Source of the DNA: an uncultured Bacteroidales bacterium
GTDB taxonomy: Bacteria; Bacteroidota; Bacteroidia; Bacteroidales; Muribaculaceae
NCBI GenBank assembly: GCA_902779125.1
Contig: CACZAC010000003.1
Coordinates: 82,726 to 146,725 of the forward strand
DNA: 64,000 bases
Direction: 5' to 3'
The translations under genes and the position numbers were made by a program. This document shows, in pieces, positions 1 through 64,000 of the stretch (its first letter is position 1; each line of letters begins with the position of its first letter). The notes under the pieces were generated by a model that saw only the letters and a list, made by a program, of their open reading frames with translations, did no database searches and was not told the origin of the DNA.

Positions 1-49
1 CGATCAGCAAGTAGCCAATCACAAAGACAACTATCATCGCTGCTATCAT
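1..49 (-). CDS. N-terminus of an integral membrane protein, cut by window edge
   Basis: An ATG on the minus strand at 49-47 opens a frame that runs off the left edge. The 16 visible residues (MIAAMIVVFVIGYLLI) form a hydrophobic first membrane segment. The pattern resembles the start of NhaD-type Na+/H+ antiporters of Bacteroidota, but 16 residues cannot settle the family. An in-frame second ATG lies at 37-35. Confidence 0.35.
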   Translation of the reverse strand, partial: MIAAMIVVFVIGYLLI

Positions 50-123
50 CGCCGTAAATCAGTGTTAAAAATTCGGATCTAATCAAGTAACCATAAGTAA
101 GCCAACAGATAGAGTAACCAGGG

Positions 124-573
124 TTATCTCAATCGGTCGGCATCACGCAGTTTTTTCTTGTCATTGGACATGGCCTTGTGAGCCAGCATGAGGAAAATGA
201 TGGAAAGTACAGGCAGGATAAGATACCATTGCCAAATCATTGAAACACCATCCCGACTGCCGATGACACATGCCTGAACACCAATGGCAACCAGCATAGC
301 CAACCCAATGATAATATCTACAAAACATACCGTCATCTGGCGCTGCAGATTCTTGAACAGGAAGATGTCCACGATTGCCAAGAATACAATGAGGATGATG
401 AGCATGAGCATCAACGGGTCGATGTGTGTCACACCAACCTTGCCAGCCTCAAGTGCGCCATACACAAAATCACGACCACCCAGTTGGAATGACAGGGCGG
501 GGAAAAATGCGAACACTGCCATCAGGATTATCGCGATGAGCAGATAAACGGATTGGATACGTTGGATTACCAT
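124..573 (-). CDS. DUF4293 family membrane protein
   Basis: This 149-residue protein has four hydrophobic segments (about residues 6-26, 52-73, 82-105 and 113-131) and a charged C-terminal tail rich in Lys, Arg and Asp. The N-terminal MVIQRIQSVYLL pattern and the four-helix layout match the DUF4293 family of Bacteroidota, which has no known function. It should sit in the inner membrane. A TAnnTTTG promoter element lies 38 bases upstream of the ATG. The gene is divergent from the TPR/dnaG pair. The family call rests on recognition of the pattern. Confidence 0.75.
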   Translation of the reverse strand: MVIQRIQSVYLLIAIILMAVFAFFPALSFQLGGRDFVYGALEAGKVGVTHIDPLMLMLIILIVFLAIVDIFLFKNLQRQMTVCFVDIIIGLAMLVAIGVQACVIGSRDGVSMIWQWYLILPVLSIIFLMLAHKAMSNDKKKLRDADRLR

Positions 574-610
574 AATTTGAAGTGTTTTTTATTGTTTTGT
601 TATTTGGCGG

Positions 611-618
611 CAAAAATA
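611..618 (-). promoter_or_regulatory. Bacteroidota -7 element for the DUF4293 gene
   Basis: The minus strand reads TATTTTTG, matching TAnnTTTG, 38 bases upstream of the DUF4293 start codon. No convincing -33 element was found. Confidence 0.55.
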
Positions 619-681
619 CGGAAATTTTTCAATAATGAACATAAATACTGAAGAAATTTCGCTCAAAATGACAATAATTGC

Positions 682-689
682 TAAATTTG
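682..689 (+). promoter_or_regulatory. -7 element for the TPR-dnaG transcript
   Basis: TAAATTTG matches TAnnTTTG, with a TTG at 678-680 directly before it. It lies 51 bases upstream of the TPR gene start and is divergent from the DUF4293 promoter. Confidence 0.55.
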
Positions 690-739
690 CATACGATTTG
701 CAGATGTTGTAACCATACAATGAGTAAATAGGATAACAA

Positions 740-2953
740 ATGACCAAACTAGAGATAGAAAACATCCATCGACAAGCGACGCTATTCCTAGATAATGCCG
801 AAGTGAGTGAAGCATTTGAGACCGTGGGCAAACTTAGCCATGAGCTAAGTCGCGCCGACATCAACGATGAGTTGGAACGGCTGCACATGTCCTATATGTT
901 CATGCTCAAGTATCTGGAACAAGGCGTGATGGACCCACAACGGGATGAGATATTATCCAAAATCCTGCAATCGCTGTACTCCCTTAACGATCAATGCTTT
1001 ATCGGGTTAATGGAGCAAACCAGTCCCGAGGTGTTTTATGCCCGTCGCCGTGAACTTGCAGGCGTTTCCTTGATTTCCATCATCGAAGAATACCGGAAAG
1101 AGCTGCAGCAACTGTCGTTGGTGAAGTCTTTGCCTAACGAGGAAAGTGACAATCATGCCATTTTGGCACACCTGCGTCAGGCCGAAGAACTGGAAACAAA
1201 GCTTTTCAACCGTGTGTGGTCATCATTACCCCTAAGTGCCGAAGACGCCAACAGCTTGAAACTGTGCATCAACGGCGACATCCTGCCTGTTCATACCCGT
1301 TGTCTGCTGGTTGCGGCATTATTCCTGGGGTTGATGAAATTCTATGACGAGAGCAAACTGCTCATCATGCTGGAGGCATACTCACTCAGCGATGAGCCTC
1401 TTGTCCAATTGCGGGCCTTGACCTGTGCGATGCTTGCCATGCTAGCGCACAAGAAACGCATCATCACGTCTAAGGCCATTCAGTCGCGACTGTCCACAAT
1501 GCAGGACATGTCAGAATTTAAGCAGGACTTGTGGAGTATCCAAGTACAATTGGCACGGTCACGCAATACCGAGAATGTCAAGGAGAGGGTGCGCAACGAT
1601 CTCATTCCCAATATCATGAAGATGAGACCTGACATCATCGACAAACTCAAAGACAAAGATTCCCAAGTTATCGACTTGAGCGATATAGAGGCTAATCCCG
1701 AGTGGCAGGATTGGCTCGACCAGAGCGGCATCACCCGTCGCATCGAAGAATTCAATGCCATGCAGATTGAGGGCAGCGACGTTTTTATCGCGACATTTGC
1801 CCACTTGAAGACCTTCCCGTTCTTCAAAACACTGAGCAACTGGTTCCTTCCATTTTATGCCGCCCACTCGTCGGTTGTCGAGAACCTGGGCGCCAGCAAG
1901 ATGGCCCTTGCTGAAGTTGTTCAGCATGCGCCCTACCTGTGCAACAGTGACAAGTATTCGTTCTGTCTCTCGCTAGGCGCACTGCCCGAGTCGCAACGCA
2001 CGATGATGTCGGCACAGCTTGAGGAACAAAATGCCGCCCTCAATGAGGCCAAGCAAGCCGAGTTGCCCGACGAGCGCAAACAGCGTGTCAGCATCGTGAA
2101 CGCCTTTGTGCAGGACCTGTACCGGTTTTTCAAACTATTTTCGCGTCGTCGCGAGTTCATTGCTGTGATGGACAATCCCGGCATTGACATGACCGAGTGC
2201 CTGCAACTGACTCATGTCACGCGGGATGCCCACGTGCTGGAACTATTGGGCACACTCTATTTCAAGAACGCTTTCTATGAAGATGCCATCAAGTGCTTCA
2301 GCCGACTGGAAGAAATCGATGATGCCACCGATGACCACATCTACCAAAAAATCGGTTTCGCCTATCAGAATGCCGGCAAGACGGAGCAAGCGCTCAACTA
2401 TTACAAGCGGTATGAACTGCTGCACGAAGAAGACGCCTGGAACATGCGTCACATCGCTGCCTGCTACCGCGCACTAGGAGAGTTTGATAAGGCGCTGGAC
2501 TATTACCGTCGCGTCGAGGCATTGACACCAGACAACGTGTCTCTCACACTGACCATCGGTCATGTGCTGCTCGAACAGAACCGCACCAATGAGGCATTAC
2601 AGCAATACTTCAAAGCCGACCTGATGGACAACTCTAAACACCGTGCGTGGAGACCTATTGCCTGGTGTTCCTTCCTGTTGAACGACTATGAGCGTGCCAT
2701 CGATTATTATGACCGAATCGCACGCGACGACAAACCGTCGGCCCAAGATCTGCTTAACCGTGGCCACGTGCTGCTGTGCCAAGGCAAGACCCAAGAAGCC
2801 ATCAATACCTATCGCGAATCCCTGAACCTGATGGGCGGCGTTACTAAGAAATTCCGCAATGCGTTCAAGGGCGATGCCTTGGAGCTGAGACTTCACGGCG
2901 TGTCGGCAGTTGACCAGGCACTCATACCCGATGCAGTGTGCTCTCAGAAATAA
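740..2953 (+). CDS. Large TPR-repeat protein, function unknown
   Basis: This is a 737-residue protein with no signal peptide or membrane segment, so probably cytoplasmic. The C-terminal third (about residues 500-715) carries at least five tetratricopeptide repeats, for example around FYEDAIKCFSRL, TEQALNYYKRY, FDKALDYYRRV and YERAIDYYDRI. The N-terminal two thirds are helical and divergent. It lies 30 bp upstream of dnaG in the same direction and is probably co-transcribed with it from the element at 682. TPR arrays bind protein partners, but nothing here names the partner. The adjacency to primase suggests, without proving, a link to replication or simply a shared transcript. Confidence 0.8.
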   Translation: MTKLEIENIHRQATLFLDNAEVSEAFETVGKLSHELSRADINDELERLHMSYMFMLKYLEQGVMDPQRDEILSKILQSLYSLNDQCFIGLMEQTSPEVFYARRRELAGVSLISIIEEYRKELQQLSLVKSLPNEESDNHAILAHLRQAEELETKLFNRVWSSLPLSAEDANSLKLCINGDILPVHTRCLLVAALFLGLMKFYDESKLLIMLEAYSLSDEPLVQLRALTCAMLAMLAHKKRIITSKAIQSRLSTMQDMSEFKQDLWSIQVQLARSRNTENVKERVRNDLIPNIMKMRPDIIDKLKDKDSQVIDLSDIEANPEWQDWLDQSGITRRIEEFNAMQIEGSDVFIATFAHLKTFPFFKTLSNWFLPFYAAHSSVVENLGASKMALAEVVQHAPYLCNSDKYSFCLSLGALPESQRTMMSAQLEEQNAALNEAKQAELPDERKQRVSIVNAFVQDLYRFFKLFSRRREFIAVMDNPGIDMTECLQLTHVTRDAHVLELLGTLYFKNAFYEDAIKCFSRLEEIDDATDDHIYQKIGFAYQNAGKTEQALNYYKRYELLHEEDAWNMRHIAACYRALGEFDKALDYYRRVEALTPDNVSLTLTIGHVLLEQNRTNEALQQYFKADLMDNSKHRAWRPIAWCSFLLNDYERAIDYYDRIARDDKPSAQDLLNRGHVLLCQGKTQEAINTYRESLNLMGGVTKKFRNAFKGDALELRLHGVSAVDQALIPDAVCSQK

Positions 2954-2983
2954 ACCACAACCCAAAACTGAAACCAACAGCTG

Positions 2984-5230
2984 ATGATTGACCACAATAC
3001 AGTACAACAGATACTAGACACCGCCGACATTGTTGACGTGGTGAGCGACTTTGTAGCGCTTAAACGGCGTGGTGCCAACTGGATTGGCCTGTGCCCGTTC
3101 CACAATGATAGGCGTCCGTCATTCTATGTGTCACGAGCCAAGGGCATCTGCAAGTGCTTTGCCTGTGGCGAAGGAGGCAGTGCGGTCAACTTCATAATGA
3201 AACATGAACAGCTCAGCTACCCTGAGGCTTTGCGTTATCTGGCTCGCAAATACCATATCGAAATACAAGAAAAGGAACTGACTGACGAGGAGAAACAGGC
3301 ACAGACCGAACGTGAAGCCATGCTCATGCTCAACGAGTGGGCATGTTCCTACTTTGAAAAGCAGTTGCATGAGACCCAAGCTGGACAAGATATCGGCCTG
3401 TCTTATTTCAGGGAACGCGGCTTTATCGATGCGACGATTAAGGAATTTCGTTTGGGTTACTCCAGCGAAAGCTATGACGACTTCTACAAAGCCGCTGTTG
3501 CCCAGGGGTTTAATCCGCAACTTCTGTTCGATGTAGGCTTGTGCATTCCTGATGACCGTAACGGCGGACATGACCGTTTTCGCGGTCGCGTAATGTTTCC
3601 CATCATGAATATTGCCGGAAAGGTCATCGCCTTCGGCGGCAGGACGTTGAAAAAGGATAAGGAAGTGGCCAAATATGTCAACTCTCCCGAGTCTGCCATT
3701 TATTCCAAGCGCAATGTCATCTTCGGATTATACCAAGCCAAGCGCGAAATAAGTAAAGCCGACAAATGCTACATCGTTGAGGGATATGCCGACGTCATCT
3801 CCATGTATCAAGCTGGTTTTAAGAATGTGATAGCCTCATCGGGTACCGCTTTGACCGAGGGGCATATCCATGCAATCCGACGCTTTACCAGCAATGTGAC
3901 CGAGATGTTCGACGGTGACGCTGCCGGCGTGAAAGCCGCCATCCGTGGTGTTGACATGTTGCTCAAGGAAGGATTGAATATCAAAGTGCTGCCCTTGCCT
4001 CCCGAGGATGACCCTGATACCTTCGTGCGCGCTCACAGTTATGCTGAAGTCGAAGACTACATTGAAAAAAACGAGGCTGATTTCATCAACTTCAAGTCTA
4101 GTGTGGTGCTCAAGGACGCCAAGAACGACCCCATTAAGCGCACGGCCGCCATAACCGACGTGGTGAAGTCCATCGCCCTTATCCCTGATGAAATTGCCCG
4201 CATGGTTTATGCCAAGGAATGTAGCAACTTGTTCGGCATGGACGAGCAAATCATCCTGCGACAAATCAAGCAGTACCGAAACAAATACCTGGAACAGTGG
4301 CGCAAAGAACGACAACAGCAGCAGTCAAGGGAGCAACGCATGTCTGAGCAATCAGGCAAAGCCCCATCCCCCGCACCTGCTATGAATGATGTGCCACCAG
4401 CTCCCCTACCCGACGATTTCGTTCCTGAAACAGAACAAGTAACACCACCACAGGATGCCAATCGTGCTTCCTCGGCAATGGCAGGAGTTGATGTCCAAGA
4501 GCGGGAAATCATCAGGCTTATTGTCAATTATGGCATGTGCTACTTGGCTGAAACTGATTACGGCGAAGGTGTGATGCAGCACACCACGGTATTGGAGTAT
4601 ATCAATAATGAGATTCATCTGGATCAGATGGATTTCAGCGATCCGTTGTACAAGCGCACTTTTATGACAGCACTGCAGTACATTGAGCCATACTATAAAG
4701 ACCTGGAAACGTTTAATACCCAGCTGGAAAAACGCACCCGCCAGTTTATAGCCCAGGAAACAGCTAAGCAGAACGAAGAAGAGCCCGACGCCCTTGACAG
4801 TGCATCACTCATCAGTGAACAAGAACGCAAGGAAAAAGCCATCAAAGCCAAGGCAAATGTCATGGCACATAATGAACTGACAGAGTTCAGCTGCGGCTAC
4901 TTGATAAAAGTGCTTTGTTCAATCGATGATGACCAAGTGCGGCAACTGGCCTGTGACTTGGCCACCGACAACATGCCGCAGTTAAGCAAAATCCACACCC
5001 AATTTGCAGTCATTGTCGAGGAACGCGACAAGTTGCTGAATCTTGTTCCAGAGCGACTCTACAATTGGAAAAACGCCCTGCTCGTACTCCGTATCAGTGA
5101 AGTAAAATCCCAAATAGCCCAAGCGGCTCCCGAACAGTTGCCCAAGCTGATGGAACACCTCCAGGAACTCTACAATGTGCGGCATCAGTTAGCCGCCATC
5201 ATCGGCGACAGAGTGGTAAACCCAATTTGA
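2984..5230 (+). CDS. dnaG: DNA primase DnaG
   Basis: DnaG makes the RNA primers for chromosome replication. The N-terminal CHC2 zinc finger is visible as C37-x2-H40 and C58-x2-C61. The catalytic TOPRIM domain follows, with the YIVEGYADV glutamate motif near residue 265 and the FDGDAAG aspartate motif near residue 306. A Gln/Pro-rich linker (about 440-500) separates it from a C-terminal helical region expected to bind the DnaB helicase. At 748 residues it is somewhat longer than E. coli DnaG (581), mainly through the linker and C-terminus. It lies 30 bp after the TPR gene with no obvious promoter of its own. Confidence 0.96.
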   Translation: MIDHNTVQQILDTADIVDVVSDFVALKRRGANWIGLCPFHNDRRPSFYVSRAKGICKCFACGEGGSAVNFIMKHEQLSYPEALRYLARKYHIEIQEKELTDEEKQAQTEREAMLMLNEWACSYFEKQLHETQAGQDIGLSYFRERGFIDATIKEFRLGYSSESYDDFYKAAVAQGFNPQLLFDVGLCIPDDRNGGHDRFRGRVMFPIMNIAGKVIAFGGRTLKKDKEVAKYVNSPESAIYSKRNVIFGLYQAKREISKADKCYIVEGYADVISMYQAGFKNVIASSGTALTEGHIHAIRRFTSNVTEMFDGDAAGVKAAIRGVDMLLKEGLNIKVLPLPPEDDPDTFVRAHSYAEVEDYIEKNEADFINFKSSVVLKDAKNDPIKRTAAITDVVKSIALIPDEIARMVYAKECSNLFGMDEQIILRQIKQYRNKYLEQWRKERQQQQSREQRMSEQSGKAPSPAPAMNDVPPAPLPDDFVPETEQVTPPQDANRASSAMAGVDVQEREIIRLIVNYGMCYLAETDYGEGVMQHTTVLEYINNEIHLDQMDFSDPLYKRTFMTALQYIEPYYKDLETFNTQLEKRTRQFIAQETAKQNEEEPDALDSASLISEQERKEKAIKAKANVMAHNELTEFSCGYLIKVLCSIDDDQVRQLACDLATDNMPQLSKIHTQFAVIVEERDKLLNLVPERLYNWKNALLVLRISEVKSQIAQAAPEQLPKLMEHLQELYNVRHQLAAIIGDRVVNPI

Positions 5231-5280
5231 AAGACAAAGGCATTTCATCGTTTTTCTTAAAAAAGTGGGACACATTGCGC

Positions 5281-5311
5281 GGCAAATCAAGTAATAATTA
5301 CTAAATTTGCC
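5281..5311 (+). promoter_or_regulatory. Promoter with an overlapping dyad, upstream of the LysM gene
   Basis: A -7 element TAAATTTG lies at 5302-5309, 75 bases before the LysM gene start. It is embedded in an inverted repeat: GGCAAAT at 5281-5287 and ATTTGCC at 5305-5311, 17 bases apart. A repressor-type operator is possible but is only an inference. Confidence 0.45.
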
Positions 5312-5383
5312 ACATATTTTGCGCCGCAAGCAAAGTGCGGTGTTAAACCATTACTTTAAGCACTGAAAGACAATTTATTGATT

Positions 5384-7429
5384 ATGAAATTCAAGAATAT
5401 CCTTTTTGGGGCCGCATTGGCTTTTGTTGCATTGTCATCACAAGCCCAGATGAACTTGCCAAAAACCGTCATTGACGGCAACGAGTATTACTATTATGTC
5501 ACTGGTTCCAATGAAAGCATCTATGATATAGCTGCCAAACTGGAAGTGACCAAGGACTATATCATCAAGAATAATCCTGACGCCGCCGATGGCATCACCA
5601 GCGGTATGACACTGCGTTTCCCCACTGGAGAAAACAAGTCTGGTAATGCTTTAACAGAACAAAAACCAAATAGCAGTACAACTCATCTGGTGGAGCAAGG
5701 TGAAACGCTCTACGGCCTTGCGAAACGCTATGGTGTGACAGTGGATGAACTCATCGCAGCCAACCCTGGTGCTGACAAAGGACTGAGAATCGGCCAAAAA
5801 CTGACCATCCCCACCACACAATCCGCATCCATTCCTGCCACAGACACCAATCAGCAGGTGCGCGATGCCTTTGGGCTCAACTCAACGTCCAGCGCAAACC
5901 AAATTGCAGTTCCCAATAGCTCAGACCCCATTTTTATCACCATGCAGGAGGGCGAGAGCATTTACAGCATCGCTAAGCAGTACAACACCACAATCGAGGG
6001 CATCCTAACGGGAAATCCCGGACTCAAGCCTAACGAATACACAGCAGGTGCAAAGGTGAAAGTTTTGCCTAACTCCGCACTGCCGTTCATCTATGAGCGC
6101 ATGAGCCGCCGCAACTACAAGTATGAGGCCCAGCGTGGTGAAACCTTCGCTTCAATTGCCGCTGCCAACGGAATCACTGAAGATGAGCTCAAGAGCGCCA
6201 ATCCCGACCTGAAAAAGGTTAAAAAAGGTAAAACCATCATTTTGCCCAAACCATATGCAGAACGAGTGACCGGTGAGATGGCCACAATTCCACTAGAAGA
6301 ATTGCGCAACTACTATGAACCACGCATCAACGACATCTATGAGAATCTGGTGGCCAAGCGCCTTGAGAACGAAGTGAATATAGCACTCGTGCTCCCCTTC
6401 CAGCTGCACAAAAGCGCACCACCTAAACAAGCCTATCTGTACACTGATTTCTATAAGGGTTTCCTGCTGGCACTTGACAATGCAGCACAAGAGAGCCAAA
6501 AGCACTTTAACCTCAAGGTCTATGACACCCAGCACAACCTGAATGTCACCGACAGCATTCTTGCCTTGCCTGAGCTGAAGACCATGAACATGATTATTGC
6601 TCCCAGTGAACCTCAGCAGTTGGCCAGAATAAACAACTTCGGAAAAGCCAACGGAGTACCCGTACTCAACTGTTTCACCACCAAGAACGAAGATTATCTG
6701 GATAACCCCTTCGTTTATCAGGTGAACACGCCGACTAATGAATTGATGCACAATGTCATGCATTGGTTTGACGAACGGTTTAAAGGTTATAATGTGATTT
6801 TCCTGAACGCAGCAAGCGATAATGACAAGGAAATGTTTGAACACATCCGCAATCATATCACTCGCAAGAAATACGACACGACAACGATTAATGTGAACGG
6901 AGACTTGACTTATAGTGAAATCTCCAACAAGATGAACCCCGGCTCAAAATATGTCTTTATCCCTTCGTCGGGCGACAAGAATCTCATTAAGAAGTACATC
7001 AATGCGCTGAAAGAGGTAAAGAGCGAACGATTTGACTGCGATTTGTCTCTGATTGCTTATCCCGAGTATGTCCTTTATCTCAAGGATTACCAGACCGACT
7101 TGCAGGACATCGACACCTACATGTTCTCCCGCTTTTTCAATGCCAAGGGTTATCGCACCCGCAATCTGGAGTCGGCTTATAGTGCCAACTATGACGGCGA
7201 ACCGTTGAAGGGCGAACCTTTCATGGCTCTGTATGGCTGGGATACCGGCATGTACCTGCTCAAGTCCCTTGGTGTTGAAGGACGCATCGACGAGGATACG
7301 CCTCTGTATGAAGGCGTACAGACCAGTTTCAGATGGGAACGTGGCGATAACTGGCGAGGTTTCACCAACCAGGCTGTTATAATCGTCCACTTTTCTACCG
7401 ACCATCAAATCACCGTTAATGTGAAATGA
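5384..7429 (+). CDS. LysM and type-1 periplasmic-binding fusion protein
   Basis: The protein has 681 residues from the ATG at 5384. A TTG two codons earlier is less likely because the signal peptide begins cleanly at MKFKNILFG. After the signal peptide (about 1-22) come four LysM-like peptidoglycan-binding repeats, near residues 30-75, 100-145, 185-230 and 245-290, each with the GE(T/S)xxxIA or YGLAKRY type core. Residues about 330-680 look like a type-1 periplasmic-binding (Leu/Ile/Val-binding-like) fold, for example LVLPFQLH, the KGFLLALDNA helix and the NMIIAPSEPQ segment. It is periplasmic and bound to the cell wall by inference. No ABC permease genes are nearby, so solute uptake is unlikely. 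The next gene overlaps by 4 bp. Confidence 0.8.
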   Translation: MKFKNILFGAALAFVALSSQAQMNLPKTVIDGNEYYYYVTGSNESIYDIAAKLEVTKDYIIKNNPDAADGITSGMTLRFPTGENKSGNALTEQKPNSSTTHLVEQGETLYGLAKRYGVTVDELIAANPGADKGLRIGQKLTIPTTQSASIPATDTNQQVRDAFGLNSTSSANQIAVPNSSDPIFITMQEGESIYSIAKQYNTTIEGILTGNPGLKPNEYTAGAKVKVLPNSALPFIYERMSRRNYKYEAQRGETFASIAAANGITEDELKSANPDLKKVKKGKTIILPKPYAERVTGEMATIPLEELRNYYEPRINDIYENLVAKRLENEVNIALVLPFQLHKSAPPKQAYLYTDFYKGFLLALDNAAQESQKHFNLKVYDTQHNLNVTDSILALPELKTMNMIIAPSEPQQLARINNFGKANGVPVLNCFTTKNEDYLDNPFVYQVNTPTNELMHNVMHWFDERFKGYNVIFLNAASDNDKEMFEHIRNHITRKKYDTTTINVNGDLTYSEISNKMNPGSKYVFIPSSGDKNLIKKYINALKEVKSERFDCDLSLIAYPEYVLYLKDYQTDLQDIDTYMFSRFFNAKGYRTRNLESAYSANYDGEPLKGEPFMALYGWDTGMYLLKSLGVEGRIDEDTPLYEGVQTSFRWERGDNWRGFTNQAVIIVHFSTDHQITVNVK

Positions 7430-8106
7430 AACGCCTTGCGTTCATATTTACGGCTCTCGTAGTGTCGTTCACAGCATTCAGCCAAACGCACTACGAGGGT
7501 ACGATTTCTATTGGTGGCAAAGCTGGAGCAACCCTCTCAAAGGTCAATTTCAACCCTACTGTTGAGCAACAGATGCTACCTGGCATGACTGCTGGCGTGA
7601 TGTTCCGTTATATCGAGGAGAAGCACTTTGGCTTGATTGCCGAACTGAACCTCACACAGCGGGGCTGGAAAGAGAAGTTCGATGATATTGACTACAATTA
7701 CAGTCATCGTTTGACATATCTGGAGTTGCCTGTGATGACACATATTTTCTTCGGCAACCAGCGCGTGAAAGGGTTCTTTAATCTAGGACCGGAACTGAAT
7801 GTAATGATTGCCGATGGAATTAAATCTAATTTTGAGTATCAGAATGCAGGCGGGATAGACTACTTTATTCATGACACCAGACACGTCGAGCAGATGGCAA
7901 TGAGCATTAGTAACCGACTGGATTACGGCATCTGTGGTGGTGCCGGTTTAGAGCTTAACCTCAACAATCGCAATTCTCTTCTACTTGAAGGCCGTTTTTT
8001 TTATGGATTGACAGATATTTTCCCCAGTCACAAGACCGACGTATTTTCCAGCTCCAACTCCATGACCATCATGGTGACTTTGGGCTACTTTTACCGGCTA
8101 AAATAA
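7426..8106 (+). CDS. PorT-type outer-membrane beta-barrel protein
   Basis: This 226-residue protein has a Sec signal peptide (about 1-19, ending FTAFSQ) and then alternating amphipathic strands ending with the aromatic terminal strand MTIMVTLGYFYRLK, as in small outer-membrane barrels. The GGKAGATLSKVNF start and the GVMFRYIEEKHFGLIAELN pattern match the PorT/OMP_b-brl_2 group of Bacteroidota. Its ATG overlaps the stop codon of the LysM fusion gene (ATGA), so the two are translationally coupled and may act together. Substrate and role are not known. Confidence 0.75.
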   Translation: MKRLAFIFTALVVSFTAFSQTHYEGTISIGGKAGATLSKVNFNPTVEQQMLPGMTAGVMFRYIEEKHFGLIAELNLTQRGWKEKFDDIDYNYSHRLTYLELPVMTHIFFGNQRVKGFFNLGPELNVMIADGIKSNFEYQNAGGIDYFIHDTRHVEQMAMSISNRLDYGICGGAGLELNLNNRNSLLLEGRFFYGLTDIFPSHKTDVFSSSNSMTIMVTLGYFYRLK

Positions 8107-8130
8107 ACCAAGCTCACAATATACCTAAAA

Positions 8131-8161
8131 GAAGTGAAGGAGCTTGATGCTCCTTCACTTC
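8131..8161. terminator. Hairpin between convergent genes
   Basis: A perfect 13-bp inverted repeat (GAAGTGAAGGAGC, 5-base loop TTGAT) sits between the convergent beta-barrel and S8 protease genes. The minus-strand transcript continues into UUUU and the plus strand into AU-rich sequence, so it probably serves both. Confidence 0.65.
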
Positions 8162-8185
8162 ATATTAATTTATCTGATACGATAA

Positions 8186-10519
8186 TTAATCATAGACCAC
8201 GCCCAAGATCAAATCGGCCAATAATGAAATGTCATAAATTGAAACACGGCCTTCTCCAGACAAATCAGCTGCTTCAAAAATAAATTCATCTCTCTCTATT
8301 CCAAGCACATAATCAATTAAAATGGTCATATCCAACATTGATACCTTGCCATCACCATTGACATCGCCCTTGGTTATAGGTTCCTGAATAAGGTCAAGTA
8401 TATATCTTGCACCAGCCAAGGCATCAATTTTTCCATTTGGTCCATAACGATAGTACGAATCCGGATTAGTAGTGAAGCTATCCTTTATAGCGGTTTCAGC
8501 AATTATCCGCTTAATATCACCAGGGCACAAATCCGGCTTAATCTGCAGCCACTGTGCTATGATACCAGCAACAGTCGGAGCCGCCATTGAAGTACCACTC
8601 ATCACACCCCAGTAACACCCTTTGGAATTTTTTCTCACTAAATATGAATGAAGTGGCTCATGCGTATACTCATAAGAATATCGGCTAATTGCAGAAACGA
8701 CATTAACAGAAGGAGCAACCACCGTAGGTAAAGCCTTCTGTGTTGGACCCGTTGCATCCATTTGATAACTAGTCTTTGAATAATACATACCAACTTGGGC
8801 GTCAGTAGTCACATATTCTCCCTTTGGATATGAATAGTATTTATTGCGACCAACATAACCACCAGCAGAAATTACAGAATCATGTACAGCATAAGTGCCT
8901 ATTGAACAATTGCTGGAAGGTTTGGTATAAAAGCCTTCAACTTCTCTTGTAACAACAGTTCCATCATCCTGTACTTCATCAACATAGACTATGCCATTAA
9001 AGGAACCTCTTGTCGCAGCTGAATTGCATTGCCATGAGTCAATGGTACATTGCTCGGGTTGACGAGGATTCAATGTACGAGGTGAATAAACCGAAAAACC
9101 TATTTTGTATCTACTTATAGCGCAATCAGTATATGGATTAACGTTATAAGAAGTGGTTTTCAAATTGCGGATTTTGGTTGTAATCTTATACTTATGAGCA
9201 GACATATCGAGTGAAATACTGGCTTCCATGTATCCCACACTATCAACTGAAAGTATAGGTTTAAAATACTGACTAAATTCCGAGGAATAAATCTTTTTGT
9301 ACTGAGTGATGTAATCTGATTCCCATACAATACGTTTAGCAGTTCTATCAAAAATATGGAACTTAATAACAGGTAAAACATACTGTTCTCTTAGCCATGT
9401 TTCAATCCAAGTATAACCATAATAATATGACTCGTCAGCATATCGATCCACATCATTGCCTGAATAGCCTAACAACATATTCACGGGCTTGGCCGGAGTT
9501 GCTTTGCCATAACAATAAAACGATCTATTACCATTATTGCCTGCTGCAATCACAAACACACGTCCAGGTCCAACCATTTGTGCAACAGCTTTAGATATAA
9601 AGTCTGTTCCGTCGTGAGGGCCATTGGTGGAACTTACACTCAAGCTGATAACACATGGCTTTCCCACACTATCAGCATAAGAATAAATATATTTCATGCT
9701 GTTAACCACCTCAACGGTTGATATTGCAACAACCAAACTGCGTACTGAACAAAGAACGATATCTGCACCAGGAGCCATACCACCATAACCGGCCTCGTGG
9801 GTTCCTGCTGCAATGCAAGCTGTATGAGTTCCATGTGTTTCGTCGCAATCTGTCGTCAAAGTGTCGATTTGCGCACCCATAAATACAGAGCCTGGCAAAG
9901 TATTAGTGCCAATTGTAACAGGATGACCATTAGTGTTCATTGGATCGTAAACCCTCATTATTCGGCTTTGATTGGGATTATCAGCACGACGGAAAGCAGT
10001 ATGCTGATAGTCAAAACCACAGTCAATGATGCCAACAACCACGCCTGAACCGTCATATGCTTGCGGAAGGCCAAAATCAGGGCCGTTCAGAACCATACCA
10101 GCATAGGTTTTACGCAAAGTGCTATCAGTGCACATCTCCATCATCCTGCTCATCTCCACATTGTCCACGCCAGAAATACGTGATACAGTTTCCAGCCTGT
10201 TCATTGGAATCTGGGCTGTCAAGAAATCATCAAAGACGCAATTCACGATAACGCCTCGGGCCTTCAACTTTGAGATTACAGATTTGTCCTTGAAACTGAT
10301 AAAGGCATCTACATACTCCACACCATTAATTAAACGAGGGGGGGCATATTCCCTCTCATACATTAATTCAGCGTGCTTGTTATTGGACTTGATAAAACCC
10401 TTTAGAGTCACATATTCGTCCAAAAAACGATTCACTGGACTCGATGGGCCACTCTGCAACTGGGCAAAAGCGGGAATCAGTGCCAAGGCAACTAAAAGCG
10501 ATAATAAAAATCTTTTCAT
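8186..10519 (-). CDS. Secreted S8 (subtilisin-like) serine protease with dockerin-like tail
   Basis: The 777-residue protein has a signal peptide (about 1-19). The subtilase triad is complete: D166 in GIIDCGFD, H229 in DETHGTHTA and S644 in GVMSGTSMAAP. An insertion of about 250 residues (roughly 350-600), likely a beta-rich or PA-like domain, separates the His and Ser motifs, as in large Bacteroidota S8 proteases. The C-terminus (about 717-777) carries two dockerin-type calcium loops, GDVNGDGKVSMLD and ADLSGEGRVSIYD, each followed by a hydrophobic helix. There is no type IX CTD, so the tail may serve anchoring or complex assembly. It is convergent with the barrel gene and upstream of the GH53 gene on the same strand. 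No clear promoter was seen in the 106 bases upstream. Confidence 0.9.
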   Translation of the reverse strand: MKRFLLSLLVALALIPAFAQLQSGPSSPVNRFLDEYVTLKGFIKSNNKHAELMYEREYAPPRLINGVEYVDAFISFKDKSVISKLKARGVIVNCVFDDFLTAQIPMNRLETVSRISGVDNVEMSRMMEMCTDSTLRKTYAGMVLNGPDFGLPQAYDGSGVVVGIIDCGFDYQHTAFRRADNPNQSRIMRVYDPMNTNGHPVTIGTNTLPGSVFMGAQIDTLTTDCDETHGTHTACIAAGTHEAGYGGMAPGADIVLCSVRSLVVAISTVEVVNSMKYIYSYADSVGKPCVISLSVSSTNGPHDGTDFISKAVAQMVGPGRVFVIAAGNNGNRSFYCYGKATPAKPVNMLLGYSGNDVDRYADESYYYGYTWIETWLREQYVLPVIKFHIFDRTAKRIVWESDYITQYKKIYSSEFSQYFKPILSVDSVGYMEASISLDMSAHKYKITTKIRNLKTTSYNVNPYTDCAISRYKIGFSVYSPRTLNPRQPEQCTIDSWQCNSAATRGSFNGIVYVDEVQDDGTVVTREVEGFYTKPSSNCSIGTYAVHDSVISAGGYVGRNKYYSYPKGEYVTTDAQVGMYYSKTSYQMDATGPTQKALPTVVAPSVNVVSAISRYSYEYTHEPLHSYLVRKNSKGCYWGVMSGTSMAAPTVAGIIAQWLQIKPDLCPGDIKRIIAETAIKDSFTTNPDSYYRYGPNGKIDALAGARYILDLIQEPITKGDVNGDGKVSMLDMTILIDYVLGIERDEFIFEAADLSGEGRVSIYDISLLADLILGVVYD

Positions 10520-10625
10520 CTTGTATTAATTATTTGATATTCTTAGCTTCATAAATCATATCATCTGATTATCCTTGAATCAGGAAATTCTGCTGAACCT
10601 ATTTCAGCACAGAGAACCCTTATCA

Positions 10626-12308
10626 CTACTTTTCATTATAGCCAAGGAGTGAATCTATCAGCTGGGTAACATCAACAATGGATATGTCTCCATCCTGAGA
10701 AAGATCGGCATTCAGCACGCTAACCTGCTCAAGTGCAGAACCCAGAATATAATCAATAAGAGAAGACACATCACCGATATTCACCTGTCCGTCATTATTC
10801 ACGTCACCCAATAGAATTGCAGGCTGAGTCTCAATGATATCAATTCTGAAAGACAAATTATCGGAATCCAACGTGAACAGATAATCACTACCGTCTCCTG
10901 TAAAATAGTATGAATAATTGTTATCGCGACGATCTGTGCCATACTGGGTACCGGTCGTTATGGTTGTTGTGGCTGTGGGGCCGAAACGGTACTGGCCGTT
11001 AAAAACGGTCCAATCGTTGTTCCAAAGTTCTGGACCACCATCTGCAAAGACAAAGTAAATAGGAGCGCTAATGCTGAGTGTGTCGACATAAATTCCATTA
11101 CCTAAATTGGTCATTTTGCCTAAAGGCTCTTGCAAACTCCAATTGCCCTCACCGCCTACAATGTAGAATGCGGCACTATCAGAGGGAATGTCGGTGTCAT
11201 TGTCAAAGTTTTTCATTTCAAAGAGTGCATCCATGACCTGTCCCGTCTGATTGTCCCACCATCCACAATTATACCAGTCGGTAGTCACATGATTTGTATA
11301 GTTGATACCATACTCATTAGCTTCGGGAAACCACCAGTACAAGCCATTCACCGACTTGTGGTTATTGAGGGTCGTAATCAGGTCAATGGCAAAAGCCTTC
11401 TGTCCTGCCTCGGTAGCAGGCCATGTCGATTGCAGGTCATAAGAAGCGCCACTGGGATAATAAGCGTGAGGATAGCCCGTTTCCACTATCTGGATTTTCT
11501 TGGTAGGATAAGCCGACTCCAGATCTGTCAACAGATTATCCAGTACACTCAGATTTCCATGCCAATACGGATAATAACTCAAGCCAATGATTTCAAAGTC
11601 TGTAGTATAATTCTTAAGCGTCTGGTAAAAAGCTGTCACGTTACTAGCCCGTCCCATTTCGGTGTGTATCACAATCTTGGCAGCCGGGCATACTTCACGA
11701 CACGCCATAATACCATGCTTGACGTAGTTGGCGAAGTTGTCGAAAGTACCTGCACCATAGTTGCCACCACCTGGATAACAGTGTCCTGTAGGCCACAGCA
11801 TTCCGTAGGTCACTTCGTTTCCCACCTGAATGAAATCGGGCGATGCCCCGGCTGCATTCATGGCAGATAGGACACGTTTGGTATAGCTATAAACACTATC
11901 AGCAAGAGCACTGGCAACAGTCCAGGATGACGGCGTGGAATGCTGACCAGGGTCGGTCCATGTGTCACTGTAGTGAATATCCAGCAACAAATTGAATCCA
12001 GCCGCTTTGATGCGCTGACTCAGGGACAAGACATAAGGCAGATCCTGACAAACACCTTCGCCTTGATCTTCGGCACTGGCCATAGAAGGATCCACAAACA
12101 GGCGCACCCGCATCGCGTTCAAGCCATTCTCCTTCAAGTAAGTAAGAACATCAGTAATTCTTGACCCATTCTCATTATAATAGATGGCCCCTTTCTGTTC
12201 ATACTTGGTCAATAACGATATGTCGCCTCCCACATATTTTGTAGAGGCACCAATGGTTGCTGATCCAGCAATCAACAGGCAAATGATCATTAGGAAATAA
12301 TTCTTCAT
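10626..12308 (-). CDS. GH53 endo-beta-1,4-galactanase with dockerin-like tail
   Basis: This 560-residue secreted enzyme is expected to cut beta-1,4-galactan side chains of pectin (arabinogalactan type I). After the signal peptide (about 1-21) the GH53 barrel spans about residues 24-370. The acid/base is E165 in QVGNEVTYG and the nucleophile is E276 in IQIVETGYP. Residues about 380-490 (starting FYIVGGEGNWS) resemble a SusE/SusF-type beta-sandwich. The C-terminus (about 500-560) has two dockerin-type loops, GDVNNDGQVNIGD and ADLSQDGDISIVD. A -7 element lies 38 bases upstream. No SusCD pair or other galactan gene is adjacent, so it is a stand-alone enzyme rather than part of a PUL. Confidence 0.9.
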   Translation of the reverse strand: MKNYFLMIICLLIAGSATIGASTKYVGGDISLLTKYEQKGAIYYNENGSRITDVLTYLKENGLNAMRVRLFVDPSMASAEDQGEGVCQDLPYVLSLSQRIKAAGFNLLLDIHYSDTWTDPGQHSTPSSWTVASALADSVYSYTKRVLSAMNAAGASPDFIQVGNEVTYGMLWPTGHCYPGGGNYGAGTFDNFANYVKHGIMACREVCPAAKIVIHTEMGRASNVTAFYQTLKNYTTDFEIIGLSYYPYWHGNLSVLDNLLTDLESAYPTKKIQIVETGYPHAYYPSGASYDLQSTWPATEAGQKAFAIDLITTLNNHKSVNGLYWWFPEANEYGINYTNHVTTDWYNCGWWDNQTGQVMDALFEMKNFDNDTDIPSDSAAFYIVGGEGNWSLQEPLGKMTNLGNGIYVDTLSISAPIYFVFADGGPELWNNDWTVFNGQYRFGPTATTTITTGTQYGTDRRDNNYSYYFTGDGSDYLFTLDSDNLSFRIDIIETQPAILLGDVNNDGQVNIGDVSSLIDYILGSALEQVSVLNADLSQDGDISIVDVTQLIDSLLGYNEK

Positions 12309-12345
12309 ATGATGTATAATATTAAGTCAACTGTTGATTAACATG

Positions 12346-12353
12346 CAAATATA
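12346..12353 (-). promoter_or_regulatory. -7 element for the GH53 gene
   Basis: The minus strand reads TATATTTG, 38 bases upstream of the GH53 start codon. Confidence 0.55.
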
Positions 12354-12450
12354 ATCATTTATTCGACAACACCAAGACACTTTTAGCAAAACTGCCAAAA
12401 ACAACAATCAGCCTCTCGTCCACAAATAAGCAAAAGGCGACATTCAGACG

Positions 12451-13497
12451 TCAAGCGTGCAGTATCTTATAAACGAGCTCCTTGAGCAGAGCGTAAGCGT
12501 CTTGACGAGAGCCAATACCCTTACTGCGAGTGTCACACTCCCGCAAATAACCGATGATATTAATCAGCGAACGAGTATTAAATTCCCGTGTCGCGTCAAT
12601 AAATTTACGGGCTCGCCACTGGCTGCGGGTACCAACCACGGCCATAATACCATCGAGGGACTTGTCTCGTGCTGTAGCTGCCAGCAATACATTAGAGAAA
12701 AACGAGAACAGCATCGCCACACTCACAACAGGCGGGTTATTCTTGGGATTCCTTTCAAAGTAGTCCACAATGCGGAAAGCCTTTTCGGCATCACGCCTGC
12801 TCAATGCGTCTTCCAGCTCAAAGTTGTTGAAGTCCTTGCTAATACCGATGTTACGTTCAATCAGCAGAGGCGTGATGTTGTTATCATCGGCAAGCATCGC
12901 CAATTTATCCAGTTCACTGAACAGACGTGCGATGTCAGTACCGATGTGGTCGGCAAGCATACTGGTGGCCTTGTGATCGATATTACAACCTAAAGAATTG
13001 GCATAATTGAGTATCAGCCCTTCCAGGTCGCGTCCTTCCTTGACCTTATTGGAGTCAAGGATAACACCGCTCTTACTGGCTTTTAACGCATCGGTGAACG
13101 GTTTGCTCTTCAAGGCAGAACCCTTGTGACAGATGACAAGGATAGTAGAAGCCAACGGGCGCTCGGCATAGGAAGCGAATATATCCAAGTCATCCTTGTG
13201 TCCCTGCTGTTTGGGAATCAACTGGGCTTCTCTCACCACGACCACTTTATACTGAGAGAAAGCAGGATATTGACGGCAAGTACTCACGACATCACGCACA
13301 TTGGTGTTATTGCCATAGAACAACGTTAAGTTGAAATCACGCTGATCCTCGGTAAGCGCTGTGTCGATGATGAGTTGCTGCAAGCGGTCGATGTAATAAG
13401 GCTCCTCACCCTGCAGGACATAGATGTTCCTGAACTTGCCGCTTCTGATTTCCTTGCTCAAGGCTGTGAAAGTCACCGTTTCTCGTTTTACTGCCAT
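12451..13497 (-). CDS. holA: DNA polymerase III delta subunit HolA
   Basis: HolA is the delta subunit of the clamp loader that opens the beta sliding clamp. The 348-residue length is typical. The N-terminal segment FRNIYVLQGEEPYYIDRLQQLI is the family's P-loop-like start with a degenerate nucleotide site. The middle helical domain includes LADHIGTDIARLFSELDKLAML, the standard HolA signature, and the collar domain ends with KGIGSRQDAYALLKELVYKIL. A -7 element lies 22 bases upstream. It appears monocistronic, with a hairpin between it and the preceding gene. Confidence 0.93.
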   Translation of the reverse strand: MAVKRETVTFTALSKEIRSGKFRNIYVLQGEEPYYIDRLQQLIIDTALTEDQRDFNLTLFYGNNTNVRDVVSTCRQYPAFSQYKVVVVREAQLIPKQQGHKDDLDIFASYAERPLASTILVICHKGSALKSKPFTDALKASKSGVILDSNKVKEGRDLEGLILNYANSLGCNIDHKATSMLADHIGTDIARLFSELDKLAMLADDNNITPLLIERNIGISKDFNNFELEDALSRRDAEKAFRIVDYFERNPKNNPPVVSVAMLFSFFSNVLLAATARDKSLDGIMAVVGTRSQWRARKFIDATREFNTRSLINIIGYLRECDTRSKGIGSRQDAYALLKELVYKILHA

Positions 13498-13518
13498 AAG
13501 TCTGTCGTTTTCTTACCG

Positions 13519-13526
13519 CAAATATA
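13519..13526 (-). promoter_or_regulatory. -7 element for holA
   Basis: The minus strand reads TATATTTG, 22 bases upstream of the holA start codon. Confidence 0.55.
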
Positions 13527-13532
13527 CATAGA

Positions 13533-13575
13533 AAAACTTGATTTCGATGCTTGAAAGACACAGAAATCAAGTTTT
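13533..13575 (-). terminator. Terminator hairpin after the FG-GAP-like gene
   Basis: A 13-bp inverted repeat (AAAACTTGATTTC with GAAATCAAGTTTT, 17-base loop) follows the stop of the exported repeat protein on the minus strand and ends in a U-rich stretch. It lies just upstream of the holA promoter. Confidence 0.6.
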
Positions 13576-13611
13576 ATGCTATCTAAAAGTTAAAGATGCA
13601 ACAATCTAAGC

Positions 13612-14325
13612 TCACTCGCGGGAAAAAATGATGACCCACTTGTCCCATGGTTCAGAAATCAGAGACGGGTCATCAGTGCTGATAGCGTCATCGCCTGAAT
13701 AGTAGTTTCTCACTGTATAACGATGTGAGACATGATAGCTGTCATAGTATGAAGGATCAAACACCTGGAGAAACATCTTCTCACTCTGCAGGTCGGTTCC
13801 TTGCCAAACCATCATAGTGTAAGTTGTCTCAAATGCCGAACTCGATGTCATGCGATAGACGGCCTTGCGTTCATGATCATAATAGAATTCGCCGTTAAAG
13901 ACAGTAAAACCGTCGTTTGAAGCACGAGTAAAGCATTCCTCCTCATTATTCCACACAATCAATGTGCTGTACTCGCGGTTACAGCCTGGACCAATAAGGA
14001 TATCAACATTACCATCGAAGTTGGCATCAAGAAAATGTACAACCTTGCGGGTGATACAGTCTTCCTCACGAATGGGAACGCTCTGCATTAACATCCCATC
14101 GGCATAAATCATCACTTTGTCAATGTAATATTCGCCATCATGGAGCTTCACCTCGAGCACATCATGTGTAGTAGGACAATTCTCAATCGAAAACAAGCCG
14201 TACTCGTCAAGTGCCACCACTGGCACGGCTAATGGATTCCCTTGTTGAGCAGTAGCATTACATGCAGCAAAAGCAGCCATTGCCGCAAGGGCAATAATCT
14301 GCTTATAAAAACGATGTCTTCTCAT
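13612..14325 (-). CDS. Exported protein with FG-GAP/VCBS-like segment, function unknown
   Basis: This 237-residue protein starts with a basic, hydrophobic export signal (about 1-27, ending AACNATA). A lipobox-like Cys is present in FAACNA, but signal peptidase I cleavage after ATA is also possible. The segment FLDANFDGNVDILIGPGCN has the Asp-rich calcium-loop pattern of FG-GAP/VCBS repeats (D-x-N-x-D-G-x-x-D). The rest is beta-rich with many aromatic residues. The protein probably acts in the periplasm or on the surface. No enzyme family is recognised. Confidence 0.7.
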   Translation of the reverse strand: MRRHRFYKQIIALAAMAAFAACNATAQQGNPLAVPVVALDEYGLFSIENCPTTHDVLEVKLHDGEYYIDKVMIYADGMLMQSVPIREEDCITRKVVHFLDANFDGNVDILIGPGCNREYSTLIVWNNEEECFTRASNDGFTVFNGEFYYDHERKAVYRMTSSSAFETTYTMMVWQGTDLQSEKMFLQVFDPSYYDSYHVSHRYTVRNYYSGDDAISTDDPSLISEPWDKWVIIFSRE

Positions 14326-14401
14326 ATCTTATGTTTATCTATTGGTTCGTACAGTTCCAGTACTCACCATCAATCGAAAAAGTGTTCTTGAAAAGGAATG
14401 A

Positions 14402-14875
14402 TTACTTGCCAGGAGTACCTTTGGGATCTACGCGGAAGGTGACAAAGCGGTTGTAAGCATAGTTTGCAAGGGTATAAACGACCATGGCGAGAACCATGAC
14501 GATGTTCTGGCCAGCCTTCAGCATCGGGAAGAAGGGGATGATGTCGTCGGGAAGGTTCTTCCAACCAAGTCCCTCAAGCAGAATCCAGCTGACACAGAGT
14601 TGCAGAGCGAGGCAGATGAGAAAACCGCACACAAAAAGTAAAAGCTCGCGCTTGAAATTATTTTTGGTCTTGAATACCCAGTTGCGGTTCCACAGGAAAC
14701 TGTTGATAACACCCAGTATATAACCAGTCACATTGGAGATACCATAAGAAAGGCCAAGCCTGGTGTTGAGCAGATAGAAAGTCACCAAGGTGATGAGCGT
14801 ATTGAGCACGCCTATCACGCCATATTTCAGCAATTGTATTCCCGTCTCGCGGGCCTCGGCTTTATCTATCTTCAT
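14402..14875 (-). CDS. GtrA-like membrane protein
   Basis: The 157-residue protein has four membrane segments (about 15-33, 42-60, 78-96 and 112-135) and the N-terminal LLKYGVIGVLNTLITLVTFYLL pattern typical of GtrA/DPMS-type proteins. It also has the internal NSFLWNRNWVFK motif. GtrA proteins are thought to move lipid-linked sugars across the inner membrane or assist glycosyltransferases. The partner is not encoded next to it. A -7 element lies 20 bases upstream. Confidence 0.88.
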   Translation of the reverse strand: MKIDKAEARETGIQLLKYGVIGVLNTLITLVTFYLLNTRLGLSYGISNVTGYILGVINSFLWNRNWVFKTKNNFKRELLLFVCGFLICLALQLCVSWILLEGLGWKNLPDDIIPFFPMLKAGQNIVMVLAMVVYTLANYAYNRFVTFRVDPKGTPGK

Positions 14876-14894
14876 GACAACAGTTTTTACGCAG

Positions 14895-14902
14895 CAAATT
14901 TA
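14895..14902 (-). promoter_or_regulatory. -7 element for the GtrA-like gene
   Basis: The minus strand reads TAAATTTG, 20 bases upstream of the GtrA-like start codon. Confidence 0.55.
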
Positions 14903-14943
14903 GATAATATTAACGAATTGACAAAATATTTTTCACATCAATG

Positions 14944-15444
14944 CTATTTAGGCGTCACTATGATGCCTATATTTACAAGTCCTTGAAGCGTATCACAGCC
15001 TGGCATTGCTTGCCAGACAACGACGGCGCGGGCATCATCAGGCGTCACATCACTGGCAATACTCAACTTGTCCTGATAAAGAGCACCGAATCCCCCACCC
15101 GTCCAGTTGCCATACTCGTCGGCAAGCGCCATGTCCACTGTCTGACGGTTAACAGTCGAATCGGCAGCAAAGATGTCCACCACGAGAGACAGATTACGAT
15201 AACGGTAGCTGTTGTCATGACGGACAGCAAGCAAGATATCATAAACTACAGTCGAGTCGTCATATTCAGGCTGGTATGTCAAGGGTAATGTGCGTTGCCA
15301 ACCGTCGCGTGACAAATGCGTGAAATGCGCATGAGACATCACCGGTTTACGATCACATGACAGCATCATGAGCATGGCGGCGGCAATGACCACTGTCATT
15401 GCCACCGCATGCATTGTAGGTTTCCACCTTTGGCGGTCACTCAT
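14944..15444 (-). CDS. gldH: GldH family lipoprotein
   Basis: The protein has 166 residues from the ATG at 15444. The open frame extends much further upstream but only in antiparallel overlap with ricT, so that part is not coding. The N-terminus carries a membrane segment ending in a lipobox (MMLSC), so it is a lipoprotein. The body matches GldH, for example YDDSTVVYDILLAVRHDNSYRYRNL and YGNWTGGGFGALYQ. GldH was described from gliding Flavobacteria but is also widespread in non-motile Bacteroidales, where its role is unclear. Its start overlaps the end of ricT by 8 bases (ATGAGTGA), which points to translational coupling. Confidence 0.88.
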   Translation of the reverse strand: MSDRQRWKPTMHAVAMTVVIAAAMLMMLSCDRKPVMSHAHFTHLSRDGWQRTLPLTYQPEYDDSTVVYDILLAVRHDNSYRYRNLSLVVDIFAADSTVNRQTVDMALADEYGNWTGGGFGALYQDKLSIASDVTPDDARAVVVWQAMPGCDTLQGLVNIGIIVTPK

Positions 15445-16876
15445 TCCCAGGTTTGTTCGGCTTGCTTTGAGCATTGCTGTTCTGTGGAGTGTTGCCATCA
15501 GATGATTGCTGCCGCGGCCTGAAAGTCTTGAGCGGGCGTTGAGGCTTATCGGTATGGGGACGCTTCTGACGTTCTCCACCAGATTGTCCATCCTGCTGAG
15601 GCTGGCGCTTGGGCTTGCCGGGACGCTGTTTGCGTTCAGGTCTTGGTGCATTGCCGTGCTCCTGAGGTTTGCCTTCGGGTTTATCCTTGTCATCGGCTTT
15701 TGAAACCGGTTTTGAACCATTATCAGAAGACGCTTTGTCGCCCGATTTCTTCTTCTTTTTCTTCTTCTTTTTGTTGTCAAAGCGATTGATAGCATCCTGA
15801 TTGAGCAAGTCACCAAAAGGTGAAGCACCATTCCTGCCGTTCTGCTCATCTGGCTTGAGGCTATCAGGTTTAACACCATTCTTGTTCAATGCAATGACCT
15901 CAAAGGCCTGAGCCGCTGTCAGTGTCACTGTATTTACAGGGGCATTGCGTTCAGTCGAGTAGATGATTTCCCGCTTGAGAGCATCGGCCTTGAAGTAATA
16001 ATAGGTAGCATCTTTAGTTTCCAGATGCACATCCTTGGGAGGCAGCTGACGGATGGCCTCAACATAGGTGTTCACCTCAAAATTGATACAACACTTGAGC
16101 TTGGCGCACTGGCCAGCCAGGTTCTGAGGATTGAGCGAAATGTCCTGGAAACGGGCAGCACTCGTCGCTACCGACACAAAGCTCGACATCCAAGTAGCAC
16201 AGCACAAGGGTCTGCCACAGGGGCCAATACCACCGATTCGGCCAGCCTCCTGACGGGCACCAATCTGCTTCATCTCGACGCGAATCCTGAATACCTCAGC
16301 CAAGACCTTGATGAGCTGGCGGAAGTCCACACGGTCATCGGCAATATAGTAGAAAATCGCCTTGTTGCCGTCACCTTGATACTCAACGTCACCGATTTTC
16401 ATCTTCAGACCCAGGTCCACCGCAATCTTGCGCGAACGGATCATGGTGTCCTCCTCGCGGGCTTTAGCCTGCTCATAGCGTTCCATATCGGCAGGTTTCG
16501 CTTTTCGGAAGACACGCAAAATCTCAACATTCTTGCGCAGGTTCACGCGCTTCATCTGGTTCTGCACCAGACGTCCCATGAGGCCTACACGCCCGATATC
16601 ATGCCCGGGATTTGCCTCGACAGCGACCCAATCACCCCGTTTGAGCGGAATGTGGGTACTGTTGCGATAGAAACCGCGACGCGTGTTCTTAAAGAGCACC
16701 TCAACGATTTCGTAATCGTTGTCAGGTACATCCTCAAGCCAGTTGGTGCTGGTGAGATTGCAACGCCCAATGTCATCCGAACAACATCCGCCGCTGCATG
16801 CCCCAGCATTACATTTCACGCACTGGTCTGCAGTGTTGTCGGGCACAGGAGTTTGATAGTTCTTATTCTCGTCCAT
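15437..16876 (-). CDS. ricT: RicT (PSP1/YaaT) Fe-S regulatory protein
   Basis: The 479-residue protein starts at the ATG at 16876; a TTG four codons earlier is possible. The PSP1 domain (about 35-300) contains the family hallmarks GRIGGIGPCGRPLCCATW and LAGQCAKLKCC, whose cysteines bind Fe-S clusters in RicT. In Bacillus the Ric complex works with RNase Y in mRNA processing. Here ricT sits 15 bp downstream of rny, which fits that partnership. Two features are unusual: a Cys-rich N-terminus (C-x2-C-x4-C-x3-CC) and a basic, low-complexity tail of about 120 residues (about 360-479) with a run of nine lysines and many Pro, Gln and Arg, as in RNA-binding disordered tails. Confidence 0.9.
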   Translation of the reverse strand: MDENKNYQTPVPDNTADQCVKCNAGACSGGCCSDDIGRCNLTSTNWLEDVPDNDYEIVEVLFKNTRRGFYRNSTHIPLKRGDWVAVEANPGHDIGRVGLMGRLVQNQMKRVNLRKNVEILRVFRKAKPADMERYEQAKAREEDTMIRSRKIAVDLGLKMKIGDVEYQGDGNKAIFYYIADDRVDFRQLIKVLAEVFRIRVEMKQIGARQEAGRIGGIGPCGRPLCCATWMSSFVSVATSAARFQDISLNPQNLAGQCAKLKCCINFEVNTYVEAIRQLPPKDVHLETKDATYYYFKADALKREIIYSTERNAPVNTVTLTAAQAFEVIALNKNGVKPDSLKPDEQNGRNGASPFGDLLNQDAINRFDNKKKKKKKKKSGDKASSDNGSKPVSKADDKDKPEGKPQEHGNAPRPERKQRPGKPKRQPQQDGQSGGERQKRPHTDKPQRPLKTFRPRQQSSDGNTPQNSNAQSKPNKPGNE

Positions 16877-16891
16877 CGTGGTACGCAATCA

Positions 16892-18433
16892 TTATTTGGC
16901 GTAGCTCACGGCGCGCGTTTCGCGGATGACGGTGATGCGCACCTGACCAGGATAAGTCATCTCATCCTGAATCTTTTGAGCGATCTCGTTGGACAGTTTC
17001 TCGGTCTCCTCATCAGTGATCTTGTCGGCACCGACGATGACGCGCAACTCACGTCCAGCCTGAATAGCGTAGGTCTTGACCACACCAGGATAAGACAAAG
17101 CCAAGTGTTCCAAATCGTTAAGGCGCTTAATGTAGGCCTCGACTATTTCACGGCGGGCACCGGGACGGGCACCACTGATGGCGTCACACACCTGTACAAT
17201 GGGAGCATAGAGACTGGTTGCCTCTTCCTCATCGTGGTGGGCACCGATAGCATTGCAGATATCGGCTTTCTCCTTGTACTTCTCGGCCAGTTTCATACCC
17301 AACTGAGCATGCGGCAGTTCGGGTTCGTCATCAGGCACTTTGCCTATATCGTGCAGCAGACCTGCGCGACGGGCTTTCTTGGGATTCAATCCCAACTCAC
17401 TTGCCATAATGGCACACAGGTTAGCCGTCTCGCGCGAGTGCTGAAGCAGATTCTGACCATAGCTGGAGCGGTATTTCATCTTGCCGATTAAGCGTATGAG
17501 TTCAGGATGCAGGCCATGGATACCCAGGTCAATCGCAGTGCGCTTTCCTGTCTCGATAACCTCTTCCTCAACCTGGCGTCGCACTTTGGCAACTACCTCC
17601 TCTATACGTGCGGGATGGATACGGCCATCACTCACCAGCTGGTGCAATGCCAGGCGCGCAATCTCGCGGCGCACAGGGTCAAAACCCGAGAGCACAATAG
17701 CTTCAGGCGTATCATCAACAACGATTTCAACGCCGGTTGCAGCCTCCAGGGCGCGGATGTTGCGGCCCTCGCGACCGATAATACGGCCCTTGATTTCATC
17801 ATTATCGATATGGAATACCGTCACTGCATTCTCGATAGCAGTCTCGGTAGCGACGCGCTGGATGGTCTCAATGATGATTCGCTTGGCCTCCTTGTTAGCC
17901 GTCATCTTGGCATCGTCCATAATGTCGTTGATATAGCTGGCAGCATTGGTTTTGGCTTCATCCTTCAAGGACTCGATAAGCTTCTCCTTAGCTTCCTCGG
18001 CCGACAGACCGCTCACGTGCTCGAGTGTATCGCGGACGCTACGTTCCATTTTGTCAACTTCCTTCTTGCGCTCCTCGAGCACAGCCATTTGGTTATCAAC
18101 ATTGAGCTTGAGGTTATCCAATTCATTGCTGCGGCGCTTCAAGTCACCTTGCTGCTGGTTGAGCGACAATTCACGCTGTTTGAGTTTCGCCTCACTGGTC
18201 TGGACTTTGGTCAAACGGTCGTTGGCTTCCTTCTCAGCAGCACTCTTAATCGACATACCGGCCTCTTTGCCTTTCATTACCTCGTTATTCTTGAGTACTT
18301 CGGCCTCAAGACGGGCTTTCTCAATAATTTCGTTGGCGCGTGATTTGGCATTATTTTTAGACAAATACAATGCCAAAGCACATCCAATTGCCATCGCCAG
18401 GATGGCTACAATAACAGTTAGTATAATATTCAT
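16892..18433 (-). CDS. rny: Ribonuclease Y
   Basis: RNase Y is the membrane-anchored endoribonuclease that starts mRNA decay. The start is taken as the ATG at 18433 (513 residues); an upstream TTG would only add eight residues before the membrane anchor. The domains are an N-terminal membrane helix (about 1-22), a long coiled coil (about 25-190, rich in Glu and Lys), a KH domain with [16 protein letters not shown], and an HD hydrolase domain with [10 protein letters not shown] and [10 protein letters not shown]. Length and order match the family. It is followed after 15 bp by ricT and preceded by a structured RNA and zapA. Confidence 0.95.
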
Positions 18434-18463
18434 TATAAACTTATATATATTAAACAAATAGCG

Positions 18464-18648
18464 CCACTCGGGACATCGTCATCAGGCTGATATCCAACCT
18501 AATAAGACATTAGACCCAAAGTGGTGCAGGAACCTAATTTCTTCAACAATATCGTTATCTCGCCGCCTTGAATGTGCAATCCCGCAACTATTGGCCTGTT
18601 AGAGCAGGCCGAGAGTCACCGGGTGGAAGCCACTCACGGGGAGTCACA
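18464..18648 (-). ncRNA. ssrS: Structured non-coding RNA, candidate 6S RNA
   Basis: The 218 bases between zapA and rny contain no credible frame but fold well on the minus strand. A closing helix pairs CCACCCGG (18619-18626) with CCGAGTGG (18464-18471), with one mismatch. A perfect hairpin GGCCTG/CAGGCC spans 18593-18610. An inner helix pairs TGCGGGA (18580-18586) with TTCCTGCA (18525-18532). Two short hairpins sit on the 3' side. A closing stem, wide bubble with small hairpins and a terminal stem is the 6S layout. In E. coli ssrS also lies beside zapA. The identity is inferred from layout and context, not from a covariance search. No -7 element was found, so it may be processed from the zapA transcript. 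Confidence 0.5.
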
Positions 18649-18651
18649 ATT

Positions 18652-18948
18652 TCATTCCTCGTCGCCCAACAGGGTGTCGAGTTGTTTCTCCAAATCAGTC
18701 AGGAAATCATTGACCTGTCGGTTTTCACCGTATGCCTCTAGATAGAGACGTGCAAACTGGAATGCAACTCTAGCAAGCACATCGTCGGATTTCTCGCCAA
18801 AGCGATTCATCCACTTGTGCCACAGCGTGTTAACAAGCTCTTCTGCCTTCCGATAGTTCTCCTCCTCGTCTGGTTTGATACTCAAGGCGATGGGATTTTC
18901 GGCATCGGCAAGTTGAATCCATATTTTAACTTTATTATTGTCGGCCAT
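18652..18948 (-). CDS. zapA: Cell division protein ZapA
   Basis: ZapA bundles FtsZ filaments at the division site. The 98-residue protein has the usual N-terminal beta strands (VKIWIQLADAENPIALSI), the helical segment EENYRKAEELVNTLWHKW, and a C-terminal coiled coil (VAFQFARLYLEAYG to LEKQLDTLLGDEE). It lies 19 bp after a small coiled-coil gene on the same strand, forming a two-gene operon. Confidence 0.88.
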   Translation of the reverse strand: MADNNKVKIWIQLADAENPIALSIKPDEEENYRKAEELVNTLWHKWMNRFGEKSDDVLARVAFQFARLYLEAYGENRQVNDFLTDLEKQLDTLLGDEE

Positions 18949-18967
18949 TACGGTAGAGAGTCACGTG

Positions 18968-19255
18968 TCAAGCGTTCAATTGTTTAATGCATCGGTCAAT
19001 GTCCCGCACCATTTTGGCAACCTGTTTCTTATAGTTAGCAACCGCCTCTGGGTTGCTGGGAACGGAATGCGCTACTCGCAGGAACTCATTGTCAATGCGC
19101 AGCTGGTTCAATTCCTTCTCCAACTTGGCAATTTCAAGACTCTGGCTCTCGATTTTACGCGTCATTTCCTTCCTCTCATTCAGGAGCGTGACATATTTGC
19201 GACGCAGGGTGTCCACCTTGCGCGTCAAGTTTTGCAATCTGTCTTTCAGCTCCAT
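18968..19255 (-). CDS. Small coiled-coil protein upstream of zapA
   Basis: The protein has 95 residues from the ATG at 19255 (MELKDRLQN); an ATG three codons earlier (MPSMELK) is equally possible. The further upstream start would cover the promoter and is unlikely. Almost the whole chain, from about residue 3 to 58, is a heptad coiled coil (LQNLTRKVDTLRRKYVTLL, then LEIAKLEKELNQLRI), followed by a second helix. Small coiled-coil genes are commonly seen before zapA in Bacteroidota. A role like ZapB, which bridges ZapA in proteobacteria, is an inference from size and position only. Confidence 0.8.
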   Translation of the reverse strand: MELKDRLQNLTRKVDTLRRKYVTLLNERKEMTRKIESQSLEIAKLEKELNQLRIDNEFLRVAHSVPSNPEAVANYKKQVAKMVRDIDRCIKQLNA

Positions 19256-19283
19256 CGAAGGCATAGTTGTCCAATTTTCTCTG

Positions 19284-19291
19284 CAAAAGTA
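19284..19291 (-). promoter_or_regulatory. -7 element for the coiled-coil/zapA operon
   Basis: The minus strand reads TACTTTTG, 20-29 bases upstream of the two candidate starts. Its position argues against the longer open frame that begins at 19294. The surrounding gap (19256-19468) shows no other feature. Confidence 0.55.
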
Positions 19292-19468
19292 CAACTATTT
19301 TTGCATTCTTTGCCAAAAGATGACAATTATTTTTTGATTTTTAGGGCACCTTCTTAACATTTTGCTCGATTTGCTGAAAAAAACACTAAAAAAAGTGCAT
19401 CAACAGAAGAAACAAACGGGAAAAACCTTAGAAAACCAGCAAGCATGCAACTCAAAAAGACAGTCAAG

Positions 19469-20734
19469 TCACGTCGTTATCATGCCGGTGTAGAAATGGA
19501 GGGTTTTACTTGTGGTATTGAAGTGATTTTGATTTGGTGCCCACTCGCCCCGTTGAAGCCCAGGAGCGAGTTTGATAGAGCGGCGACCATACATGTTATT
19601 GATACCGTCGATGCTCGTCATCAAGCGACGCAGTTTGCCATGGTCATCGGGGTCAAAGAGATTCAGTTGTATGGCAGTACCTCGCTGAATGTCAAGGGCC
19701 ATAACGCCTGCCTTACGATAACCGAAGCCGTCCTTCCAAATGAAATTCAATGCATTGAGTGCCTGCCGTACTATGGTCATCGTATCACTTGACGGAGTGA
19801 CAAGACGCAATTGGCAGGAGTTGGAATAAAACGGCAAATCCTCTCGGAAATGGTCCCCACGCACATAGGTCATCACACTCCCGGCTACGCTGCCCTCATC
19901 ACGCAACTGGCGAGCTGTGCGCTCGGCAAAACTGACCACCGCATCGGCTATCTCGTCGCGGCTAGTGAGCACTTTGCCAAAAGTGCGTGATGTCATAATC
20001 GTCTTGTGGGCAATGGTGACAGGATTAGCAATCTGGCAGTCATGCCCCATAAGCTCCCGCTGGGTGCGCTCCAAGGTCACCGAATATAACGACCGTACCA
20101 ATGACGGCGGCATTTTCACGAAGTCGGCTGCCGTCTTGATACCACGCGATTGCAGAGAAACCGCCAATCGCCGTCCGATGCCCCAAACATCACCGATGGG
20201 GGTACGCCTCAGGATGATGTCTATCGCTTCGGGCCTCACCAGCCAATAAACGCCATCAGTAATCCTTGGGTCACGTTTGGCGATATGGTTGGCGACCTTG
20301 GCAAGTGTTCGGGAAGGTGCAAAACCGATACTGACTGGGATGCCGACATACTGCCGAATTTTCTTGACAAGTCCCGCCATCACACGATGGCTCGTCTCGA
20401 CATCCTCGTGTGGCAGCCTGAAAAATGCCTCGTCAACCGAATAAATCTGCAGATTATCCACCTCCTCACCCACAAGGCTCATCACGCGGTTGGACAAATC
20501 GCGATACAGGATGTGACGCGCCGACAACTGGATAATCTGGCTAGGGTCAGTGTGTTCCTTGATTTTGAAGGCGGGGCAACCCATCGGGATACCAGCAGCC
20601 TTGGCCTCGTTGCTGCGGGCAATGACGCAGCCGTCGTTGTTGGAAAGCACAACGACCTTCTTTCCGTTGAGTCGCGGGTCAAACAGGCGCTCGCAGGAAA
20701 CGAAGAAGTTATTGCAGTCAACCAGACCGTACAT
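19469..20734 (-). CDS. Y-family DNA polymerase, UmuC type
   Basis: This 421-residue protein is a translesion polymerase of the UmuC/DinB superfamily. The first catalytic motif is MYGLVDCNNFFVSCERLF (D6), and the second is YSVDEAFF near residue 98. The UmuC C-terminal extension is present (SRTFGKVLTSRDEI and RKAGVMALDIQ). The length matches UmuC. No umuD lies next to it, although the two are normally paired. The gene is preceded by a heptamer tandem repeat, and no SOS box is recognisable by eye. Confidence 0.92.
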   Translation of the reverse strand: MYGLVDCNNFFVSCERLFDPRLNGKKVVVLSNNDGCVIARSNEAKAAGIPMGCPAFKIKEHTDPSQIIQLSARHILYRDLSNRVMSLVGEEVDNLQIYSVDEAFFRLPHEDVETSHRVMAGLVKKIRQYVGIPVSIGFAPSRTLAKVANHIAKRDPRITDGVYWLVRPEAIDIILRRTPIGDVWGIGRRLAVSLQSRGIKTAADFVKMPPSLVRSLYSVTLERTQRELMGHDCQIANPVTIAHKTIMTSRTFGKVLTSRDEIADAVVSFAERTARQLRDEGSVAGSVMTYVRGDHFREDLPFYSNSCQLRLVTPSSDTMTIVRQALNALNFIWKDGFGYRKAGVMALDIQRGTAIQLNLFDPDDHGKLRRLMTSIDGINNMYGRRSIKLAPGLQRGEWAPNQNHFNTTSKTLHFYTGMITT

Positions 20735-20738
20735 TTTT

Positions 20739-20773
20739 TAGTTAATAGTTTATAGTTTAAAGTTTATAGTTGG
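20739..20773. repeat. Heptanucleotide tandem repeat, 5 copies
   Basis: Five contiguous 7-base units (tagttaa, tagttta, tagttta, aagttta, tagttgg) lie four bases upstream of the UmuC-type start codon. The position overlaps where a ribosome-binding site and leader would be. Confidence 0.8.
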
Positions 20774-20802
20774 CTTACGCATTCTTTATTCCTCAGTCCT
20801 AA

Positions 20803-22671
20803 CTAACTCTCAGAGAGCTCCAGCCAGCGAAGTTCTTTCTCATCAAGGAAGTCTTTAACCTCTTGGTAGCGGGCGGCTTTGGCAGCCACATCGTCAAGAG
20901 TCTGACCGCTGGCAAACAGGGCGTCTAATTCGGCTTTCTCCTTATTGAGGGCTTCGATGTCAATATTGAGTTGCTCTAATTCGCGCTGTTCCTTATAAGT
21001 GAGCCTTTTCTGTTCGCTGCGATTGGCCCAGGTGTTTTCCTTTGGCTTTGCAACCTCCTGTTCCTTAGCGAGTTGGGCTGCTTCTTGTTCGTGTCGTTGC
21101 TTCCAGGCGCGATACTCGCTGTAATTGCCCGGGAAGTCCTTCACATGACCGTTTCCTGTAAACACAAACGTATGATCCACAGTGCGGTCCATAAAGAAAC
21201 GGTCGTGGCTCACAATGATGACACAGCCATTGAACTGTGACAAGTATTCCTCGAGAATCTCCAGTGTGGAGATGTCAAGGTCATTAGTCGGCTCGTCGAG
21301 GATGAGGAAATTGGGTTTGGTCATCAGCACCATGGCCAAATAGAGCCTGCGTCGCTCGCCACCGCTCAATTTGGCAATGAACTTCTGCTGGTCCTGCGGC
21401 GAGAACAGAAAGTGGTTGAGCCATGCCATGGCTGTGTAATGGTGCTTTTCATCGAAATAGATGTACTCAGCCACATCGCGCACAGCATCAATCACCCGCT
21501 TGCCCTCATCAAAGTGCATACCTTCCTGGCTGTAATGGGCAAACTTCACTGTTTCGCCTATCTCGAAGTACCCGCTGTCAGGCTTGACGATATCGAGCAG
21601 CAGTTTAATGAACGTAGTCTTTCCCACGCCGTTGTCACCAACGATGCCTAGTTTCTCATAACGGGCAAAGGTGTAATTGAAATCGTCAAGAATCACCTTA
21701 TCGCCAAAGCGCTTATTGACATGGTGGGCTGTGAAGATTTTCTTGCCGATGTAGGCGCTTTTGACGTTCAATTCCACCTCGCCGTCATCTCGTCGTTGTT
21801 GTGCTCGTTCCTGCAGGTCATAGAAGGCGTCGATGCGGTACTGCGCTTTGTGGGCGCGCGCCTGCGGTTGACGGCGCATCCAGTCCAACTCGGTGCGCAG
21901 CAGGTTGCGGGCACGTTCCACCTGGGCATTCTGTGCCTCGATGCGTTCGGCACGCTTCTCCAAATAATAGTTATAGTTACCATTGTAGGAGAAGATGCTG
22001 TGCTGGTCCATTTCCAGGATGCGGTTGCAGATGTTGTCCAAGAAGTAGCGGTCGTGGGTCACCATCAGCAGGGTGACACGGCTGCGTTGCAGGTAGTTCT
22101 CCAGCCACTCAATCATGTCGATATCGAGGTGGTTGGTCGGCTCGTCAAGGATGAGCATCTGAGGGTCATCAATGAGCAGGCGGGCCAGCGCTACACGCTT
22201 GACCTGTCCACCGCTCAACTCCTTGACCGGCTGGTTGTAGTCGGTGATTTTGAGTTGGGTGAGAATCTGCTTGAAGCGCTCCTCGTAGTCCCACGCCACA
22301 TTGGCATCCATCGCCTGGATGGCGGCAGTCATCGCATCACTGTCACCCGTGCGCAATGCCTCCTCATAGGCATGAATAGCACCCGAACGCGGGTCCTCGC
22401 CATGCAGGCAGGCATCGAGTACAGTGTGCGCACCGCCCAAGTCAGGCAACTGCGGCAGGTACCCCACCCGCAGGTTGTTGCGGTAGATGACCGTGCCGCT
22501 ATCCTGCGAGGCAATACCTGCCAAGATGTCGAGTAAGGTAGACTTGCCAGTGCCGTTCTTGGCGATAAGCCCGATTTTCTCACCCTCGGCAATACCGAAG
22601 GTCAGATCCTCGAAGAGCACATCGACTCCGAACGCCTTGCTCAACCCCTCTACCTGCAAATAACTCACCAT
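20803..22671 (-). CDS. ABC-F family ATPase (Uup-like)
   Basis: This 622-residue soluble protein has two ABC domains in one chain and no membrane part. The first half has Walker A (GLIAKNGTGKST) and signature LSGGQVKRVALARLL. The second has GIVGDNGVGKTT and LSGGERRRLYLAMVL. A C-terminal coiled coil (about 550-622) marks the Uup-like branch. ABC-F proteins act on ribosomes to rescue or tune translation; Uup is also tied to DNA and ribosome quality. Resistance-type ABC-F proteins also exist, but nothing here indicates antibiotic protection. A near-palindrome lies just upstream. Confidence 0.92.
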   Translation of the reverse strand: MVSYLQVEGLSKAFGVDVLFEDLTFGIAEGEKIGLIAKNGTGKSTLLDILAGIASQDSGTVIYRNNLRVGYLPQLPDLGGAHTVLDACLHGEDPRSGAIHAYEEALRTGDSDAMTAAIQAMDANVAWDYEERFKQILTQLKITDYNQPVKELSGGQVKRVALARLLIDDPQMLILDEPTNHLDIDMIEWLENYLQRSRVTLLMVTHDRYFLDNICNRILEMDQHSIFSYNGNYNYYLEKRAERIEAQNAQVERARNLLRTELDWMRRQPQARAHKAQYRIDAFYDLQERAQQRRDDGEVELNVKSAYIGKKIFTAHHVNKRFGDKVILDDFNYTFARYEKLGIVGDNGVGKTTFIKLLLDIVKPDSGYFEIGETVKFAHYSQEGMHFDEGKRVIDAVRDVAEYIYFDEKHHYTAMAWLNHFLFSPQDQQKFIAKLSGGERRRLYLAMVLMTKPNFLILDEPTNDLDISTLEILEEYLSQFNGCVIIVSHDRFFMDRTVDHTFVFTGNGHVKDFPGNYSEYRAWKQRHEQEAAQLAKEQEVAKPKENTWANRSEQKRLTYKEQRELEQLNIDIEALNKEKAELDALFASGQTLDDVAAKAARYQEVKDFLDEKELRWLELSES

Positions 22672-22689
22672 AACATATATGTTTAGTAT

Positions 22690-22708
22690 GTCGCGATGTC
22701 ATCACGAC
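22690..22708. promoter_or_regulatory. Near-palindrome upstream of the ABC-F gene
   Basis: GTCGCGATG-T-CATCACGAC has 9-base arms with one mismatch, located 19-37 bases upstream of the ABC-F start codon. It could be an operator or a leader hairpin. Confidence 0.4.
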
Positions 22709-22752
22709 AATTATCTGATACCTGATGCCGTGGCAATGCCACAACAATGCTA

Positions 22753-24054
22753 TCAAGAGAAGAACTGTTTCATCACTTTAATCATGTTCACGTGGTCATC
22801 ACATGAACCAGTCTCGCGCACCGAGTGCATAGCCAGCACAGGGTTGCCCACGTCAACGCCCTCGATATCGAGCTGGCCCGTGAGGATGTTGCCCAAGGTC
22901 GAGCCACCAGCCACATCGCTGTGGTTAACGAAGTACTGGAACGGAGCATCAGCGCGTTCACAGAGGCTCCTGAAGATGGCTGCTGAATGGGCATCGCTCA
23001 TGTACTTGCAGTTGGCATTGACCTTGACGCACGGACCGCCACCAAGCGAGGGATGGTTGGTCGGATCATATTTCTCGGCATAGTTGGGATGGAAGGCATG
23101 GGCATTGTCAGCCGAAACCATAAACGAACGGTGAACGGCACGGCCAAAGTCCTCAAAGTCACCACCCAATGCCATCACGAGCCTCAGCAACATGTTGCCC
23201 AGCACAGGCGAGTGAGCACCCTGCTTGGTTCCGCTACCCGTTTCCTCGTTGTCAAAGATGGCTGCCACCAGCGTTGCTTCTTTGTCTTTAGCCTCGGTAA
23301 TGGCGGTGATGGCGGCATGCACCATGCTCAAGTCATCGAGACGCCCAGCCGAGATAAACTCGTTGTTAAGGCCGAACAGGCTTGCCTTGCTCACGTCATA
23401 AAGCATCAAGTCAAAGTCCAGGATATCAGCCACTTCAACCTGCAACTCATCAGCAACAAGATTGAGCAACGTGTTCTGCCACTCCATGTCCTTGTTGATT
23501 TTGGCAAGGATGGGCAGCATGTCCTTCTGCTTCGACAGGTGGTTACCCTCGTTGACAGCACGGTTGAAGTGGATGGCGAGGTGTGAAATGCACATCAGGG
23601 GACGCTCAATCTTCAGGAGCTTAGTCACGGGATGCAGGGCATCCTTGCCCTTGAGAATCACACGGCCAGCCAACGACAAGGGGCGGTCAAACCAGGTATA
23701 GAGAATCGGGCCACCATACACCTCAGTGTTCAGGCGCAGAATACCGCCATCGCCGGGAATTTCGGCAGCAGGCTTGATTCTGAAGCAGGGCGAATCGCTG
23801 TGTGCAGCGATAATCTTGAAACCCGTATCAGCAGGTTTCTTCTTACCGACCTGCACTGCAAAGATGGCGCTGTCATTCTTGGTGAAGAAAAACTTCTCAC
23901 CAGCCTTGGCATCCATCTTGTCGTCGATTTTCTTCTCCTTGAAGCCATTGGCTGTCAAGATTTTCTTCACGGTGTCCACTGCCAGAAAATTGCAAGGACT
24001 GTTATCCAGGAATTCCAGCAACGAAGATACATATTTATCAGCTAACTTACTCAT
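22753..24054 (-). CDS. M18 family aminopeptidase
   Basis: This 433-residue protein is a zinc aminopeptidase of the M18 family (yeast Ape1 / human DNPEP group), probably cytosolic. The metal-binding landmarks are visible: AAHSDSPCFRIKP (first His and Asp), IFDNEETGSGTKQGA (the Glu-Glu pair), FMVSADNAHAFHPNY, and NHSDVAGGSTLGNI (C-terminal His). The family cleaves acidic or neutral N-terminal residues from peptides. The length is typical. It is followed 19 bp upstream on the same strand by the DUF5063 gene. Confidence 0.93.
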   Translation of the reverse strand: MSKLADKYVSSLLEFLDNSPCNFLAVDTVKKILTANGFKEKKIDDKMDAKAGEKFFFTKNDSAIFAVQVGKKKPADTGFKIIAAHSDSPCFRIKPAAEIPGDGGILRLNTEVYGGPILYTWFDRPLSLAGRVILKGKDALHPVTKLLKIERPLMCISHLAIHFNRAVNEGNHLSKQKDMLPILAKINKDMEWQNTLLNLVADELQVEVADILDFDLMLYDVSKASLFGLNNEFISAGRLDDLSMVHAAITAITEAKDKEATLVAAIFDNEETGSGTKQGAHSPVLGNMLLRLVMALGGDFEDFGRAVHRSFMVSADNAHAFHPNYAEKYDPTNHPSLGGGPCVKVNANCKYMSDAHSAAIFRSLCERADAPFQYFVNHSDVAGGSTLGNILTGQLDIEGVDVGNPVLAMHSVRETGSCDDHVNMIKVMKQFFS

Positions 24055-24073
24055 AATTATTTAATTATTAATT

Positions 24074-24574
24074 TTAAATTCCGTAATAAACAGCATTTAA
24101 CGCACGCAGCACGTTGCACAGGGTCTGCCCCCAATAGTTGATGAAATTAACCTTGCACTGGCACAGCATCTCGTGCTGGGTCTCGGTAAGGGCATCCTGA
24201 ACCGAATGAATCAGATTGAAGAATTCCTGATAGAGGTCAGCGAGGTTTTCAGATATCGATGCCGAGATGGGCGTGTCGCTGTATTTCATATCCTCAAGGA
24301 AAACCTCAAGATAGATGTCCTCTTCGGCCATTACCTGAGCCACACGTCCACGCACCAGGTCATACACGTCCTCTTCAAGCGCCGAGTCGATGAATCCTTC
24401 ACTATAGATGTCGTCGTCGATATCAGTGATGGTCATATACAGGCGTGGTAACAGCTTGAGCATCTGTGCGACAAATGCCTCTCGTGACTCACACTCGATG
24501 GCACGCTCCATGGCATGGCAATATTCGTTGGCAAGGGCGATAAACGCCAATTCGTTAGGTGTCAGTTTATCCAT
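24074..24574 (-). CDS. DUF5063 family protein
   Basis: This is an acidic, helical 166-residue protein with no signal or membrane segment. The patterns NELAFIALANEYCHAMERA and LLPRLYMTITDI, and the C-terminal LCQCKVNFINYWGQTLCNVLRAL, match DUF5063 proteins of Bacteroidota, which have no known function. It lies 19 bp before the M18 aminopeptidase gene in the direction of transcription, so the two probably share a transcript. Confidence 0.75.
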   Translation of the reverse strand: MDKLTPNELAFIALANEYCHAMERAIECESREAFVAQMLKLLPRLYMTITDIDDDIYSEGFIDSALEEDVYDLVRGRVAQVMAEEDIYLEVFLEDMKYSDTPISASISENLADLYQEFFNLIHSVQDALTETQHEMLCQCKVNFINYWGQTLCNVLRALNAVYYGI

Positions 24575-24594
24575 TAATTCGTTTTAGTTTAGTG

Positions 24595-24614
24595 GCCGTG
24601 GCTCCCGCCACGGC
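24595..24614. repeat. Perfect GC-rich palindrome between nadD and DUF5063
   Basis: GCCGTGGC and GCCACGGC flank a TCCC loop. No U-run follows on either strand, so it is not a classic terminator. It may be a REP-like element. Confidence 0.6.
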
Positions 24615-24646
24615 ATAGATTAACACTGTCTCTTGTAGAGGCATCA

Positions 24647-25243
24647 TTACCCATCTTTGGGCTCTGATCGATACAGGCCATGCCTTTCAATATATCCCAG
24701 AACTTCGTCGGGGACATGGTAGCGCACACTTTGACCGTTGGCCAGCCTTTCACGAATCTCGGTAGAGGACAGCTCGATGATAGGGGCATCAACCAGTGCT
24801 ACACGGTTCTTCAGGTCGGCAGGAATCGTCACCTTATGGCCTAAACGGGGATAGACGAGCACATGGTACTTGGCAAGTATCTCCTCGCTGTTGCGCCATC
24901 TGCCGAAGAGTTCCCAGTTGTCGGCACCGATGACCAAGGAAAACTCGTCATCGGGGAATTTTTCCTGCAGTGCGTTAAGCGTATCGATGGTGTAAGACGG
25001 TCTAGGCATCGTGAACTCAAAGGCTGACGTTTCCACGCCTTCCATCGGTCGTGACACCATTTCGACCATCCTCAGCCTGTCGGTGTCGGACACCTGACGC
25101 ACCTTATTGACCTTCAGCGGATTTACGGGAGAGACCAAGAACCACAATCGGTCCACCACCCCACTACTGATTATGCGCTGGGCAATGATTGCATGACCGA
25201 TATGTATCGGGTCAAACGACCCGCCAAATAATCCAATCCTCAT
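24647..25243 (-). CDS. nadD: Nicotinate-nucleotide adenylyltransferase NadD
   Basis: NadD makes deamido-NAD from nicotinate mononucleotide and ATP. The 198-residue protein begins with the family signature GLFGGSFDPIHIGHAIIA (nucleotide-binding HxGH motif) and has SSTEIRERLANG near the C-terminus, the ISSTxxR motif. IGADNWELF near residue 110 is also typical. A -7 element lies 79 bases upstream. Confidence 0.94.
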   Translation of the reverse strand: MRIGLFGGSFDPIHIGHAIIAQRIISSGVVDRLWFLVSPVNPLKVNKVRQVSDTDRLRMVEMVSRPMEGVETSAFEFTMPRPSYTIDTLNALQEKFPDDEFSLVIGADNWELFGRWRNSEEILAKYHVLVYPRLGHKVTIPADLKNRVALVDAPIIELSSTEIRERLANGQSVRYHVPDEVLGYIERHGLYRSEPKDG

Positions 25244-25579
25244 GTTCAGTTCATACTGCTATTGCTATCATTATGACTATTCCTGTCATCATGAGAGCGG
25301 TGGTTATTTCATTAGTTACCGCAAAAGTAACATTTTTCATCCACGAGGGCAAATTTTATAGTATATTTTGAAATTCCACCTGTCATATAAATCTATCAGA
25401 AATCAAAAACGCCCGATTTTGTCTCATTTTGATGGAAATAATTACAAAAACAATGATATTCTGTCGTTTTTTGTTGATTTTTTTACTAAAATCTTTCGTA
25501 TTTGTAAATAATATGTATATTTGTAGCGAAAAGTGACAAGTAACTCTATTTTTAACCATTAACATTAAATAACAAGCGA
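25244..25579. promoter_or_regulatory. Divergent promoter region between nadD and the PUL
   Basis: This 336-base AT-rich gap has a minus-strand -7 element TACTTTTG at 25322-25329 for nadD and a plus-strand TATATTTG at 25516-25523, 57 bases before the first susC gene. No credible gene is seen inside. Confidence 0.55.
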
Positions 25580-28500
25580 ATGAAAAAAAGACTTCTTATG
25601 CTCTTGCTTGTCTTGTCTTGCGCCATTGTGAGCGTACAGGCATTGACGGTGAGAGGTACGGTCGTTGACCAGGTCAACGAGCCCGTGATCGGTGCTACCG
25701 TCAAGGTCCTGGGGACCACGATGGGTGCTGTCACCGACTTTGACGGCAACTTTGAGATTGCCAATGTTCCCGACGGCGCTACGCTGAAATTCACCTACAT
25801 GGGCATGCAAGCTGTGGAGATGAAAGCCAGTGAAATGATGAACGTCCAACTTATGGATGACGTGCGCAACCTTGACGAAGTGGTCGTTATCGGTTACGGT
25901 TCTGCACAGGCCAAAGACTTGACTGCCCCCATTGCCGTAGTCAAGGGCGAAGAACTGCTCGCCGTGCCCTCGTCATCTCCCATGGCCGCCATGCAAGGCA
26001 AGGTAGCCGGTGTGAACGTTGTCAACAGCGGTACTCCCGGTGAGGGCCCCAAAGTGCACATCCGCGGTAACGGTTCGTTCACCAGCGGCAGCCCGCTGTA
26101 TGTTGTTGACGGTATGTTCTATGACAACATCGACTTCCTGAACTCCAACGACATCGCCGACATGTCGGTACTGAAGGATGCGTCGGCAGCCGCCATCTAT
26201 GGTGTTCGCGCCGCCAATGGTGTTGTGCTGATTACTACCAAACACGGTAACAAAAACCAGCCTGCCAAGATTACCTACAACGGCTACGTCGGTATCCAGA
26301 AGGCTACCAACGTGCTGAAGATGGCCAACTCGAGCGAATATGCCACAATGCTGATGGAGGCCAATTACGATGCCTATGTATCGACGATGAAAGCCTCGAT
26401 TGACCGCTATGGTGGCAGCTATTCGGGCAACGACTTCCACAGTTGGACCTATGGCTCTGACACCGATTGGTACAAGGAATTGCTGCGCACAGCAATCATC
26501 ACCGACCACAGCCTGACCATCACCGGTGGTGGCGAGAAGGCCACCTACTCGCTGGGTATCAACTACCTGCATCAGGATGGTGTCATGAACGTGAAGAACT
26601 ACTACAGGCGCATGAACTTCCGTGCCGCCATCGACTACGAGGCCACCAACTGGCTTAAAGTCGGCTTCAACGGCATCTTCTCCAAGGGCAAGCAGCGCTC
26701 GCCCAACAATGCGGCATGGCAGCAGGCCTTCAACGCACCCGGCATCTATCCCGTGATGGATGAGAAGAACGATGCCACCTTCCCCACCCACTACGGCTCG
26801 CCCGAGTCGGTTGGCTTCACCAACAACTTCTACAATCCGGTTGCTACCGCCAACTACCAGAACAGCCAGAATGACATCAACAAGTATCTGACCAACTTCT
26901 ATGCTCAGATTACCTTCATTCCCAGCAAGTTGAACTTCAAGACCAGCTACTCCTATGACTACTCGGCCATCCACAACCGCACTTACTTGCCCGAGTACTA
27001 TGTGAGTTCCGTTCAACGCAACGACAAGTCATGGGTGAGCAAGACCGAGAGCACATACAACAACTGGATTTGGGACAACGTGCTGACCTATAAGGACACC
27101 TTCGGCGACCACAATGTGGGCGTAATGCTCGGTCACTCGCTGCGCGAGGACAAGTACAACTACCTGTACGGCATCGGCTACGGCATCGTGGACGGTGACG
27201 ACGCCTACAAGTACATCGGCATCAGCACCGACAGTGACAGCCGCCGCGCCAGCGATGGCGGTACACGCTATCGCAGCAACAGCTACTTTGGCCGTATCAA
27301 CTATGACTACATGGGCAAGTATCTGTTTATGGCCACCTTCCGTGCCGACGGTACCAGCAAGTACCAGGAGACCTGGGGCTACTACCCCTCGTTCGGTGCC
27401 GCTTGGGTCATGTCCAAAGAGGAGTTCATGGCTAACCAGAACGTCGTTGATTACCTGAAGTGGCGTGCCAGCTGGGGACGTCTGGGTAACAACGCTGTTC
27501 CTGCCAGCGACGGTTTCCGTTCTGTTTCGACGGGCACCTGGTCGTCGGGCGTGTTCGGCAACGCTACCATCGCCGGTTTCCAGAACAACAGCTACTTCAC
27601 CAACCTGAAGTGGGAAGTTGTTGACGAGACCAACGTGGGTGTTGAGTTCGCTACCCTGCGCAACCGCTTGAGCGTTGACATCGACTGGTTCTACCGCATG
27701 ACCCGCAAGGCCGTTATCGCACCGCGCCTGCCCTTCGAGAACGGCACGCTGCTGCAGAACATCGGTAAGATTCTCAACACCGGTGTTGACGTGAGCATCA
27801 ACTGGGCCGACCGCGTGGGCAACGACTTCAAGTACTACATCGGTGCCAACCTGTCCTATCTCAAGAACGAGGTCAAGAGCCTTGCCGGCAACCCCTACAT
27901 CGCTGGTGGCAAGACCTACCAGTTTGTGGGCAAGGAGATGAACTCGTTCTACGGCTACGTCGTTGAAGGCATCTATCAGACCGAACAGGAGTGTGCCAAC
28001 GACCGCACTGCTAAAGCCAACGGCCTGCAACCCGGTGACTTCAAGTACAAGGACCTGAATGGTGACGGCATCGTTGACGGTGAGGACCGCACTACCCTGG
28101 GCTCTTATCTGCCCAACTTCATCTACAGCATCAACCTGGGCTTCCAGTGGAAGAACCTGGACTTTGCTGTAACCACCTACGGCAACGCGGGTGCCCAGAT
28201 GTTCAACCGCAAGCGCGCCCTGCGTTATGCCCAGTCCAACTACAACTTTGACCACGACCAAGTGGCCAATCGCTGGACCGGTGCCGGCTCAACCAACAAG
28301 TATCCGTCGGCAGCAGGCTGGATTCGCGCTTGGAACGTGAGCGACCAGCGCGTGAACTCGTTCTTTGTTGAGGATGCCGACTTCTTCCGCATCCAGAACG
28401 TGACGCTGGGCTACACCTTCAGGAACATCAGGATGGGTAACTACACGCTTCCCTCGCTGCGCCTGAGTGCTACCGCCGACCGTCCTCTGACTCTGTTCAG

Positions 28501-28603
28501 CGCCCATGGCTTCACTCCCGAGTTGAGCGATCCCGAGGGTTGGGATACCGAGGTTTACCCGCTGACAGCGACCTACACCTTTGGTGTGACCATCGACTTC
28601 TAA
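25580..28603 (+). CDS. SusC/RagA TonB-linked outer-membrane transporter 1
   Basis: This 1007-residue protein is the TonB-dependent channel of a SusCD glycan importer. After the signal peptide (about 1-22) comes the carboxypeptidase-like domain (about 24-100, VRGTVVDQVNEPVIGATV to FTYMGMQ), then the plug, with GKVAGVNVVNSGTPGEG, the RGNGSF motif, YVVDGMFYD and VLKDASAAAIYGVRAANGV, then the barrel. It ends in an aromatic strand, YTFGVTIDF. The next gene, 37 bp on, is its SusD partner. No ECF-sigma signalling extension is present. Confidence 0.95.
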   Translation: MKKRLLMLLLVLSCAIVSVQALTVRGTVVDQVNEPVIGATVKVLGTTMGAVTDFDGNFEIANVPDGATLKFTYMGMQAVEMKASEMMNVQLMDDVRNLDEVVVIGYGSAQAKDLTAPIAVVKGEELLAVPSSSPMAAMQGKVAGVNVVNSGTPGEGPKVHIRGNGSFTSGSPLYVVDGMFYDNIDFLNSNDIADMSVLKDASAAAIYGVRAANGVVLITTKHGNKNQPAKITYNGYVGIQKATNVLKMANSSEYATMLMEANYDAYVSTMKASIDRYGGSYSGNDFHSWTYGSDTDWYKELLRTAIITDHSLTITGGGEKATYSLGINYLHQDGVMNVKNYYRRMNFRAAIDYEATNWLKVGFNGIFSKGKQRSPNNAAWQQAFNAPGIYPVMDEKNDATFPTHYGSPESVGFTNNFYNPVATANYQNSQNDINKYLTNFYAQITFIPSKLNFKTSYSYDYSAIHNRTYLPEYYVSSVQRNDKSWVSKTESTYNNWIWDNVLTYKDTFGDHNVGVMLGHSLREDKYNYLYGIGYGIVDGDDAYKYIGISTDSDSRRASDGGTRYRSNSYFGRINYDYMGKYLFMATFRADGTSKYQETWGYYPSFGAAWVMSKEEFMANQNVVDYLKWRASWGRLGNNAVPASDGFRSVSTGTWSSGVFGNATIAGFQNNSYFTNLKWEVVDETNVGVEFATLRNRLSVDIDWFYRMTRKAVIAPRLPFENGTLLQNIGKILNTGVDVSINWADRVGNDFKYYIGANLSYLKNEVKSLAGNPYIAGGKTYQFVGKEMNSFYGYVVEGIYQTEQECANDRTAKANGLQPGDFKYKDLNGDGIVDGEDRTTLGSYLPNFIYSINLGFQWKNLDFAVTTYGNAGAQMFNRKRALRYAQSNYNFDHDQVANRWTGAGSTNKYPSAAGWIRAWNVSDQRVNSFFVEDADFFRIQNVTLGYTFRNIRMGNYTLPSLRLSATADRPLTLFSAHGFTPELSDPEGWDTEVYPLTATYTFGVTIDF

Positions 28604-28640
28604 ATGAGCAATTACCAACAATCATAAAAGAAAAACGACA

Positions 28641-30089
28641 ATGAAATTTTTGAAATATATCATGATTGCAGGTCTGCTGATGGTGGGAGCCACCTCCTGC
28701 AATGACTGGATGGACATTCTTCCCGAAAATACCCTGCCCGAGTCGGATGTCGATTACACCAAAACCAGCGAGATGTACATGCCCGTATCGGGCGTCTATG
28801 CCAAGCTGCGCACCGGTGGCATGCACTGGGTCATCTGGCCCTTGACCATCGTACGCGACGGTGACGTGTGGAGCGGCCGCGTTGACGACCAGGGTTTGCT
28901 CGTTGACTTCGGTAACTTCAAGTATGACAACTCCTTCTGGGGACTGAACGAGATGTGGAACCAGTATTACGGCATGATTAAAGTCGCCAACGGTGCTCTC
29001 ATGTCACTGGACTCCTATGCCGAATACATCAGCAATGACGCCGACCGTGCCACCTACCGCGCCTACTGCGGTGAGGTGCGCATCCTGCGTGCGTATGCCT
29101 ACTACAGGCTGACTCAAGCCTTCGGCGACGTGACCATCCTGCGCGACAACAACCAGAGCGACCTCACCCGTTCTACCAAGGACGCCGTTGAGCGTTACAT
29201 GCTCGAGGACCTGCAGTATGCCATCGAGAACTGCCCGAAGGTGCGTCCCAACGAGGCAACCCATTTCGGTGCCGCTACCGCATACACCGCCGAGGCCCTT
29301 GCAGCCAAAATCCGCTTGAACCGTGGCGAATATGCCCAAGCCGAAGACCTGACCAACGACATCATCGGCAGCAACAAGTTCCAGCTCTACAGCGACTTCT
29401 ACAACCTGTTCAAGATTCCCGGCAAGTTGTGTAACGAGAGCCTGCTGGAGTGCCAGTGCACCGACTTAGGTCAGGGCAGCGGCGAAGAGGTGGATGCTGA
29501 CATGTGGTTCGTATTCCAAGGTCCCGGCAACCTGGGTGGATGGAACTTTGTGGGCATTACCGACAACTTCATCAACTGGGCACGGGCGCGTGGTGAGACC
29601 ATCCGTCTGGAAACGTCAGTTCTGTTTGGCGGCACCACTACCCGCGACGGTGATGAAATCAACGTGATGGGCAATGTCAACAACACCAACACATGGAATG
29701 GCAAGGCCTACACGCCGAGGAACCAATTGACCCCCGGCCGCAGCAAATACGGTTCAAACAACAACATCCGCATCCTGCGCTATGCCGACGTGCTGCTTAT
29801 CAACGCCGAGGCTAAGGTGCGTCAGGGCAAGAACGGCGACCAGCCATTCAACCTTGTGCGTGCACGCGCCCAAATGCCGACTCTGACCAACGTCACTGTT
29901 GAACAGATTCTTGACGAGCGCCGCATGGAGCTGGTTTGCGAGTGGGGCGAGCGTTACAATGACCTGGTTCGTACTGGCCTCGCTGCCAGCGTGCTCAGCG
30001 GCTGGAGCGAGAACGTGAAGTATTATCCTCTGCCTCTGAGTCAGTTGCAGACCGTTCCCACGCTCAAGAACGACCCTAAATCAGAGTAA
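28641..30089 (+). CDS. SusD/RagB surface glycan-binding lipoprotein 1
   Basis: The 482-residue protein is the lid that covers SusC and binds glycan. The lipobox is GATSC, within the first 22 residues. The family's helical TPR-like scaffold follows, for example ADRATYRAYCGEVRILRAYAYYRLTQAFGDV and the C-terminal VEQILDERRMELVCEWGERYNDLVRTG. A stem-loop terminator or attenuator lies just after the stop. Confidence 0.94.
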   Translation: MKFLKYIMIAGLLMVGATSCNDWMDILPENTLPESDVDYTKTSEMYMPVSGVYAKLRTGGMHWVIWPLTIVRDGDVWSGRVDDQGLLVDFGNFKYDNSFWGLNEMWNQYYGMIKVANGALMSLDSYAEYISNDADRATYRAYCGEVRILRAYAYYRLTQAFGDVTILRDNNQSDLTRSTKDAVERYMLEDLQYAIENCPKVRPNEATHFGAATAYTAEALAAKIRLNRGEYAQAEDLTNDIIGSNKFQLYSDFYNLFKIPGKLCNESLLECQCTDLGQGSGEEVDADMWFVFQGPGNLGGWNFVGITDNFINWARARGETIRLETSVLFGGTTTRDGDEINVMGNVNNTNTWNGKAYTPRNQLTPGRSKYGSNNNIRILRYADVLLINAEAKVRQGKNGDQPFNLVRARAQMPTLTNVTVEQILDERRMELVCEWGERYNDLVRTGLAASVLSGWSENVKYYPLPLSQLQTVPTLKNDPKSE

Positions 30090-30112
30090 GTTTTACTTTT
30101 CATAATTCTATT

Positions 30113-30155
30113 TTGGCAGGGTGAAACCCCTCAGGCGACACCCTGCCAACTTTTT
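30113..30155 (+). terminator. Intra-operon hairpin with U-run, possible attenuator
   Basis: A perfect 11-bp stem (TTGGCAGGGTG with CACCCTGCCAA, 15-base loop) is followed by CTTTTT. It lies between susD1 and the GH43-like gene, 24 bases after the stop. It looks like an intrinsic terminator that would lower expression of the downstream enzymes relative to susCD. Confidence 0.7.
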
Positions 30156-30161
30156 AAAAAC

Positions 30162-32270
30162 ATGAAGCATTTCCTTGCCTTAATATTTATAATGTGCGCT
30201 GCCCTTGTCGCCAATGCCAGCAACGACTCGGTAAAAGTAGTCAAGGGCCAGGTGAGCGACTATTATATCCCCGTGGTTACCAATTATAGCGTGACAGGCA
30301 TGGTGACCGACGAACTGGGACAACCGCTTGAGGGCGCCACCGTGATGTGGCTCTACAGCCCAGCCCACAGCACTACCGATGACCAAGGCCGATTCTCTCT
30401 TATCGGAACCGACACCGACACGCTGCTGTGCATCCATTACCCCGGCAAGGAAATGACCGTGGTGACGCGCCGTAACGGCATGAGAGAAATCAACATATCC
30501 CTTGCCGACAAGACCAGTGGCAGCATTGCCGCCCCACGGCATAGAGCCCAAGCAACACGCTGGTATGACCCCCGCAACGCCACGACCATCACCTATTGCA
30601 ATCCTCTCAACATCAGCTACAACTATGAGCCCTGGAACAACAATACCCGCAATGGCGGGTCATTCCGCTCGTCGGCTGACCCCATGGCTCTGACTTATCA
30701 AGGCGAATACTTCCTGTTCTCGACCAACCAGGGCGGTTTCCACTACTCCCGCAACCTGAGCGACTGGGAGTTCTGCCAGGCCTCGTTCCAGCGCTACCCC
30801 ACCGATGACGACGAATGCGCCCCCGCAGCTTGGGTCGTGGGTGACACACTGTTTTACACAGGCTCTACCTATGAGGGTCTGCCCATCTGGTACTCCACCA
30901 ATCCCAAGAGCGGCCGTTGGCGCCGTGCCGTTGAGCGCAACACGCTGCCCACATGGGACCCGCACGTCTTTCTTGACGATGACGGGCGCCTGTACGAATA
31001 CTACGGCTCCAGCAACGAATATCCAATCAAGGGCGTTGAAATCAGCCGCGAAGACTTCACACCCATCAGCAAAATCCATGACCTGGTGCTGCTGCATCCT
31101 GACAAGCACGGTTGGGAGCGCTTCGGCATGAACAATGACGATGAGGTGACACTCAAGCCCTTCATGGAAGGTGCTTTTATGACCAAACACAACGGCAAGT
31201 ACTATATACAATATGGGGCGCCAGGCACCGAGTTCAAGGTGTATGCCGACGGCGTCTACGTGGGTGACCACCCGCTGGGACCGTTCACCTACCAGAGGCA
31301 CAATCCCATGAGTTACAAGCCCGGCGGATTTGTGCAGGGCGTGGGACACGGCGGCACATTTGCCGACCTTAAGGGGAACTATTGGCATGTGGGCACATGC
31401 ATGCTCTCGCTCAAGTACAAGTTTGAGCGCCGCATCGGGCTCTACCCCACCGCCTTTGACGCCGACGGCGTGATGTACTGTATCACAGCCTTCGGTGACT
31501 ACCCGCAATTGAATGCCGACAACGATATCTCTAACCCATCTGAACGCTTCACGGGGTGGATGCTGCTCTCCTATGGAAAGCCCTGTACCGTATCGAGTTG
31601 CGACAGCACCTTGACAGCTGCCAGCCTCACCGATGAGAACATGCGCACCTATTGGAGCGCCGCCAGTGGCAGCGACCAGGAGTGGATTGAGATGGACTTG
31701 GGCGGAACACGTGAGGTGCGCGCCATACAACTCAACTACTATGACCACAAGACGGTTCAGCACAACCGTGCCAACGACATCTACTACCAGTACCGCATCC
31801 TTGCCAGCGATGACGGCAAGCACTGGACCCTGGTAGTGGACAAGAGTGACAACGACCGTGATGTACCGCACGACTATATTGAACTGCGCGAGCCGATTGA
31901 TACCCGTTACCTGCGCATCGAGAACCTGCACATGCCCTCAGGTGGCTATTTCTGCCTCAGCGAGGTGCGGGTATTCGGCCTGGATTATAACGGCAACCAA
32001 CTCACCGCCGTCAAAAAATTCTCCGTCAAGCGCGATAAGAACGACCGCCGCAATGCTATGATTACATGGGCTGCTACTGAAGGAGCCTACGGCTACAATA
32101 TCTATTATGGCATCGCTCCCGATAAGCTGTACCATTGCATCACCGTCAATGGTGACACGCAATATGATATGCGAGGTCTGGACTTGGAGACCGATTATTA
32201 CTTCGCAATCCAAGCCCTGGGCGAAACGGGCTGCGGTCCTTGTTCCAAAACCGTAAAAATCAACCATTAA
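30162..32270 (+). CDS. GH43-like beta-propeller enzyme with discoidin and FnIII domains
   Basis: The 702-residue secreted protein has a signal peptide (about 1-19), a carboxypeptidase-regulatory-like beta domain (about 40-115, VTGMVTDELGQPLEGATV), a five-bladed propeller (about 140-460), an F5/8-type C (discoidin) domain (about 470-615), and an FnIII-like domain to the end. GH43-type acids can be placed: D in SADPMAL, D in WDPHVFLDDDG and E in PFMEGAFM. The GH43 call is by fold pattern. A xylan or arabinan enzyme would be odd in a beta-glucan locus, so the true activity may differ. Confidence 0.75.
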   Translation: MKHFLALIFIMCAALVANASNDSVKVVKGQVSDYYIPVVTNYSVTGMVTDELGQPLEGATVMWLYSPAHSTTDDQGRFSLIGTDTDTLLCIHYPGKEMTVVTRRNGMREINISLADKTSGSIAAPRHRAQATRWYDPRNATTITYCNPLNISYNYEPWNNNTRNGGSFRSSADPMALTYQGEYFLFSTNQGGFHYSRNLSDWEFCQASFQRYPTDDDECAPAAWVVGDTLFYTGSTYEGLPIWYSTNPKSGRWRRAVERNTLPTWDPHVFLDDDGRLYEYYGSSNEYPIKGVEISREDFTPISKIHDLVLLHPDKHGWERFGMNNDDEVTLKPFMEGAFMTKHNGKYYIQYGAPGTEFKVYADGVYVGDHPLGPFTYQRHNPMSYKPGGFVQGVGHGGTFADLKGNYWHVGTCMLSLKYKFERRIGLYPTAFDADGVMYCITAFGDYPQLNADNDISNPSERFTGWMLLSYGKPCTVSSCDSTLTAASLTDENMRTYWSAASGSDQEWIEMDLGGTREVRAIQLNYYDHKTVQHNRANDIYYQYRILASDDGKHWTLVVDKSDNDRDVPHDYIELREPIDTRYLRIENLHMPSGGYFCLSEVRVFGLDYNGNQLTAVKKFSVKRDKNDRRNAMITWAATEGAYGYNIYYGIAPDKLYHCITVNGDTQYDMRGLDLETDYYFAIQALGETGCGPCSKTVKINH

Positions 32271-32284
32271 CCAATAAGCATAAT

Positions 32285-33658
32285 ATGAACAAGACTATCT
32301 TGAAATACCTCGCACTCGTGCTGCTGTTGACATTCAGCAGCTGCAAGAATAACGGCGAGAAATCACCTGCCAACGAAGAGCCCCAAACTTCTACCGAGCA
32401 GGGCCGGCCCGCTTCGTTTGCCAATGATGATGCCTTGCTGGACTACATCGAGCGCGTCCATTTCAATTACATGTGGGATGGCGCCGAGCCCACGTCGGGG
32501 ATGGCCTGCGAGCGCATCCATCTCGACGGGGACTATCCCGAACATGACCAGGACGTGGTGACAACGGGCGGGAGCGGATTTGGCATCGCTGGACTCGTGG
32601 TAGCCATGGAACGCGGTTTCATCACCCGCGACCAGGGCATCGAACGGCTGAACCGCATCGTTGGATTCCTGGAACGCGCCGACCGATTCCATGGCGTTTG
32701 GCCCCACTGGCTGCATGGTCCCTCAGGAAAAGTGAAACCTTTCGGCAAAAAAGACAATGGCGGCGACCTGGTAGAGAGCTGTTTCCTGATGCAGGGTCTG
32801 CTTTGCGCCCGCCAGTACCTCAATCGCGACACCGAAGCCGAAAAAAGCCTGGTCAATCGCATCAATGGCCTGTGGCAAGGCATGGAGTTTGACTGGTACA
32901 CCCGTGGTGGTCAGGATGTTATCTATTGGCACTGGTCACCTGAATATGAATGGGAGATGAATTTTCCGCTCGAGGGCTATAACGAGTGCCTCATCGTGTA
33001 TGTGCTGGCAGCAGCCTCGCCTACACACAGCGTTCCCGCCTCCTGCTATCATAAGGGCTGGGCACGCAGTGGCGGCATCAAGAGCAACGCAGCCCCCTAT
33101 GGCTATCCTCTAGAACTCAAGCACAACGGTGCCGAACAGACGGGCGGTCCGTTGTTCTGGGCACATTACAGCTGGATTGGGCTCAATCCCAAGGGTTTGA
33201 AAGACCAGTATGCTGACTACTGGAACGTTGTGCGCAACCACGCCATGAGCAATTATCAATACTGTGTTGACAATCCCAAGCACTATAGCGGCTACGGTCC
33301 CGACTGCTGGGGTTTGACCGCCAGCTATTCGACTGAGGGCTATTCGGCGCACAGCCCCGGCAATGACCTGGGCGTGATTACGCCCACAGCGGCATTGTCG
33401 TCGTTCCCCTATACACCCGAGCAGTCTATGGCTGCCCTCAAGGGCTTCTATGCCCGCGGTGAGTCAATATGGGGAAAATATGGCTTCTATGATGCTTTTA
33501 GCCCTGTGAGCGGATGGACATTGCCTCGCTACTTGGCCATAGACCAGTGCACCATAGCTCCGATGATAGAGAATTACCGCACGGGGCTGCTGTGGCGGCT
33601 GTTCATGAGTTGTCCCGAGGTGCAGCAAGGGCTTGAGAAACTGGGATTTACCCATTAA
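32285..33658 (+). CDS. GH144 family endo-beta-1,2-glucanase lipoprotein
   Basis: The protein has 457 residues from the ATG at 32285; the open frame starts 45 bases earlier inside the GH43-like gene, which is unlikely. A lipobox (LTFSSC) marks it as a lipoprotein. The sequence matches the glucoamylase-like/GH144 family, with DVVTTGGSGFGIAGLVVAMERGF, KKDNGGDLVESCFLMQGLL, IYWHWSPEYEW, GPLFWAHYSWIGLNPKGLKD and the terminal PMIENYRTGLLWRLFMSCPEVQ. The characterised founding activity of GH144 is endo-beta-1,2-glucanase. Other beta-glucan linkages cannot be excluded. Confidence 0.88.
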   Translation: MNKTILKYLALVLLLTFSSCKNNGEKSPANEEPQTSTEQGRPASFANDDALLDYIERVHFNYMWDGAEPTSGMACERIHLDGDYPEHDQDVVTTGGSGFGIAGLVVAMERGFITRDQGIERLNRIVGFLERADRFHGVWPHWLHGPSGKVKPFGKKDNGGDLVESCFLMQGLLCARQYLNRDTEAEKSLVNRINGLWQGMEFDWYTRGGQDVIYWHWSPEYEWEMNFPLEGYNECLIVYVLAAASPTHSVPASCYHKGWARSGGIKSNAAPYGYPLELKHNGAEQTGGPLFWAHYSWIGLNPKGLKDQYADYWNVVRNHAMSNYQYCVDNPKHYSGYGPDCWGLTASYSTEGYSAHSPGNDLGVITPTAALSSFPYTPEQSMAALKGFYARGESIWGKYGFYDAFSPVSGWTLPRYLAIDQCTIAPMIENYRTGLLWRLFMSCPEVQQGLEKLGFTH

Positions 33659-33668
33659 TCCAAGCATT

Positions 33669-33708
33669 CTAGATGATCTAGATGTTCTAGTTTATCTAGA
33701 TGTTCTAG
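33669..33708. repeat. 9-bp tandem array of CTAG units
   Basis: CTAG occurs at 33669, 33678, 33687, 33696 and 33705, exactly 9 bases apart, with unit CTAGATG(A/T)T. The array lies in the 86-base gap between GH144 and GH3. Confidence 0.85.
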
Positions 33709-33744
33709 AACAAAAAGGAACTAACAATTAAAAATCAAATATTT

Positions 33745-36018
33745 ATGATGAGAATTAAGAGTATGTTAATCACAATGGCCGTGGCGTTGGGCGCCCTATC
33801 GGCACAGGCTGTGGACCAAGCCAAAATGGACCAGTTCATCAAAGACCTGTTGGGCAAGATGACGCTGCAAGAGAAAATCGGACAACTTAATCTGCCCGTT
33901 ACCGGCGACATCATCACCGGCTCATCGGTGAGCGGTGACGTCGTGGGTAAAATCAAAGCCGGACAGGTGGGCGGCCTGTTCAACATGAAGGGAGTACAGA
34001 GCATCCGCGCGTTGCAGGAAGTCGCCGTCAAACAGAGCCGATTGGGCATTCCCCTAATTTTCGGTATGGACGTGATTCACGGCTATGAGACGGTGTTCCC
34101 CATCCCCTTTGCCATGTCAATGAGCTGGGACATTGACGCCATCCGCAACTCGGCCCGCATTGCCGCCATCGAGGCGACAGCCGACGGCATCTGCTGGACT
34201 TTCAGTCCCATGGTTGATGTTTGCCGCGAGCCACGCTGGGGCCGCATGAGTGAAGGCAACGGCGAGGACCCCTTCCTGGGTGCCGCCATCTGCCGTGCCA
34301 TGATTGAGGGTTACCAAGGCGCTGACCTGACCGACAAAGCGACCATGATGGCTTGTGTCAAGCACTTTGCCCTGTATGGCGCTCCCGAGGCAGGACGTGA
34401 CTACAACACGGTGGATATGAGCCGCGTGCGCATGTTCAACGAATATTTCCCGCCCTACAAAGCCGGTGTGGATGCCGGTGCAGGCAGCTACATGACATCG
34501 TTCAACGTCATCGACTACATCCCTGCTACGGGCAACCATTGGCTCCTAACCGAGGTGCTGCGTGACCGCTGGGGATTTGACGGCTTTGTCGTGACCGACT
34601 ACACCGCCATCAGCGAGATGATCAACCATGGCATGGGCGACCTGCAGACTGTTTCGGCGCTGGCACTCAAGGCCGGTACCGACATGGACATGGTGGCTGA
34701 CGGTTTCCTGGGCACGCTGGAGAAGTCGCTGAGCGAGGGCAAGGTGACGATGGCTGATATCGACAAGGCTTGCCGCCGCATCCTGGAAGCCAAGTACAAG
34801 TTGGGCCTGTTTGATGACCCCTACCGCTACTTTGACGCCAAACGTGCCAAGAAAGAAATCTATACCGACGCACATCGCGCTGAAGCCCGCAAACTGGCGA
34901 CAGAAACCTTCGTGCTGCTGCAGAACAAGGACAACGTGCTACCGCTCAAGCGCACGGGCAAGATTGCTCTGGTGGGTCCGCTTGCCAACACCCGCGCCAA
35001 CATGCCCGGCACATGGAGCGTCGCTGCTGCGAGCGACCGTTACAGCACATTGCTCGAAGCGATGCGCCGCGCTGTGGGTGACAAAGCCGAGGTGATGTAT
35101 GCCAAGGGCTGCAACGTGTGCTATGATGCCGAGTTGGAGAAGAACTCGACGATGTTCGGACGCGAGATGCGCGATGAGCGCCCCGTTGACGTGATGCGAG
35201 AAGAGGCTGTGCGCATCGCCAAGGAGTGTGACGTGATTGTCGCTGCCATGGGTGAACCCAGCGAAATGTCAGGCGAGAGCAGTTCACGCAGCGAGTTGAC
35301 TATCCTCGATGCCCAGAAAGACCTGCTCACCGCCCTCAAGGCGACCGGCAAACCCATCGTGCTACTCAATTTCTCGGGCCGCGCCACAGTCATGGACTGG
35401 GAAGTCGAGAACATCCCCACCATCCTCAACGTGTGGTTTGGTGGCAGCGAGGCTGCCGACGCCATCTGTGACGTCGTCTTCGGTGATGTGGCACCCAGCG
35501 GCAAACTCACTGTGACCATGCCGCGCAACGTGGGCCAGGTGCCTATTTATTACAACCACCTGAACACGGGCCGTCCCAATCCCAAGTGGTTTAGCAAATT
35601 CACCTCTAACTATCTGGACGTGCCCAACGACCCGCTGTTCCCCTTCGGCTACGGTCTGAGCTACACCACATTCCAGTACAGTCCACTCTCGTTGAGCAGC
35701 AACATGATGACAACGGGAGGCAACATCAAGGCCAGCGTCACCGTCACCAATACAGGTAATTGCGAGGGCACCGAGGTCGTGCAGCTCTACATCCGCGACA
35801 TGGTGGGCAGCATCGCCCGCCCAGTCCAGGAACTCAAGGGCTTTGAGCGCATCAGTCTCAAGCCTGGTGAGAGCCGCAACGTCACGTTTACCATCGATGC
35901 CGAGCTGCTCAAGTTCTACAACAGCGACCTGAAATACGTCTGCGAACCTGGTGAGTTTGAAGTCATGGTCGGCACCAACTGCCGCGAAGTCCAGCGCCAG
36001 AAATTCACCCTCAAGTAA
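33745..36018 (+). CDS. GH3 beta-glucosidase
   Basis: The 757-residue secreted protein (signal about 1-22, ending SAQA) is a GH3 exo-acting enzyme, likely periplasmic. The nucleophile is D285 in GFVVTDYTAIS. The substrate-pocket segment KHFALYGAPEAGRDYN and the second domain are present (the GRATVMDWEVENIPTILNVWFGGSEAADA region), as is a C-terminal FnIII-like domain (about 650-757). Next to GH144, removal of glucose from sophoro-oligosaccharides is likely. Two ATGs stand in tandem; the first is taken. Confidence 0.92.
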   Translation: MMRIKSMLITMAVALGALSAQAVDQAKMDQFIKDLLGKMTLQEKIGQLNLPVTGDIITGSSVSGDVVGKIKAGQVGGLFNMKGVQSIRALQEVAVKQSRLGIPLIFGMDVIHGYETVFPIPFAMSMSWDIDAIRNSARIAAIEATADGICWTFSPMVDVCREPRWGRMSEGNGEDPFLGAAICRAMIEGYQGADLTDKATMMACVKHFALYGAPEAGRDYNTVDMSRVRMFNEYFPPYKAGVDAGAGSYMTSFNVIDYIPATGNHWLLTEVLRDRWGFDGFVVTDYTAISEMINHGMGDLQTVSALALKAGTDMDMVADGFLGTLEKSLSEGKVTMADIDKACRRILEAKYKLGLFDDPYRYFDAKRAKKEIYTDAHRAEARKLATETFVLLQNKDNVLPLKRTGKIALVGPLANTRANMPGTWSVAAASDRYSTLLEAMRRAVGDKAEVMYAKGCNVCYDAELEKNSTMFGREMRDERPVDVMREEAVRIAKECDVIVAAMGEPSEMSGESSSRSELTILDAQKDLLTALKATGKPIVLLNFSGRATVMDWEVENIPTILNVWFGGSEAADAICDVVFGDVAPSGKLTVTMPRNVGQVPIYYNHLNTGRPNPKWFSKFTSNYLDVPNDPLFPFGYGLSYTTFQYSPLSLSSNMMTTGGNIKASVTVTNTGNCEGTEVVQLYIRDMVGSIARPVQELKGFERISLKPGESRNVTFTIDAELLKFYNSDLKYVCEPGEFEVMVGTNCREVQRQKFTLK

Positions 36019-36045
36019 TAGTTTAGACTTTTACTCATAAACACA

Positions 36046-36081
36046 ACAGGGACAACGTCCAAAAAATGGCGTTGTCCCTGT
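36046..36081 (+). terminator. Terminator after the first half of the PUL
   Basis: A 12-bp perfect stem (ACAGGGACAACG with CGTTGTCCCTGT, A-rich 12-base loop) is followed by CATTTTATTTATT. It lies between the convergent GH3 gene and the regulator. Confidence 0.75.
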
Positions 36082-36114
36082 CATTTTATTTATTATTGGT
36101 CTTGAAGCGGTGTG

Positions 36115-37770
36115 TCACATGCCGATGGCCTTGACCTGAGCCTCGAACGCTTCACGGTCAACGATGGCGCCGTTCTTCACTTTAGCACGGTAATTATAGA
36201 TGGTATTCACCGAGTAGTGCAGGAATTCGGCAATGCGGCTGCTATCCTCAATACCTAGACGGATGAGTGCAAAGATGCGGATATCGGTGTTCAACTTACC
36301 TGGGTCAGAGAGCGTGATGCGGCTCTCAGGACGCAGCAGAGCATTAAAATCATTCACGAAATTGGGGAACAGGTGCAGGAAAGTGCTGTCGAACATCTCA
36401 TACAACTCGCTCAAGTTCTTGTCCCTCAGTTCATTATTACCAGTGAACTTGTAAAGTGCATCCAAGTCCTTGTTCTTGACCATCTTGTTGACACGCTTGC
36501 GCATCTCGTCCATACGGTCAATATAGAAAGAGCACAAATGGATAAAACGCCCAACGTACTCATCCTTGACACGGTTGGACTCGTTCAGTTTGAGGTTGGT
36601 TTCACGCATCTGGCTATTCAGCTCCGAAAGTTGAGTGTTCAGCTGCGCCAATTGCTTGTTGCTGTCACTCAGTTCATTACGAGCCCGAGCCAATTTCTTG
36701 CGCTGACTATTGCTATAGAACAGGATACCCAGGAACAGGGCAGCAAGCAAACTAGCCACCACCGCCAGCACGAGCAACTGGTGGTTGGCCCGCTTGAGCG
36801 ACGCCTCGTAGTTGTCGCTGATTGCCGTCAGTACAGGCGAAATCTGGTTGTTGCGTTTCACAGTGTTGAACTTGCTCGCACACTGCCATGCAAAACGGAT
36901 GTATCGGTAAGCACGGTCCATGTCACCATCTGACATCAGCAGATTGGCCAATTCCCACATTGCTCCTTGATCCATCACAGCATTCTTGACATCGCTCAGC
37001 GCCGATTGGGTAACCCAATAACGAGCCTGTACAGAATCTTCCAATAGAGAGTAATCCAAATATCGGTAAAACGCAACGATGGCATACTCATGTGAACCCT
37101 CTTTCACCTGTTTGAGCCTCATATCACTGTATAGCAACGCATTACGAGCATCTCCTTTAACAAAAAAATCAAGTTCCTTCATTTGCAATGCCTCGTCATC
37201 ATTGGGCGAGATGCCGCTAGTGTCAATCATGCGGTTATACTGGTCTTGCTTGGCATAATACATCTCCTGCATGCGCGGCACCTTGCAAAAGTAGCCCAGT
37301 TCGCGGTACAAGTGGGCCAAGGTTGTATAGTATCGACGACGGTTACTGGAATTGTTAATGTGCTGTTCGTCAATGGAATTCAAGACATCCATGCTTTCAT
37401 AATACATGCCCGACTCAGAGCATTGAAAAGCCAGTAAAATCCTGCACTCCTCAGCACCGATGTGATCACCGCGCTTCTCAGCAAGTGAAATACAACGGTC
37501 AATATAATAAATCGCCGAATCGTTCATGTAGGGATGATACTCATCATACAATCGCCGGCAGATTTCATACAGGGCTCCTACATCGGTGGTCACATTAAGA
37601 GCAGACTTCAGTTGCTGGATGCGTTGTTCACGAATCTCCACATACTGATCAGTCTTGCTGATGGCATCATCAAGTTTTCTGTATTCCTGTTTCAGGTCTA
37701 TATCGCCTGCCATGGTTTGGAAGCCAGTCACACACAGCAGTAACACTGATATCACTATGTTAATTTTCAT
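36115..37770 (-). CDS. Membrane-bound TPR/HTH regulator, DUF6377-like (SusR-type layout)
   Basis: This 551-residue protein has a signal peptide (about 1-21), a periplasmic TPR-like helical sensor region (about 25-325), one membrane helix (about 333-353, LLVLAVVASLLAALFLGILFY), a coiled coil (about 358-435) and a C-terminal cytoplasmic region. That end carries a helix-turn-helix pattern, LGIEDSSRIAEFLHYSVNTIYNYRAKV. The layout is that of DUF6377 and SusR-like proteins, which sense imported sugars and activate susC promoters. It faces away from the second susC gene and converges with the GH3 gene, so it probably controls one or both halves. A -7 element lies 26 bases upstream. Confidence 0.8.
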   Translation of the reverse strand: MKINIVISVLLLCVTGFQTMAGDIDLKQEYRKLDDAISKTDQYVEIREQRIQQLKSALNVTTDVGALYEICRRLYDEYHPYMNDSAIYYIDRCISLAEKRGDHIGAEECRILLAFQCSESGMYYESMDVLNSIDEQHINNSSNRRRYYTTLAHLYRELGYFCKVPRMQEMYYAKQDQYNRMIDTSGISPNDDEALQMKELDFFVKGDARNALLYSDMRLKQVKEGSHEYAIVAFYRYLDYSLLEDSVQARYWVTQSALSDVKNAVMDQGAMWELANLLMSDGDMDRAYRYIRFAWQCASKFNTVKRNNQISPVLTAISDNYEASLKRANHQLLVLAVVASLLAALFLGILFYSNSQRKKLARARNELSDSNKQLAQLNTQLSELNSQMRETNLKLNESNRVKDEYVGRFIHLCSFYIDRMDEMRKRVNKMVKNKDLDALYKFTGNNELRDKNLSELYEMFDSTFLHLFPNFVNDFNALLRPESRITLSDPGKLNTDIRIFALIRLGIEDSSRIAEFLHYSVNTIYNYRAKVKNGAIVDREAFEAQVKAIGM

Positions 37771-38138
37771 ATAAGCATAAGAACAATGATTTTTGCAAAA
37801 TTAAGAGAAATTAATGAGAAAATGGGATAATAAAGTCAGAATATTCGATGAAACCGTAGTTTTAATGTTTTCAGTAGGACTACATTTGAACCACTTTTTA
37901 ACGATTATTGGTTTTTAATAAAATTATGATTATCAGATATTTACAAATTATTTACATTCAAAAACATCCACTTTTTTGTTTTTGATGCCCAGAACACCTT
38001 ATTTTATTATATATTTTTGCAATCGTAACTCATGCGAGAAAGCAGAAAAATGGATTAACCTCTCTGCAACAGACCCAAATCAACCACTGAATGAAATAAC
38101 TATTCAATATTTATTATTTAACCAATTAACAATGTGAC
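37771..38138. promoter_or_regulatory. Divergent control region of regulator and susC2
   Basis: This 368-base AT-rich gap has a minus-strand -7 element TAATTTTG at 37796-37803 for the regulator and a plus-strand TATTTTTG at 38012-38019, 120 bases before the second susC gene. The leader is long. No conserved operator is recognisable by eye. Confidence 0.55.
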
Positions 38139-41100
38139 ATGAAAGAGAAAAGATTACTTTCACTGCTGTTGACAGTCATACTGTCCATAGCAGCCTTTGC
38201 ACAAAATCAGACCTTCACGGGTATCGTCGTTGATTCCAGCGGCGAACCGGTGATTGGTGCCACGATTGTGCAAAAGGGTACGTCTAACACGACTGTGACC
38301 GATTTAGACGGCAGTTTTTCAATCACCTGCCCGGCAGGAGCCGAGCTGGAGATTAGTTTTGTGGGCTATGGCAAGCAGACCGTGCTCGCCGGCAATAACA
38401 TGCACGTCACCATGACCGAAGACTCCGAGATGCTCAACGAGCTGGTTGTCATCGGTTACGGTGTGCAGAAGAAGAGCGTCGTGACAGCGTCGATTGCCAA
38501 GGTATCTTCGGAAGACCTGGCAGGCAAGAGCCGTCTGCGTGCTGAGGATGCCTTGAAGGGTATGGCCGCAGGTGTCAACGTCACCTCGTCTTCGGGTCAG
38601 CCCGGTTCACAGTCAATGATTCGTATCCGTGGTATTGGAACCATCAACAATTCCAATCCCCTTTACATTATTGACGGTATGCCCACTGACCAGTATGGTA
38701 TGGAAAGCGTGAACCCCAACGACATCGAGAGCATCGAGGTGCTGAAGGATGCCGCTTCGGGTGCCATCTACGGTGCACGCGCTGCCAACGGTGTTATCCT
38801 CGTAACGACCAAGAAGGGTAAAATGGGCCGCGCCAGCATCAACTACGACTTCTCCTATGGCTGGCAGAGCGCTTGGAGAAAGCGTGACGTGACCGGCGCC
38901 ACCGACTATGCTATCCTGCAGAACGAGCGCCGCATGCAGAACGGTCTTTCTCCGCTCTATGCTGATCCCTACAACCTTACTGATGCCAACGGTGACAAGA
39001 TCGTCGGCTTCGGTACCGACTGGCAGAAACTGCTCTTCAACGACAATGCTCCCATTATGCAGCATGACGTGAGCATCAGCGGTGCCTCCGAGAAAGTGAA
39101 CTACTACTTGTCGCTGGGTTACTTCACCCAGGACGGTATCGTGGGCGGTAACTACGGCCAGTCGAACTACGACCGTCTGACCATCCGTGCCAACAATATG
39201 TTCAACCTCATCGACGCTACCAAAGAGCGCAATTTCCTGAACAAACTTGACCTGGGTGCCAACCTTTCTTACATGCGTGTACACAGCACTGGCATCGAGG
39301 CTAACTCCACTTGGGGCTCTCCCCTGGGTTCTGCCCTCTATCTGGCTCCCACCCTGCCCGTCACCTTGAGAGGTACCGCGGCAAATGAGATGATCAAACG
39401 TTATAGTGCATATGACCTCTACTACGACGAGAACGGTGATCCTTATACTATCCCCGGCTTTATCGGCAGCTATCAGGAGCAGAACAACCCCATCGCTATG
39501 ATGCACGGCAACCCCAACAAGAACTGGAGCCACAAGTTCATGCCCAAGTTCTCTGTTGACCTGCAATTGTGGGATGCTCTGAAGTACCACTTCACCTACA
39601 GCGCCGAGCTCTCGTTCTGGGGCTACAATGGCGCTATCCTGCAGGAGTACTACCTCTCGGGTAACAACAATGCCGACCACACCGAGGCAAGTGCCTTCAA
39701 GGGCAACAACAACACCTGGCAGATTGAAAACACCATTACTTATGACAAGACCTTCGGCAAGCACACCATCGGTGTTGTGCTCGGCCAGAGTGCCTTGAAG
39801 TTCAAGGGTGACGAGCTGGGTGGTTCACACTGGTATCTTGTAAATCCCAATAAGCCCAGTATCAACTACACCACTGGTGGTGACATTGAAATCTCTACCG
39901 ATGCCGACGGCAAGATGACTGGTGCAACGAGCCTCGTTGGCGTTTGGGGTGGTCCCTACACCGAGCACCGCTTGTCGTCTATGTTTGCCCGTCTGAGCTA
40001 CAACTACGACGAGCGCTACATGTTCCAAGCCACCGTTCGCCGTGACGGTTCGAGCCGTTTCGGTTCCAACCACAAGTATGGTATCTTCCCCTCATTCTCA
40101 GTAGGTTGGAATATCATGAACGAGAAATTCATGGAAGACAGCCACGATTGGCTGAACATGCTGAAGCTGCGCGCCAGCTGGGGTAAGAACGGTAACGACA
40201 ACATCGGTGACTTTGCTTACACCACACTGACTGCTATGGGTAACACCAGCAACTACTACTTCGGACAGACCGCAGCCATGGTTTACGGCTCCAAGGCCAA
40301 CCGCCTGGCTAACGAGGACCTGAAGTGGGAGGAGAGCGAACAGACCGACTTCGGTATCGACTTCGGCTTCTGGAACAACAAGCTGACCTTCAGCGTTGAT
40401 TACTATATCAAGAAGACCAACGGCATGATTATTGAGATGCCGATTCCCAGTTACGTCGGTGAGGCTCGTCCTCTGGCCAACGTCGGTGACATGCAAAACA
40501 GCGGTATCGAGTTTGAGCTCGGTTACAGGTGGAACATCGGCGATGCACACTTCTCATTGAGGGGTAATGCCTCTTACCTGAAGAACAAGCTGAAAAACCT
40601 GGGTAACGACACCGGTTTCCTGAACTACGGCATCAGCCAGTTCAGTGACGGCGGCACTCGTGCCGAGAACGGACAGCCGTTCCCCTTCTTCTATGGTTAC
40701 AAGACCGATGGTATCCTGCAGACCAAGGCCGAGGCCGAGGCCTACAATAGCAAATACGGTACCGAATCAAAGCCTGGCGACTTCCGCTTCCTGGACACCA
40801 ACGCCGACGGCAAGATCAACAGCGACGACCGCACCAACATCGGTAACGGTGTGCCCGACTGGACCTTTGGTCTTAACTTCGACTTTGACTGGAAGGGCTT
40901 TGACCTGGGCGTATTCTTCCAGGGCGTGCATGGCGCCGACATCTTCGACGCCACCTATCGTCAGGACATTGCCTCAGGTAACTATCCCACTTGGGTACTC
41001 CAGCGTTGGACTGGTGAAGGCACCAGCAACACTGTGCCCACTCTGGGCGACTCCAAGAACTGGGTGTGCAGCGACATGTATATCCAGGACGGCAGCTATC

Positions 41101-41327
41101 TGCGTCTGAAGAACCTCACCCTCGGCTACACCTTGCCCACCTTCTTGACTAACAAGATTGGCATCAGCCGCCTGCGCATTTATGGTCGTGCCGAGAACCT
41201 CTTTACCTGGACCAAGTACTGGGGCTTTGATCCTGAGATCGGTTCTGGTGCTACCAGCCTCGGTGTTGACTATGGTATCTATCCTCAGGCCCGCACCTAC
41301 TCAGTTGGCTTTAATGTATCATTCTAA
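38139..41327 (+). CDS. SusC/RagA TonB-linked outer-membrane transporter 2
   Basis: The 1062-residue protein has a signal peptide (about 1-22), a carboxypeptidase-like domain (TFTGIVVDSSGEPVIGATI to FVGYGKQ), a plug with GVNVTSSSGQPGSQ, IRGIGTINNSNPLYIIDGMP and VLKDAASGAIYGARAANGV, and a barrel ending in aromatic YSVGFNVSF. It is clearly different in sequence from SusC 1, so the pair is not a recent duplication. Its SusD partner follows after 23 bp. Confidence 0.95.
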   Translation: MKEKRLLSLLLTVILSIAAFAQNQTFTGIVVDSSGEPVIGATIVQKGTSNTTVTDLDGSFSITCPAGAELEISFVGYGKQTVLAGNNMHVTMTEDSEMLNELVVIGYGVQKKSVVTASIAKVSSEDLAGKSRLRAEDALKGMAAGVNVTSSSGQPGSQSMIRIRGIGTINNSNPLYIIDGMPTDQYGMESVNPNDIESIEVLKDAASGAIYGARAANGVILVTTKKGKMGRASINYDFSYGWQSAWRKRDVTGATDYAILQNERRMQNGLSPLYADPYNLTDANGDKIVGFGTDWQKLLFNDNAPIMQHDVSISGASEKVNYYLSLGYFTQDGIVGGNYGQSNYDRLTIRANNMFNLIDATKERNFLNKLDLGANLSYMRVHSTGIEANSTWGSPLGSALYLAPTLPVTLRGTAANEMIKRYSAYDLYYDENGDPYTIPGFIGSYQEQNNPIAMMHGNPNKNWSHKFMPKFSVDLQLWDALKYHFTYSAELSFWGYNGAILQEYYLSGNNNADHTEASAFKGNNNTWQIENTITYDKTFGKHTIGVVLGQSALKFKGDELGGSHWYLVNPNKPSINYTTGGDIEISTDADGKMTGATSLVGVWGGPYTEHRLSSMFARLSYNYDERYMFQATVRRDGSSRFGSNHKYGIFPSFSVGWNIMNEKFMEDSHDWLNMLKLRASWGKNGNDNIGDFAYTTLTAMGNTSNYYFGQTAAMVYGSKANRLANEDLKWEESEQTDFGIDFGFWNNKLTFSVDYYIKKTNGMIIEMPIPSYVGEARPLANVGDMQNSGIEFELGYRWNIGDAHFSLRGNASYLKNKLKNLGNDTGFLNYGISQFSDGGTRAENGQPFPFFYGYKTDGILQTKAEAEAYNSKYGTESKPGDFRFLDTNADGKINSDDRTNIGNGVPDWTFGLNFDFDWKGFDLGVFFQGVHGADIFDATYRQDIASGNYPTWVLQRWTGEGTSNTVPTLGDSKNWVCSDMYIQDGSYLRLKNLTLGYTLPTFLTNKIGISRLRIYGRAENLFTWTKYWGFDPEIGSGATSLGVDYGIYPQARTYSVGFNVSF

Positions 41328-41350
41328 CAATCCTATAAAGCATTATCAAT

Positions 41351-42883
41351 ATGAACAAGTATTTTTCTATCATAGCAGGCCTGTGTGCAGCACTCATGCT
41401 GACTGCCTGCAGCGACGGTTTTCTTGAGGTGAAGAACCCTTCGGGTGAGCCTCTTGAGGAATACTATACCAACGAGGAGACGCTCAACGAGGCACTTACT
41501 GCCGCCTATGCTCCTCTGCATTGGCCTGACTGGGACGGCTCGGCCTACAATGACCTCACTGTCGATGGTGAAATCATGGGCGACGACTTCTGGGTAGGCG
41601 GTTCGGACAACACCGACAACCAGCACTGGCACCGTCTGTTCAACTTTGAAGCCGACGGCAATAACACCCTCGCCACCCTGTGGGGCGACTTCTACAGTGG
41701 TATCAAACGCTGCAACGACGCCATCAAGTATTCAACTTGGGAGAGCGATGCTAGCCAGAGTTTCTGCCAATCAATGGAAATGCAGGCCCGCCTGTTGCGC
41801 GTGTACTATTATAATATCTTGTGGCACTACTACGGCAATGTTCCCTTCTATCTGGAGAACCTTACACAGCCTTATACCGCTCCGCAGCTCAGCGCCGACG
41901 AGATTTACAACAAGCTCATGCCGGAACTCGAGGAAATCATCGCCTCGAACGTGCTGCCCATGCGCTGGCCTACAGCTGAGAGCGGCCGCGTGAGCCAGGC
42001 GTTTGCCTACATGCTCTATGCCGAGATGGTTATGTACCAGAACGATGCGGCACGTTATCCCACTGCTCTGGGTTACATGAAGCAGATTATTGCCGACTCG
42101 AAATATTCGCTCAACCCCAGCTTCTATGACCTGTGGCAGGAGAGTGGAGAGTGGTGCGCCGAGAGCATCTTCGAGATTAACTACAATGATGACCAGGCCC
42201 AGCGCGACTGGGGTACTCCCCTGGCTGCAGGTGGTACCGTATTCCCCACCCTGTGCTCCCCCAACGGTTGGGGCGGCGGTGAAGGCTGGGACAGCGGTAA
42301 CGACGGCTGGGGCTTCCTGCCCATGCGCATGGAAGCCTATAGCATGTATGAAGAAGGCGACCTGCGTCGTGACGTTACCTGCTGGGACCTGCGTGGTTAT
42401 AACTACACCCAGCGCTTCCAAGACACTCACATCTGGCACGGCAAGTATCGCCCGCAGACTGCAAACAACCAGGACTGCCCGACCTCCAAGAACCTGAACT
42501 ATAACAACAACAAGCGCATTTATCGCTATGCTGAGACTCTGCTGAATGCAGCTGAGCTGTTGCTCCAGACCGGAGGCAGCGTTGCCGAGGCAACCGGCTA
42601 TGTAAACCAGGTTCGCAACCGTGCAGGACTGGGTAACCTGAACAGTGTTACCATCGACGACATCTTCACCGAGCGTCATCTGGAGTTCTGTGGCGAGGGT
42701 AAGCGTTACTTCGACCTCGTGCGTGCCGAGGGTATCCCCGGTGCTACCCAGAAGGCTTCTACCGTACTGGTACCTGACAACTACGGCTACCGCACCCACG
42801 CGTGGACACCCAGCAAGAAATATATTCCTCTGGCACAGAGTGAGCTCGATGCTGACCCCACACTGGTTCAGAACAACTATTAA
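41351..42883 (+). CDS. SusD/RagB surface glycan-binding lipoprotein 2
   Basis: The 510-residue lipoprotein has the lipobox LMLTAC. SusD features include ARLLRVYYYNILWHYYGNVPFY, RYAETLLNAAELLLQTGG and IFTERHLEFCGEGKRYFDLVRAEG. It partners SusC 2. A glycan-binding lipoprotein gene follows after 27 bp. Confidence 0.94.
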   Translation: MNKYFSIIAGLCAALMLTACSDGFLEVKNPSGEPLEEYYTNEETLNEALTAAYAPLHWPDWDGSAYNDLTVDGEIMGDDFWVGGSDNTDNQHWHRLFNFEADGNNTLATLWGDFYSGIKRCNDAIKYSTWESDASQSFCQSMEMQARLLRVYYYNILWHYYGNVPFYLENLTQPYTAPQLSADEIYNKLMPELEEIIASNVLPMRWPTAESGRVSQAFAYMLYAEMVMYQNDAARYPTALGYMKQIIADSKYSLNPSFYDLWQESGEWCAESIFEINYNDDQAQRDWGTPLAAGGTVFPTLCSPNGWGGGEGWDSGNDGWGFLPMRMEAYSMYEEGDLRRDVTCWDLRGYNYTQRFQDTHIWHGKYRPQTANNQDCPTSKNLNYNNNKRIYRYAETLLNAAELLLQTGGSVAEATGYVNQVRNRAGLGNLNSVTIDDIFTERHLEFCGEGKRYFDLVRAEGIPGATQKASTVLVPDNYGYRTHAWTPSKKYIPLAQSELDADPTLVQNNY

Positions 42884-42910
42884 TAATCAGTAATTTAGAG
42901 ATTAAAAATT

Positions 42911-44854
42911 ATGATTACCAAGATAAACAAAATAAGCAGCGCAATAGCAATCCTGTTATTGGCTATGGCTTTCACTGCCTGCTCGCCCGATAGTTTCAAC
43001 GGCGCAGACCCTGACGGCATCCCTACTGTCAGCGGTGTCGACTTCAATATCACGGTTGACCAGGAAACCAACCAGATGACTGCCACCTACACTCCAGAAC
43101 CGGGCACCTATCCCGTCTGGATTCTTGACGGCACATCCTACTCCACCCTGCAGGAAGTGGGTTACAAGAACAGCGAGGCCGGTACTCACACCATCGAGCT
43201 GCGCCTGGGCAACCGCAACGGCATCAGCCAGACTGGTATCAAGAAGGAATATACCTTTAATGAGTCGAAGATTGACTATAGCAATGACTTCCGTCGCATC
43301 GCCAATAAAGAATGGCGCATCGACCACAAGGAAGTGGCCCACATGGCCTGCGGTCCTGCCGGTACTGCTGGTACAGGATGGTGGTCGGCTCAGCCCGATG
43401 AGAAGAAGGCCTTCGGTGTGTATGACGACCGCCTCATTTTCTCTGCCGATAACCTCAAGGGTGGCGCTTTCACCTACAATTCAGGTGTAGATGGCCTTAC
43501 CTATGTAAACAAGGGTACCACCAAGTGGGGCGCTCCCACGAATGATGACTGGGATGCTGTCGTCGTTGACGGCAACGGCGAGCAGATTTCCAGCTGGAGC
43601 TTCGAAGTGTATGACTGGGAAGATGCTGACGGCAACGTGACCAAGCAGACCTATATTCAGCTCGCCCCCAACACTGCTTTCCCCTATATCAGCTCCGATG
43701 AACAGTACGAGAACCCGCGCTTCCGCATCGAGTCTCTGACGGCCAAGAAGATGGTGCTCATTTATGAGCCTAAAAATCGCAGCATCGCATGGCGCTTCAT
43801 CTTCACCAGCGATCCCGAGGAGAAGGGATTCTTCGGTTTCGACGCCAACAGCGACTTCAACATGTGGAAGAACGTGGACTACAACATGTTCTTCTGGTAC
43901 GCTCCAGGCTGGAACCAGATTGCTGACCCGACCTTCGAGAGTGGAGACAATGACTATAGCGTATACCTGCCCGAGGCTACAACCGACCAGTGGCAGGCTC
44001 AGATGGCCTTCAAGACCACCAACATCACGACCTCGGCCGACAAGAACTATGACTTCTCTTGCATCCTGAACAGCGACAAGGACCTGAATGGTGTCACCGT
44101 GAAGCTCGTGATGGATGGCGACGACAACGTCTTCTACTTTGCTGACCGTATCGACCTGAAGGCAGGCGAGGATTATGTCTTCTGGAAGAGCGACATGCCT
44201 GGTATCGACATGGAGCGTGTTAACCTGTTCTTCGACTTCGGTGGCTGTCAGGCTGGAACGACCGTCAACATCTATAACATTGTGCTCAAGGACCATGCCA
44301 ACGACGACGGCACCGTGCTGCCCGTTATCCCCGATGAGCCGCCTGTAGAATGGGTTGACGTGAATTCTCCCGACAACCTGGGTGCCGGTTTCAATACCGC
44401 AGGTACCATGACTTTCTGGTGGGCTGATGCAAGTTGGGGCCAGATTGCCGACCCGACCTTCACTTATGCCAACGGCGTATATACCATTAAGGCTGACAAT
44501 GCTACCGTGGCTGAGTGGCAGGCCCAGTGCGCTATCAATGGCGTGCCCCTGCACATCGAGAAGGGCCAGGCCTATGACGTACGTGTTACCATCACCACCA
44601 ACATGGAGCTGCCACGTGCCACCGTCAAGGTCAACAAGGATCCTGACGTGACCAATGACCCCAACACGCTGTGCTACAAGGGTGACTTCTATCTCGAAGA
44701 TGGCGAGAACGTGCTCCAGATCGTTAACGTCATTGCTAAGAATGGTGAGGATCAGATTGAGTTTGACCAGGGCAAGTTCATTTTGGACTTCGGTGGCTGT
44801 CCCGCCGGATTTGAGGCCAAGGTCAGCAACATCATCATCCAAAAGCACAAGTAA
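42911..44854 (+). CDS. Surface glycan-binding lipoprotein with duplicated module
   Basis: The 647-residue lipoprotein (lipobox AFTAC) sits where SusE/SGBP-B proteins sit. A PKD-like domain (about 40-105) leads. The C-terminal half holds two homologous modules, at about 313-460 and 485-645. Each contains an FW(Y/W)A...W-x-QIADPTF opening, a QWQAQ or EWQAQ strand and an FDFGGC(Q/P)AG closing motif. They look like beta-sandwich carbohydrate-binding modules of CBM4/CBM9 type. The conserved Trp and Tyr residues suggest binding platforms. It has no catalytic residues and is probably outer-leaflet anchored. Confidence 0.82.
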   Translation: MITKINKISSAIAILLLAMAFTACSPDSFNGADPDGIPTVSGVDFNITVDQETNQMTATYTPEPGTYPVWILDGTSYSTLQEVGYKNSEAGTHTIELRLGNRNGISQTGIKKEYTFNESKIDYSNDFRRIANKEWRIDHKEVAHMACGPAGTAGTGWWSAQPDEKKAFGVYDDRLIFSADNLKGGAFTYNSGVDGLTYVNKGTTKWGAPTNDDWDAVVVDGNGEQISSWSFEVYDWEDADGNVTKQTYIQLAPNTAFPYISSDEQYENPRFRIESLTAKKMVLIYEPKNRSIAWRFIFTSDPEEKGFFGFDANSDFNMWKNVDYNMFFWYAPGWNQIADPTFESGDNDYSVYLPEATTDQWQAQMAFKTTNITTSADKNYDFSCILNSDKDLNGVTVKLVMDGDDNVFYFADRIDLKAGEDYVFWKSDMPGIDMERVNLFFDFGGCQAGTTVNIYNIVLKDHANDDGTVLPVIPDEPPVEWVDVNSPDNLGAGFNTAGTMTFWWADASWGQIADPTFTYANGVYTIKADNATVAEWQAQCAINGVPLHIEKGQAYDVRVTITTNMELPRATVKVNKDPDVTNDPNTLCYKGDFYLEDGENVLQIVNVIAKNGEDQIEFDQGKFILDFGGCPAGFEAKVSNIIIQKHK

Positions 44855-44932
44855 CAGTTGCCAGCTATCAGTTGTCAGTTGAGTGCGGACTCCGTTTACA
44901 ACTGACAACTGAAAACTGAAAACTAGAAACTG
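44855..44932. repeat. Facing heptamer arrays forming a hairpin
   Basis: The left arm is four 7-base units of type cagttgN from 44855. The right arm is five units of type NNaactg (44898-44932). The central arms CAGTTGTCAGTTG (44869-44881) and CAACTGACAACTG (44899-44911) are perfect 13-bp complements around a 17-base loop. It fills the gap before the GH16 gene. No U-run follows. Confidence 0.8.
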
Positions 44933-44938
44933 AAGAAA

Positions 44939-46045
44939 ATGAAACGTACTATGCTTTATACTCTATTGCTTTCTCTCACCGTAGCCCTCATGGGCTGCGG
45001 TGGGGACGGCAAAGACGAGCCCAAGCCCAGTAATGTGACAATCACTGTCTCGCAGGAGAATATCGCTGTTCCTGCCAATGGCGGCACTTATTCCCTCAAC
45101 GTCAGCACGACAGGCAAGGAATGGGGCGCATATGCCGACCAGGACTTCGTCACCGTTGAAACGAAGAACTCCACTTCGCAATCGGGAGTACTCACTGTCA
45201 CAGTGGCTGCCAACCCGATGACCAGTGTCCGCACCAGTACCGTCACCATTATGTCGGGGTCTGCACGCAAAAACATCGAAGTCACGCAGGAAGCTGCCGC
45301 CGAGTCGGCCTACTATGCCCCTGAGGGTTACAGCCTGGTTTGGCACGATGAGTTTGACAAGGGCTCGGAATTGAATGCCGATGACTGGAGGCACGAGGTA
45401 CAGAACAGCGGATGGGTAAATCACGAGTTGCAGAATTATGTGAACCACAAGACTCCCGAGGGACGTCTTGTCACCGAAATCCGTGACGGCAAGCTTTGCA
45501 TTACCGCACTCAAGGAGAACGGCAAGATTTACTCGGGACGCGTGTATGCCAAGGACAAACAGGGCTGGAAGTATGGCTATATCGAGGCCAGCATCAAGTT
45601 GCCCAAGGGCAAGGGAACGTGGCCTGCCTTCTGGATGATGCCAGTGAATTTCCATTCCTGGCCCGCTGACGGCGAAATAGATATCATGGAAGAGGTGGGT
45701 TACCACCCCGACTTTGTATCGTCAAGCCTGCACGCCAACGCGCATGTTCACTCCAACGGCACTCAAGTGACCCATGAGATGTATTGCAAGGGCGCTGAGG
45801 GCGAGTTCCACACCTATGGCATCGAATGGACAGACAAGAACATTACCACCTATGTGGACGGTAAGGTGCAACTGAGCTACGACAACCGTGGCCTGGGCCG
45901 CGACGACTGGCCCTATGACGATCCGTTCTACGTCATCTTCAACCTTGCTTGGGGTGGTGACTGGGGTGGCGCCCAAGGTGTTGACGAGAGCGCCCTGCCC
46001 GTTACCATGGAAGTGGACTACGTGCGCGTGTTCCAAAAGAAGTAA
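44939..46045 (+). CDS. GH16 endo-beta-glucanase (laminarinase type) lipoprotein with BACON domain
   Basis: The 368-residue lipoprotein (lipobox ALMGC) has a BACON domain (about 30-118, VTITVSQENIAVPANGGTY to EVTQEAA) and a GH16 domain (about 125-368). The catalytic motif is E246-I-D248-I-M-E251 in DGEIDIMEEVG, preceded by WPAFWMMP. The extra Met between D and E marks the laminarinase/beta-bulge type, so beta-1,3- or mixed beta-1,3/1,4-glucan is the expected substrate. It probably acts at the cell surface. Confidence 0.93.
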   Translation: MKRTMLYTLLLSLTVALMGCGGDGKDEPKPSNVTITVSQENIAVPANGGTYSLNVSTTGKEWGAYADQDFVTVETKNSTSQSGVLTVTVAANPMTSVRTSTVTIMSGSARKNIEVTQEAAAESAYYAPEGYSLVWHDEFDKGSELNADDWRHEVQNSGWVNHELQNYVNHKTPEGRLVTEIRDGKLCITALKENGKIYSGRVYAKDKQGWKYGYIEASIKLPKGKGTWPAFWMMPVNFHSWPADGEIDIMEEVGYHPDFVSSSLHANAHVHSNGTQVTHEMYCKGAEGEFHTYGIEWTDKNITTYVDGKVQLSYDNRGLGRDDWPYDDPFYVIFNLAWGGDWGGAQGVDESALPVTMEVDYVRVFQKK

Positions 46046-46066
46046 CCGTTTAACTCAAATGACTCT

Positions 46067-49000
46067 ATGAGAGATTCTTTATTAGTCATACTCTCTCTTA
46101 TTGTTGCCTTGGGGCTTCATGCCAAGCCTCAAGGCAATTTTGTCCGTGTGGAAGGTCACGACCTGATACAACCAAACGGAGAAAAGCTTTATATACAAGG
46201 TACGAATTTAGGCAACTGGCTCAACCCTGAAGGCTACATGTTCGGCCTGAGCAAGACCAACTCGCCGTGGATGATTGACCTGATGATTAAGGAGGCCGTA
46301 GGGCCTGACTTCGCCGCCGACTTTTGGCGAAAGTTCAAGGATAACTACATCACCCGTGCCGACATCAGTTTTATCGCTCGTCAAGGGGCGAACACCATCC
46401 GCCTGCCTTTCAACTACAGGCTCTTTACCGACGAGGACTATATGGGACGCTCCAAGGATCAGGATGGATTTACCCGCATCGACTCGGTGGTGAACTGGTG
46501 CCGTGCCGCAGGGCTCTATCTGATTCTGGACATGCACGACTGCCCTGGCGGCCAGACCGGCGACAACATCGATGACGGCCATGGCTATCCGTGGCTGTTT
46601 GAGAGCGAGCCCAGCCAACAGTTGTTCATCGACATCTGGCAGCGCATCGCCGCCCGCTACAAGGACGAGCCCGTGATTCTCGGCTATGAACTGATGAATG
46701 AGCCGATTGCCCACTACTTTGAGAACAAGGAGGAACTGAACAAGAAACTCGAGCCCCTGTATATGCGTACAGTCAAAGCAATCCGCCAAGTGGACCCCAA
46801 CCACGTGATACTGCTGGGTGGAGCCCGCTGGAACTCTGATTTCTACATGTTCAGCGACTGGAAGTTTGATGACAACATCATGTACACCTGCCACCGCTAT
46901 GGTGGTGACGCCACTGCCGAGGCTATCAAGGATTACATTGACTTCCGCGACAAGACCGGCTTGCCGATGTACATGGGCGAAACCGGGCACAACAGCAACG
47001 AGTGGCAAGCGCAGTTAGTCAACGTGATGAAAAATGCCAACATCGGCTATACGTTCTGGCCCTATAAGAAAATCGACAACTCTTGCATGATGGGCATCAC
47101 CAGGCCCGAAATGTGGGACAGCATTGTCGTGAAGTATTCCGAGGCTCCCCGTACCACCTATCAGGAAATGCGCGAGGCCCGCCCCGCCCAGGAGACCTTC
47201 GGCAAGCTGCTGATGCAGTATGCCGAGAACAGCCGCTATGAGCACTGCACCCCGCAGATGGATTACATCCAGTCGCTGGGAATGACACCGCAGATGCCCC
47301 TCTATCTTGATGAGACCTTACCCATCGAGACGCGTGTTGAGGACGCCTTGTCACGCATGACACTCGATGAGAAGATTGCCGTTATCCATGCCCAGAGCAA
47401 GTTTTCTTCTCCTGGCGTGAAACGCCTGGGATTTCCTGACTTCTGGACCGATGACGGACCTCACGGCGTGCGTCCCGATGTCCTGTGGGACGAATGGGAG
47501 CAGGCTGGCCAGACCAACGACTCGTGTGTAGCGTTCCCCGCTCTGACTTGTCTCGCCGCTTCATGGAACCCCGTGCTTGCCAAGCTTTATGGCCGCAGCC
47601 TGGGTGAGGAAGCACGTTACCGCGGTAAGGACATGATTTTGGGACCTGGCGTGAACATCAACCGCACACCGCTGAACGGCCGTAACTTTGAGTACATGGG
47701 CGAGGACCCGCTGCTGGCGTCACGCATGGTAGTGCCCTACGTTCAAGGTCTGCAAAGCACGGGCACGTCGGCATGCGTCAAGCACTTCTGCTTGAACAAT
47801 GACGAGGAATACCGCCATCAGGTCAATGTCATCGTGAGCGACCGCGCGCTGCGCGAAATTTACCTGCCCGCATTCGAGGCTGCCGTCAAGGAGGGCCACA
47901 CATGGGGCATCATGGGCTCCTATAACCTGTACAAGGACCAGCACTGCTGCCAAAACCAGTACACGCTCAACCAGATTCTGAAAGGCGAATGGCAGTATGA
48001 CGGCGTGGTGGTCAGCGACTGGGGTGGCGTGCATGACACCGAGATGGCTGTCAAGAACGGGCTGGACATGGAGTTCGGCAGCTGGACTGACGGTCTGGCG
48101 TGGGGCGCCAGCAACGCCTACGACGCCTACTACATGGCAAAGCCCTACAAGCAGCTCATTGAACAGGGCAAGTTCACGACCAGCGAACTTGACGAGAAGG
48201 TGAGACGCGTGTTGCGCCTTTTCTACCGCACCACAATGAACAGCAAGCGCGCTCAGGGCTTCCTGTGCAGCGAGGCGCACTACGATGCAGCGCTGAAGAT
48301 TGCCCAGGACGGTATCGTGCTGCTGCAGAACAAGCGCAATGTCCTGCCTATCGACGTGAACAACGCCAAGCGCATCCTGGTTGTCGGCGAGAACGCCATC
48401 AAGATGATGACCGTGGGCGGCGGCAGCAGTTCACTCAAGGCACAGCATGAGATTCTGCCTCTCGAGGGCCTCAGGACCCGCCTGGAGGGTACCGGCATCG
48501 AGGTGGACTATGCCCGCGGCTATGTGGGCGACACGACAGGCGAGTACAACGGCGTGGTGGCGAAGCAATCGTTGGCTGAGAACCGCCCTGCCAGCGAACT
48601 GATTGCCGAGGCTGTTGCCAAGGCTCAGGGCGCTGACTATGTCATCATCTTCGGCGGTCTGAACAAGAGCGATTACCAGGATGCTGAGGGCCATGACCGC
48701 AAACACATGGATATGCCCTACGGTCAAGACGCGCTTGTCGAGGCATTGGCCCGTGTGAACAAGAATGTCGTGTTTGTCAACATCTCGGGCGACGCTGTGG
48801 CTATGCCCTGGCGTGACAAGGTGGCATCCATCGTGCAGGGCTGGTTCATCGGCAGCGAGACGGGCAAGGCATTTGCCAGCATCCTCGTGGGCGACGTGAA
48901 CCCCTCGGGCAAACTGCCATTCACCTGGTACCAGAACCTCAACGACGTGGGCGCTCATGCCCTGGGTGCCTACCCCGGCACTTGGCGCGATGACCACAAA

Positions 49001-49462
49001 ATCATCGATGAGGAGTATAAGGAGGGCATCTATGTGGGTTACCGTTGGGCCGACAAGCAGAAAAAGAAACCCGCTTTTGCCTTCGGCCACGGATTGAGCT
49101 ACACAACCTTCGTTGTGAGCAACCTGCGCATCGACAAGCGTGAAGTTGCCGCCGATGGCACCGTGACCGCTACTGTGACCGTCAAGAACACCGGTAACCG
49201 CGCCGGAGCCGAGGTCGTTCAGCTCTACGTGAGCGACCACAACGCCACAGTCGAAATGCCCGTTAAGGAGTTGCGAGGTTTCCAAAAAGTTACCTTGAAG
49301 CCCGGCGAGAGCCGTGATGTCACCATCACCATCGGAGGACGTGCGTTCCAGTACTGGGATGAAGCCAAGGGCGACTGGGCTACTTCGCTCGGCCAGCGCA
49401 CGATGCTCGTGGGCACAGCCAGCGACAACCTTCCCCTCAAGGCAACCTTCACGGTGCGTTGA
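46067..49462 (+). CDS. GH5-GH3 bifunctional beta-glucan hydrolase
   Basis: This 1131-residue secreted protein has a signal peptide (about 1-19). A complete GH5 domain (about 22-380) has acid/base E212 in ELMNEPIAHY and nucleophile E305 in MYMGETGHNS. A complete GH3 domain (about 395-1131) has nucleophile D651 in VVVSDWGGVHD and a C-terminal FnIII-like end. The HDCPGGQTGDN segment resembles exo-beta-1,3-glucanase-like GH5 members. The fusion joins a first cut to glucose release in one chain. The region between the domains (about 370-415) is short, and there is no frameshift. It is the last gene of the PUL. Confidence 0.92.
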   Translation: MRDSLLVILSLIVALGLHAKPQGNFVRVEGHDLIQPNGEKLYIQGTNLGNWLNPEGYMFGLSKTNSPWMIDLMIKEAVGPDFAADFWRKFKDNYITRADISFIARQGANTIRLPFNYRLFTDEDYMGRSKDQDGFTRIDSVVNWCRAAGLYLILDMHDCPGGQTGDNIDDGHGYPWLFESEPSQQLFIDIWQRIAARYKDEPVILGYELMNEPIAHYFENKEELNKKLEPLYMRTVKAIRQVDPNHVILLGGARWNSDFYMFSDWKFDDNIMYTCHRYGGDATAEAIKDYIDFRDKTGLPMYMGETGHNSNEWQAQLVNVMKNANIGYTFWPYKKIDNSCMMGITRPEMWDSIVVKYSEAPRTTYQEMREARPAQETFGKLLMQYAENSRYEHCTPQMDYIQSLGMTPQMPLYLDETLPIETRVEDALSRMTLDEKIAVIHAQSKFSSPGVKRLGFPDFWTDDGPHGVRPDVLWDEWEQAGQTNDSCVAFPALTCLAASWNPVLAKLYGRSLGEEARYRGKDMILGPGVNINRTPLNGRNFEYMGEDPLLASRMVVPYVQGLQSTGTSACVKHFCLNNDEEYRHQVNVIVSDRALREIYLPAFEAAVKEGHTWGIMGSYNLYKDQHCCQNQYTLNQILKGEWQYDGVVVSDWGGVHDTEMAVKNGLDMEFGSWTDGLAWGASNAYDAYYMAKPYKQLIEQGKFTTSELDEKVRRVLRLFYRTTMNSKRAQGFLCSEAHYDAALKIAQDGIVLLQNKRNVLPIDVNNAKRILVVGENAIKMMTVGGGSSSLKAQHEILPLEGLRTRLEGTGIEVDYARGYVGDTTGEYNGVVAKQSLAENRPASELIAEAVAKAQGADYVIIFGGLNKSDYQDAEGHDRKHMDMPYGQDALVEALARVNKNVVFVNISGDAVAMPWRDKVASIVQGWFIGSETGKAFASILVGDVNPSGKLPFTWYQNLNDVGAHALGAYPGTWRDDHKIIDEEYKEGIYVGYRWADKQKKKPAFAFGHGLSYTTFVVSNLRIDKREVAADGTVTATVTVKNTGNRAGAEVVQLYVSDHNATVEMPVKELRGFQKVTLKPGESRDVTITIGGRAFQYWDEAKGDWATSLGQRTMLVGTASDNLPLKATFTVR

Positions 49463-49510
49463 CAACGGCACTGCTGATTCATTCACAGCAAACTATATGC
49501 TATTACATCT

Positions 49511-49537
49511 ACCGCCCTTTACAGGGCGGTTTTTTTA
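49511..49537 (+). terminator. Intrinsic terminator at the end of the PUL
   Basis: A 7-bp stem ACCGCCC/GGGCGGT with a TTTACA loop runs into seven Ts. It lies 48 bases after the GH5-GH3 stop codon. Confidence 0.9.
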
Positions 49538-49585
49538 TACCTCACACATCTCGAATAACCCCAAAAAGAATCCATAAAAACAAAC

Positions 49586-49614
49586 GACAACTAACTGAAA
49601 ATCAGTTGGTTGTC
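49586..49614 (-). terminator. Shared-loop hairpin A after the TolC gene
   Basis: A 29-base inverted repeat with the core CTGAAAATCAG is located 137 bases beyond the TolC-family stop codon. The minus strand continues GTTTGTTTTT. It belongs to a set of three similar hairpins with 55598 and 62872. Confidence 0.6.
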
Positions 49615-49750
49615 ATTTCTACAATCTAAACCCGCAAGGCGGTTCTTACAGTTCCCCAAAGCACAATATTCACCCACACAATTGTCTAATGTACAATGAT
49701 ATCCGCACCTAAACGTGGTGAAAGATGGCGGTCGATTTACAGACTCCTCT

Positions 49751-51103
49751 TTATTGGCCAGTAGCCTGACGGTATTCGAGCAGTTTGTTCTGATAGTCGG
49801 CGAAGGCATCGGTACGCTTGTCGCAAGATTGCTGATAGAGCATCTGCGCTTCAAGAAGGTCGCTCATCTTAGTGATACCGGCATTGTAGTAATCGCGGTT
49901 CAGGCGCAGGTTCTCCTCAGCCTGTTCAATACTTAACTGGGCAAGCTGCAGTTGTTGATAGGATTCCTCCACGCTGTTCCATGCACTCTGCATCTTGATT
50001 TTCAACAGTTCGGCATTATCGGCGAGTTGCTCTTGAGCCTGCTGTTGCTCAAGTTTCTTACGCTTGATAGCGTGAGAACCACCCCACCAGTCAGAGATGG
50101 GCACGCTGACGGTAGCAAAAACCATCCCGAAGGAGCGATTATTTTCCAATAGGTTATGATAATTATAACCAGCCCCCACGGCAACAGACGGGAGATTCTG
50201 ACCGATAGCAATCTTCTTCTGAAGGTTGGCAACCTCAACTTGTTTTCCCAACAACTGGTATTCGGCTGTGGCCAACAGTGCCTGCTGATGGTCTTGCTTC
50301 GTGCTTAAAGGAGGGATAGCATCGGTCTGATAGGAGATGGCGAACGAAGTGTCGCGAAGGCCGCAGTATTGTGAGAGCAACATGCGCACCAACGAGAGGC
50401 CGTTGCGTATCTTGAGTTTCTGGCTGGCAATGTCATTCTGGCGCAGTTGCACTTGCAGCAAGTCGTTGCGCATGGCAACTCCAGCACGGACAGCTACATC
50501 CACGTCTTTACATATGTCGTTGAGCATTGTCTCCACTGCCTCGACAGTTTTCATCTTCTCCTGCATGGATGCCAGTTGCCAGAAATACTGCTCGGCTGTT
50601 TTCTCCACCTCGTTTTCAGAGAGTTGCATCTGCAGCCGGCTCACATCTTCTCCCACCTTGGCCAACTTGTTGCCATTGACGATTTGGCCGCCGGCAAAAA
50701 CGGGTTGAACGGCCTGTACGCCAGCGATGATTCCATTTTTCATCATCGAAATGGTGACGGGATTAGCAAGTGCGGCTAGGGCTTCTGCTGGCAATAACTG
50801 AGCCAGGGGAGCCAAAGATGAGCCCAACTCTGGGGGTATTATCTCGGAGGGGGTGACGGTGGTCTGTGCCATGGCTTTATCGGCATTAAACCACAATCCC
50901 GTGCCGCTGATGTTGGGGAAAAACTTGGTAAACGCCTCCTTGCGCTGCTGGCTGGCGGCCTCGATGTCATATTGTGCAGAACGAATGGTGAAGTTGTTGT
51001 GCAGGGCAGAATCCTTCAGCTGTTCCAAGGTGTAGGTTTGGGCTGAAGCAAAGCCACAGCATAGGCAACAAAGCACGAAAGCAAATATCTTATTTATCAT
51101 CAT
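49751..51103 (-). CDS. TolC-family outer-membrane efflux protein
   Basis: The 450-residue protein has a signal peptide (about 1-21) and the repeated helical hairpins of outer-membrane efflux ducts, for example ASQQRKEAFTKFFPNIS in the first half and ESYQQLQLAQLSIEQAEENLRLNRDYYNAGITKMSDLLEAQML in the second. It is the last gene of the operon adaptor-RND-TolC and would form the outer channel. No lipobox is evident. Confidence 0.92.
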   Translation of the reverse strand: MMINKIFAFVLCCLCCGFASAQTYTLEQLKDSALHNNFTIRSAQYDIEAASQQRKEAFTKFFPNISGTGLWFNADKAMAQTTVTPSEIIPPELGSSLAPLAQLLPAEALAALANPVTISMMKNGIIAGVQAVQPVFAGGQIVNGNKLAKVGEDVSRLQMQLSENEVEKTAEQYFWQLASMQEKMKTVEAVETMLNDICKDVDVAVRAGVAMRNDLLQVQLRQNDIASQKLKIRNGLSLVRMLLSQYCGLRDTSFAISYQTDAIPPLSTKQDHQQALLATAEYQLLGKQVEVANLQKKIAIGQNLPSVAVGAGYNYHNLLENNRSFGMVFATVSVPISDWWGGSHAIKRKKLEQQQAQEQLADNAELLKIKMQSAWNSVEESYQQLQLAQLSIEQAEENLRLNRDYYNAGITKMSDLLEAQMLYQQSCDKRTDAFADYQNKLLEYRQATGQ

Positions 51104-51128
51104 ATTCAGGTGTTAATAGCAAATCAAA

Positions 51129-54100
51129 TCACTTTAGACTCACTTTCCAATAAATCACGGGCAGCATGGTTACCACCATGATGAGCGAACCGATGCCACC
51201 GGCAAAAATAGTGACACCCACAGGCATCCAGAACGAACTCTGTGCGATAATCATCGGCACCACACCGACGGCAGTAGTTGCTGTCGTGAGGAAGATGGGC
51301 ACCATGCGCCGCTTGCCGGCCTCATAGGCCGCCTGCTTCACGGCGTTGTTATAACCCTCGCGGTCAACAGTCCAATCTCCATGTTCAGCCACATATTTCT
51401 TAATCAGGTCAATCGCATGCTCGAAAATCAAGATTTCGTTGCGCATAATCATTCCCATCAATGTGATAAGGCCAAAGATGGAGGTGAGTCCCAGGGAGCG
51501 GTCCATCATTCCTAATCCGATCAGTGAGCCTGGTATCATCAGCGCCAGTGCGACCATGCAAACCGTCGTGATGCCAAACTTCTTGAAATTGAACAGCAGG
51601 AAGAAGAACACAATAATCAAAGCGATGACAATGCCGCCAAATATCTGCGGCAACGCCTCGTCGCCATACTCTATCTCGCCACCCACCTCAGTGCGTATGC
51701 CTTGAGGTATCTCAATCTCGTGCTGCATGATGCGGGCTATCTCTTTTTCGATAGGAGCAGTATAAGCGCCCTGCACAAAATGCCCTGTCACTGTGATGCA
51801 ACGCTCACCGCCACGGTGCAGGATGCGGCTCTCGCTCCATTGGGGAGACACTTTCGCGATTTGCCGAAGTGGAACGGTGCTGTTGCTTTGGTTGATTCCC
51901 GACGATATGATAGACATCGGTGATGAGATGCCCAGGTTAGCGACATCCGAGAATGTTATGTCGGCATCATCTTTCACTACAATGGGCAACTCATAATCGC
52001 CTTCCCACATCTGTCCCACACGCAGGTCGCTTGAGGTTGCGCTCAATGCCAGCTGTGCCGTGGAGCGCGTCACGCCCAACTGCGCCGAGGCGACAGGGTC
52101 AAGTTCAACATTGATGATGGGTTGAGGCTGATAGTAATCGGTATGCACCCATTCCACCTCTGGCATCTGGCGCATGCGCTCCATCAGCCGCTCTGCCACC
52201 ACATGCAAGGAGTCCAGATTGTTGCCATAGAAACGATACTCCAATTCGGTGACTTCCAGATAGTCAAGTCGCTTGAATTTCACGTAGGCATTGGGGAAGG
52301 CTTCTCCCAACTGTGGCTGATATTGAGCCAACAAGTCGAGCGTAGCCTTGTCTGATTGTGTATTCACAATCAATTGGGCATAGTTTTTGCCTGCCATCTG
52401 CGGCGCATAGGCATCCATGAAACGTGGCGAGGAACAGCCGATGAAACCGGTGATACCCTTGACGCGCTCGTCCTTGGCCAGCACATGACTGACAGAATCG
52501 GCCAATACAGTGGTTTCCGCCAGACTCTTGCCATCGGGGAGGAAGATTTCCACTGCAAACTGGTCGCGGTCGGCATAGGGGAAAAGGCGTATCTTCAGCG
52601 TCGGGATGATGATTGTGGACAACAAGATAACAGCGATACCGCCACAGATGGTCACCCATGGATTACGGAAGGTAAAGTCAAGCACCTTGTCATAGGTCTT
52701 CTGCACCCACTTGGTGATGGCATTCCCATCAGTTTTCACGTTTTCCGGCTTAATCAGCCTGACTTCCAGGAAAGGAATGACTGTCACAGCCAGGAGCAAC
52801 GATACCATCAGGTTGATGGTGACAGTAATGGGAAAATCCTTCAAACAATCGTGGAAGATGCCCTTCATGGTAATCAGGAAAGGATAGAAGATGGCACAGA
52901 TGCAAATGGTGGCCAACATCATGGGCATGAAATATTGCTTGGCAGAATCTATAGCCGCGCGCTTGGGTTCGTACCCCTTACCGAGATATTCCAGATAGCC
53001 GTCTATTACCACAATGGAGTTATCGACGACCATACCCAACACAACAATCAGCGCTGCCAGCGTCACGATGTTCAGTTCAATGCCTAGCATATACATGAAA
53101 GCCACCGAGACGAATGTGCTCAAAGGAATGGTGATAGATGCCACGATGGCCGAGCGTAGCGGGAAGAGCACCATCATCACCAGGATGATGACGAGCATCG
53201 CAATCAGCAGGTCGCGCAGAAAGTCGGAAATACTCTCATGCACCACCTTTGGCTTGTCGGCAATGCGTGTGACCTTTACATCATCGGGCAGTTCGTTCTC
53301 ACGGAAATCGTCGAGCACCTTGTCCACCTCACGGCCATATTGCACCACATTGTTGCCGGGATTCATCTCCATTGACAGCAGCACACAGGGATGACCGTCC
53401 TGCTCTATGCGACTCGACATCGGTTCGTATTCCCTGACCACACGTGCCACATCTCGCACACGGACCACCTTGCCCGTTATCGGGTCAGAAAGGATAATCT
53501 GGTTGGCAATTTCCTGCTCGCTATTGTCCTGAGCCTCTACATGGATGGGGATCTGCTGATCGTCGTCATCAATGCCACCGCTCATCGTGATGATGCCCTG
53601 GGACTGCAGACGCGAAAAGAGCATTTGCTGCCCCACCCCATAAGCCTGCAGACGCTGACGGTCGACATAGAGTGATATCTGCTCCTTCTGTTCGCCGAAC
53701 AATTTCACGTTGGCTACCGAAGGTATCCTGCGCAGACGGTCGCCCAATTCGTCACTGTATTCTTTTAATTCACGATAACTGCGTTGGTCACTCTCGATGG
53801 CAATGAGCAGTGCCGAGGTGTTGCCGAAGTCATCGTTCACCACAATGGCCAATACGCCAGAGGGCAACTGTGACTTGAAGCCGTTCAGACCATGCTTGAT
53901 TTTGCTCCACACCTCGTCCTTGTTGTTCACGTCATCGTTAAGTCTCACCATCACGATGCACATGCCATTCTGTGAAGTCGTGGTGGTCTTCACACGGTTG
54001 ACCTCTCCATAAGTAAAGAGATACCGCTCCAACGGACGGGCAACCTGCTGTTCCACCTCCTCGGTCGTCGCACCAGGATAGACCGCCACCACCACTCCCT

Positions 54101-54242
54101 GACGGATAATGGCATGAGGAAACTCATCCTTGGGCATGTCATACATGCCAAAAATGCCCAACACAAAGAAGATGCCGATGATGAGCAGCGTTATCGGATA
54201 ATGTTCCAATGGCCACTTCAGCCATTTCATCTTGCGTCCCAT
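51129..54242 (-). CDS. RND-family efflux permease
   Basis: This 1037-residue inner-membrane pump of the AcrB superfamily is powered by proton flow. Twelve membrane segments lie in two halves around two periplasmic loops. Landmarks include GIFGMYDMPKDEFPHA at the N-terminus, VVLGMVVDNSIVVIDGYLEY, with the paired Asp of the proton relay, and GRKMKWLKWPLEHYPITLL before the first helix. The length matches the family. It lies 25 bp before the TolC gene and 3 bp after the adaptor gene. Substrate is not predictable from sequence; toxic organic compounds are usual, and metal efflux is less likely. Confidence 0.94.
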   Translation of the reverse strand: MGRKMKWLKWPLEHYPITLLIIGIFFVLGIFGMYDMPKDEFPHAIIRQGVVVAVYPGATTEEVEQQVARPLERYLFTYGEVNRVKTTTTSQNGMCIVMVRLNDDVNNKDEVWSKIKHGLNGFKSQLPSGVLAIVVNDDFGNTSALLIAIESDQRSYRELKEYSDELGDRLRRIPSVANVKLFGEQKEQISLYVDRQRLQAYGVGQQMLFSRLQSQGIITMSGGIDDDDQQIPIHVEAQDNSEQEIANQIILSDPITGKVVRVRDVARVVREYEPMSSRIEQDGHPCVLLSMEMNPGNNVVQYGREVDKVLDDFRENELPDDVKVTRIADKPKVVHESISDFLRDLLIAMLVIILVMMVLFPLRSAIVASITIPLSTFVSVAFMYMLGIELNIVTLAALIVVLGMVVDNSIVVIDGYLEYLGKGYEPKRAAIDSAKQYFMPMMLATICICAIFYPFLITMKGIFHDCLKDFPITVTINLMVSLLLAVTVIPFLEVRLIKPENVKTDGNAITKWVQKTYDKVLDFTFRNPWVTICGGIAVILLSTIIIPTLKIRLFPYADRDQFAVEIFLPDGKSLAETTVLADSVSHVLAKDERVKGITGFIGCSSPRFMDAYAPQMAGKNYAQLIVNTQSDKATLDLLAQYQPQLGEAFPNAYVKFKRLDYLEVTELEYRFYGNNLDSLHVVAERLMERMRQMPEVEWVHTDYYQPQPIINVELDPVASAQLGVTRSTAQLALSATSSDLRVGQMWEGDYELPIVVKDDADITFSDVANLGISSPMSIISSGINQSNSTVPLRQIAKVSPQWSESRILHRGGERCITVTGHFVQGAYTAPIEKEIARIMQHEIEIPQGIRTEVGGEIEYGDEALPQIFGGIVIALIIVFFFLLFNFKKFGITTVCMVALALMIPGSLIGLGMMDRSLGLTSIFGLITLMGMIMRNEILIFEHAIDLIKKYVAEHGDWTVDREGYNNAVKQAAYEAGKRRMVPIFLTTATTAVGVVPMIIAQSSFWMPVGVTIFAGGIGSLIMVVTMLPVIYWKVSLK

Positions 54243-54245
54243 ACT

Positions 54246-55349
54246 CTAATACACTACTTTTGTTCCTTCGCTCAGTTTCTGGTATCCCTCGGTCACTATT
54301 CGCTGACCTTTGCCCAGTCCATCAACAACTGTCACATAGTTACCATGTGTCTCACCTATCGTCACCTTGGTTCGGTGGGCGGCATTTTTACTGTCCACTG
54401 TCCAGACGAACAGCGTGCCGTCAGATTTCTTCTGCACCGAAGTCACGGGAATCGATTGGCGTCCGATAGATTGAGTCCCTTTGGGGTCAAAACTCACGTT
54501 TGCCACCATGCCTGGCAATAGTTTAAAGTCACCATTGGCGACATTGATCCGGATATCATAGGTGTGTGTGAGAGCATCTGCCTCTACGCCTTTCTCGATT
54601 CTTCCTCCCCTATAACTGCGCCCGATGGCATCCACCTTAATGCTGGATGACGTGCCAGCATTGATGCTGCCAATCTCAGTTTCGGGCACCGCTACTTTCA
54701 CTTTCACGGTTGAAATGTCGAGTATGTTAACCACCGCCTGTGAAGGCAACGCTGTCTCTCCTGCCACCAGTTGCCTCTTACCGATGACGCCACTGACAGG
54801 GGCATAGAGACGGGTGTCGGCAAGCCCCTTACGGGCTATCTTCTCGGTTGCTGTGGCCGAGGCGACTCCTGAACGGGCTGTACTGAGGGCTGATGTCGCC
54901 TGCGCTAGGCGCGTCTCAGCCTCAATCCATTTCACCTCGGGCAACGAGCCATTGTCATGCAACAGCTTCATGCGGTCATAAGCATCCTTGGCTTGGTTGT
55001 AGGTGGCTTCAGCCTGTTTCACCATATCCTTGGCCTGGTTGAGCGATGCATGAGCCACCTCCACAGTGTTGCTCGAAGTGGTCGGATCCATTTCAGCCAA
55101 CAACTGACCGCGTCTCACCACCTGGCCCTCCTTGACCAGAATCCGCTTCACCACGCCCATGCTGGTGAAACTCACTGCAGTAGCCTCACGCTCCTCGACA
55201 ATGCCCACATAAGTCTGCGCATTGTCTATCATACCGGGCGACACCACCAGTGTTTCCACTCTTATAGGAGCCTTCTGCTCCACCTTCTTGTTCTCGCTGC
55301 AACTAATTACAGCCAACACTCCAATTAACAGAAAAATATACTTTTTCAT
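54246..55349 (-). CDS. RND periplasmic adaptor lipoprotein
   Basis: The protein has 367 residues from the ATG at 55349 (MKKYIFLLIG), with a lipobox at AVISC. The ATG at 55364 adds five residues and is less fitting. The membrane-fusion layout is present: a biotinyl-like half (VKRILVKEGQVVRRGQLLAEMD), a coiled-coil hairpin (about 85-160), the second half (TRLYAPVSGVIGKRQLVAGE) and a beta-barrel domain. A -7 element TACTTTTG (55373-55380) lies 24 bases upstream, so it leads the three-gene operon. No regulator gene adjoins it. Confidence 0.93.
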   Translation of the reverse strand: MKKYIFLLIGVLAVISCSENKKVEQKAPIRVETLVVSPGMIDNAQTYVGIVEEREATAVSFTSMGVVKRILVKEGQVVRRGQLLAEMDPTTSSNTVEVAHASLNQAKDMVKQAEATYNQAKDAYDRMKLLHDNGSLPEVKWIEAETRLAQATSALSTARSGVASATATEKIARKGLADTRLYAPVSGVIGKRQLVAGETALPSQAVVNILDISTVKVKVAVPETEIGSINAGTSSSIKVDAIGRSYRGGRIEKGVEADALTHTYDIRINVANGDFKLLPGMVANVSFDPKGTQSIGRQSIPVTSVQKKSDGTLFVWTVDSKNAAHRTKVTIGETHGNYVTVVDGLGKGQRIVTEGYQKLSEGTKVVY

Positions 55350-55372
55350 AAGCATTATTCTCATTTCTGTTG

Positions 55373-55380
55373 CAAAAGTA
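55373..55380 (-). promoter_or_regulatory. -7 element for the efflux operon
   Basis: The minus strand reads TACTTTTG, 24 bases upstream of the adaptor start codon. The rest of the 308-base gap to 55672 holds a short palindrome (ACAACAG-T-CTGTTGT, 55551-55565), hairpin B and a heptamer array. Confidence 0.55.
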
Positions 55381-55597
55381 CGTATTTCTTCTTAAAAATC
55401 GACATTTTATCAGGTCTTACATATTGGAGATTTTGGTTTTTAGAGCGAAATCAAACAATTTTTATCCTAAATCAAACACCATCTCTCGTGAAAAACCACT
55501 CAATTTTGCCCTATAAACATCTCACCCTCATGCCTTAAAAAAGTATAGAAACAACAGTCTGTTGTGCATTTTTGTATCACGCCCAACAAGCCAAAAA

Positions 55598-55624
55598 GCA
55601 ATCAACTGAAAATCAGCTGATTGC
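55598..55624 (-). terminator. Shared-loop hairpin B after the aldo/keto reductase
   Basis: A 27-base inverted repeat, GCAATCA..TGATTGC with the core CTGAAAATCAG, lies 49 bases after the reductase stop. The minus strand continues TTTTTGG. Confidence 0.65.
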
Positions 55625-55638
55625 CAAACTTTTACTAT

Positions 55639-55680
55639 TAACTCCTAACTCCTAACTCCTAACTCCTAATTCCTAACTCC
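55639..55680. repeat. Heptanucleotide tandem repeat, 6 copies
   Basis: Six 7-base units of TAACTCC (one is TAATTCC) run into and over the last codons and stop codon of the aldo/keto reductase gene, whose TAG stop lies at 55673-55675. Confidence 0.85.
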
Positions 55681-56524
55681 ACGGCTTGAGGCCCAGGAAC
55701 ATTTGTGCCAGGTCGGTGTCGTTGTTAAAGTCGTTGATGAGCTTTTCGCCCTGGTCTAAGCGGCCAATGGCCTCCAAGTCCTCGCTGGAGAGTTCAAAGT
55801 CAAAGATGTCCAGATTGCTTGCCATGCGCTCCTTGTGCGATGTCTTGGGCACGGGCATGATGTCTTGCGACACTAACCAGTTGAGCGCCACTTGGGCGTT
55901 AGTTTTGCCATATTTTGCTCCGATGGCCTTGAGTGTCTCGTCTTCAAAGAAACCGTGTCGGCCTTGTGCCAACGGCCCCCATGCCATGAGTTGCGTGCCA
56001 TAGTCCCTGATGAGTGCACGCATGGCCTTTTGCTGGGCAAACACATGAGTCTCGAGCTGCAGCACAGCGGGCTTGACGTCCATGTGCTCGGCGATGTCGA
56101 TAAAACGCACATTATAGAAGTTGCTCAGTCCGATGGCCCTTGCTTTGCCAGCCTGATAGGCTTTTTCCATCGCCCGATAGGTGCCATAGCAGTCACCATA
56201 GGGCTCATGCACAAGCAGCAGGTCGACATAGTCGGTGCGCAATTTGCGCAGCGACTCATCGATGCTTTGTGCCGCAGGCTGCTCGCCGGCGTTGCTGATC
56301 CACACCTTGGTGGTGATGAACAGTTGGTCGCGCGGGATGCCGCACTTCTTGATGGCAGCGCCCACACCTTCTTCATTCTTATAGTCTTGGGCCGTGTCGA
56401 TGCTGCGGTAGCCCATCTCGATGGCGTCCAGCACGCAGCGCTCACATTCGGCTGGTGAGAGTCTGAATACGCCAAATCCCAGTGCGGGCATCTCCACACC
56501 ATTGTTCAGTTGAATTGTCTTCAT
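55673..56524 (-). CDS. Aldo/keto reductase
   Basis: The 283-residue NADPH-dependent oxidoreductase has the AKR tetrad: D43 and Y48 (SIDTAQDYKNE), K73 (TTKVW) and H106 (LLVHEP). The GLSNF motif and the C-terminal VPKTSHKERMASNLDIFDF are also typical. It is close to 2,5-diketo-gluconate or glyoxal reductase types, but the substrate is uncertain. The C-terminal residues WS and the stop are encoded in a heptamer array. A -7 element lies 37 bases upstream. Confidence 0.9.
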   Translation of the reverse strand: MKTIQLNNGVEMPALGFGVFRLSPAECERCVLDAIEMGYRSIDTAQDYKNEEGVGAAIKKCGIPRDQLFITTKVWISNAGEQPAAQSIDESLRKLRTDYVDLLLVHEPYGDCYGTYRAMEKAYQAGKARAIGLSNFYNVRFIDIAEHMDVKPAVLQLETHVFAQQKAMRALIRDYGTQLMAWGPLAQGRHGFFEDETLKAIGAKYGKTNAQVALNWLVSQDIMPVPKTSHKERMASNLDIFDFELSSEDLEAIGRLDQGEKLINDFNNDTDLAQMFLGLKPWS

Positions 56525-56560
56525 ACGGGTGAAATCATATCATTTGGTTACTGTTGATGG

Positions 56561-56568
56561 CAAAGGTA
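56561..56568 (-). promoter_or_regulatory. -7 element for the aldo/keto reductase
   Basis: The minus strand reads TACCTTTG, 37 bases upstream of the reductase start codon. Confidence 0.5.
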
Positions 56569-56620
56569 ATGAAAAAAATCGAATAAACGCACTCCCCGGC
56601 CCATTACTGTACTGCACCCC

Positions 56621-56662
56621 AAAAGTTTTATGTCTAACTTTTGGGGTGCAGTTCAGATGAGC
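56621..56662. mobile_element. Abutted IS3-like terminal inverted repeats (relic)
   Basis: A perfect 17-bp inverted repeat, ACTGCACCCCAAAAGTT, is separated by only 8 bases. The right arm read outward-in (ACTGCACCCCAAAAGTTAGA) resembles IS3-family ends. There is no transposase frame between or near the arms. It lies 32 bases beyond the C10 protease stop and lacks a U-run, so a terminator role is less likely. Confidence 0.55.
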
Positions 56663-56693
56663 ATGAGGGATATGACTTGACTATATTGGATTT

Positions 56694-59600
56694 TTAATTC
56701 CAACTGCCACCCAGCAGGTAGTCAATAAGGGCGGTAACATCGCTGATGCTCACGTTGCTGTCTCCGTTGCAGTCGGCTGCCTGTGGCGCAGTCTCTCCGC
56801 TCAACAGAACATCAATCAAGTCAGTCACGTCGCTGATGCTGGTGCTATTGTCGCCATTCACGTCGCCAGGAATGAAGTCAACCTTTGCTGTAAAGTAGCC
56901 CGGGTTGCTCGTGCCGCCATCGATATGGGCATACTCGACATCCACGTGGTTGGAATCGTAGGTCGTGCCCTTGCCACCTACCAGGCTGGTGCAGTCCAGA
57001 AACATCTCTGCCGAGTAATTGATGGATTCCGTGCTCCAACTGCTGCCGACATAGATGGTGCTCAGATGACTATCTCCTAAGAACATCATGCCCATGTGGC
57101 CCACCCTAGCCGTATTGAAACTGCTCAGGTCTAGGCTCGTCAGCATGCTACAGCCCTGGAACATGCCCCTCATGTCCCTCACTTTTGCCGTATTGAAACT
57201 GCTCACGTCAAGACTTGCCAAGTTGCTGCATTCATTGAACATGTTAAACATGTCGGTCACCATCATGGTGTTGAAGTGGCTCAGGTCTAAGCTCGTCAAA
57301 CTAGCGCTGCCCATGAACATCGCGGCCATGTTGGTCACACTATCGGTATTCAGATAGTCCAGACCCGTAATGGATTGGACATTCTCCATGCAAAAGAACC
57401 ACGAGTAGGTCGAAGTGGGACGCGCCTCAACAAATGACGGGTCGATTACCACCTGAGTAACAGAATAGTTGGTTTCATCAAGAACCCAATCCGGCTGGCG
57501 GGCGCCCACGTTCAGGTCATAGGTTGTGCCCGGGCGCGAACCGCGCTGGTCGTCGCAGTAGAACGTCAATGTCGTGTTATCAGGTGTGTAGCAAGCATAA
57601 GCCTCTGGTTCTGATGGCACAATAGGAGCCGTGAAATAGCCCGGGTTACTGGGGCCGCCGTCGATGTGGGCATAGGAGCCATCCACGTGGTCATAATCGA
57701 ATGTCGTTCCCTGGCCACCGACAAGACTGAGACAGTACATGAACATCTTCTCGGAGTTGGTGACAGACTCGTTACTCCATCCGTCGCCGACATAGATGGT
57801 CGTCAAGTCGTTACAGCCATCAAACATGTAGCTCATGTCGGTCACGTTAGCGGTATTGAAGTTGGTCAGGTCAAGGGTCGTCAATGCTTTGCAGCTATGG
57901 AACATCCACTCCATCCGTTTCACCTTGGCGGTATTGAAATAGCTCAAGTAGTTGTTCATCTCAAGATCCGACAAACCACATTCAAAGAACATATATGACA
58001 TATCAGTCACACTATCGGTCTTCAGATATCTGATGCCGGTAATGGATTCCAGGCTACCCATTTCACTAAACCAACTTGAAGTCGAGGTGGGTTTGGCTAA
58101 CTCAAACGACTGGTCAAAGACCACATACTTGACAACAAGATCCTTGTTGTACCATCCAGCATTGGGAAATACATCGTAGGTCGTGCCTGGGCGGGTAAGC
58201 CTATTGGTGTCATAATAGAAGGTCAGCGTCTGATTGTCCTCGGTGTAAATTGTATAGGCTTCAGAAATGCTATAATCACGGAAGTAGCCGGGATTGCTGG
58301 GGCCACCGTCGATGTGGGCGTAGGTCTTGTCCTTGGGGTTATTTGAGCTGAAATACGTGCCCTGGCCACCCTTCAGTTTATTGCAGAGACGAAACATATT
58401 ACTACTCTGGGTGACTGCATCGGTATTCCAAGCGCTACCCACATAAACCAAGAATAATTGTGTACAGTAATCGAACATTCTGGTCATATCAGTCACCTTT
58501 GCGGTATTGAAGTGGCTCAGGTCAAGGCTCGACAAGTAGATACACTGATTGAACATATATGACATGTTTGTCACCTCCTCGGTGTTGAGGTATTCCATGC
58601 CCGATATCGACTGGAGATTATACATTCCTCGGAACCAACTACTGGTCGTCGTGGGATAGGCGGCGGCGAATGATGGGTCAAAGACTACCTGGGTGACCGA
58701 CGATCGTGTATCGTCGTCATACCAGCCCGGATTGTTGCTGCCCGTGTTCAGGTCGTAGGCCGTGCCCGGTCGGCTGTTGCGCTGGTTGTCGCAGTAGAAC
58801 GTCAGCGTCGTGTTCTCGGCCGTGTAGACCGCATAGGGCCCAGGCATTCCACTCAGATAGCCCGGGTTGCTGGGGCCGCCGTCGATATGGGCGTAGGTCT
58901 TGTCCGTGTAGTTGGAATCAAAGGTGGTTCCCATGCTGCCCACCAGGTTGGTACATTGGTAGAACATGCGGTAGGAAGATGTTACTGCTGCCGTACTCCA
59001 CTCGTTGCCGACATAGATGGTGGTCAGGTTTCTGCAGCCATAGAACATGTTGCTCATGTCAGTCACGTTGGACGTGTTGAAGCTGCTCACGTCAAGGCGC
59101 GTCAAAACTTGGCAGTAATCGAACATGTTGTTCATGAGGGTCACGTTGGACGTGTTAAAGTGACCCAAGTCAAGGCTCGTCAAAACTTGGCATCCTCTGA
59201 ACATGTAGCTCATGTTGGTCACGTTGGCCGTGTTGAAGCTGCTCAAGTCAAGGCTCGTCAATGCTTGGCATTGTTCGAACATGCCGTTCATGTTGGTCAC
59301 CTCGCTGGTGTTCAGGTAACTGATGCCCGTGATGGATTCAAGGCTCATCATGTAACAAAACCAATCGTAAGTGGTCGTCGGGCGGGCATTGGCGAACGAG
59401 GGGTCAAAGACCACTTTGGTCACGTTGACATTGGTGCCATCGTTGAACCAGCGGGGTTTATTGTTGTCCGTGTTCAGGTCGTAGGTCCTGCCCAGTCGGC
59501 TGTAGCGCTGGTTGTCGCAGTAGAACGTCAGCGTCGTGTTCTCGGGCGTGTAGCAGGCATAGGCTTCTGTCGCGCTAGCATCGGTGAAGTAGCCCGGGTT

Positions 59601-61388
59601 GCTGGGGCCGCCGTCGATGTGGGCATAGGCAGCGTCCACGTGGTTTTCATCATAGGTCGTGCCCTGGCCGCCCACCAAGTAGAAACATCGGAAGAACATT
59701 CCGTCGGAATTCGTTACAGCCGTTGTGCTCCACTCGTTGCCGACAACGACGCGGGCCAAATTGTAGGCTTCGCCAAACATGTATTCCATACGGGCCACGT
59801 TGGCCGTATTGAAGCTGCTCAAGTCAAGGTACTTCAAATTAATGCAGTAATAGAACATATCGTTCATATAGATCACGCTCTCAGTGTTGAAGTGGGTCAA
59901 ATCAAGGCTCGTCAAACTAGAGCAGTTATTGAACATCAACCCCATATTGGTCACCTGGCTGGTGTTCAAGTAGCCGATGCCCGTGATGGATTGAAGGTTT
60001 GACATGAGGTAGAACCAAGTGTAGGTGCTCGTTGGGCGGGCATCGGCAAATGACGGGTCAAAGACCACCTTGGTCACATTGGCATTGGTGCCATCAATTA
60101 CCCAACCGGGATTAATGAAGCCCGTGTTCAGGTCGTAGGTCGTGCCCTCGCGGCTGTTGCGCTGGTCGTCGTAGTAGAAGGTCAGCGTCGTGTTCTCGGG
60201 CGTGTAGCAGGCGTAGGCTTCGGGTTCCTGATTATCGGGATATACGCCAATGAACATCATCTGGTTTAAATTGAAGGTGTAACCTCCGGCAGAGTAATTA
60301 TCATAAACAATGAAAGCATCCAGAGCAAAGAAAGAATTATACATGCCACTCCAGCCGAAGTTCACATGATACTTATTAGAGCTGGCGTTGTAGCCGTCCA
60401 CAACAAAGGTATGGTCTTCATAGATGTTATTATTGAGAGCCATACCGCCATACAGAATGGGGCGACCAGCTTCGAGTTCAGCCTGCATCATGGCATGCCA
60501 GTCGGTGGCATCATAGTCATCGCGATACTTGATGGTGGCGTCGGTGCTGTAGCCAAAGTTTATCATCGCATCGCGTATGTTCACTTTGTCGGCATAGCTG
60601 AACCGGGTCGAATATTGCGTCTGGACAGCCTGGCTGCAGTAACGCATCAGCCAAGCGACCGCATCAGCCTGTAGGGTGGTGTACGAACTGCTGTAATCGT
60701 CTCGCATGTTGTCCCAGTCCAATGTAATACCCGGCAATTCTTCCACAATTATTGATGAATTATTCTCGATTTCATAAGCATCCAGAGCAGGTAATTCGGC
60801 AGGATACTTCCAGTAATACATTACCTGCGCCATCGCCGTGGCGACAGCACCGGTCAGGCAGTGAATATTGGGATTGTAGTTGTATATAGGGCATTGGTTA
60901 TAAAAGGGGGCAGCCTGGTCCCATTTGCAGGTCAACATCGCGGGCACGTCGCTGGCCGTGAGCTTACCGGACATCTGCTGGCTCAAGGTCTGAACCTGCA
61001 GCTTGGGGTGTGCCAGCAGATACTCCATCTGCTCCTTGTAATGGTCCATCCACCGGGCCACATTTTCAGGCAGGTTATTCATGTCAAAATAACCGCTACC
61101 GTAGCCCAGGATTTCCTCGGCACGGTCATCACCGGCTACAATGACATAGCCGCCACCGTCGCAGTTGAACACATAGAAGTCGTTCATCTGGTCATTCACC
61201 CGAGACTGCTCGGCATGGGTGAGCTTCAAGTTTGCATTCGAGGCATTGAACCTCATGTCCGTTTGGCTGTTGAGGAACTGGATAGCCTTAGCTTGAGCGG
61301 TACGGCTGTCCACATTGCCCGCAGCCATCGTTGCCACACTCAGGGCAAACGATACAAGCACCAATAATTTCAAGATAAAATTTTTCAT
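56694..61388 (-). CDS. Secreted C10 (streptopain-like) protease with BspA-like repeats and dockerin tail
   Basis: This is a 1564-residue giant. It has a signal peptide (about 1-23), a Spi-type propeptide (about 27-130) and a C10 peptidase (about 150-385) with nucleophile C177 in NIHCLTGAVATAMAQ and histidine H326 in EDHTFVVDGY, plus the HVNFGWSG segment. Five blocks follow, each opening with a YACYT(P/A)ENTTLTFY variant and containing DUF285 BspA-type leucine-rich repeats such as VTNMxxMFxxCxxLTSLDLSxFNTANV. The end (about 1500-1564) has two dockerin loops, GDVNGDNSTSISD and ADCNGDSNVSISD. The blocks probably bind host or dietary ligands. Cys and His are intact, so it should be active. Confidence 0.9.
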   Translation of the reverse strand: MKNFILKLLVLVSFALSVATMAAGNVDSRTAQAKAIQFLNSQTDMRFNASNANLKLTHAEQSRVNDQMNDFYVFNCDGGGYVIVAGDDRAEEILGYGSGYFDMNNLPENVARWMDHYKEQMEYLLAHPKLQVQTLSQQMSGKLTASDVPAMLTCKWDQAAPFYNQCPIYNYNPNIHCLTGAVATAMAQVMYYWKYPAELPALDAYEIENNSSIIVEELPGITLDWDNMRDDYSSSYTTLQADAVAWLMRYCSQAVQTQYSTRFSYADKVNIRDAMINFGYSTDATIKYRDDYDATDWHAMMQAELEAGRPILYGGMALNNNIYEDHTFVVDGYNASSNKYHVNFGWSGMYNSFFALDAFIVYDNYSAGGYTFNLNQMMFIGVYPDNQEPEAYACYTPENTTLTFYYDDQRNSREGTTYDLNTGFINPGWVIDGTNANVTKVVFDPSFADARPTSTYTWFYLMSNLQSITGIGYLNTSQVTNMGLMFNNCSSLTSLDLTHFNTESVIYMNDMFYYCINLKYLDLSSFNTANVARMEYMFGEAYNLARVVVGNEWSTTAVTNSDGMFFRCFYLVGGQGTTYDENHVDAAYAHIDGGPSNPGYFTDASATEAYACYTPENTTLTFYCDNQRYSRLGRTYDLNTDNNKPRWFNDGTNVNVTKVVFDPSFANARPTTTYDWFCYMMSLESITGISYLNTSEVTNMNGMFEQCQALTSLDLSSFNTANVTNMSYMFRGCQVLTSLDLGHFNTSNVTLMNNMFDYCQVLTRLDVSSFNTSNVTDMSNMFYGCRNLTTIYVGNEWSTAAVTSSYRMFYQCTNLVGSMGTTFDSNYTDKTYAHIDGGPSNPGYLSGMPGPYAVYTAENTTLTFYCDNQRNSRPGTAYDLNTGSNNPGWYDDDTRSSVTQVVFDPSFAAAYPTTTSSWFRGMYNLQSISGMEYLNTEEVTNMSYMFNQCIYLSSLDLSHFNTAKVTDMTRMFDYCTQLFLVYVGSAWNTDAVTQSSNMFRLCNKLKGGQGTYFSSNNPKDKTYAHIDGGPSNPGYFRDYSISEAYTIYTEDNQTLTFYYDTNRLTRPGTTYDVFPNAGWYNKDLVVKYVVFDQSFELAKPTSTSSWFSEMGSLESITGIRYLKTDSVTDMSYMFFECGLSDLEMNNYLSYFNTAKVKRMEWMFHSCKALTTLDLTNFNTANVTDMSYMFDGCNDLTTIYVGDGWSNESVTNSEKMFMYCLSLVGGQGTTFDYDHVDGSYAHIDGGPSNPGYFTAPIVPSEPEAYACYTPDNTTLTFYCDDQRGSRPGTTYDLNVGARQPDWVLDETNYSVTQVVIDPSFVEARPTSTYSWFFCMENVQSITGLDYLNTDSVTNMAAMFMGSASLTSLDLSHFNTMMVTDMFNMFNECSNLASLDVSSFNTAKVRDMRGMFQGCSMLTSLDLSSFNTARVGHMGMMFLGDSHLSTIYVGSSWSTESINYSAEMFLDCTSLVGGKGTTYDSNHVDVEYAHIDGGTSNPGYFTAKVDFIPGDVNGDNSTSISDVTDLIDVLLSGETAPQAADCNGDSNVSISDVTALIDYLLGGSWN
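56890..60240 (-). repeat. Five tandem BspA-type blocks inside the C10 gene
   Basis: Block starts lie near 60215, 59557, 58830, 58252 and 57597 (minus strand), so blocks are about 580-730 bases. Each ends with AHIDGG(P/T)SNPGYF, except block 3, whose last residue is L. They differ in number of internal repeats, and nucleotide similarity is high enough to misassemble. Confidence 0.85.
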
Positions 61389-61590
61389 CGCGTTAAAGAT
61401 TTAGTATGGATTAACCCGTTGGCGGGATAAAAAAGTTAATAAAAAGGCGTTCAAAAAGTTGCGCATATCGCTGATTTACAATCATTTAGTGATGGTAAAA
61501 CATTTAATTCAAATCACTGTAGGCACAACTTGTACGCAAATATCGTCAAAATTCTTGATGTATGCAAGAGATTCTCGACAGTTCTCGTGA

Positions 61591-61686
61591 ATGAACTCGG
61601 CAATTGACCTCGACCTGGTGTGGTACTCAAGTTCAGCGATTATTTCTCAAGAGGAGATTATTGACGTGTTTAAGGAAGTAGAGTGA
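61591..61686 (+). CDS. Possible 31-residue ORF of unknown status
   Basis: The ATG at 61591 follows an in-frame stop and codes for an acidic peptide (MNSAIDLDLVWYSSSAII..) ending at 61686. No clear ribosome-binding site is seen. Two hairpins follow. It may be a remnant or chance. The rest of the 422-base gap (61389-61810) shows no gene. Confidence 0.2.
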   Translation: MNSAIDLDLVWYSSSAIISQEEIIDVFKEVE

Positions 61687-61692
61687 AAACTG

Positions 61693-61716
61693 ATACTACA
61701 TGTGAGAATGTAGTAT
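61693..61716. other. Hairpin after the small ORF
   Basis: A perfect 9-bp stem, ATACTACAT/ATGTAGTAT, with a 6-base loop directly precedes the terminator. Confidence 0.5.
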
Positions 61717-61726
61717 TAACATGAGA

Positions 61727-61752
61727 AAAGACGGCAAACTATTGCCGTCTTT
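61727..61752. terminator. Bidirectional terminator
   Basis: An 11-bp perfect stem AAAGACGGCAA/TTGCCGTCTTT with an ACTA loop has T-rich sequence on both sides. It ends the FISUMP gene on the minus strand and any transcript from the left. Confidence 0.85.
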
Positions 61753-61810
61753 CTATTTCATAGCTCTCGCACACTGATGGACATGTTGCGAGTTAGTCGG
61801 GAAGATGGTA

Positions 61811-62599
61811 CTAATTCTGTACGTTACGAACAGCACGGACTGTGAAGCCGTTGCTGCGACGGGTGTAGTCCCACCCTACGTTCTCAGGAAAGCAGCGGAG
61901 GTAGTAGGCGCCGAACGAGGTATAGGGGTAGAGCGTCCGCGACCAATAGTAGCCGTTCGTGCCATCGGAAGATAGTAAATGGACATGGCGGTAACCAGCG
62001 GCGGGCAAGAATATGGTATTCCCATTGGGACCAGTGACCTGGTATCCGTTCACGCTGTTAAGGGTTGTCCACGTCCAGGTGCAACTCTCTCTCAATTCAT
62101 CCTGTTGTTCCTTGGTCGGCATGCGCCACGAGGAACCCCAGTTAACGTAGGCAGCATCGTCCTCGGGGTCTAGTTCCATCTTGTTATCGACAAAACCGTT
62201 ATAGCCCTCGGTGCTATCGTTGCAATATTTCGTTGTCCAGTAGTCGATGCCGCTACCCTCGACGAACCACTTGTAATTGTCTGAGTGATAATAGTCCTTG
62301 GGCTTGGTCTCGCCCCAGCCGAAATAGTCGCCGTATTCCTCGGGTGTGCTGGCGCCTACGTTGCGCGTCGCCCACAACGTGCCGCTGGGCAGGCCCAAGT
62401 CAACGTACTCATGGGTGTCAGGAGGAGTTACGGGCTCATCAGACCATGTCCCAGTCAACAAATAGTCAATTAAACAGGTCACATCCGAAATGCCGACCAG
62501 ACCATCCTGATCCACATCCCCACGCTGATACTCCACACCAGCGGTAAACGAGGCCAGCATCAACAATAATACTACTAAAAATGAGCTAAACTTTTTCAT
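61811..62599 (-). CDS. Exported FISUMP-domain protein with an N-terminal dockerin-like half
   Basis: The 262-residue protein has a signal peptide (about 1-20), then one dockerin-type calcium loop plus helix (GDVDQDGLVGISDVTCLIDYLL, about 28-50). A FISUMP/DUF1566-like domain follows to the C-terminus, with EYVDLGLPSGTLWATRNVGAS, YGDYFGWGETKP, WGSSWRMPTKEQQDEL and RSNGFTVRAVR. The fold is known from large families of Fibrobacter and Bacteroidota surface proteins of unknown function. Only one loop is present, and it is N-terminal, unlike the two-loop C-terminal tails of the other three proteins here. Confidence 0.8.
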   Translation of the reverse strand: MKKFSSFLVVLLLMLASFTAGVEYQRGDVDQDGLVGISDVTCLIDYLLTGTWSDEPVTPPDTHEYVDLGLPSGTLWATRNVGASTPEEYGDYFGWGETKPKDYYHSDNYKWFVEGSGIDYWTTKYCNDSTEGYNGFVDNKMELDPEDDAAYVNWGSSWRMPTKEQQDELRESCTWTWTTLNSVNGYQVTGPNGNTIFLPAAGYRHVHLLSSDGTNGYYWSRTLYPYTSFGAYYLRCFPENVGWDYTRRSNGFTVRAVRNVQN

Positions 62600-62911
62600 A
62601 ATACTTCGGAATTAAAAGTTGATTAAAACGATTATTCTAATATGCAAAGTTACAGAATATCTTGATAAATAGCGTATAACTTTTACAGATAATTCCAGAT
62701 ATCTTTTTATTTCGTATGACACATGTTTTCACGAATAGCTCGAGGATGTTGCACAACAAAGATACAAAAAAAAACCGAAACACCCAGACCCAAGCATCCA
62801 AAAAGTCGAGAAAAACCAGGCTGTTGTGCCATCGTTGTACAATTGTTGTGCAACACCCCATAAAGCAAAAAGACAATCAATTGAAAATCAATTGATTATC
62901 TTTTCACATCG
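62600..62911. other. Intergenic gap with inverted repeats
   Basis: This 312-base gap holds a -7 element for the FISUMP gene (TAACTTTG, minus strand, 62645-62652) and 13-base inverted copies TGTTGCACAACAA (62747-62759) and TTGTTGTGCAACA (62843-62855). Hairpin C closes it. No gene is seen. Confidence 0.5.
62872..62900 (-). terminator. Shared-loop hairpin C after tRNA-Arg
   Basis: GATAATCAATTG pairs with CAATTGATTGTC on the minus strand, with a G-U wobble that is only good on this strand. A TTTTTGCTTT tail follows. It lies 12 bases after the tRNA. Confidence 0.75.
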
Positions 62912-62983
62912 TGAACCCGTGGGGAGTCGAACCCCAATCGAAGGAACCGGAATCCTTTATTCTATCCATTGAACTACGGGTCC
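62912..62983 (-). tRNA. tRNA-Arg (anticodon CCG)
   Basis: The 72-base gene has a 7-bp acceptor stem GGACCCG/CGGGTTC (one G-U pair), discriminator A, the T-arm GGTTCGA and an anticodon stem AAGGA/TCCTT with loop TTCCGGT, giving anticodon CCG for codon CGG. CCA is not encoded. Confidence 0.96.
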
Positions 62984-63032
62984 AAAACAGTACATTTCGC
63001 TGAAATGCGGGGCAAAATTACGGCAATTTTTG

Positions 63033-63040
63033 TAACTTTG
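63033..63040 (+). promoter_or_regulatory. -7 element for ung
   Basis: TAACTTTG lies 27 bases upstream of the ung start codon. Confidence 0.6.
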
Positions 63041-63067
63041 CAACAGATAACCGACAAAAGTAAGATT

Positions 63068-63733
63068 ATGACAGTCCGCATTGAACCCTCATGGAATCGC
63101 GCTCTGGCAGCGGAATGGGAGGCTCCCTACTTCAAGCTGTTGACCGACTTTGTGCGTGTGGAATATCAGACACATCAGGTGTTTCCACCAGGGCGTCAGA
63201 TATTTGCTGCGTTTGATGCAGCACCATTCGACCAGGTGAAGGTTGTTATTCTTGGCCAAGACCCCTATCATGGCGTAGGTCAGGCTAATGGGCTGTGTTT
63301 CAGTGTGAACGATGGGGTGCCGATGCCTCCATCGCTCATCAACATTTTCAAGGAGGTACACGATGACGTGGGTGCACCGATTCCTGCCAGCGGCGATTTG
63401 TCTCGATGGGCACGTCAAGGCGTGCTATTGTTGAATGCGACATTGACAGTGCAAGCCCACCAGCCGCTATCCCATCAAGGCAAAGGTTGGGAGACATTCA
63501 CCGACCATGTGATTGCCCATCTTGCCAACAACCGAGAGCACCTGGTGTTCATGCTGTGGGGAACCTATGCCAAGCGCAAGGGTGAATTTATTGACCGCAC
63601 ACGTCATCTGGTATTGACGGCGGCCCACCCCTCTCCCTTATCGGCAAACAGAGGTGGTTTCTTCGGGACACATCATTTCTCGCGTGCCAACGACTACCTG
63701 ATTCAGCACGGATTGTCGCCAATCGTCTGGTAA
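63068..63733 (+). CDS. ung: Uracil-DNA glycosylase
   Basis: This enzyme removes uracil from DNA. It has 221 residues from the ATG at 63068; an upstream in-frame start at 62969 would begin in the tRNA gene and cover the promoter. D65 in VVILGQDPYHG activates water, F78 in GLCFSV stacks on uracil, and H187 in TAAHPSPLS is the second catalytic residue. The length is typical. Confidence 0.97.
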   Translation: MTVRIEPSWNRALAAEWEAPYFKLLTDFVRVEYQTHQVFPPGRQIFAAFDAAPFDQVKVVILGQDPYHGVGQANGLCFSVNDGVPMPPSLINIFKEVHDDVGAPIPASGDLSRWARQGVLLLNATLTVQAHQPLSHQGKGWETFTDHVIAHLANNREHLVFMLWGTYAKRKGEFIDRTRHLVLTAAHPSPLSANRGGFFGTHHFSRANDYLIQHGLSPIVW

Positions 63734-63833
63734 TTCAGCGTAATCAGCGCTAATTTCACGCAGAAACACCGTATTCATCGGCTGTTATTATAAAAAAATC
63801 ACGATTTCTTATCGTCAATTCAAAAAATGGTTG

Positions 63834-63841
63834 TATCTTTG
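63834..63841 (+). promoter_or_regulatory. -7 element for rpsO
   Basis: TATCTTTG lies 40 bases upstream of the rpsO start. Confidence 0.6.
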
Positions 63842-63880
63842 CACCGCTTTTTGAAATAATTTTTTAAATAATTTATTGTA

Positions 63881-64000
63881 ATGTACTTAGATTCAGAGAA
63901 GAAGAAAGAGATCTTTGGCACTTACGGCAAAAGCAATACTGACACTGGTTCTCCCGAGGCCCAGATAGCATTATTCTCATACCGTATTGCCCACTTGACC
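63881..64000 (+). CDS. rpsO: 30S ribosomal protein S15, N-terminal part
   Basis: The 40 codons present encode [19 protein letters not shown] and then [20 protein letters not shown], the conserved S15 start with the DTGSPE(A/V)Q motif that binds 16S rRNA. The gene is cut by the window edge. Confidence 0.95.

What the first reader, a model, noticed from the sequence alone, without database searches (positions are those of the whole stretch)
25580..49462. Double beta-glucan utilisation locus with two unlike SusCD pairs around one membrane regulator
Two PUL halves sit head-to-tail around one divergent DUF6377/SusR-like gene. The first (SusCD, GH43-like, GH144, GH3) points to beta-1,2-glucan. The second (SusCD, binding lipoprotein, GH16, GH5-GH3) points to beta-1,3 or mixed-linkage glucan. 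The two SusC proteins differ strongly, so this is not a duplication. One regulator may coordinate uptake of two glucan linkages, which would be unusual.
Basis: partly seen in the sequence, partly recalled or inferred. Interest (0 to 1): 0.7.

Follow-up and report, generated by a model that had tools for sequence, protein, structure and literature searches.

The report
Two neighbouring, separately wired glucan loci
A rumen-type Bacteroidales bacterium carries two sugar-polymer uptake gene sets side by side, one for beta-1,2-glucan and one for beta-1,3-glucan; the regulator between them appears to belong to the second only, while the first seems to have lost its own switch.

Summary
The gene layout is real. 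Window 25580-36018 is a beta-1,2-glucan locus (SusC-SusD-GH43-GH144-GH3); 36115-49462 is a SusR-type beta-1,3-glucan locus (divergent regulator, SusC-SusD-SGBP-GH16-GH5/GH3). The central claim, one regulator coordinating both, is not supported. Among 61 genomes of the genus the regulator's orthologue (72% identity or more) is in 23 of the 25 with a close second-half binding protein and in none of the other 36; 14 genomes have GH144 without it, 10 have it without GH144. A candidate operator (CCACTTTTT twice, exactly 77 bp apart, a spacing published for SusR sites) precedes the second SusC in 22 of 22 genomes and the first SusC in none of 23. In many other Bacteroidales the first half has its own adjacent Reg_prop-type regulator; where that gene is divergent, GTAGT repeats precede SusC (21 of 21 loci). 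Most of the window's clade lacks both. The first half is therefore a regulatory orphan: constitutive, controlled from elsewhere or, not excluded, captured by the neighbouring SusR through an unrecognised site. The pair is adjacent in 8 of 17 resolvable genomes, in two orders. Both parts are members of known kinds; open points are what controls the first half and why a GH43 accompanies GH144.

The parts
25516..25523 (+). predicted promoter -7 box of SusC1 (TATATTTG)
   Evidence: a TAnnTTTG box 57-82 bp before SusC1 in 12 of 12 clade upstreams compared
25580..28603 (+). SusC1, TonB-dependent transporter of the beta-1,2-glucan PUL
   Evidence: NCBIfam TIGR04056
28641..30089 (+). SusD1
   Evidence: Pfam SusD_RagB
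30162..32270 (+). GH43 with N-terminal CarboxypepD_reg-like, F5/8C and (weakly) fn3 domains; signal peptide by eye, probably periplasmic
   Evidence: Pfam; D173, D266, E336 invariant in 56 of 56 aligned homologues; AF2 mean pLDDT 84.9 and GH43 fold matches
32240..33658 (+). GH144 endo-beta-1,2-glucanase, lipoprotein (likely start 32285)
   Evidence: Pfam PF10091; best PDB 5gzk/5gzh, the latter named endo-beta-1,2-glucanase, 633 bits
33745..36018 (+). GH3 beta-glucosidase, BglX type, periplasmic signal peptide by eye
   Evidence: NF011678 921 bits; PDB 3u48, 5tf0, 5xxl above 1000 bits
36046..36081 (+). terminator-like hairpin after the first half
   Evidence: 14 pairs, 8 GC; 1 found, shuffles mean 1.8
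36115..37770 (-). SusR-family membrane regulator (DUF6377)
   Evidence: NCBIfam NF058541 498.3 bits, cut-off 480; Pfam PF19904
37891..37899 (+). candidate SusR operator, upstream copy (CCACTTTTT)
   Evidence: 22 of 22 genomes
37968..37976 (+). candidate SusR operator, downstream copy (CCACTTTTT), 77 bp from the first
   Evidence: spacing 77 in 22 of 22 genomes; spacer only 53% identical on average
38012..38019 (+). predicted promoter -7 box of SusC2 (TATTTTTG)
38139..41327 (+). SusC2, transporter of the beta-1,3-glucan PUL
   Evidence: TIGR04056
41351..42883 (+). SusD2 (SGBP-A)
   Evidence: Pfam SusD_RagB
42911..44854 (+). SGBP-B-like surface glucan-binding lipoprotein
   Evidence: PDB 7kwb BtSGBP-B 364 bits in three stretches; lipobox by eye
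44939..46045 (+). GH16 laminarinase-like lipoprotein with BACON domain
   Evidence: Pfam; PDB 8va4 338 bits, then beta-1,3(4)-glucanases and laminarinases
46067..49462 (+). GH5-GH3 fusion, periplasmic signal peptide by eye
   Evidence: Pfam; GH3 part 8va7 993 bits; GH5 part best 9ku5 130 bits and CelC 102 bits

Best explanation
Two autonomous polysaccharide utilisation loci lie side by side. Second half: GH16 and SGBP on the cell surface cut and hold beta-1,3-glucan (laminarin type), SusCD imports oligosaccharides, and periplasmic GH5-GH3 finishes them. The SusR-like membrane protein senses a product and activates its own neighbouring operon through two CCACTTTTT boxes 77 bp apart. First half: surface GH144 cuts beta-1,2-glucan, SusCD imports, and periplasmic GH43 and GH3 finish. 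In many Bacteroidales relatives this operon is served by an adjacent, usually divergent Reg_prop-type membrane regulator acting, by inference, on GTAGT repeats. In most of the window's clade that gene and those repeats are both gone, so the first half runs from its own promoter without a recognisable local switch. Shown here: gene content, co-occurrence, motif presence or absence, and spacing. Inferred: substrates, localisation, that the motifs are the regulators' binding sites, and the regulatory outcome.
For: Genus survey (61 genomes, own included, in each): GH144 in 27, regulator orthologue (72% identity or more) in 23, both in 13; GH144 without regulator 14, regulator without GH144 10; regulator in 23 of 25 genomes with an SGBP of 80% identity or more and in 0 of the other 36. 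Candidate operator in 22 of 22 SusC2 upstreams at exactly 77 bp, spacer 53% identical; SusR-like sites are predicted at 67 or 77 bp in Bacteroides (PMC3878776, passages). Own genome: one perfect pair, at SusC2, plus one two-mismatch pair on contig C68, backward-pattern control 0. Clade SusC1 upstreams (12) score -25 to -11, within their shuffles, against 47 to 61 at SusC2 (22). Reg_prop orthologue (55% or more) in 10 of 61 genomes, each with GH144 and without the SusR-like orthologue. A Reg_prop relative lies upstream of SusC1 in 32 of 57 scorable loci, divergent in 21. At least two GTAGT in 21 of 21 loci with the divergent gene, against 3 of 18 without any such gene and 3.9% of random pieces. 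Closest structures: endo-beta-1,2-glucanase, BtSGBP-B, laminarinases.
Against: No expression or binding data. The two loci are adjacent in 8 of 17 genomes where this could be judged, in two orders, more than expected of unrelated loci, and this could reflect co-selection or co-control. All 8 adjacent cases lack the Reg_prop gene beside SusC1, but so do 8 of the 9 separate ones. In the genus sample 13 of 14 genomes with a first half of about 90% SusC1 identity or more and no Reg_prop gene carry the SusR-like orthologue (exception G163, whose SusC1 is called as a 342-aa ORF), as capture would predict. GTAGT repeats occur without a recognised Reg_prop relative in L091, L118 and L125, and 7 of the 11 loci with a same-strand, distant Reg_prop relative have fewer than two copies, so the gene-repeat pairing is clear only for the divergent form. 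The score matrix was trained on the SusC2 sites and cannot see a differently built site. Genomes are mostly drafts, so absences may be gaps.
Confidence: 0.77

Rival explanations
1. The SusR-like regulator has captured the first half after the loss of its Reg_prop regulator and now coordinates both glucans, through an operator unlike the 77-bp pair or through looping from the SusC2 site.
For: The first half in most of this clade lacks the usual regulator and repeats, the two loci are adjacent in 8 genomes in two arrangements, and 13 of 14 such genus genomes, plus 5 of 5 further clade genomes tested, carry the SusR-like orthologue.
Against: No exact CCACTTTTT in 12 of 12 clade SusC1 upstreams, one one-mismatch copy; no 8-mer repeats at 65-68 or 76-78 bp there; the own-genome scan finds the perfect pair only at SusC2; at least 5 genus genomes keep the two loci apart, also without Reg_prop; the regulator occurs in 10 genus genomes without GH144.
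Confidence: 0.13
2. The first half is controlled in trans by another, unlinked regulator; adjacency to the second half only stores two glucan loci in one island.
For: Own promoter with a TAnnTTTG box and modest conservation just upstream of it in 15 clade sequences; no regulator gene shared by the flanks of the separated loci that were looked at.
Against: No candidate regulator or defined operator was found; the upstream conservation may simply be the promoter.
Confidence: 0.35
3. Where the first half lies downstream of the second (G170, G178, G191, G153), read-through from the SusR-controlled operon gives coordinate expression.
For: Same strand, gap of about 200-305 bp.
Against: The first half keeps a promoter box there; in the window the first half lies upstream and faces the convergent regulator gene, with a hairpin between, so this cannot act in the window.
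Confidence: 0.1

Closest known systems
Bacteroides beta(1,3)-glucan utilisation loci (1,3GUL; Dejean et al. 2020, PMC7157763, passages seen)
   Same: SusC, SusD (SGBP-A), SGBP-B, GH16 and GH3; the legend of its Fig. 1 lists a SusR-like sensor-regulator among the annotations
   Different: Carries a GH5 fused to GH3 and no GH158; the regulator is SusR-like, while the text describes HTCS regulators for B. uniformis, B. thetaiotaomicron and B. fluxus
GH144 beta-1,2-glucan PULs (Lapebie et al. 2019, PMC6499787, passages; an SGL gene cluster of B. thetaiotaomicron cited in PMC8861115, passages)
   Same: SusCD-type PUL with GH144 and a beta-glucosidase
   Different: Includes a GH43 (as does B. xylanisolvens XB1A, L120) and lacks the Reg_prop regulator found beside SusC in many relatives
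SusR-like regulons of Bacteroides (Ravcheev et al. 2013, PMC3878776, passages seen)
   Same: SusR-family membrane regulator with a direct-repeat site, 67 or 77 bp apart, upstream of its operon
   Different: Linked here to a predicted beta-1,3-glucan locus rather than starch or dextran; box sequences were not compared, since the alignments are in supplements I did not see

Membership tests
SusR-family glycan regulator | Matches the curated family model | tested here: met
   NF058541 498.3 bits, cut-off 480
SusR-family glycan regulator | Direct-repeat site with 67 or 77 bp between boxes at the target | tested here: met
   77 bp in 22 of 22 SusC2 upstreams; published spacing in PMC3878776
SusR-family glycan regulator | Binds its sugar and activates the operon | not testable with these tools
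   needs expression or binding data
beta(1,3)-glucan utilisation locus | Syntenic SusC, SusD, SGBP-B and GH3 core plus GH16 or GH158 | tested here: met
   core as described in PMC7157763
beta(1,3)-glucan utilisation locus | Growth and induction on laminarin | not testable with these tools
   no culture or expression data
GH144 beta-1,2-glucan PUL | GH144 endo-beta-1,2-glucanase with SusCD and a beta-glucosidase | tested here: met
GH144 beta-1,2-glucan PUL | Reg_prop-type regulator beside SusC, as in 32 of 57 scorable relatives (not required of the PUL type) | tested here: not met
   absent beside SusC1 and no match in the own genome at E 1e-60
One regulon spanning both halves | Shared operator upstream of both SusC genes | tested here: not met
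One regulon spanning both halves | Regulator presence linked to both halves across genomes | tested here: not met
   14 of 27 GH144 genomes lack the orthologue and 10 of 23 regulator genomes lack GH144; within the window's own clade the link is close (13 of 14)

The most novel reading that the evidence does not exclude
Regulatory orphaning followed by capture: in this clade the beta-1,2-glucan PUL lost its cognate sensor and its operator repeats, was more than once placed beside a SusR-controlled beta-1,3-glucan PUL, and is now switched by the neighbour's SusR through an unrecognised site or left constitutive, so that one glucan cue primes uptake of another linkage.
Probability: 0.15. Interest if true: 0.6.

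Novelty: new member of a known kind. Interest (0 to 1): 0.36.

Why it matters
It gives two concrete, testable gene-and-site pairings for glucan uptake in rumen Bacteroidales (SusR-like gene with a 77-bp CCACTTTTT pair; divergent Reg_prop gene with GTAGT repeats). It also shows a natural case where a PUL appears to have lost sensor and site together yet keeps its GH43, GH144 and GH3 at 83% identity or more to the window in the loci that lack them. The steady GH43 beside GH144 (GH144 found in at least 68 of 80 GH43 loci) hints that the natural beta-1,2-glucan-type substrate carries a decoration, or that this GH43 has an activity not yet assigned.

Tried and rejected
Tandem duplication of one PUL: rejected, SusC 31% and SusD 28% identical. 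Inactive GH43 acting as a binding protein: not preferred, because the three candidate catalytic residues are invariant in 56 of 56 sequences (their roles rest on the alignment and on recall). The first AF2 model of GH43, from 7 sequences, was poor (pLDDT 43.4); 56 sequences gave 84.9, but structural neighbours are spread over xylosidase, arabinofuranosidase, arabinanase and galactanase entries, so the substrate stays open. Rfam over 25000-50000: nothing at gathering score. Papers naming 8va4/8va7: the search returned one unrelated paper. Papers holding GH43, GH144 and PUL: 7 listed, passages of one seen. SusR with direct repeat and spacer: one paper. GH144 with transcriptional regulator and SusC: one, unrelated. 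The tree of GH43+GH144 leaves the window's clade of 16 rows an unresolved fork, so the number of losses of the Reg_prop gene and of origins of adjacency cannot be fixed. That PDB 5xxl is B. thetaiotaomicron BT_3567 is recalled, not from a call.
Full report
What is there. Half 1 is SusC1, SusD1, a multidomain GH43, GH144 and a BglX-type GH3; half 2 is SusC2, SusD2, an SGBP, GH16 and a GH5-GH3 fusion. Both run on the + strand with a SusR-family regulator on the - strand between them. SusC1/SusC2 share 31% and SusD1/SusD2 28% identity. The island is flanked by a NadD-like gene (24647-25243, -) and an outer-membrane efflux/AcrB pair (49754-54242, -), which are not PUL genes.

Substrates. GH144 is closest to a solved endo-beta-1,2-glucanase over its catalytic domain (633 bits). 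GH3 is closest to beta-glucosidases. The SGBP matches BtSGBP-B; a protein of that name bound beta-1,3-glucans while its migration was unaffected by mixed-linkage glucan in Dejean et al. 2020 (PMC7157763, passages). The GH16 is closest to 8va4, followed by beta-1,3(4)-glucanases and laminarinases. So beta-1,2 for half 1 and beta-1,3 for half 2 are the best readings; mixed-linkage use by half 2 is possible. The GH5 part matches 9ku5 (130 bits) and CelC (102 bits) best, with exo-beta-1,3-glucanases further down. Signal peptides and lipoboxes were read by eye.

Who belongs with whom. The genus was sampled at 61 genomes, own included, in six searches. GH144: 27 (one, G167, a 58% fragment). GH43: 26, all among the GH144 genomes; the exception, G153, lacks GH43. 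Regulator orthologue at 72% identity or more: 23; further matches in that search are a 44% one in G158 and paralogues at 29-32%. SGBP at 80% or more: 25, of which 23 have the regulator; the other two, G194 and G197, are 83% and 57% complete. G158 has a diverged SGBP (60%) with its diverged regulator. Both halves with regulator: 13. GH144 without the regulator: 14 (G163, G160, G198, G151, G155, G190, G173, G017, G109, G174, G159, G122, G182, G167). Regulator without GH144: 10. The regulator is therefore a part of half 2.

Arrangement. From 55 fetched stretches (annotated): half 1 - regulator - half 2, as in the window, in G180 and G186, and in RUG12992 (L113); half 2 - half 1 head to tail in G170, G178, G191 and G153, with gaps of about 200-305 bp (the regulator is at the start of half 2 in the first three; in G153 it is on another contig). 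Half 1 is flanked on both sides by other genes, so apart from half 2, in G201, G156, G154, G169 and G166, and in L095, L098, L102 and L140, whose genomes have the regulator. G179 is cut by a contig end. With the window that is 8 adjacent of 17 resolvable. Clustering is recurrent but not needed for either locus.

The SusR-type operator. Upstream of SusC2, 22 of 22 available genomes carry CCACTTTTT twice at exactly 77 bp, with a TAnnTTTG promoter box 44-45 bp after the second copy, start to start. The 68-bp spacer is only 53% identical on average (231 pairs), and 6 of 4400 shuffled upstreams hold any perfect 9-mer repeat at 77 bp. Ravcheev et al. 2013 predicted SusR-like sites as direct repeats with 67 or 77 bp between centres (PMC3878776, passages). 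In the own genome (90.67% complete) the only perfect pair is at window 37891/37968; one pair with two mismatches lies on contig C68, and the backward-read control gave none. Upstream of SusC1 no exact box occurs in 12 clade genomes, 8 Reg_prop genomes or 3 others; one of the 12 has a one-mismatch TCCACTTTTT. Matrix scores there lie within the shuffles. In the wider set of 57 SusC1 upstreams two (L109, L116) have a copy on one strand or the other.

Half 1's usual regulator. In 8 of the 14 genus genomes with half 1 and without the SusR-like orthologue, a divergent protein of about 950 aa lies next to SusC1; 7 of these were scanned and 7 of 7 match Pfam Reg_prop. In G155 and G159 the orthologue is on another contig; G163, G122, G182 and G167 have none at that level. 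Its full copy ends in a LuxR-like helix-turn-helix by eye; the profile libraries returned only weak matches there. Orthologues at 55% identity or more are in 10 of 61 genus genomes, none of which has the SusR-like orthologue; 14 of 61 have some match at E 1e-60, the rest at 25-28% identity. Across Bacteroidales, 80 of 100 GH43 relatives found were kept; GH144 was found in 68 of the 80 loci, an undercount, since L106 is a known GH144 genome that my ORF caller missed. Of 57 loci with a scorable SusC1 start, a Reg_prop relative is upstream of SusC1 in 32 (21 divergent at 38-100% identity; 11 on the same strand at 24-36%, which may be other regulators), elsewhere in the locus in 3, absent in 18, and the contig ends too soon in 4. 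Among loci with SusC1 at 91% identity or more, 11 lack it, 1 has it (L102) and 1 is cut off.

Co-loss of switch and site. At least two GTAGT (+ strand, 450 bp) precede SusC1 in 21 of 21 loci with the divergent gene, 4 of 11 with the same-strand gene, 3 of 18 with none (L091, L118, L125), and 3.9% of 2280 random pieces. Restricted to SusC1 above 70% identity this is 10 of 10 against 1 of 14. In the first sample CGTAGT on either strand was in 7 of 8 against 0 of 12, and GTAGT in 8 of 8 (41 copies) against 6 of 12 (7 copies). L102, a member of the window's clade, keeps gene and repeats, and its genome also has the SusR-like orthologue (78%). L112 likewise has a Reg_prop gene beside half 1 and a 46% SusR-like gene elsewhere. 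So both kinds of regulator can coexist in one genome, each beside its own PUL where that could be seen.

What follows. Half 1 in the window has a promoter box of its own (25516-25523) and a hairpin behind it (36046-36081) but no recognisable regulator. Whether it is constitutive, driven by an unlinked regulator, or captured by the SusR-like protein cannot be decided from sequence. Ten proteins flanking half 1 in seven loci were scanned: one, downstream in G201, is a SpoIIE-type signalling protein, four had no Pfam match, and none recurs as a regulator.

GH43. The model (pLDDT 84.9) and the profile confirm a GH43 catalytic domain, with top structural neighbour BT_3662 at 17% identity. Its company with GH144 from Bacteroides, Segatella and Prevotella to Prolixibacteraceae and Paludibacter suggests a role in the beta-1,2-glucan pathway that the sequence does not name.

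Source. Near relatives bear titles of uncultured Bacteroidales, Prevotellaceae or Muribaculaceae, several from rumen or omasum; the nearest, RUG14590 (L088), has a GH43 98% identical. The window's own record is not named.

Noticed in passing
window 8189-10519 (-) and 10629-12308 (-): Two neighbouring genes, an S8 subtilase and a GH53, each end in a dockerin type I domain, which I did not expect in a Bacteroidales genome.
   Followed up: no
window 46067-49462; L071 6277-9810; L082 6721-10247: The GH5-GH3 fusion is two separate ORFs in G158 and G095, where the diverged SusR-like gene lies downstream on the same strand; in G171, G184, G194 and G179 the search matched only the GH3 part.
   Followed up: partly
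L040 13376-14401: In G163 the half-1 SusC is called as only a 342-aa ORF, and neither regulator orthologue was found in that genome.
   Followed up: no
L120 (Bacteroides xylanisolvens XB1A): A Reg_prop - SusC - SusD - GH43 - GH144 - GH3 locus in a named complete genome, with 3 GTAGT before SusC; a convenient test bed for half 1.
   Followed up: partly
L118, L125: Four GTAGT each before SusC but no recognised Reg_prop relative in the locus; unidentified ORFs of 853 and 874 aa lie upstream on the same strand.
   Followed up: no
L083, L084 (own genome C16, C29): Two further SusR-like genes in the window's genome, 30-37% identical to this one; their targets were not examined.
   Followed up: no
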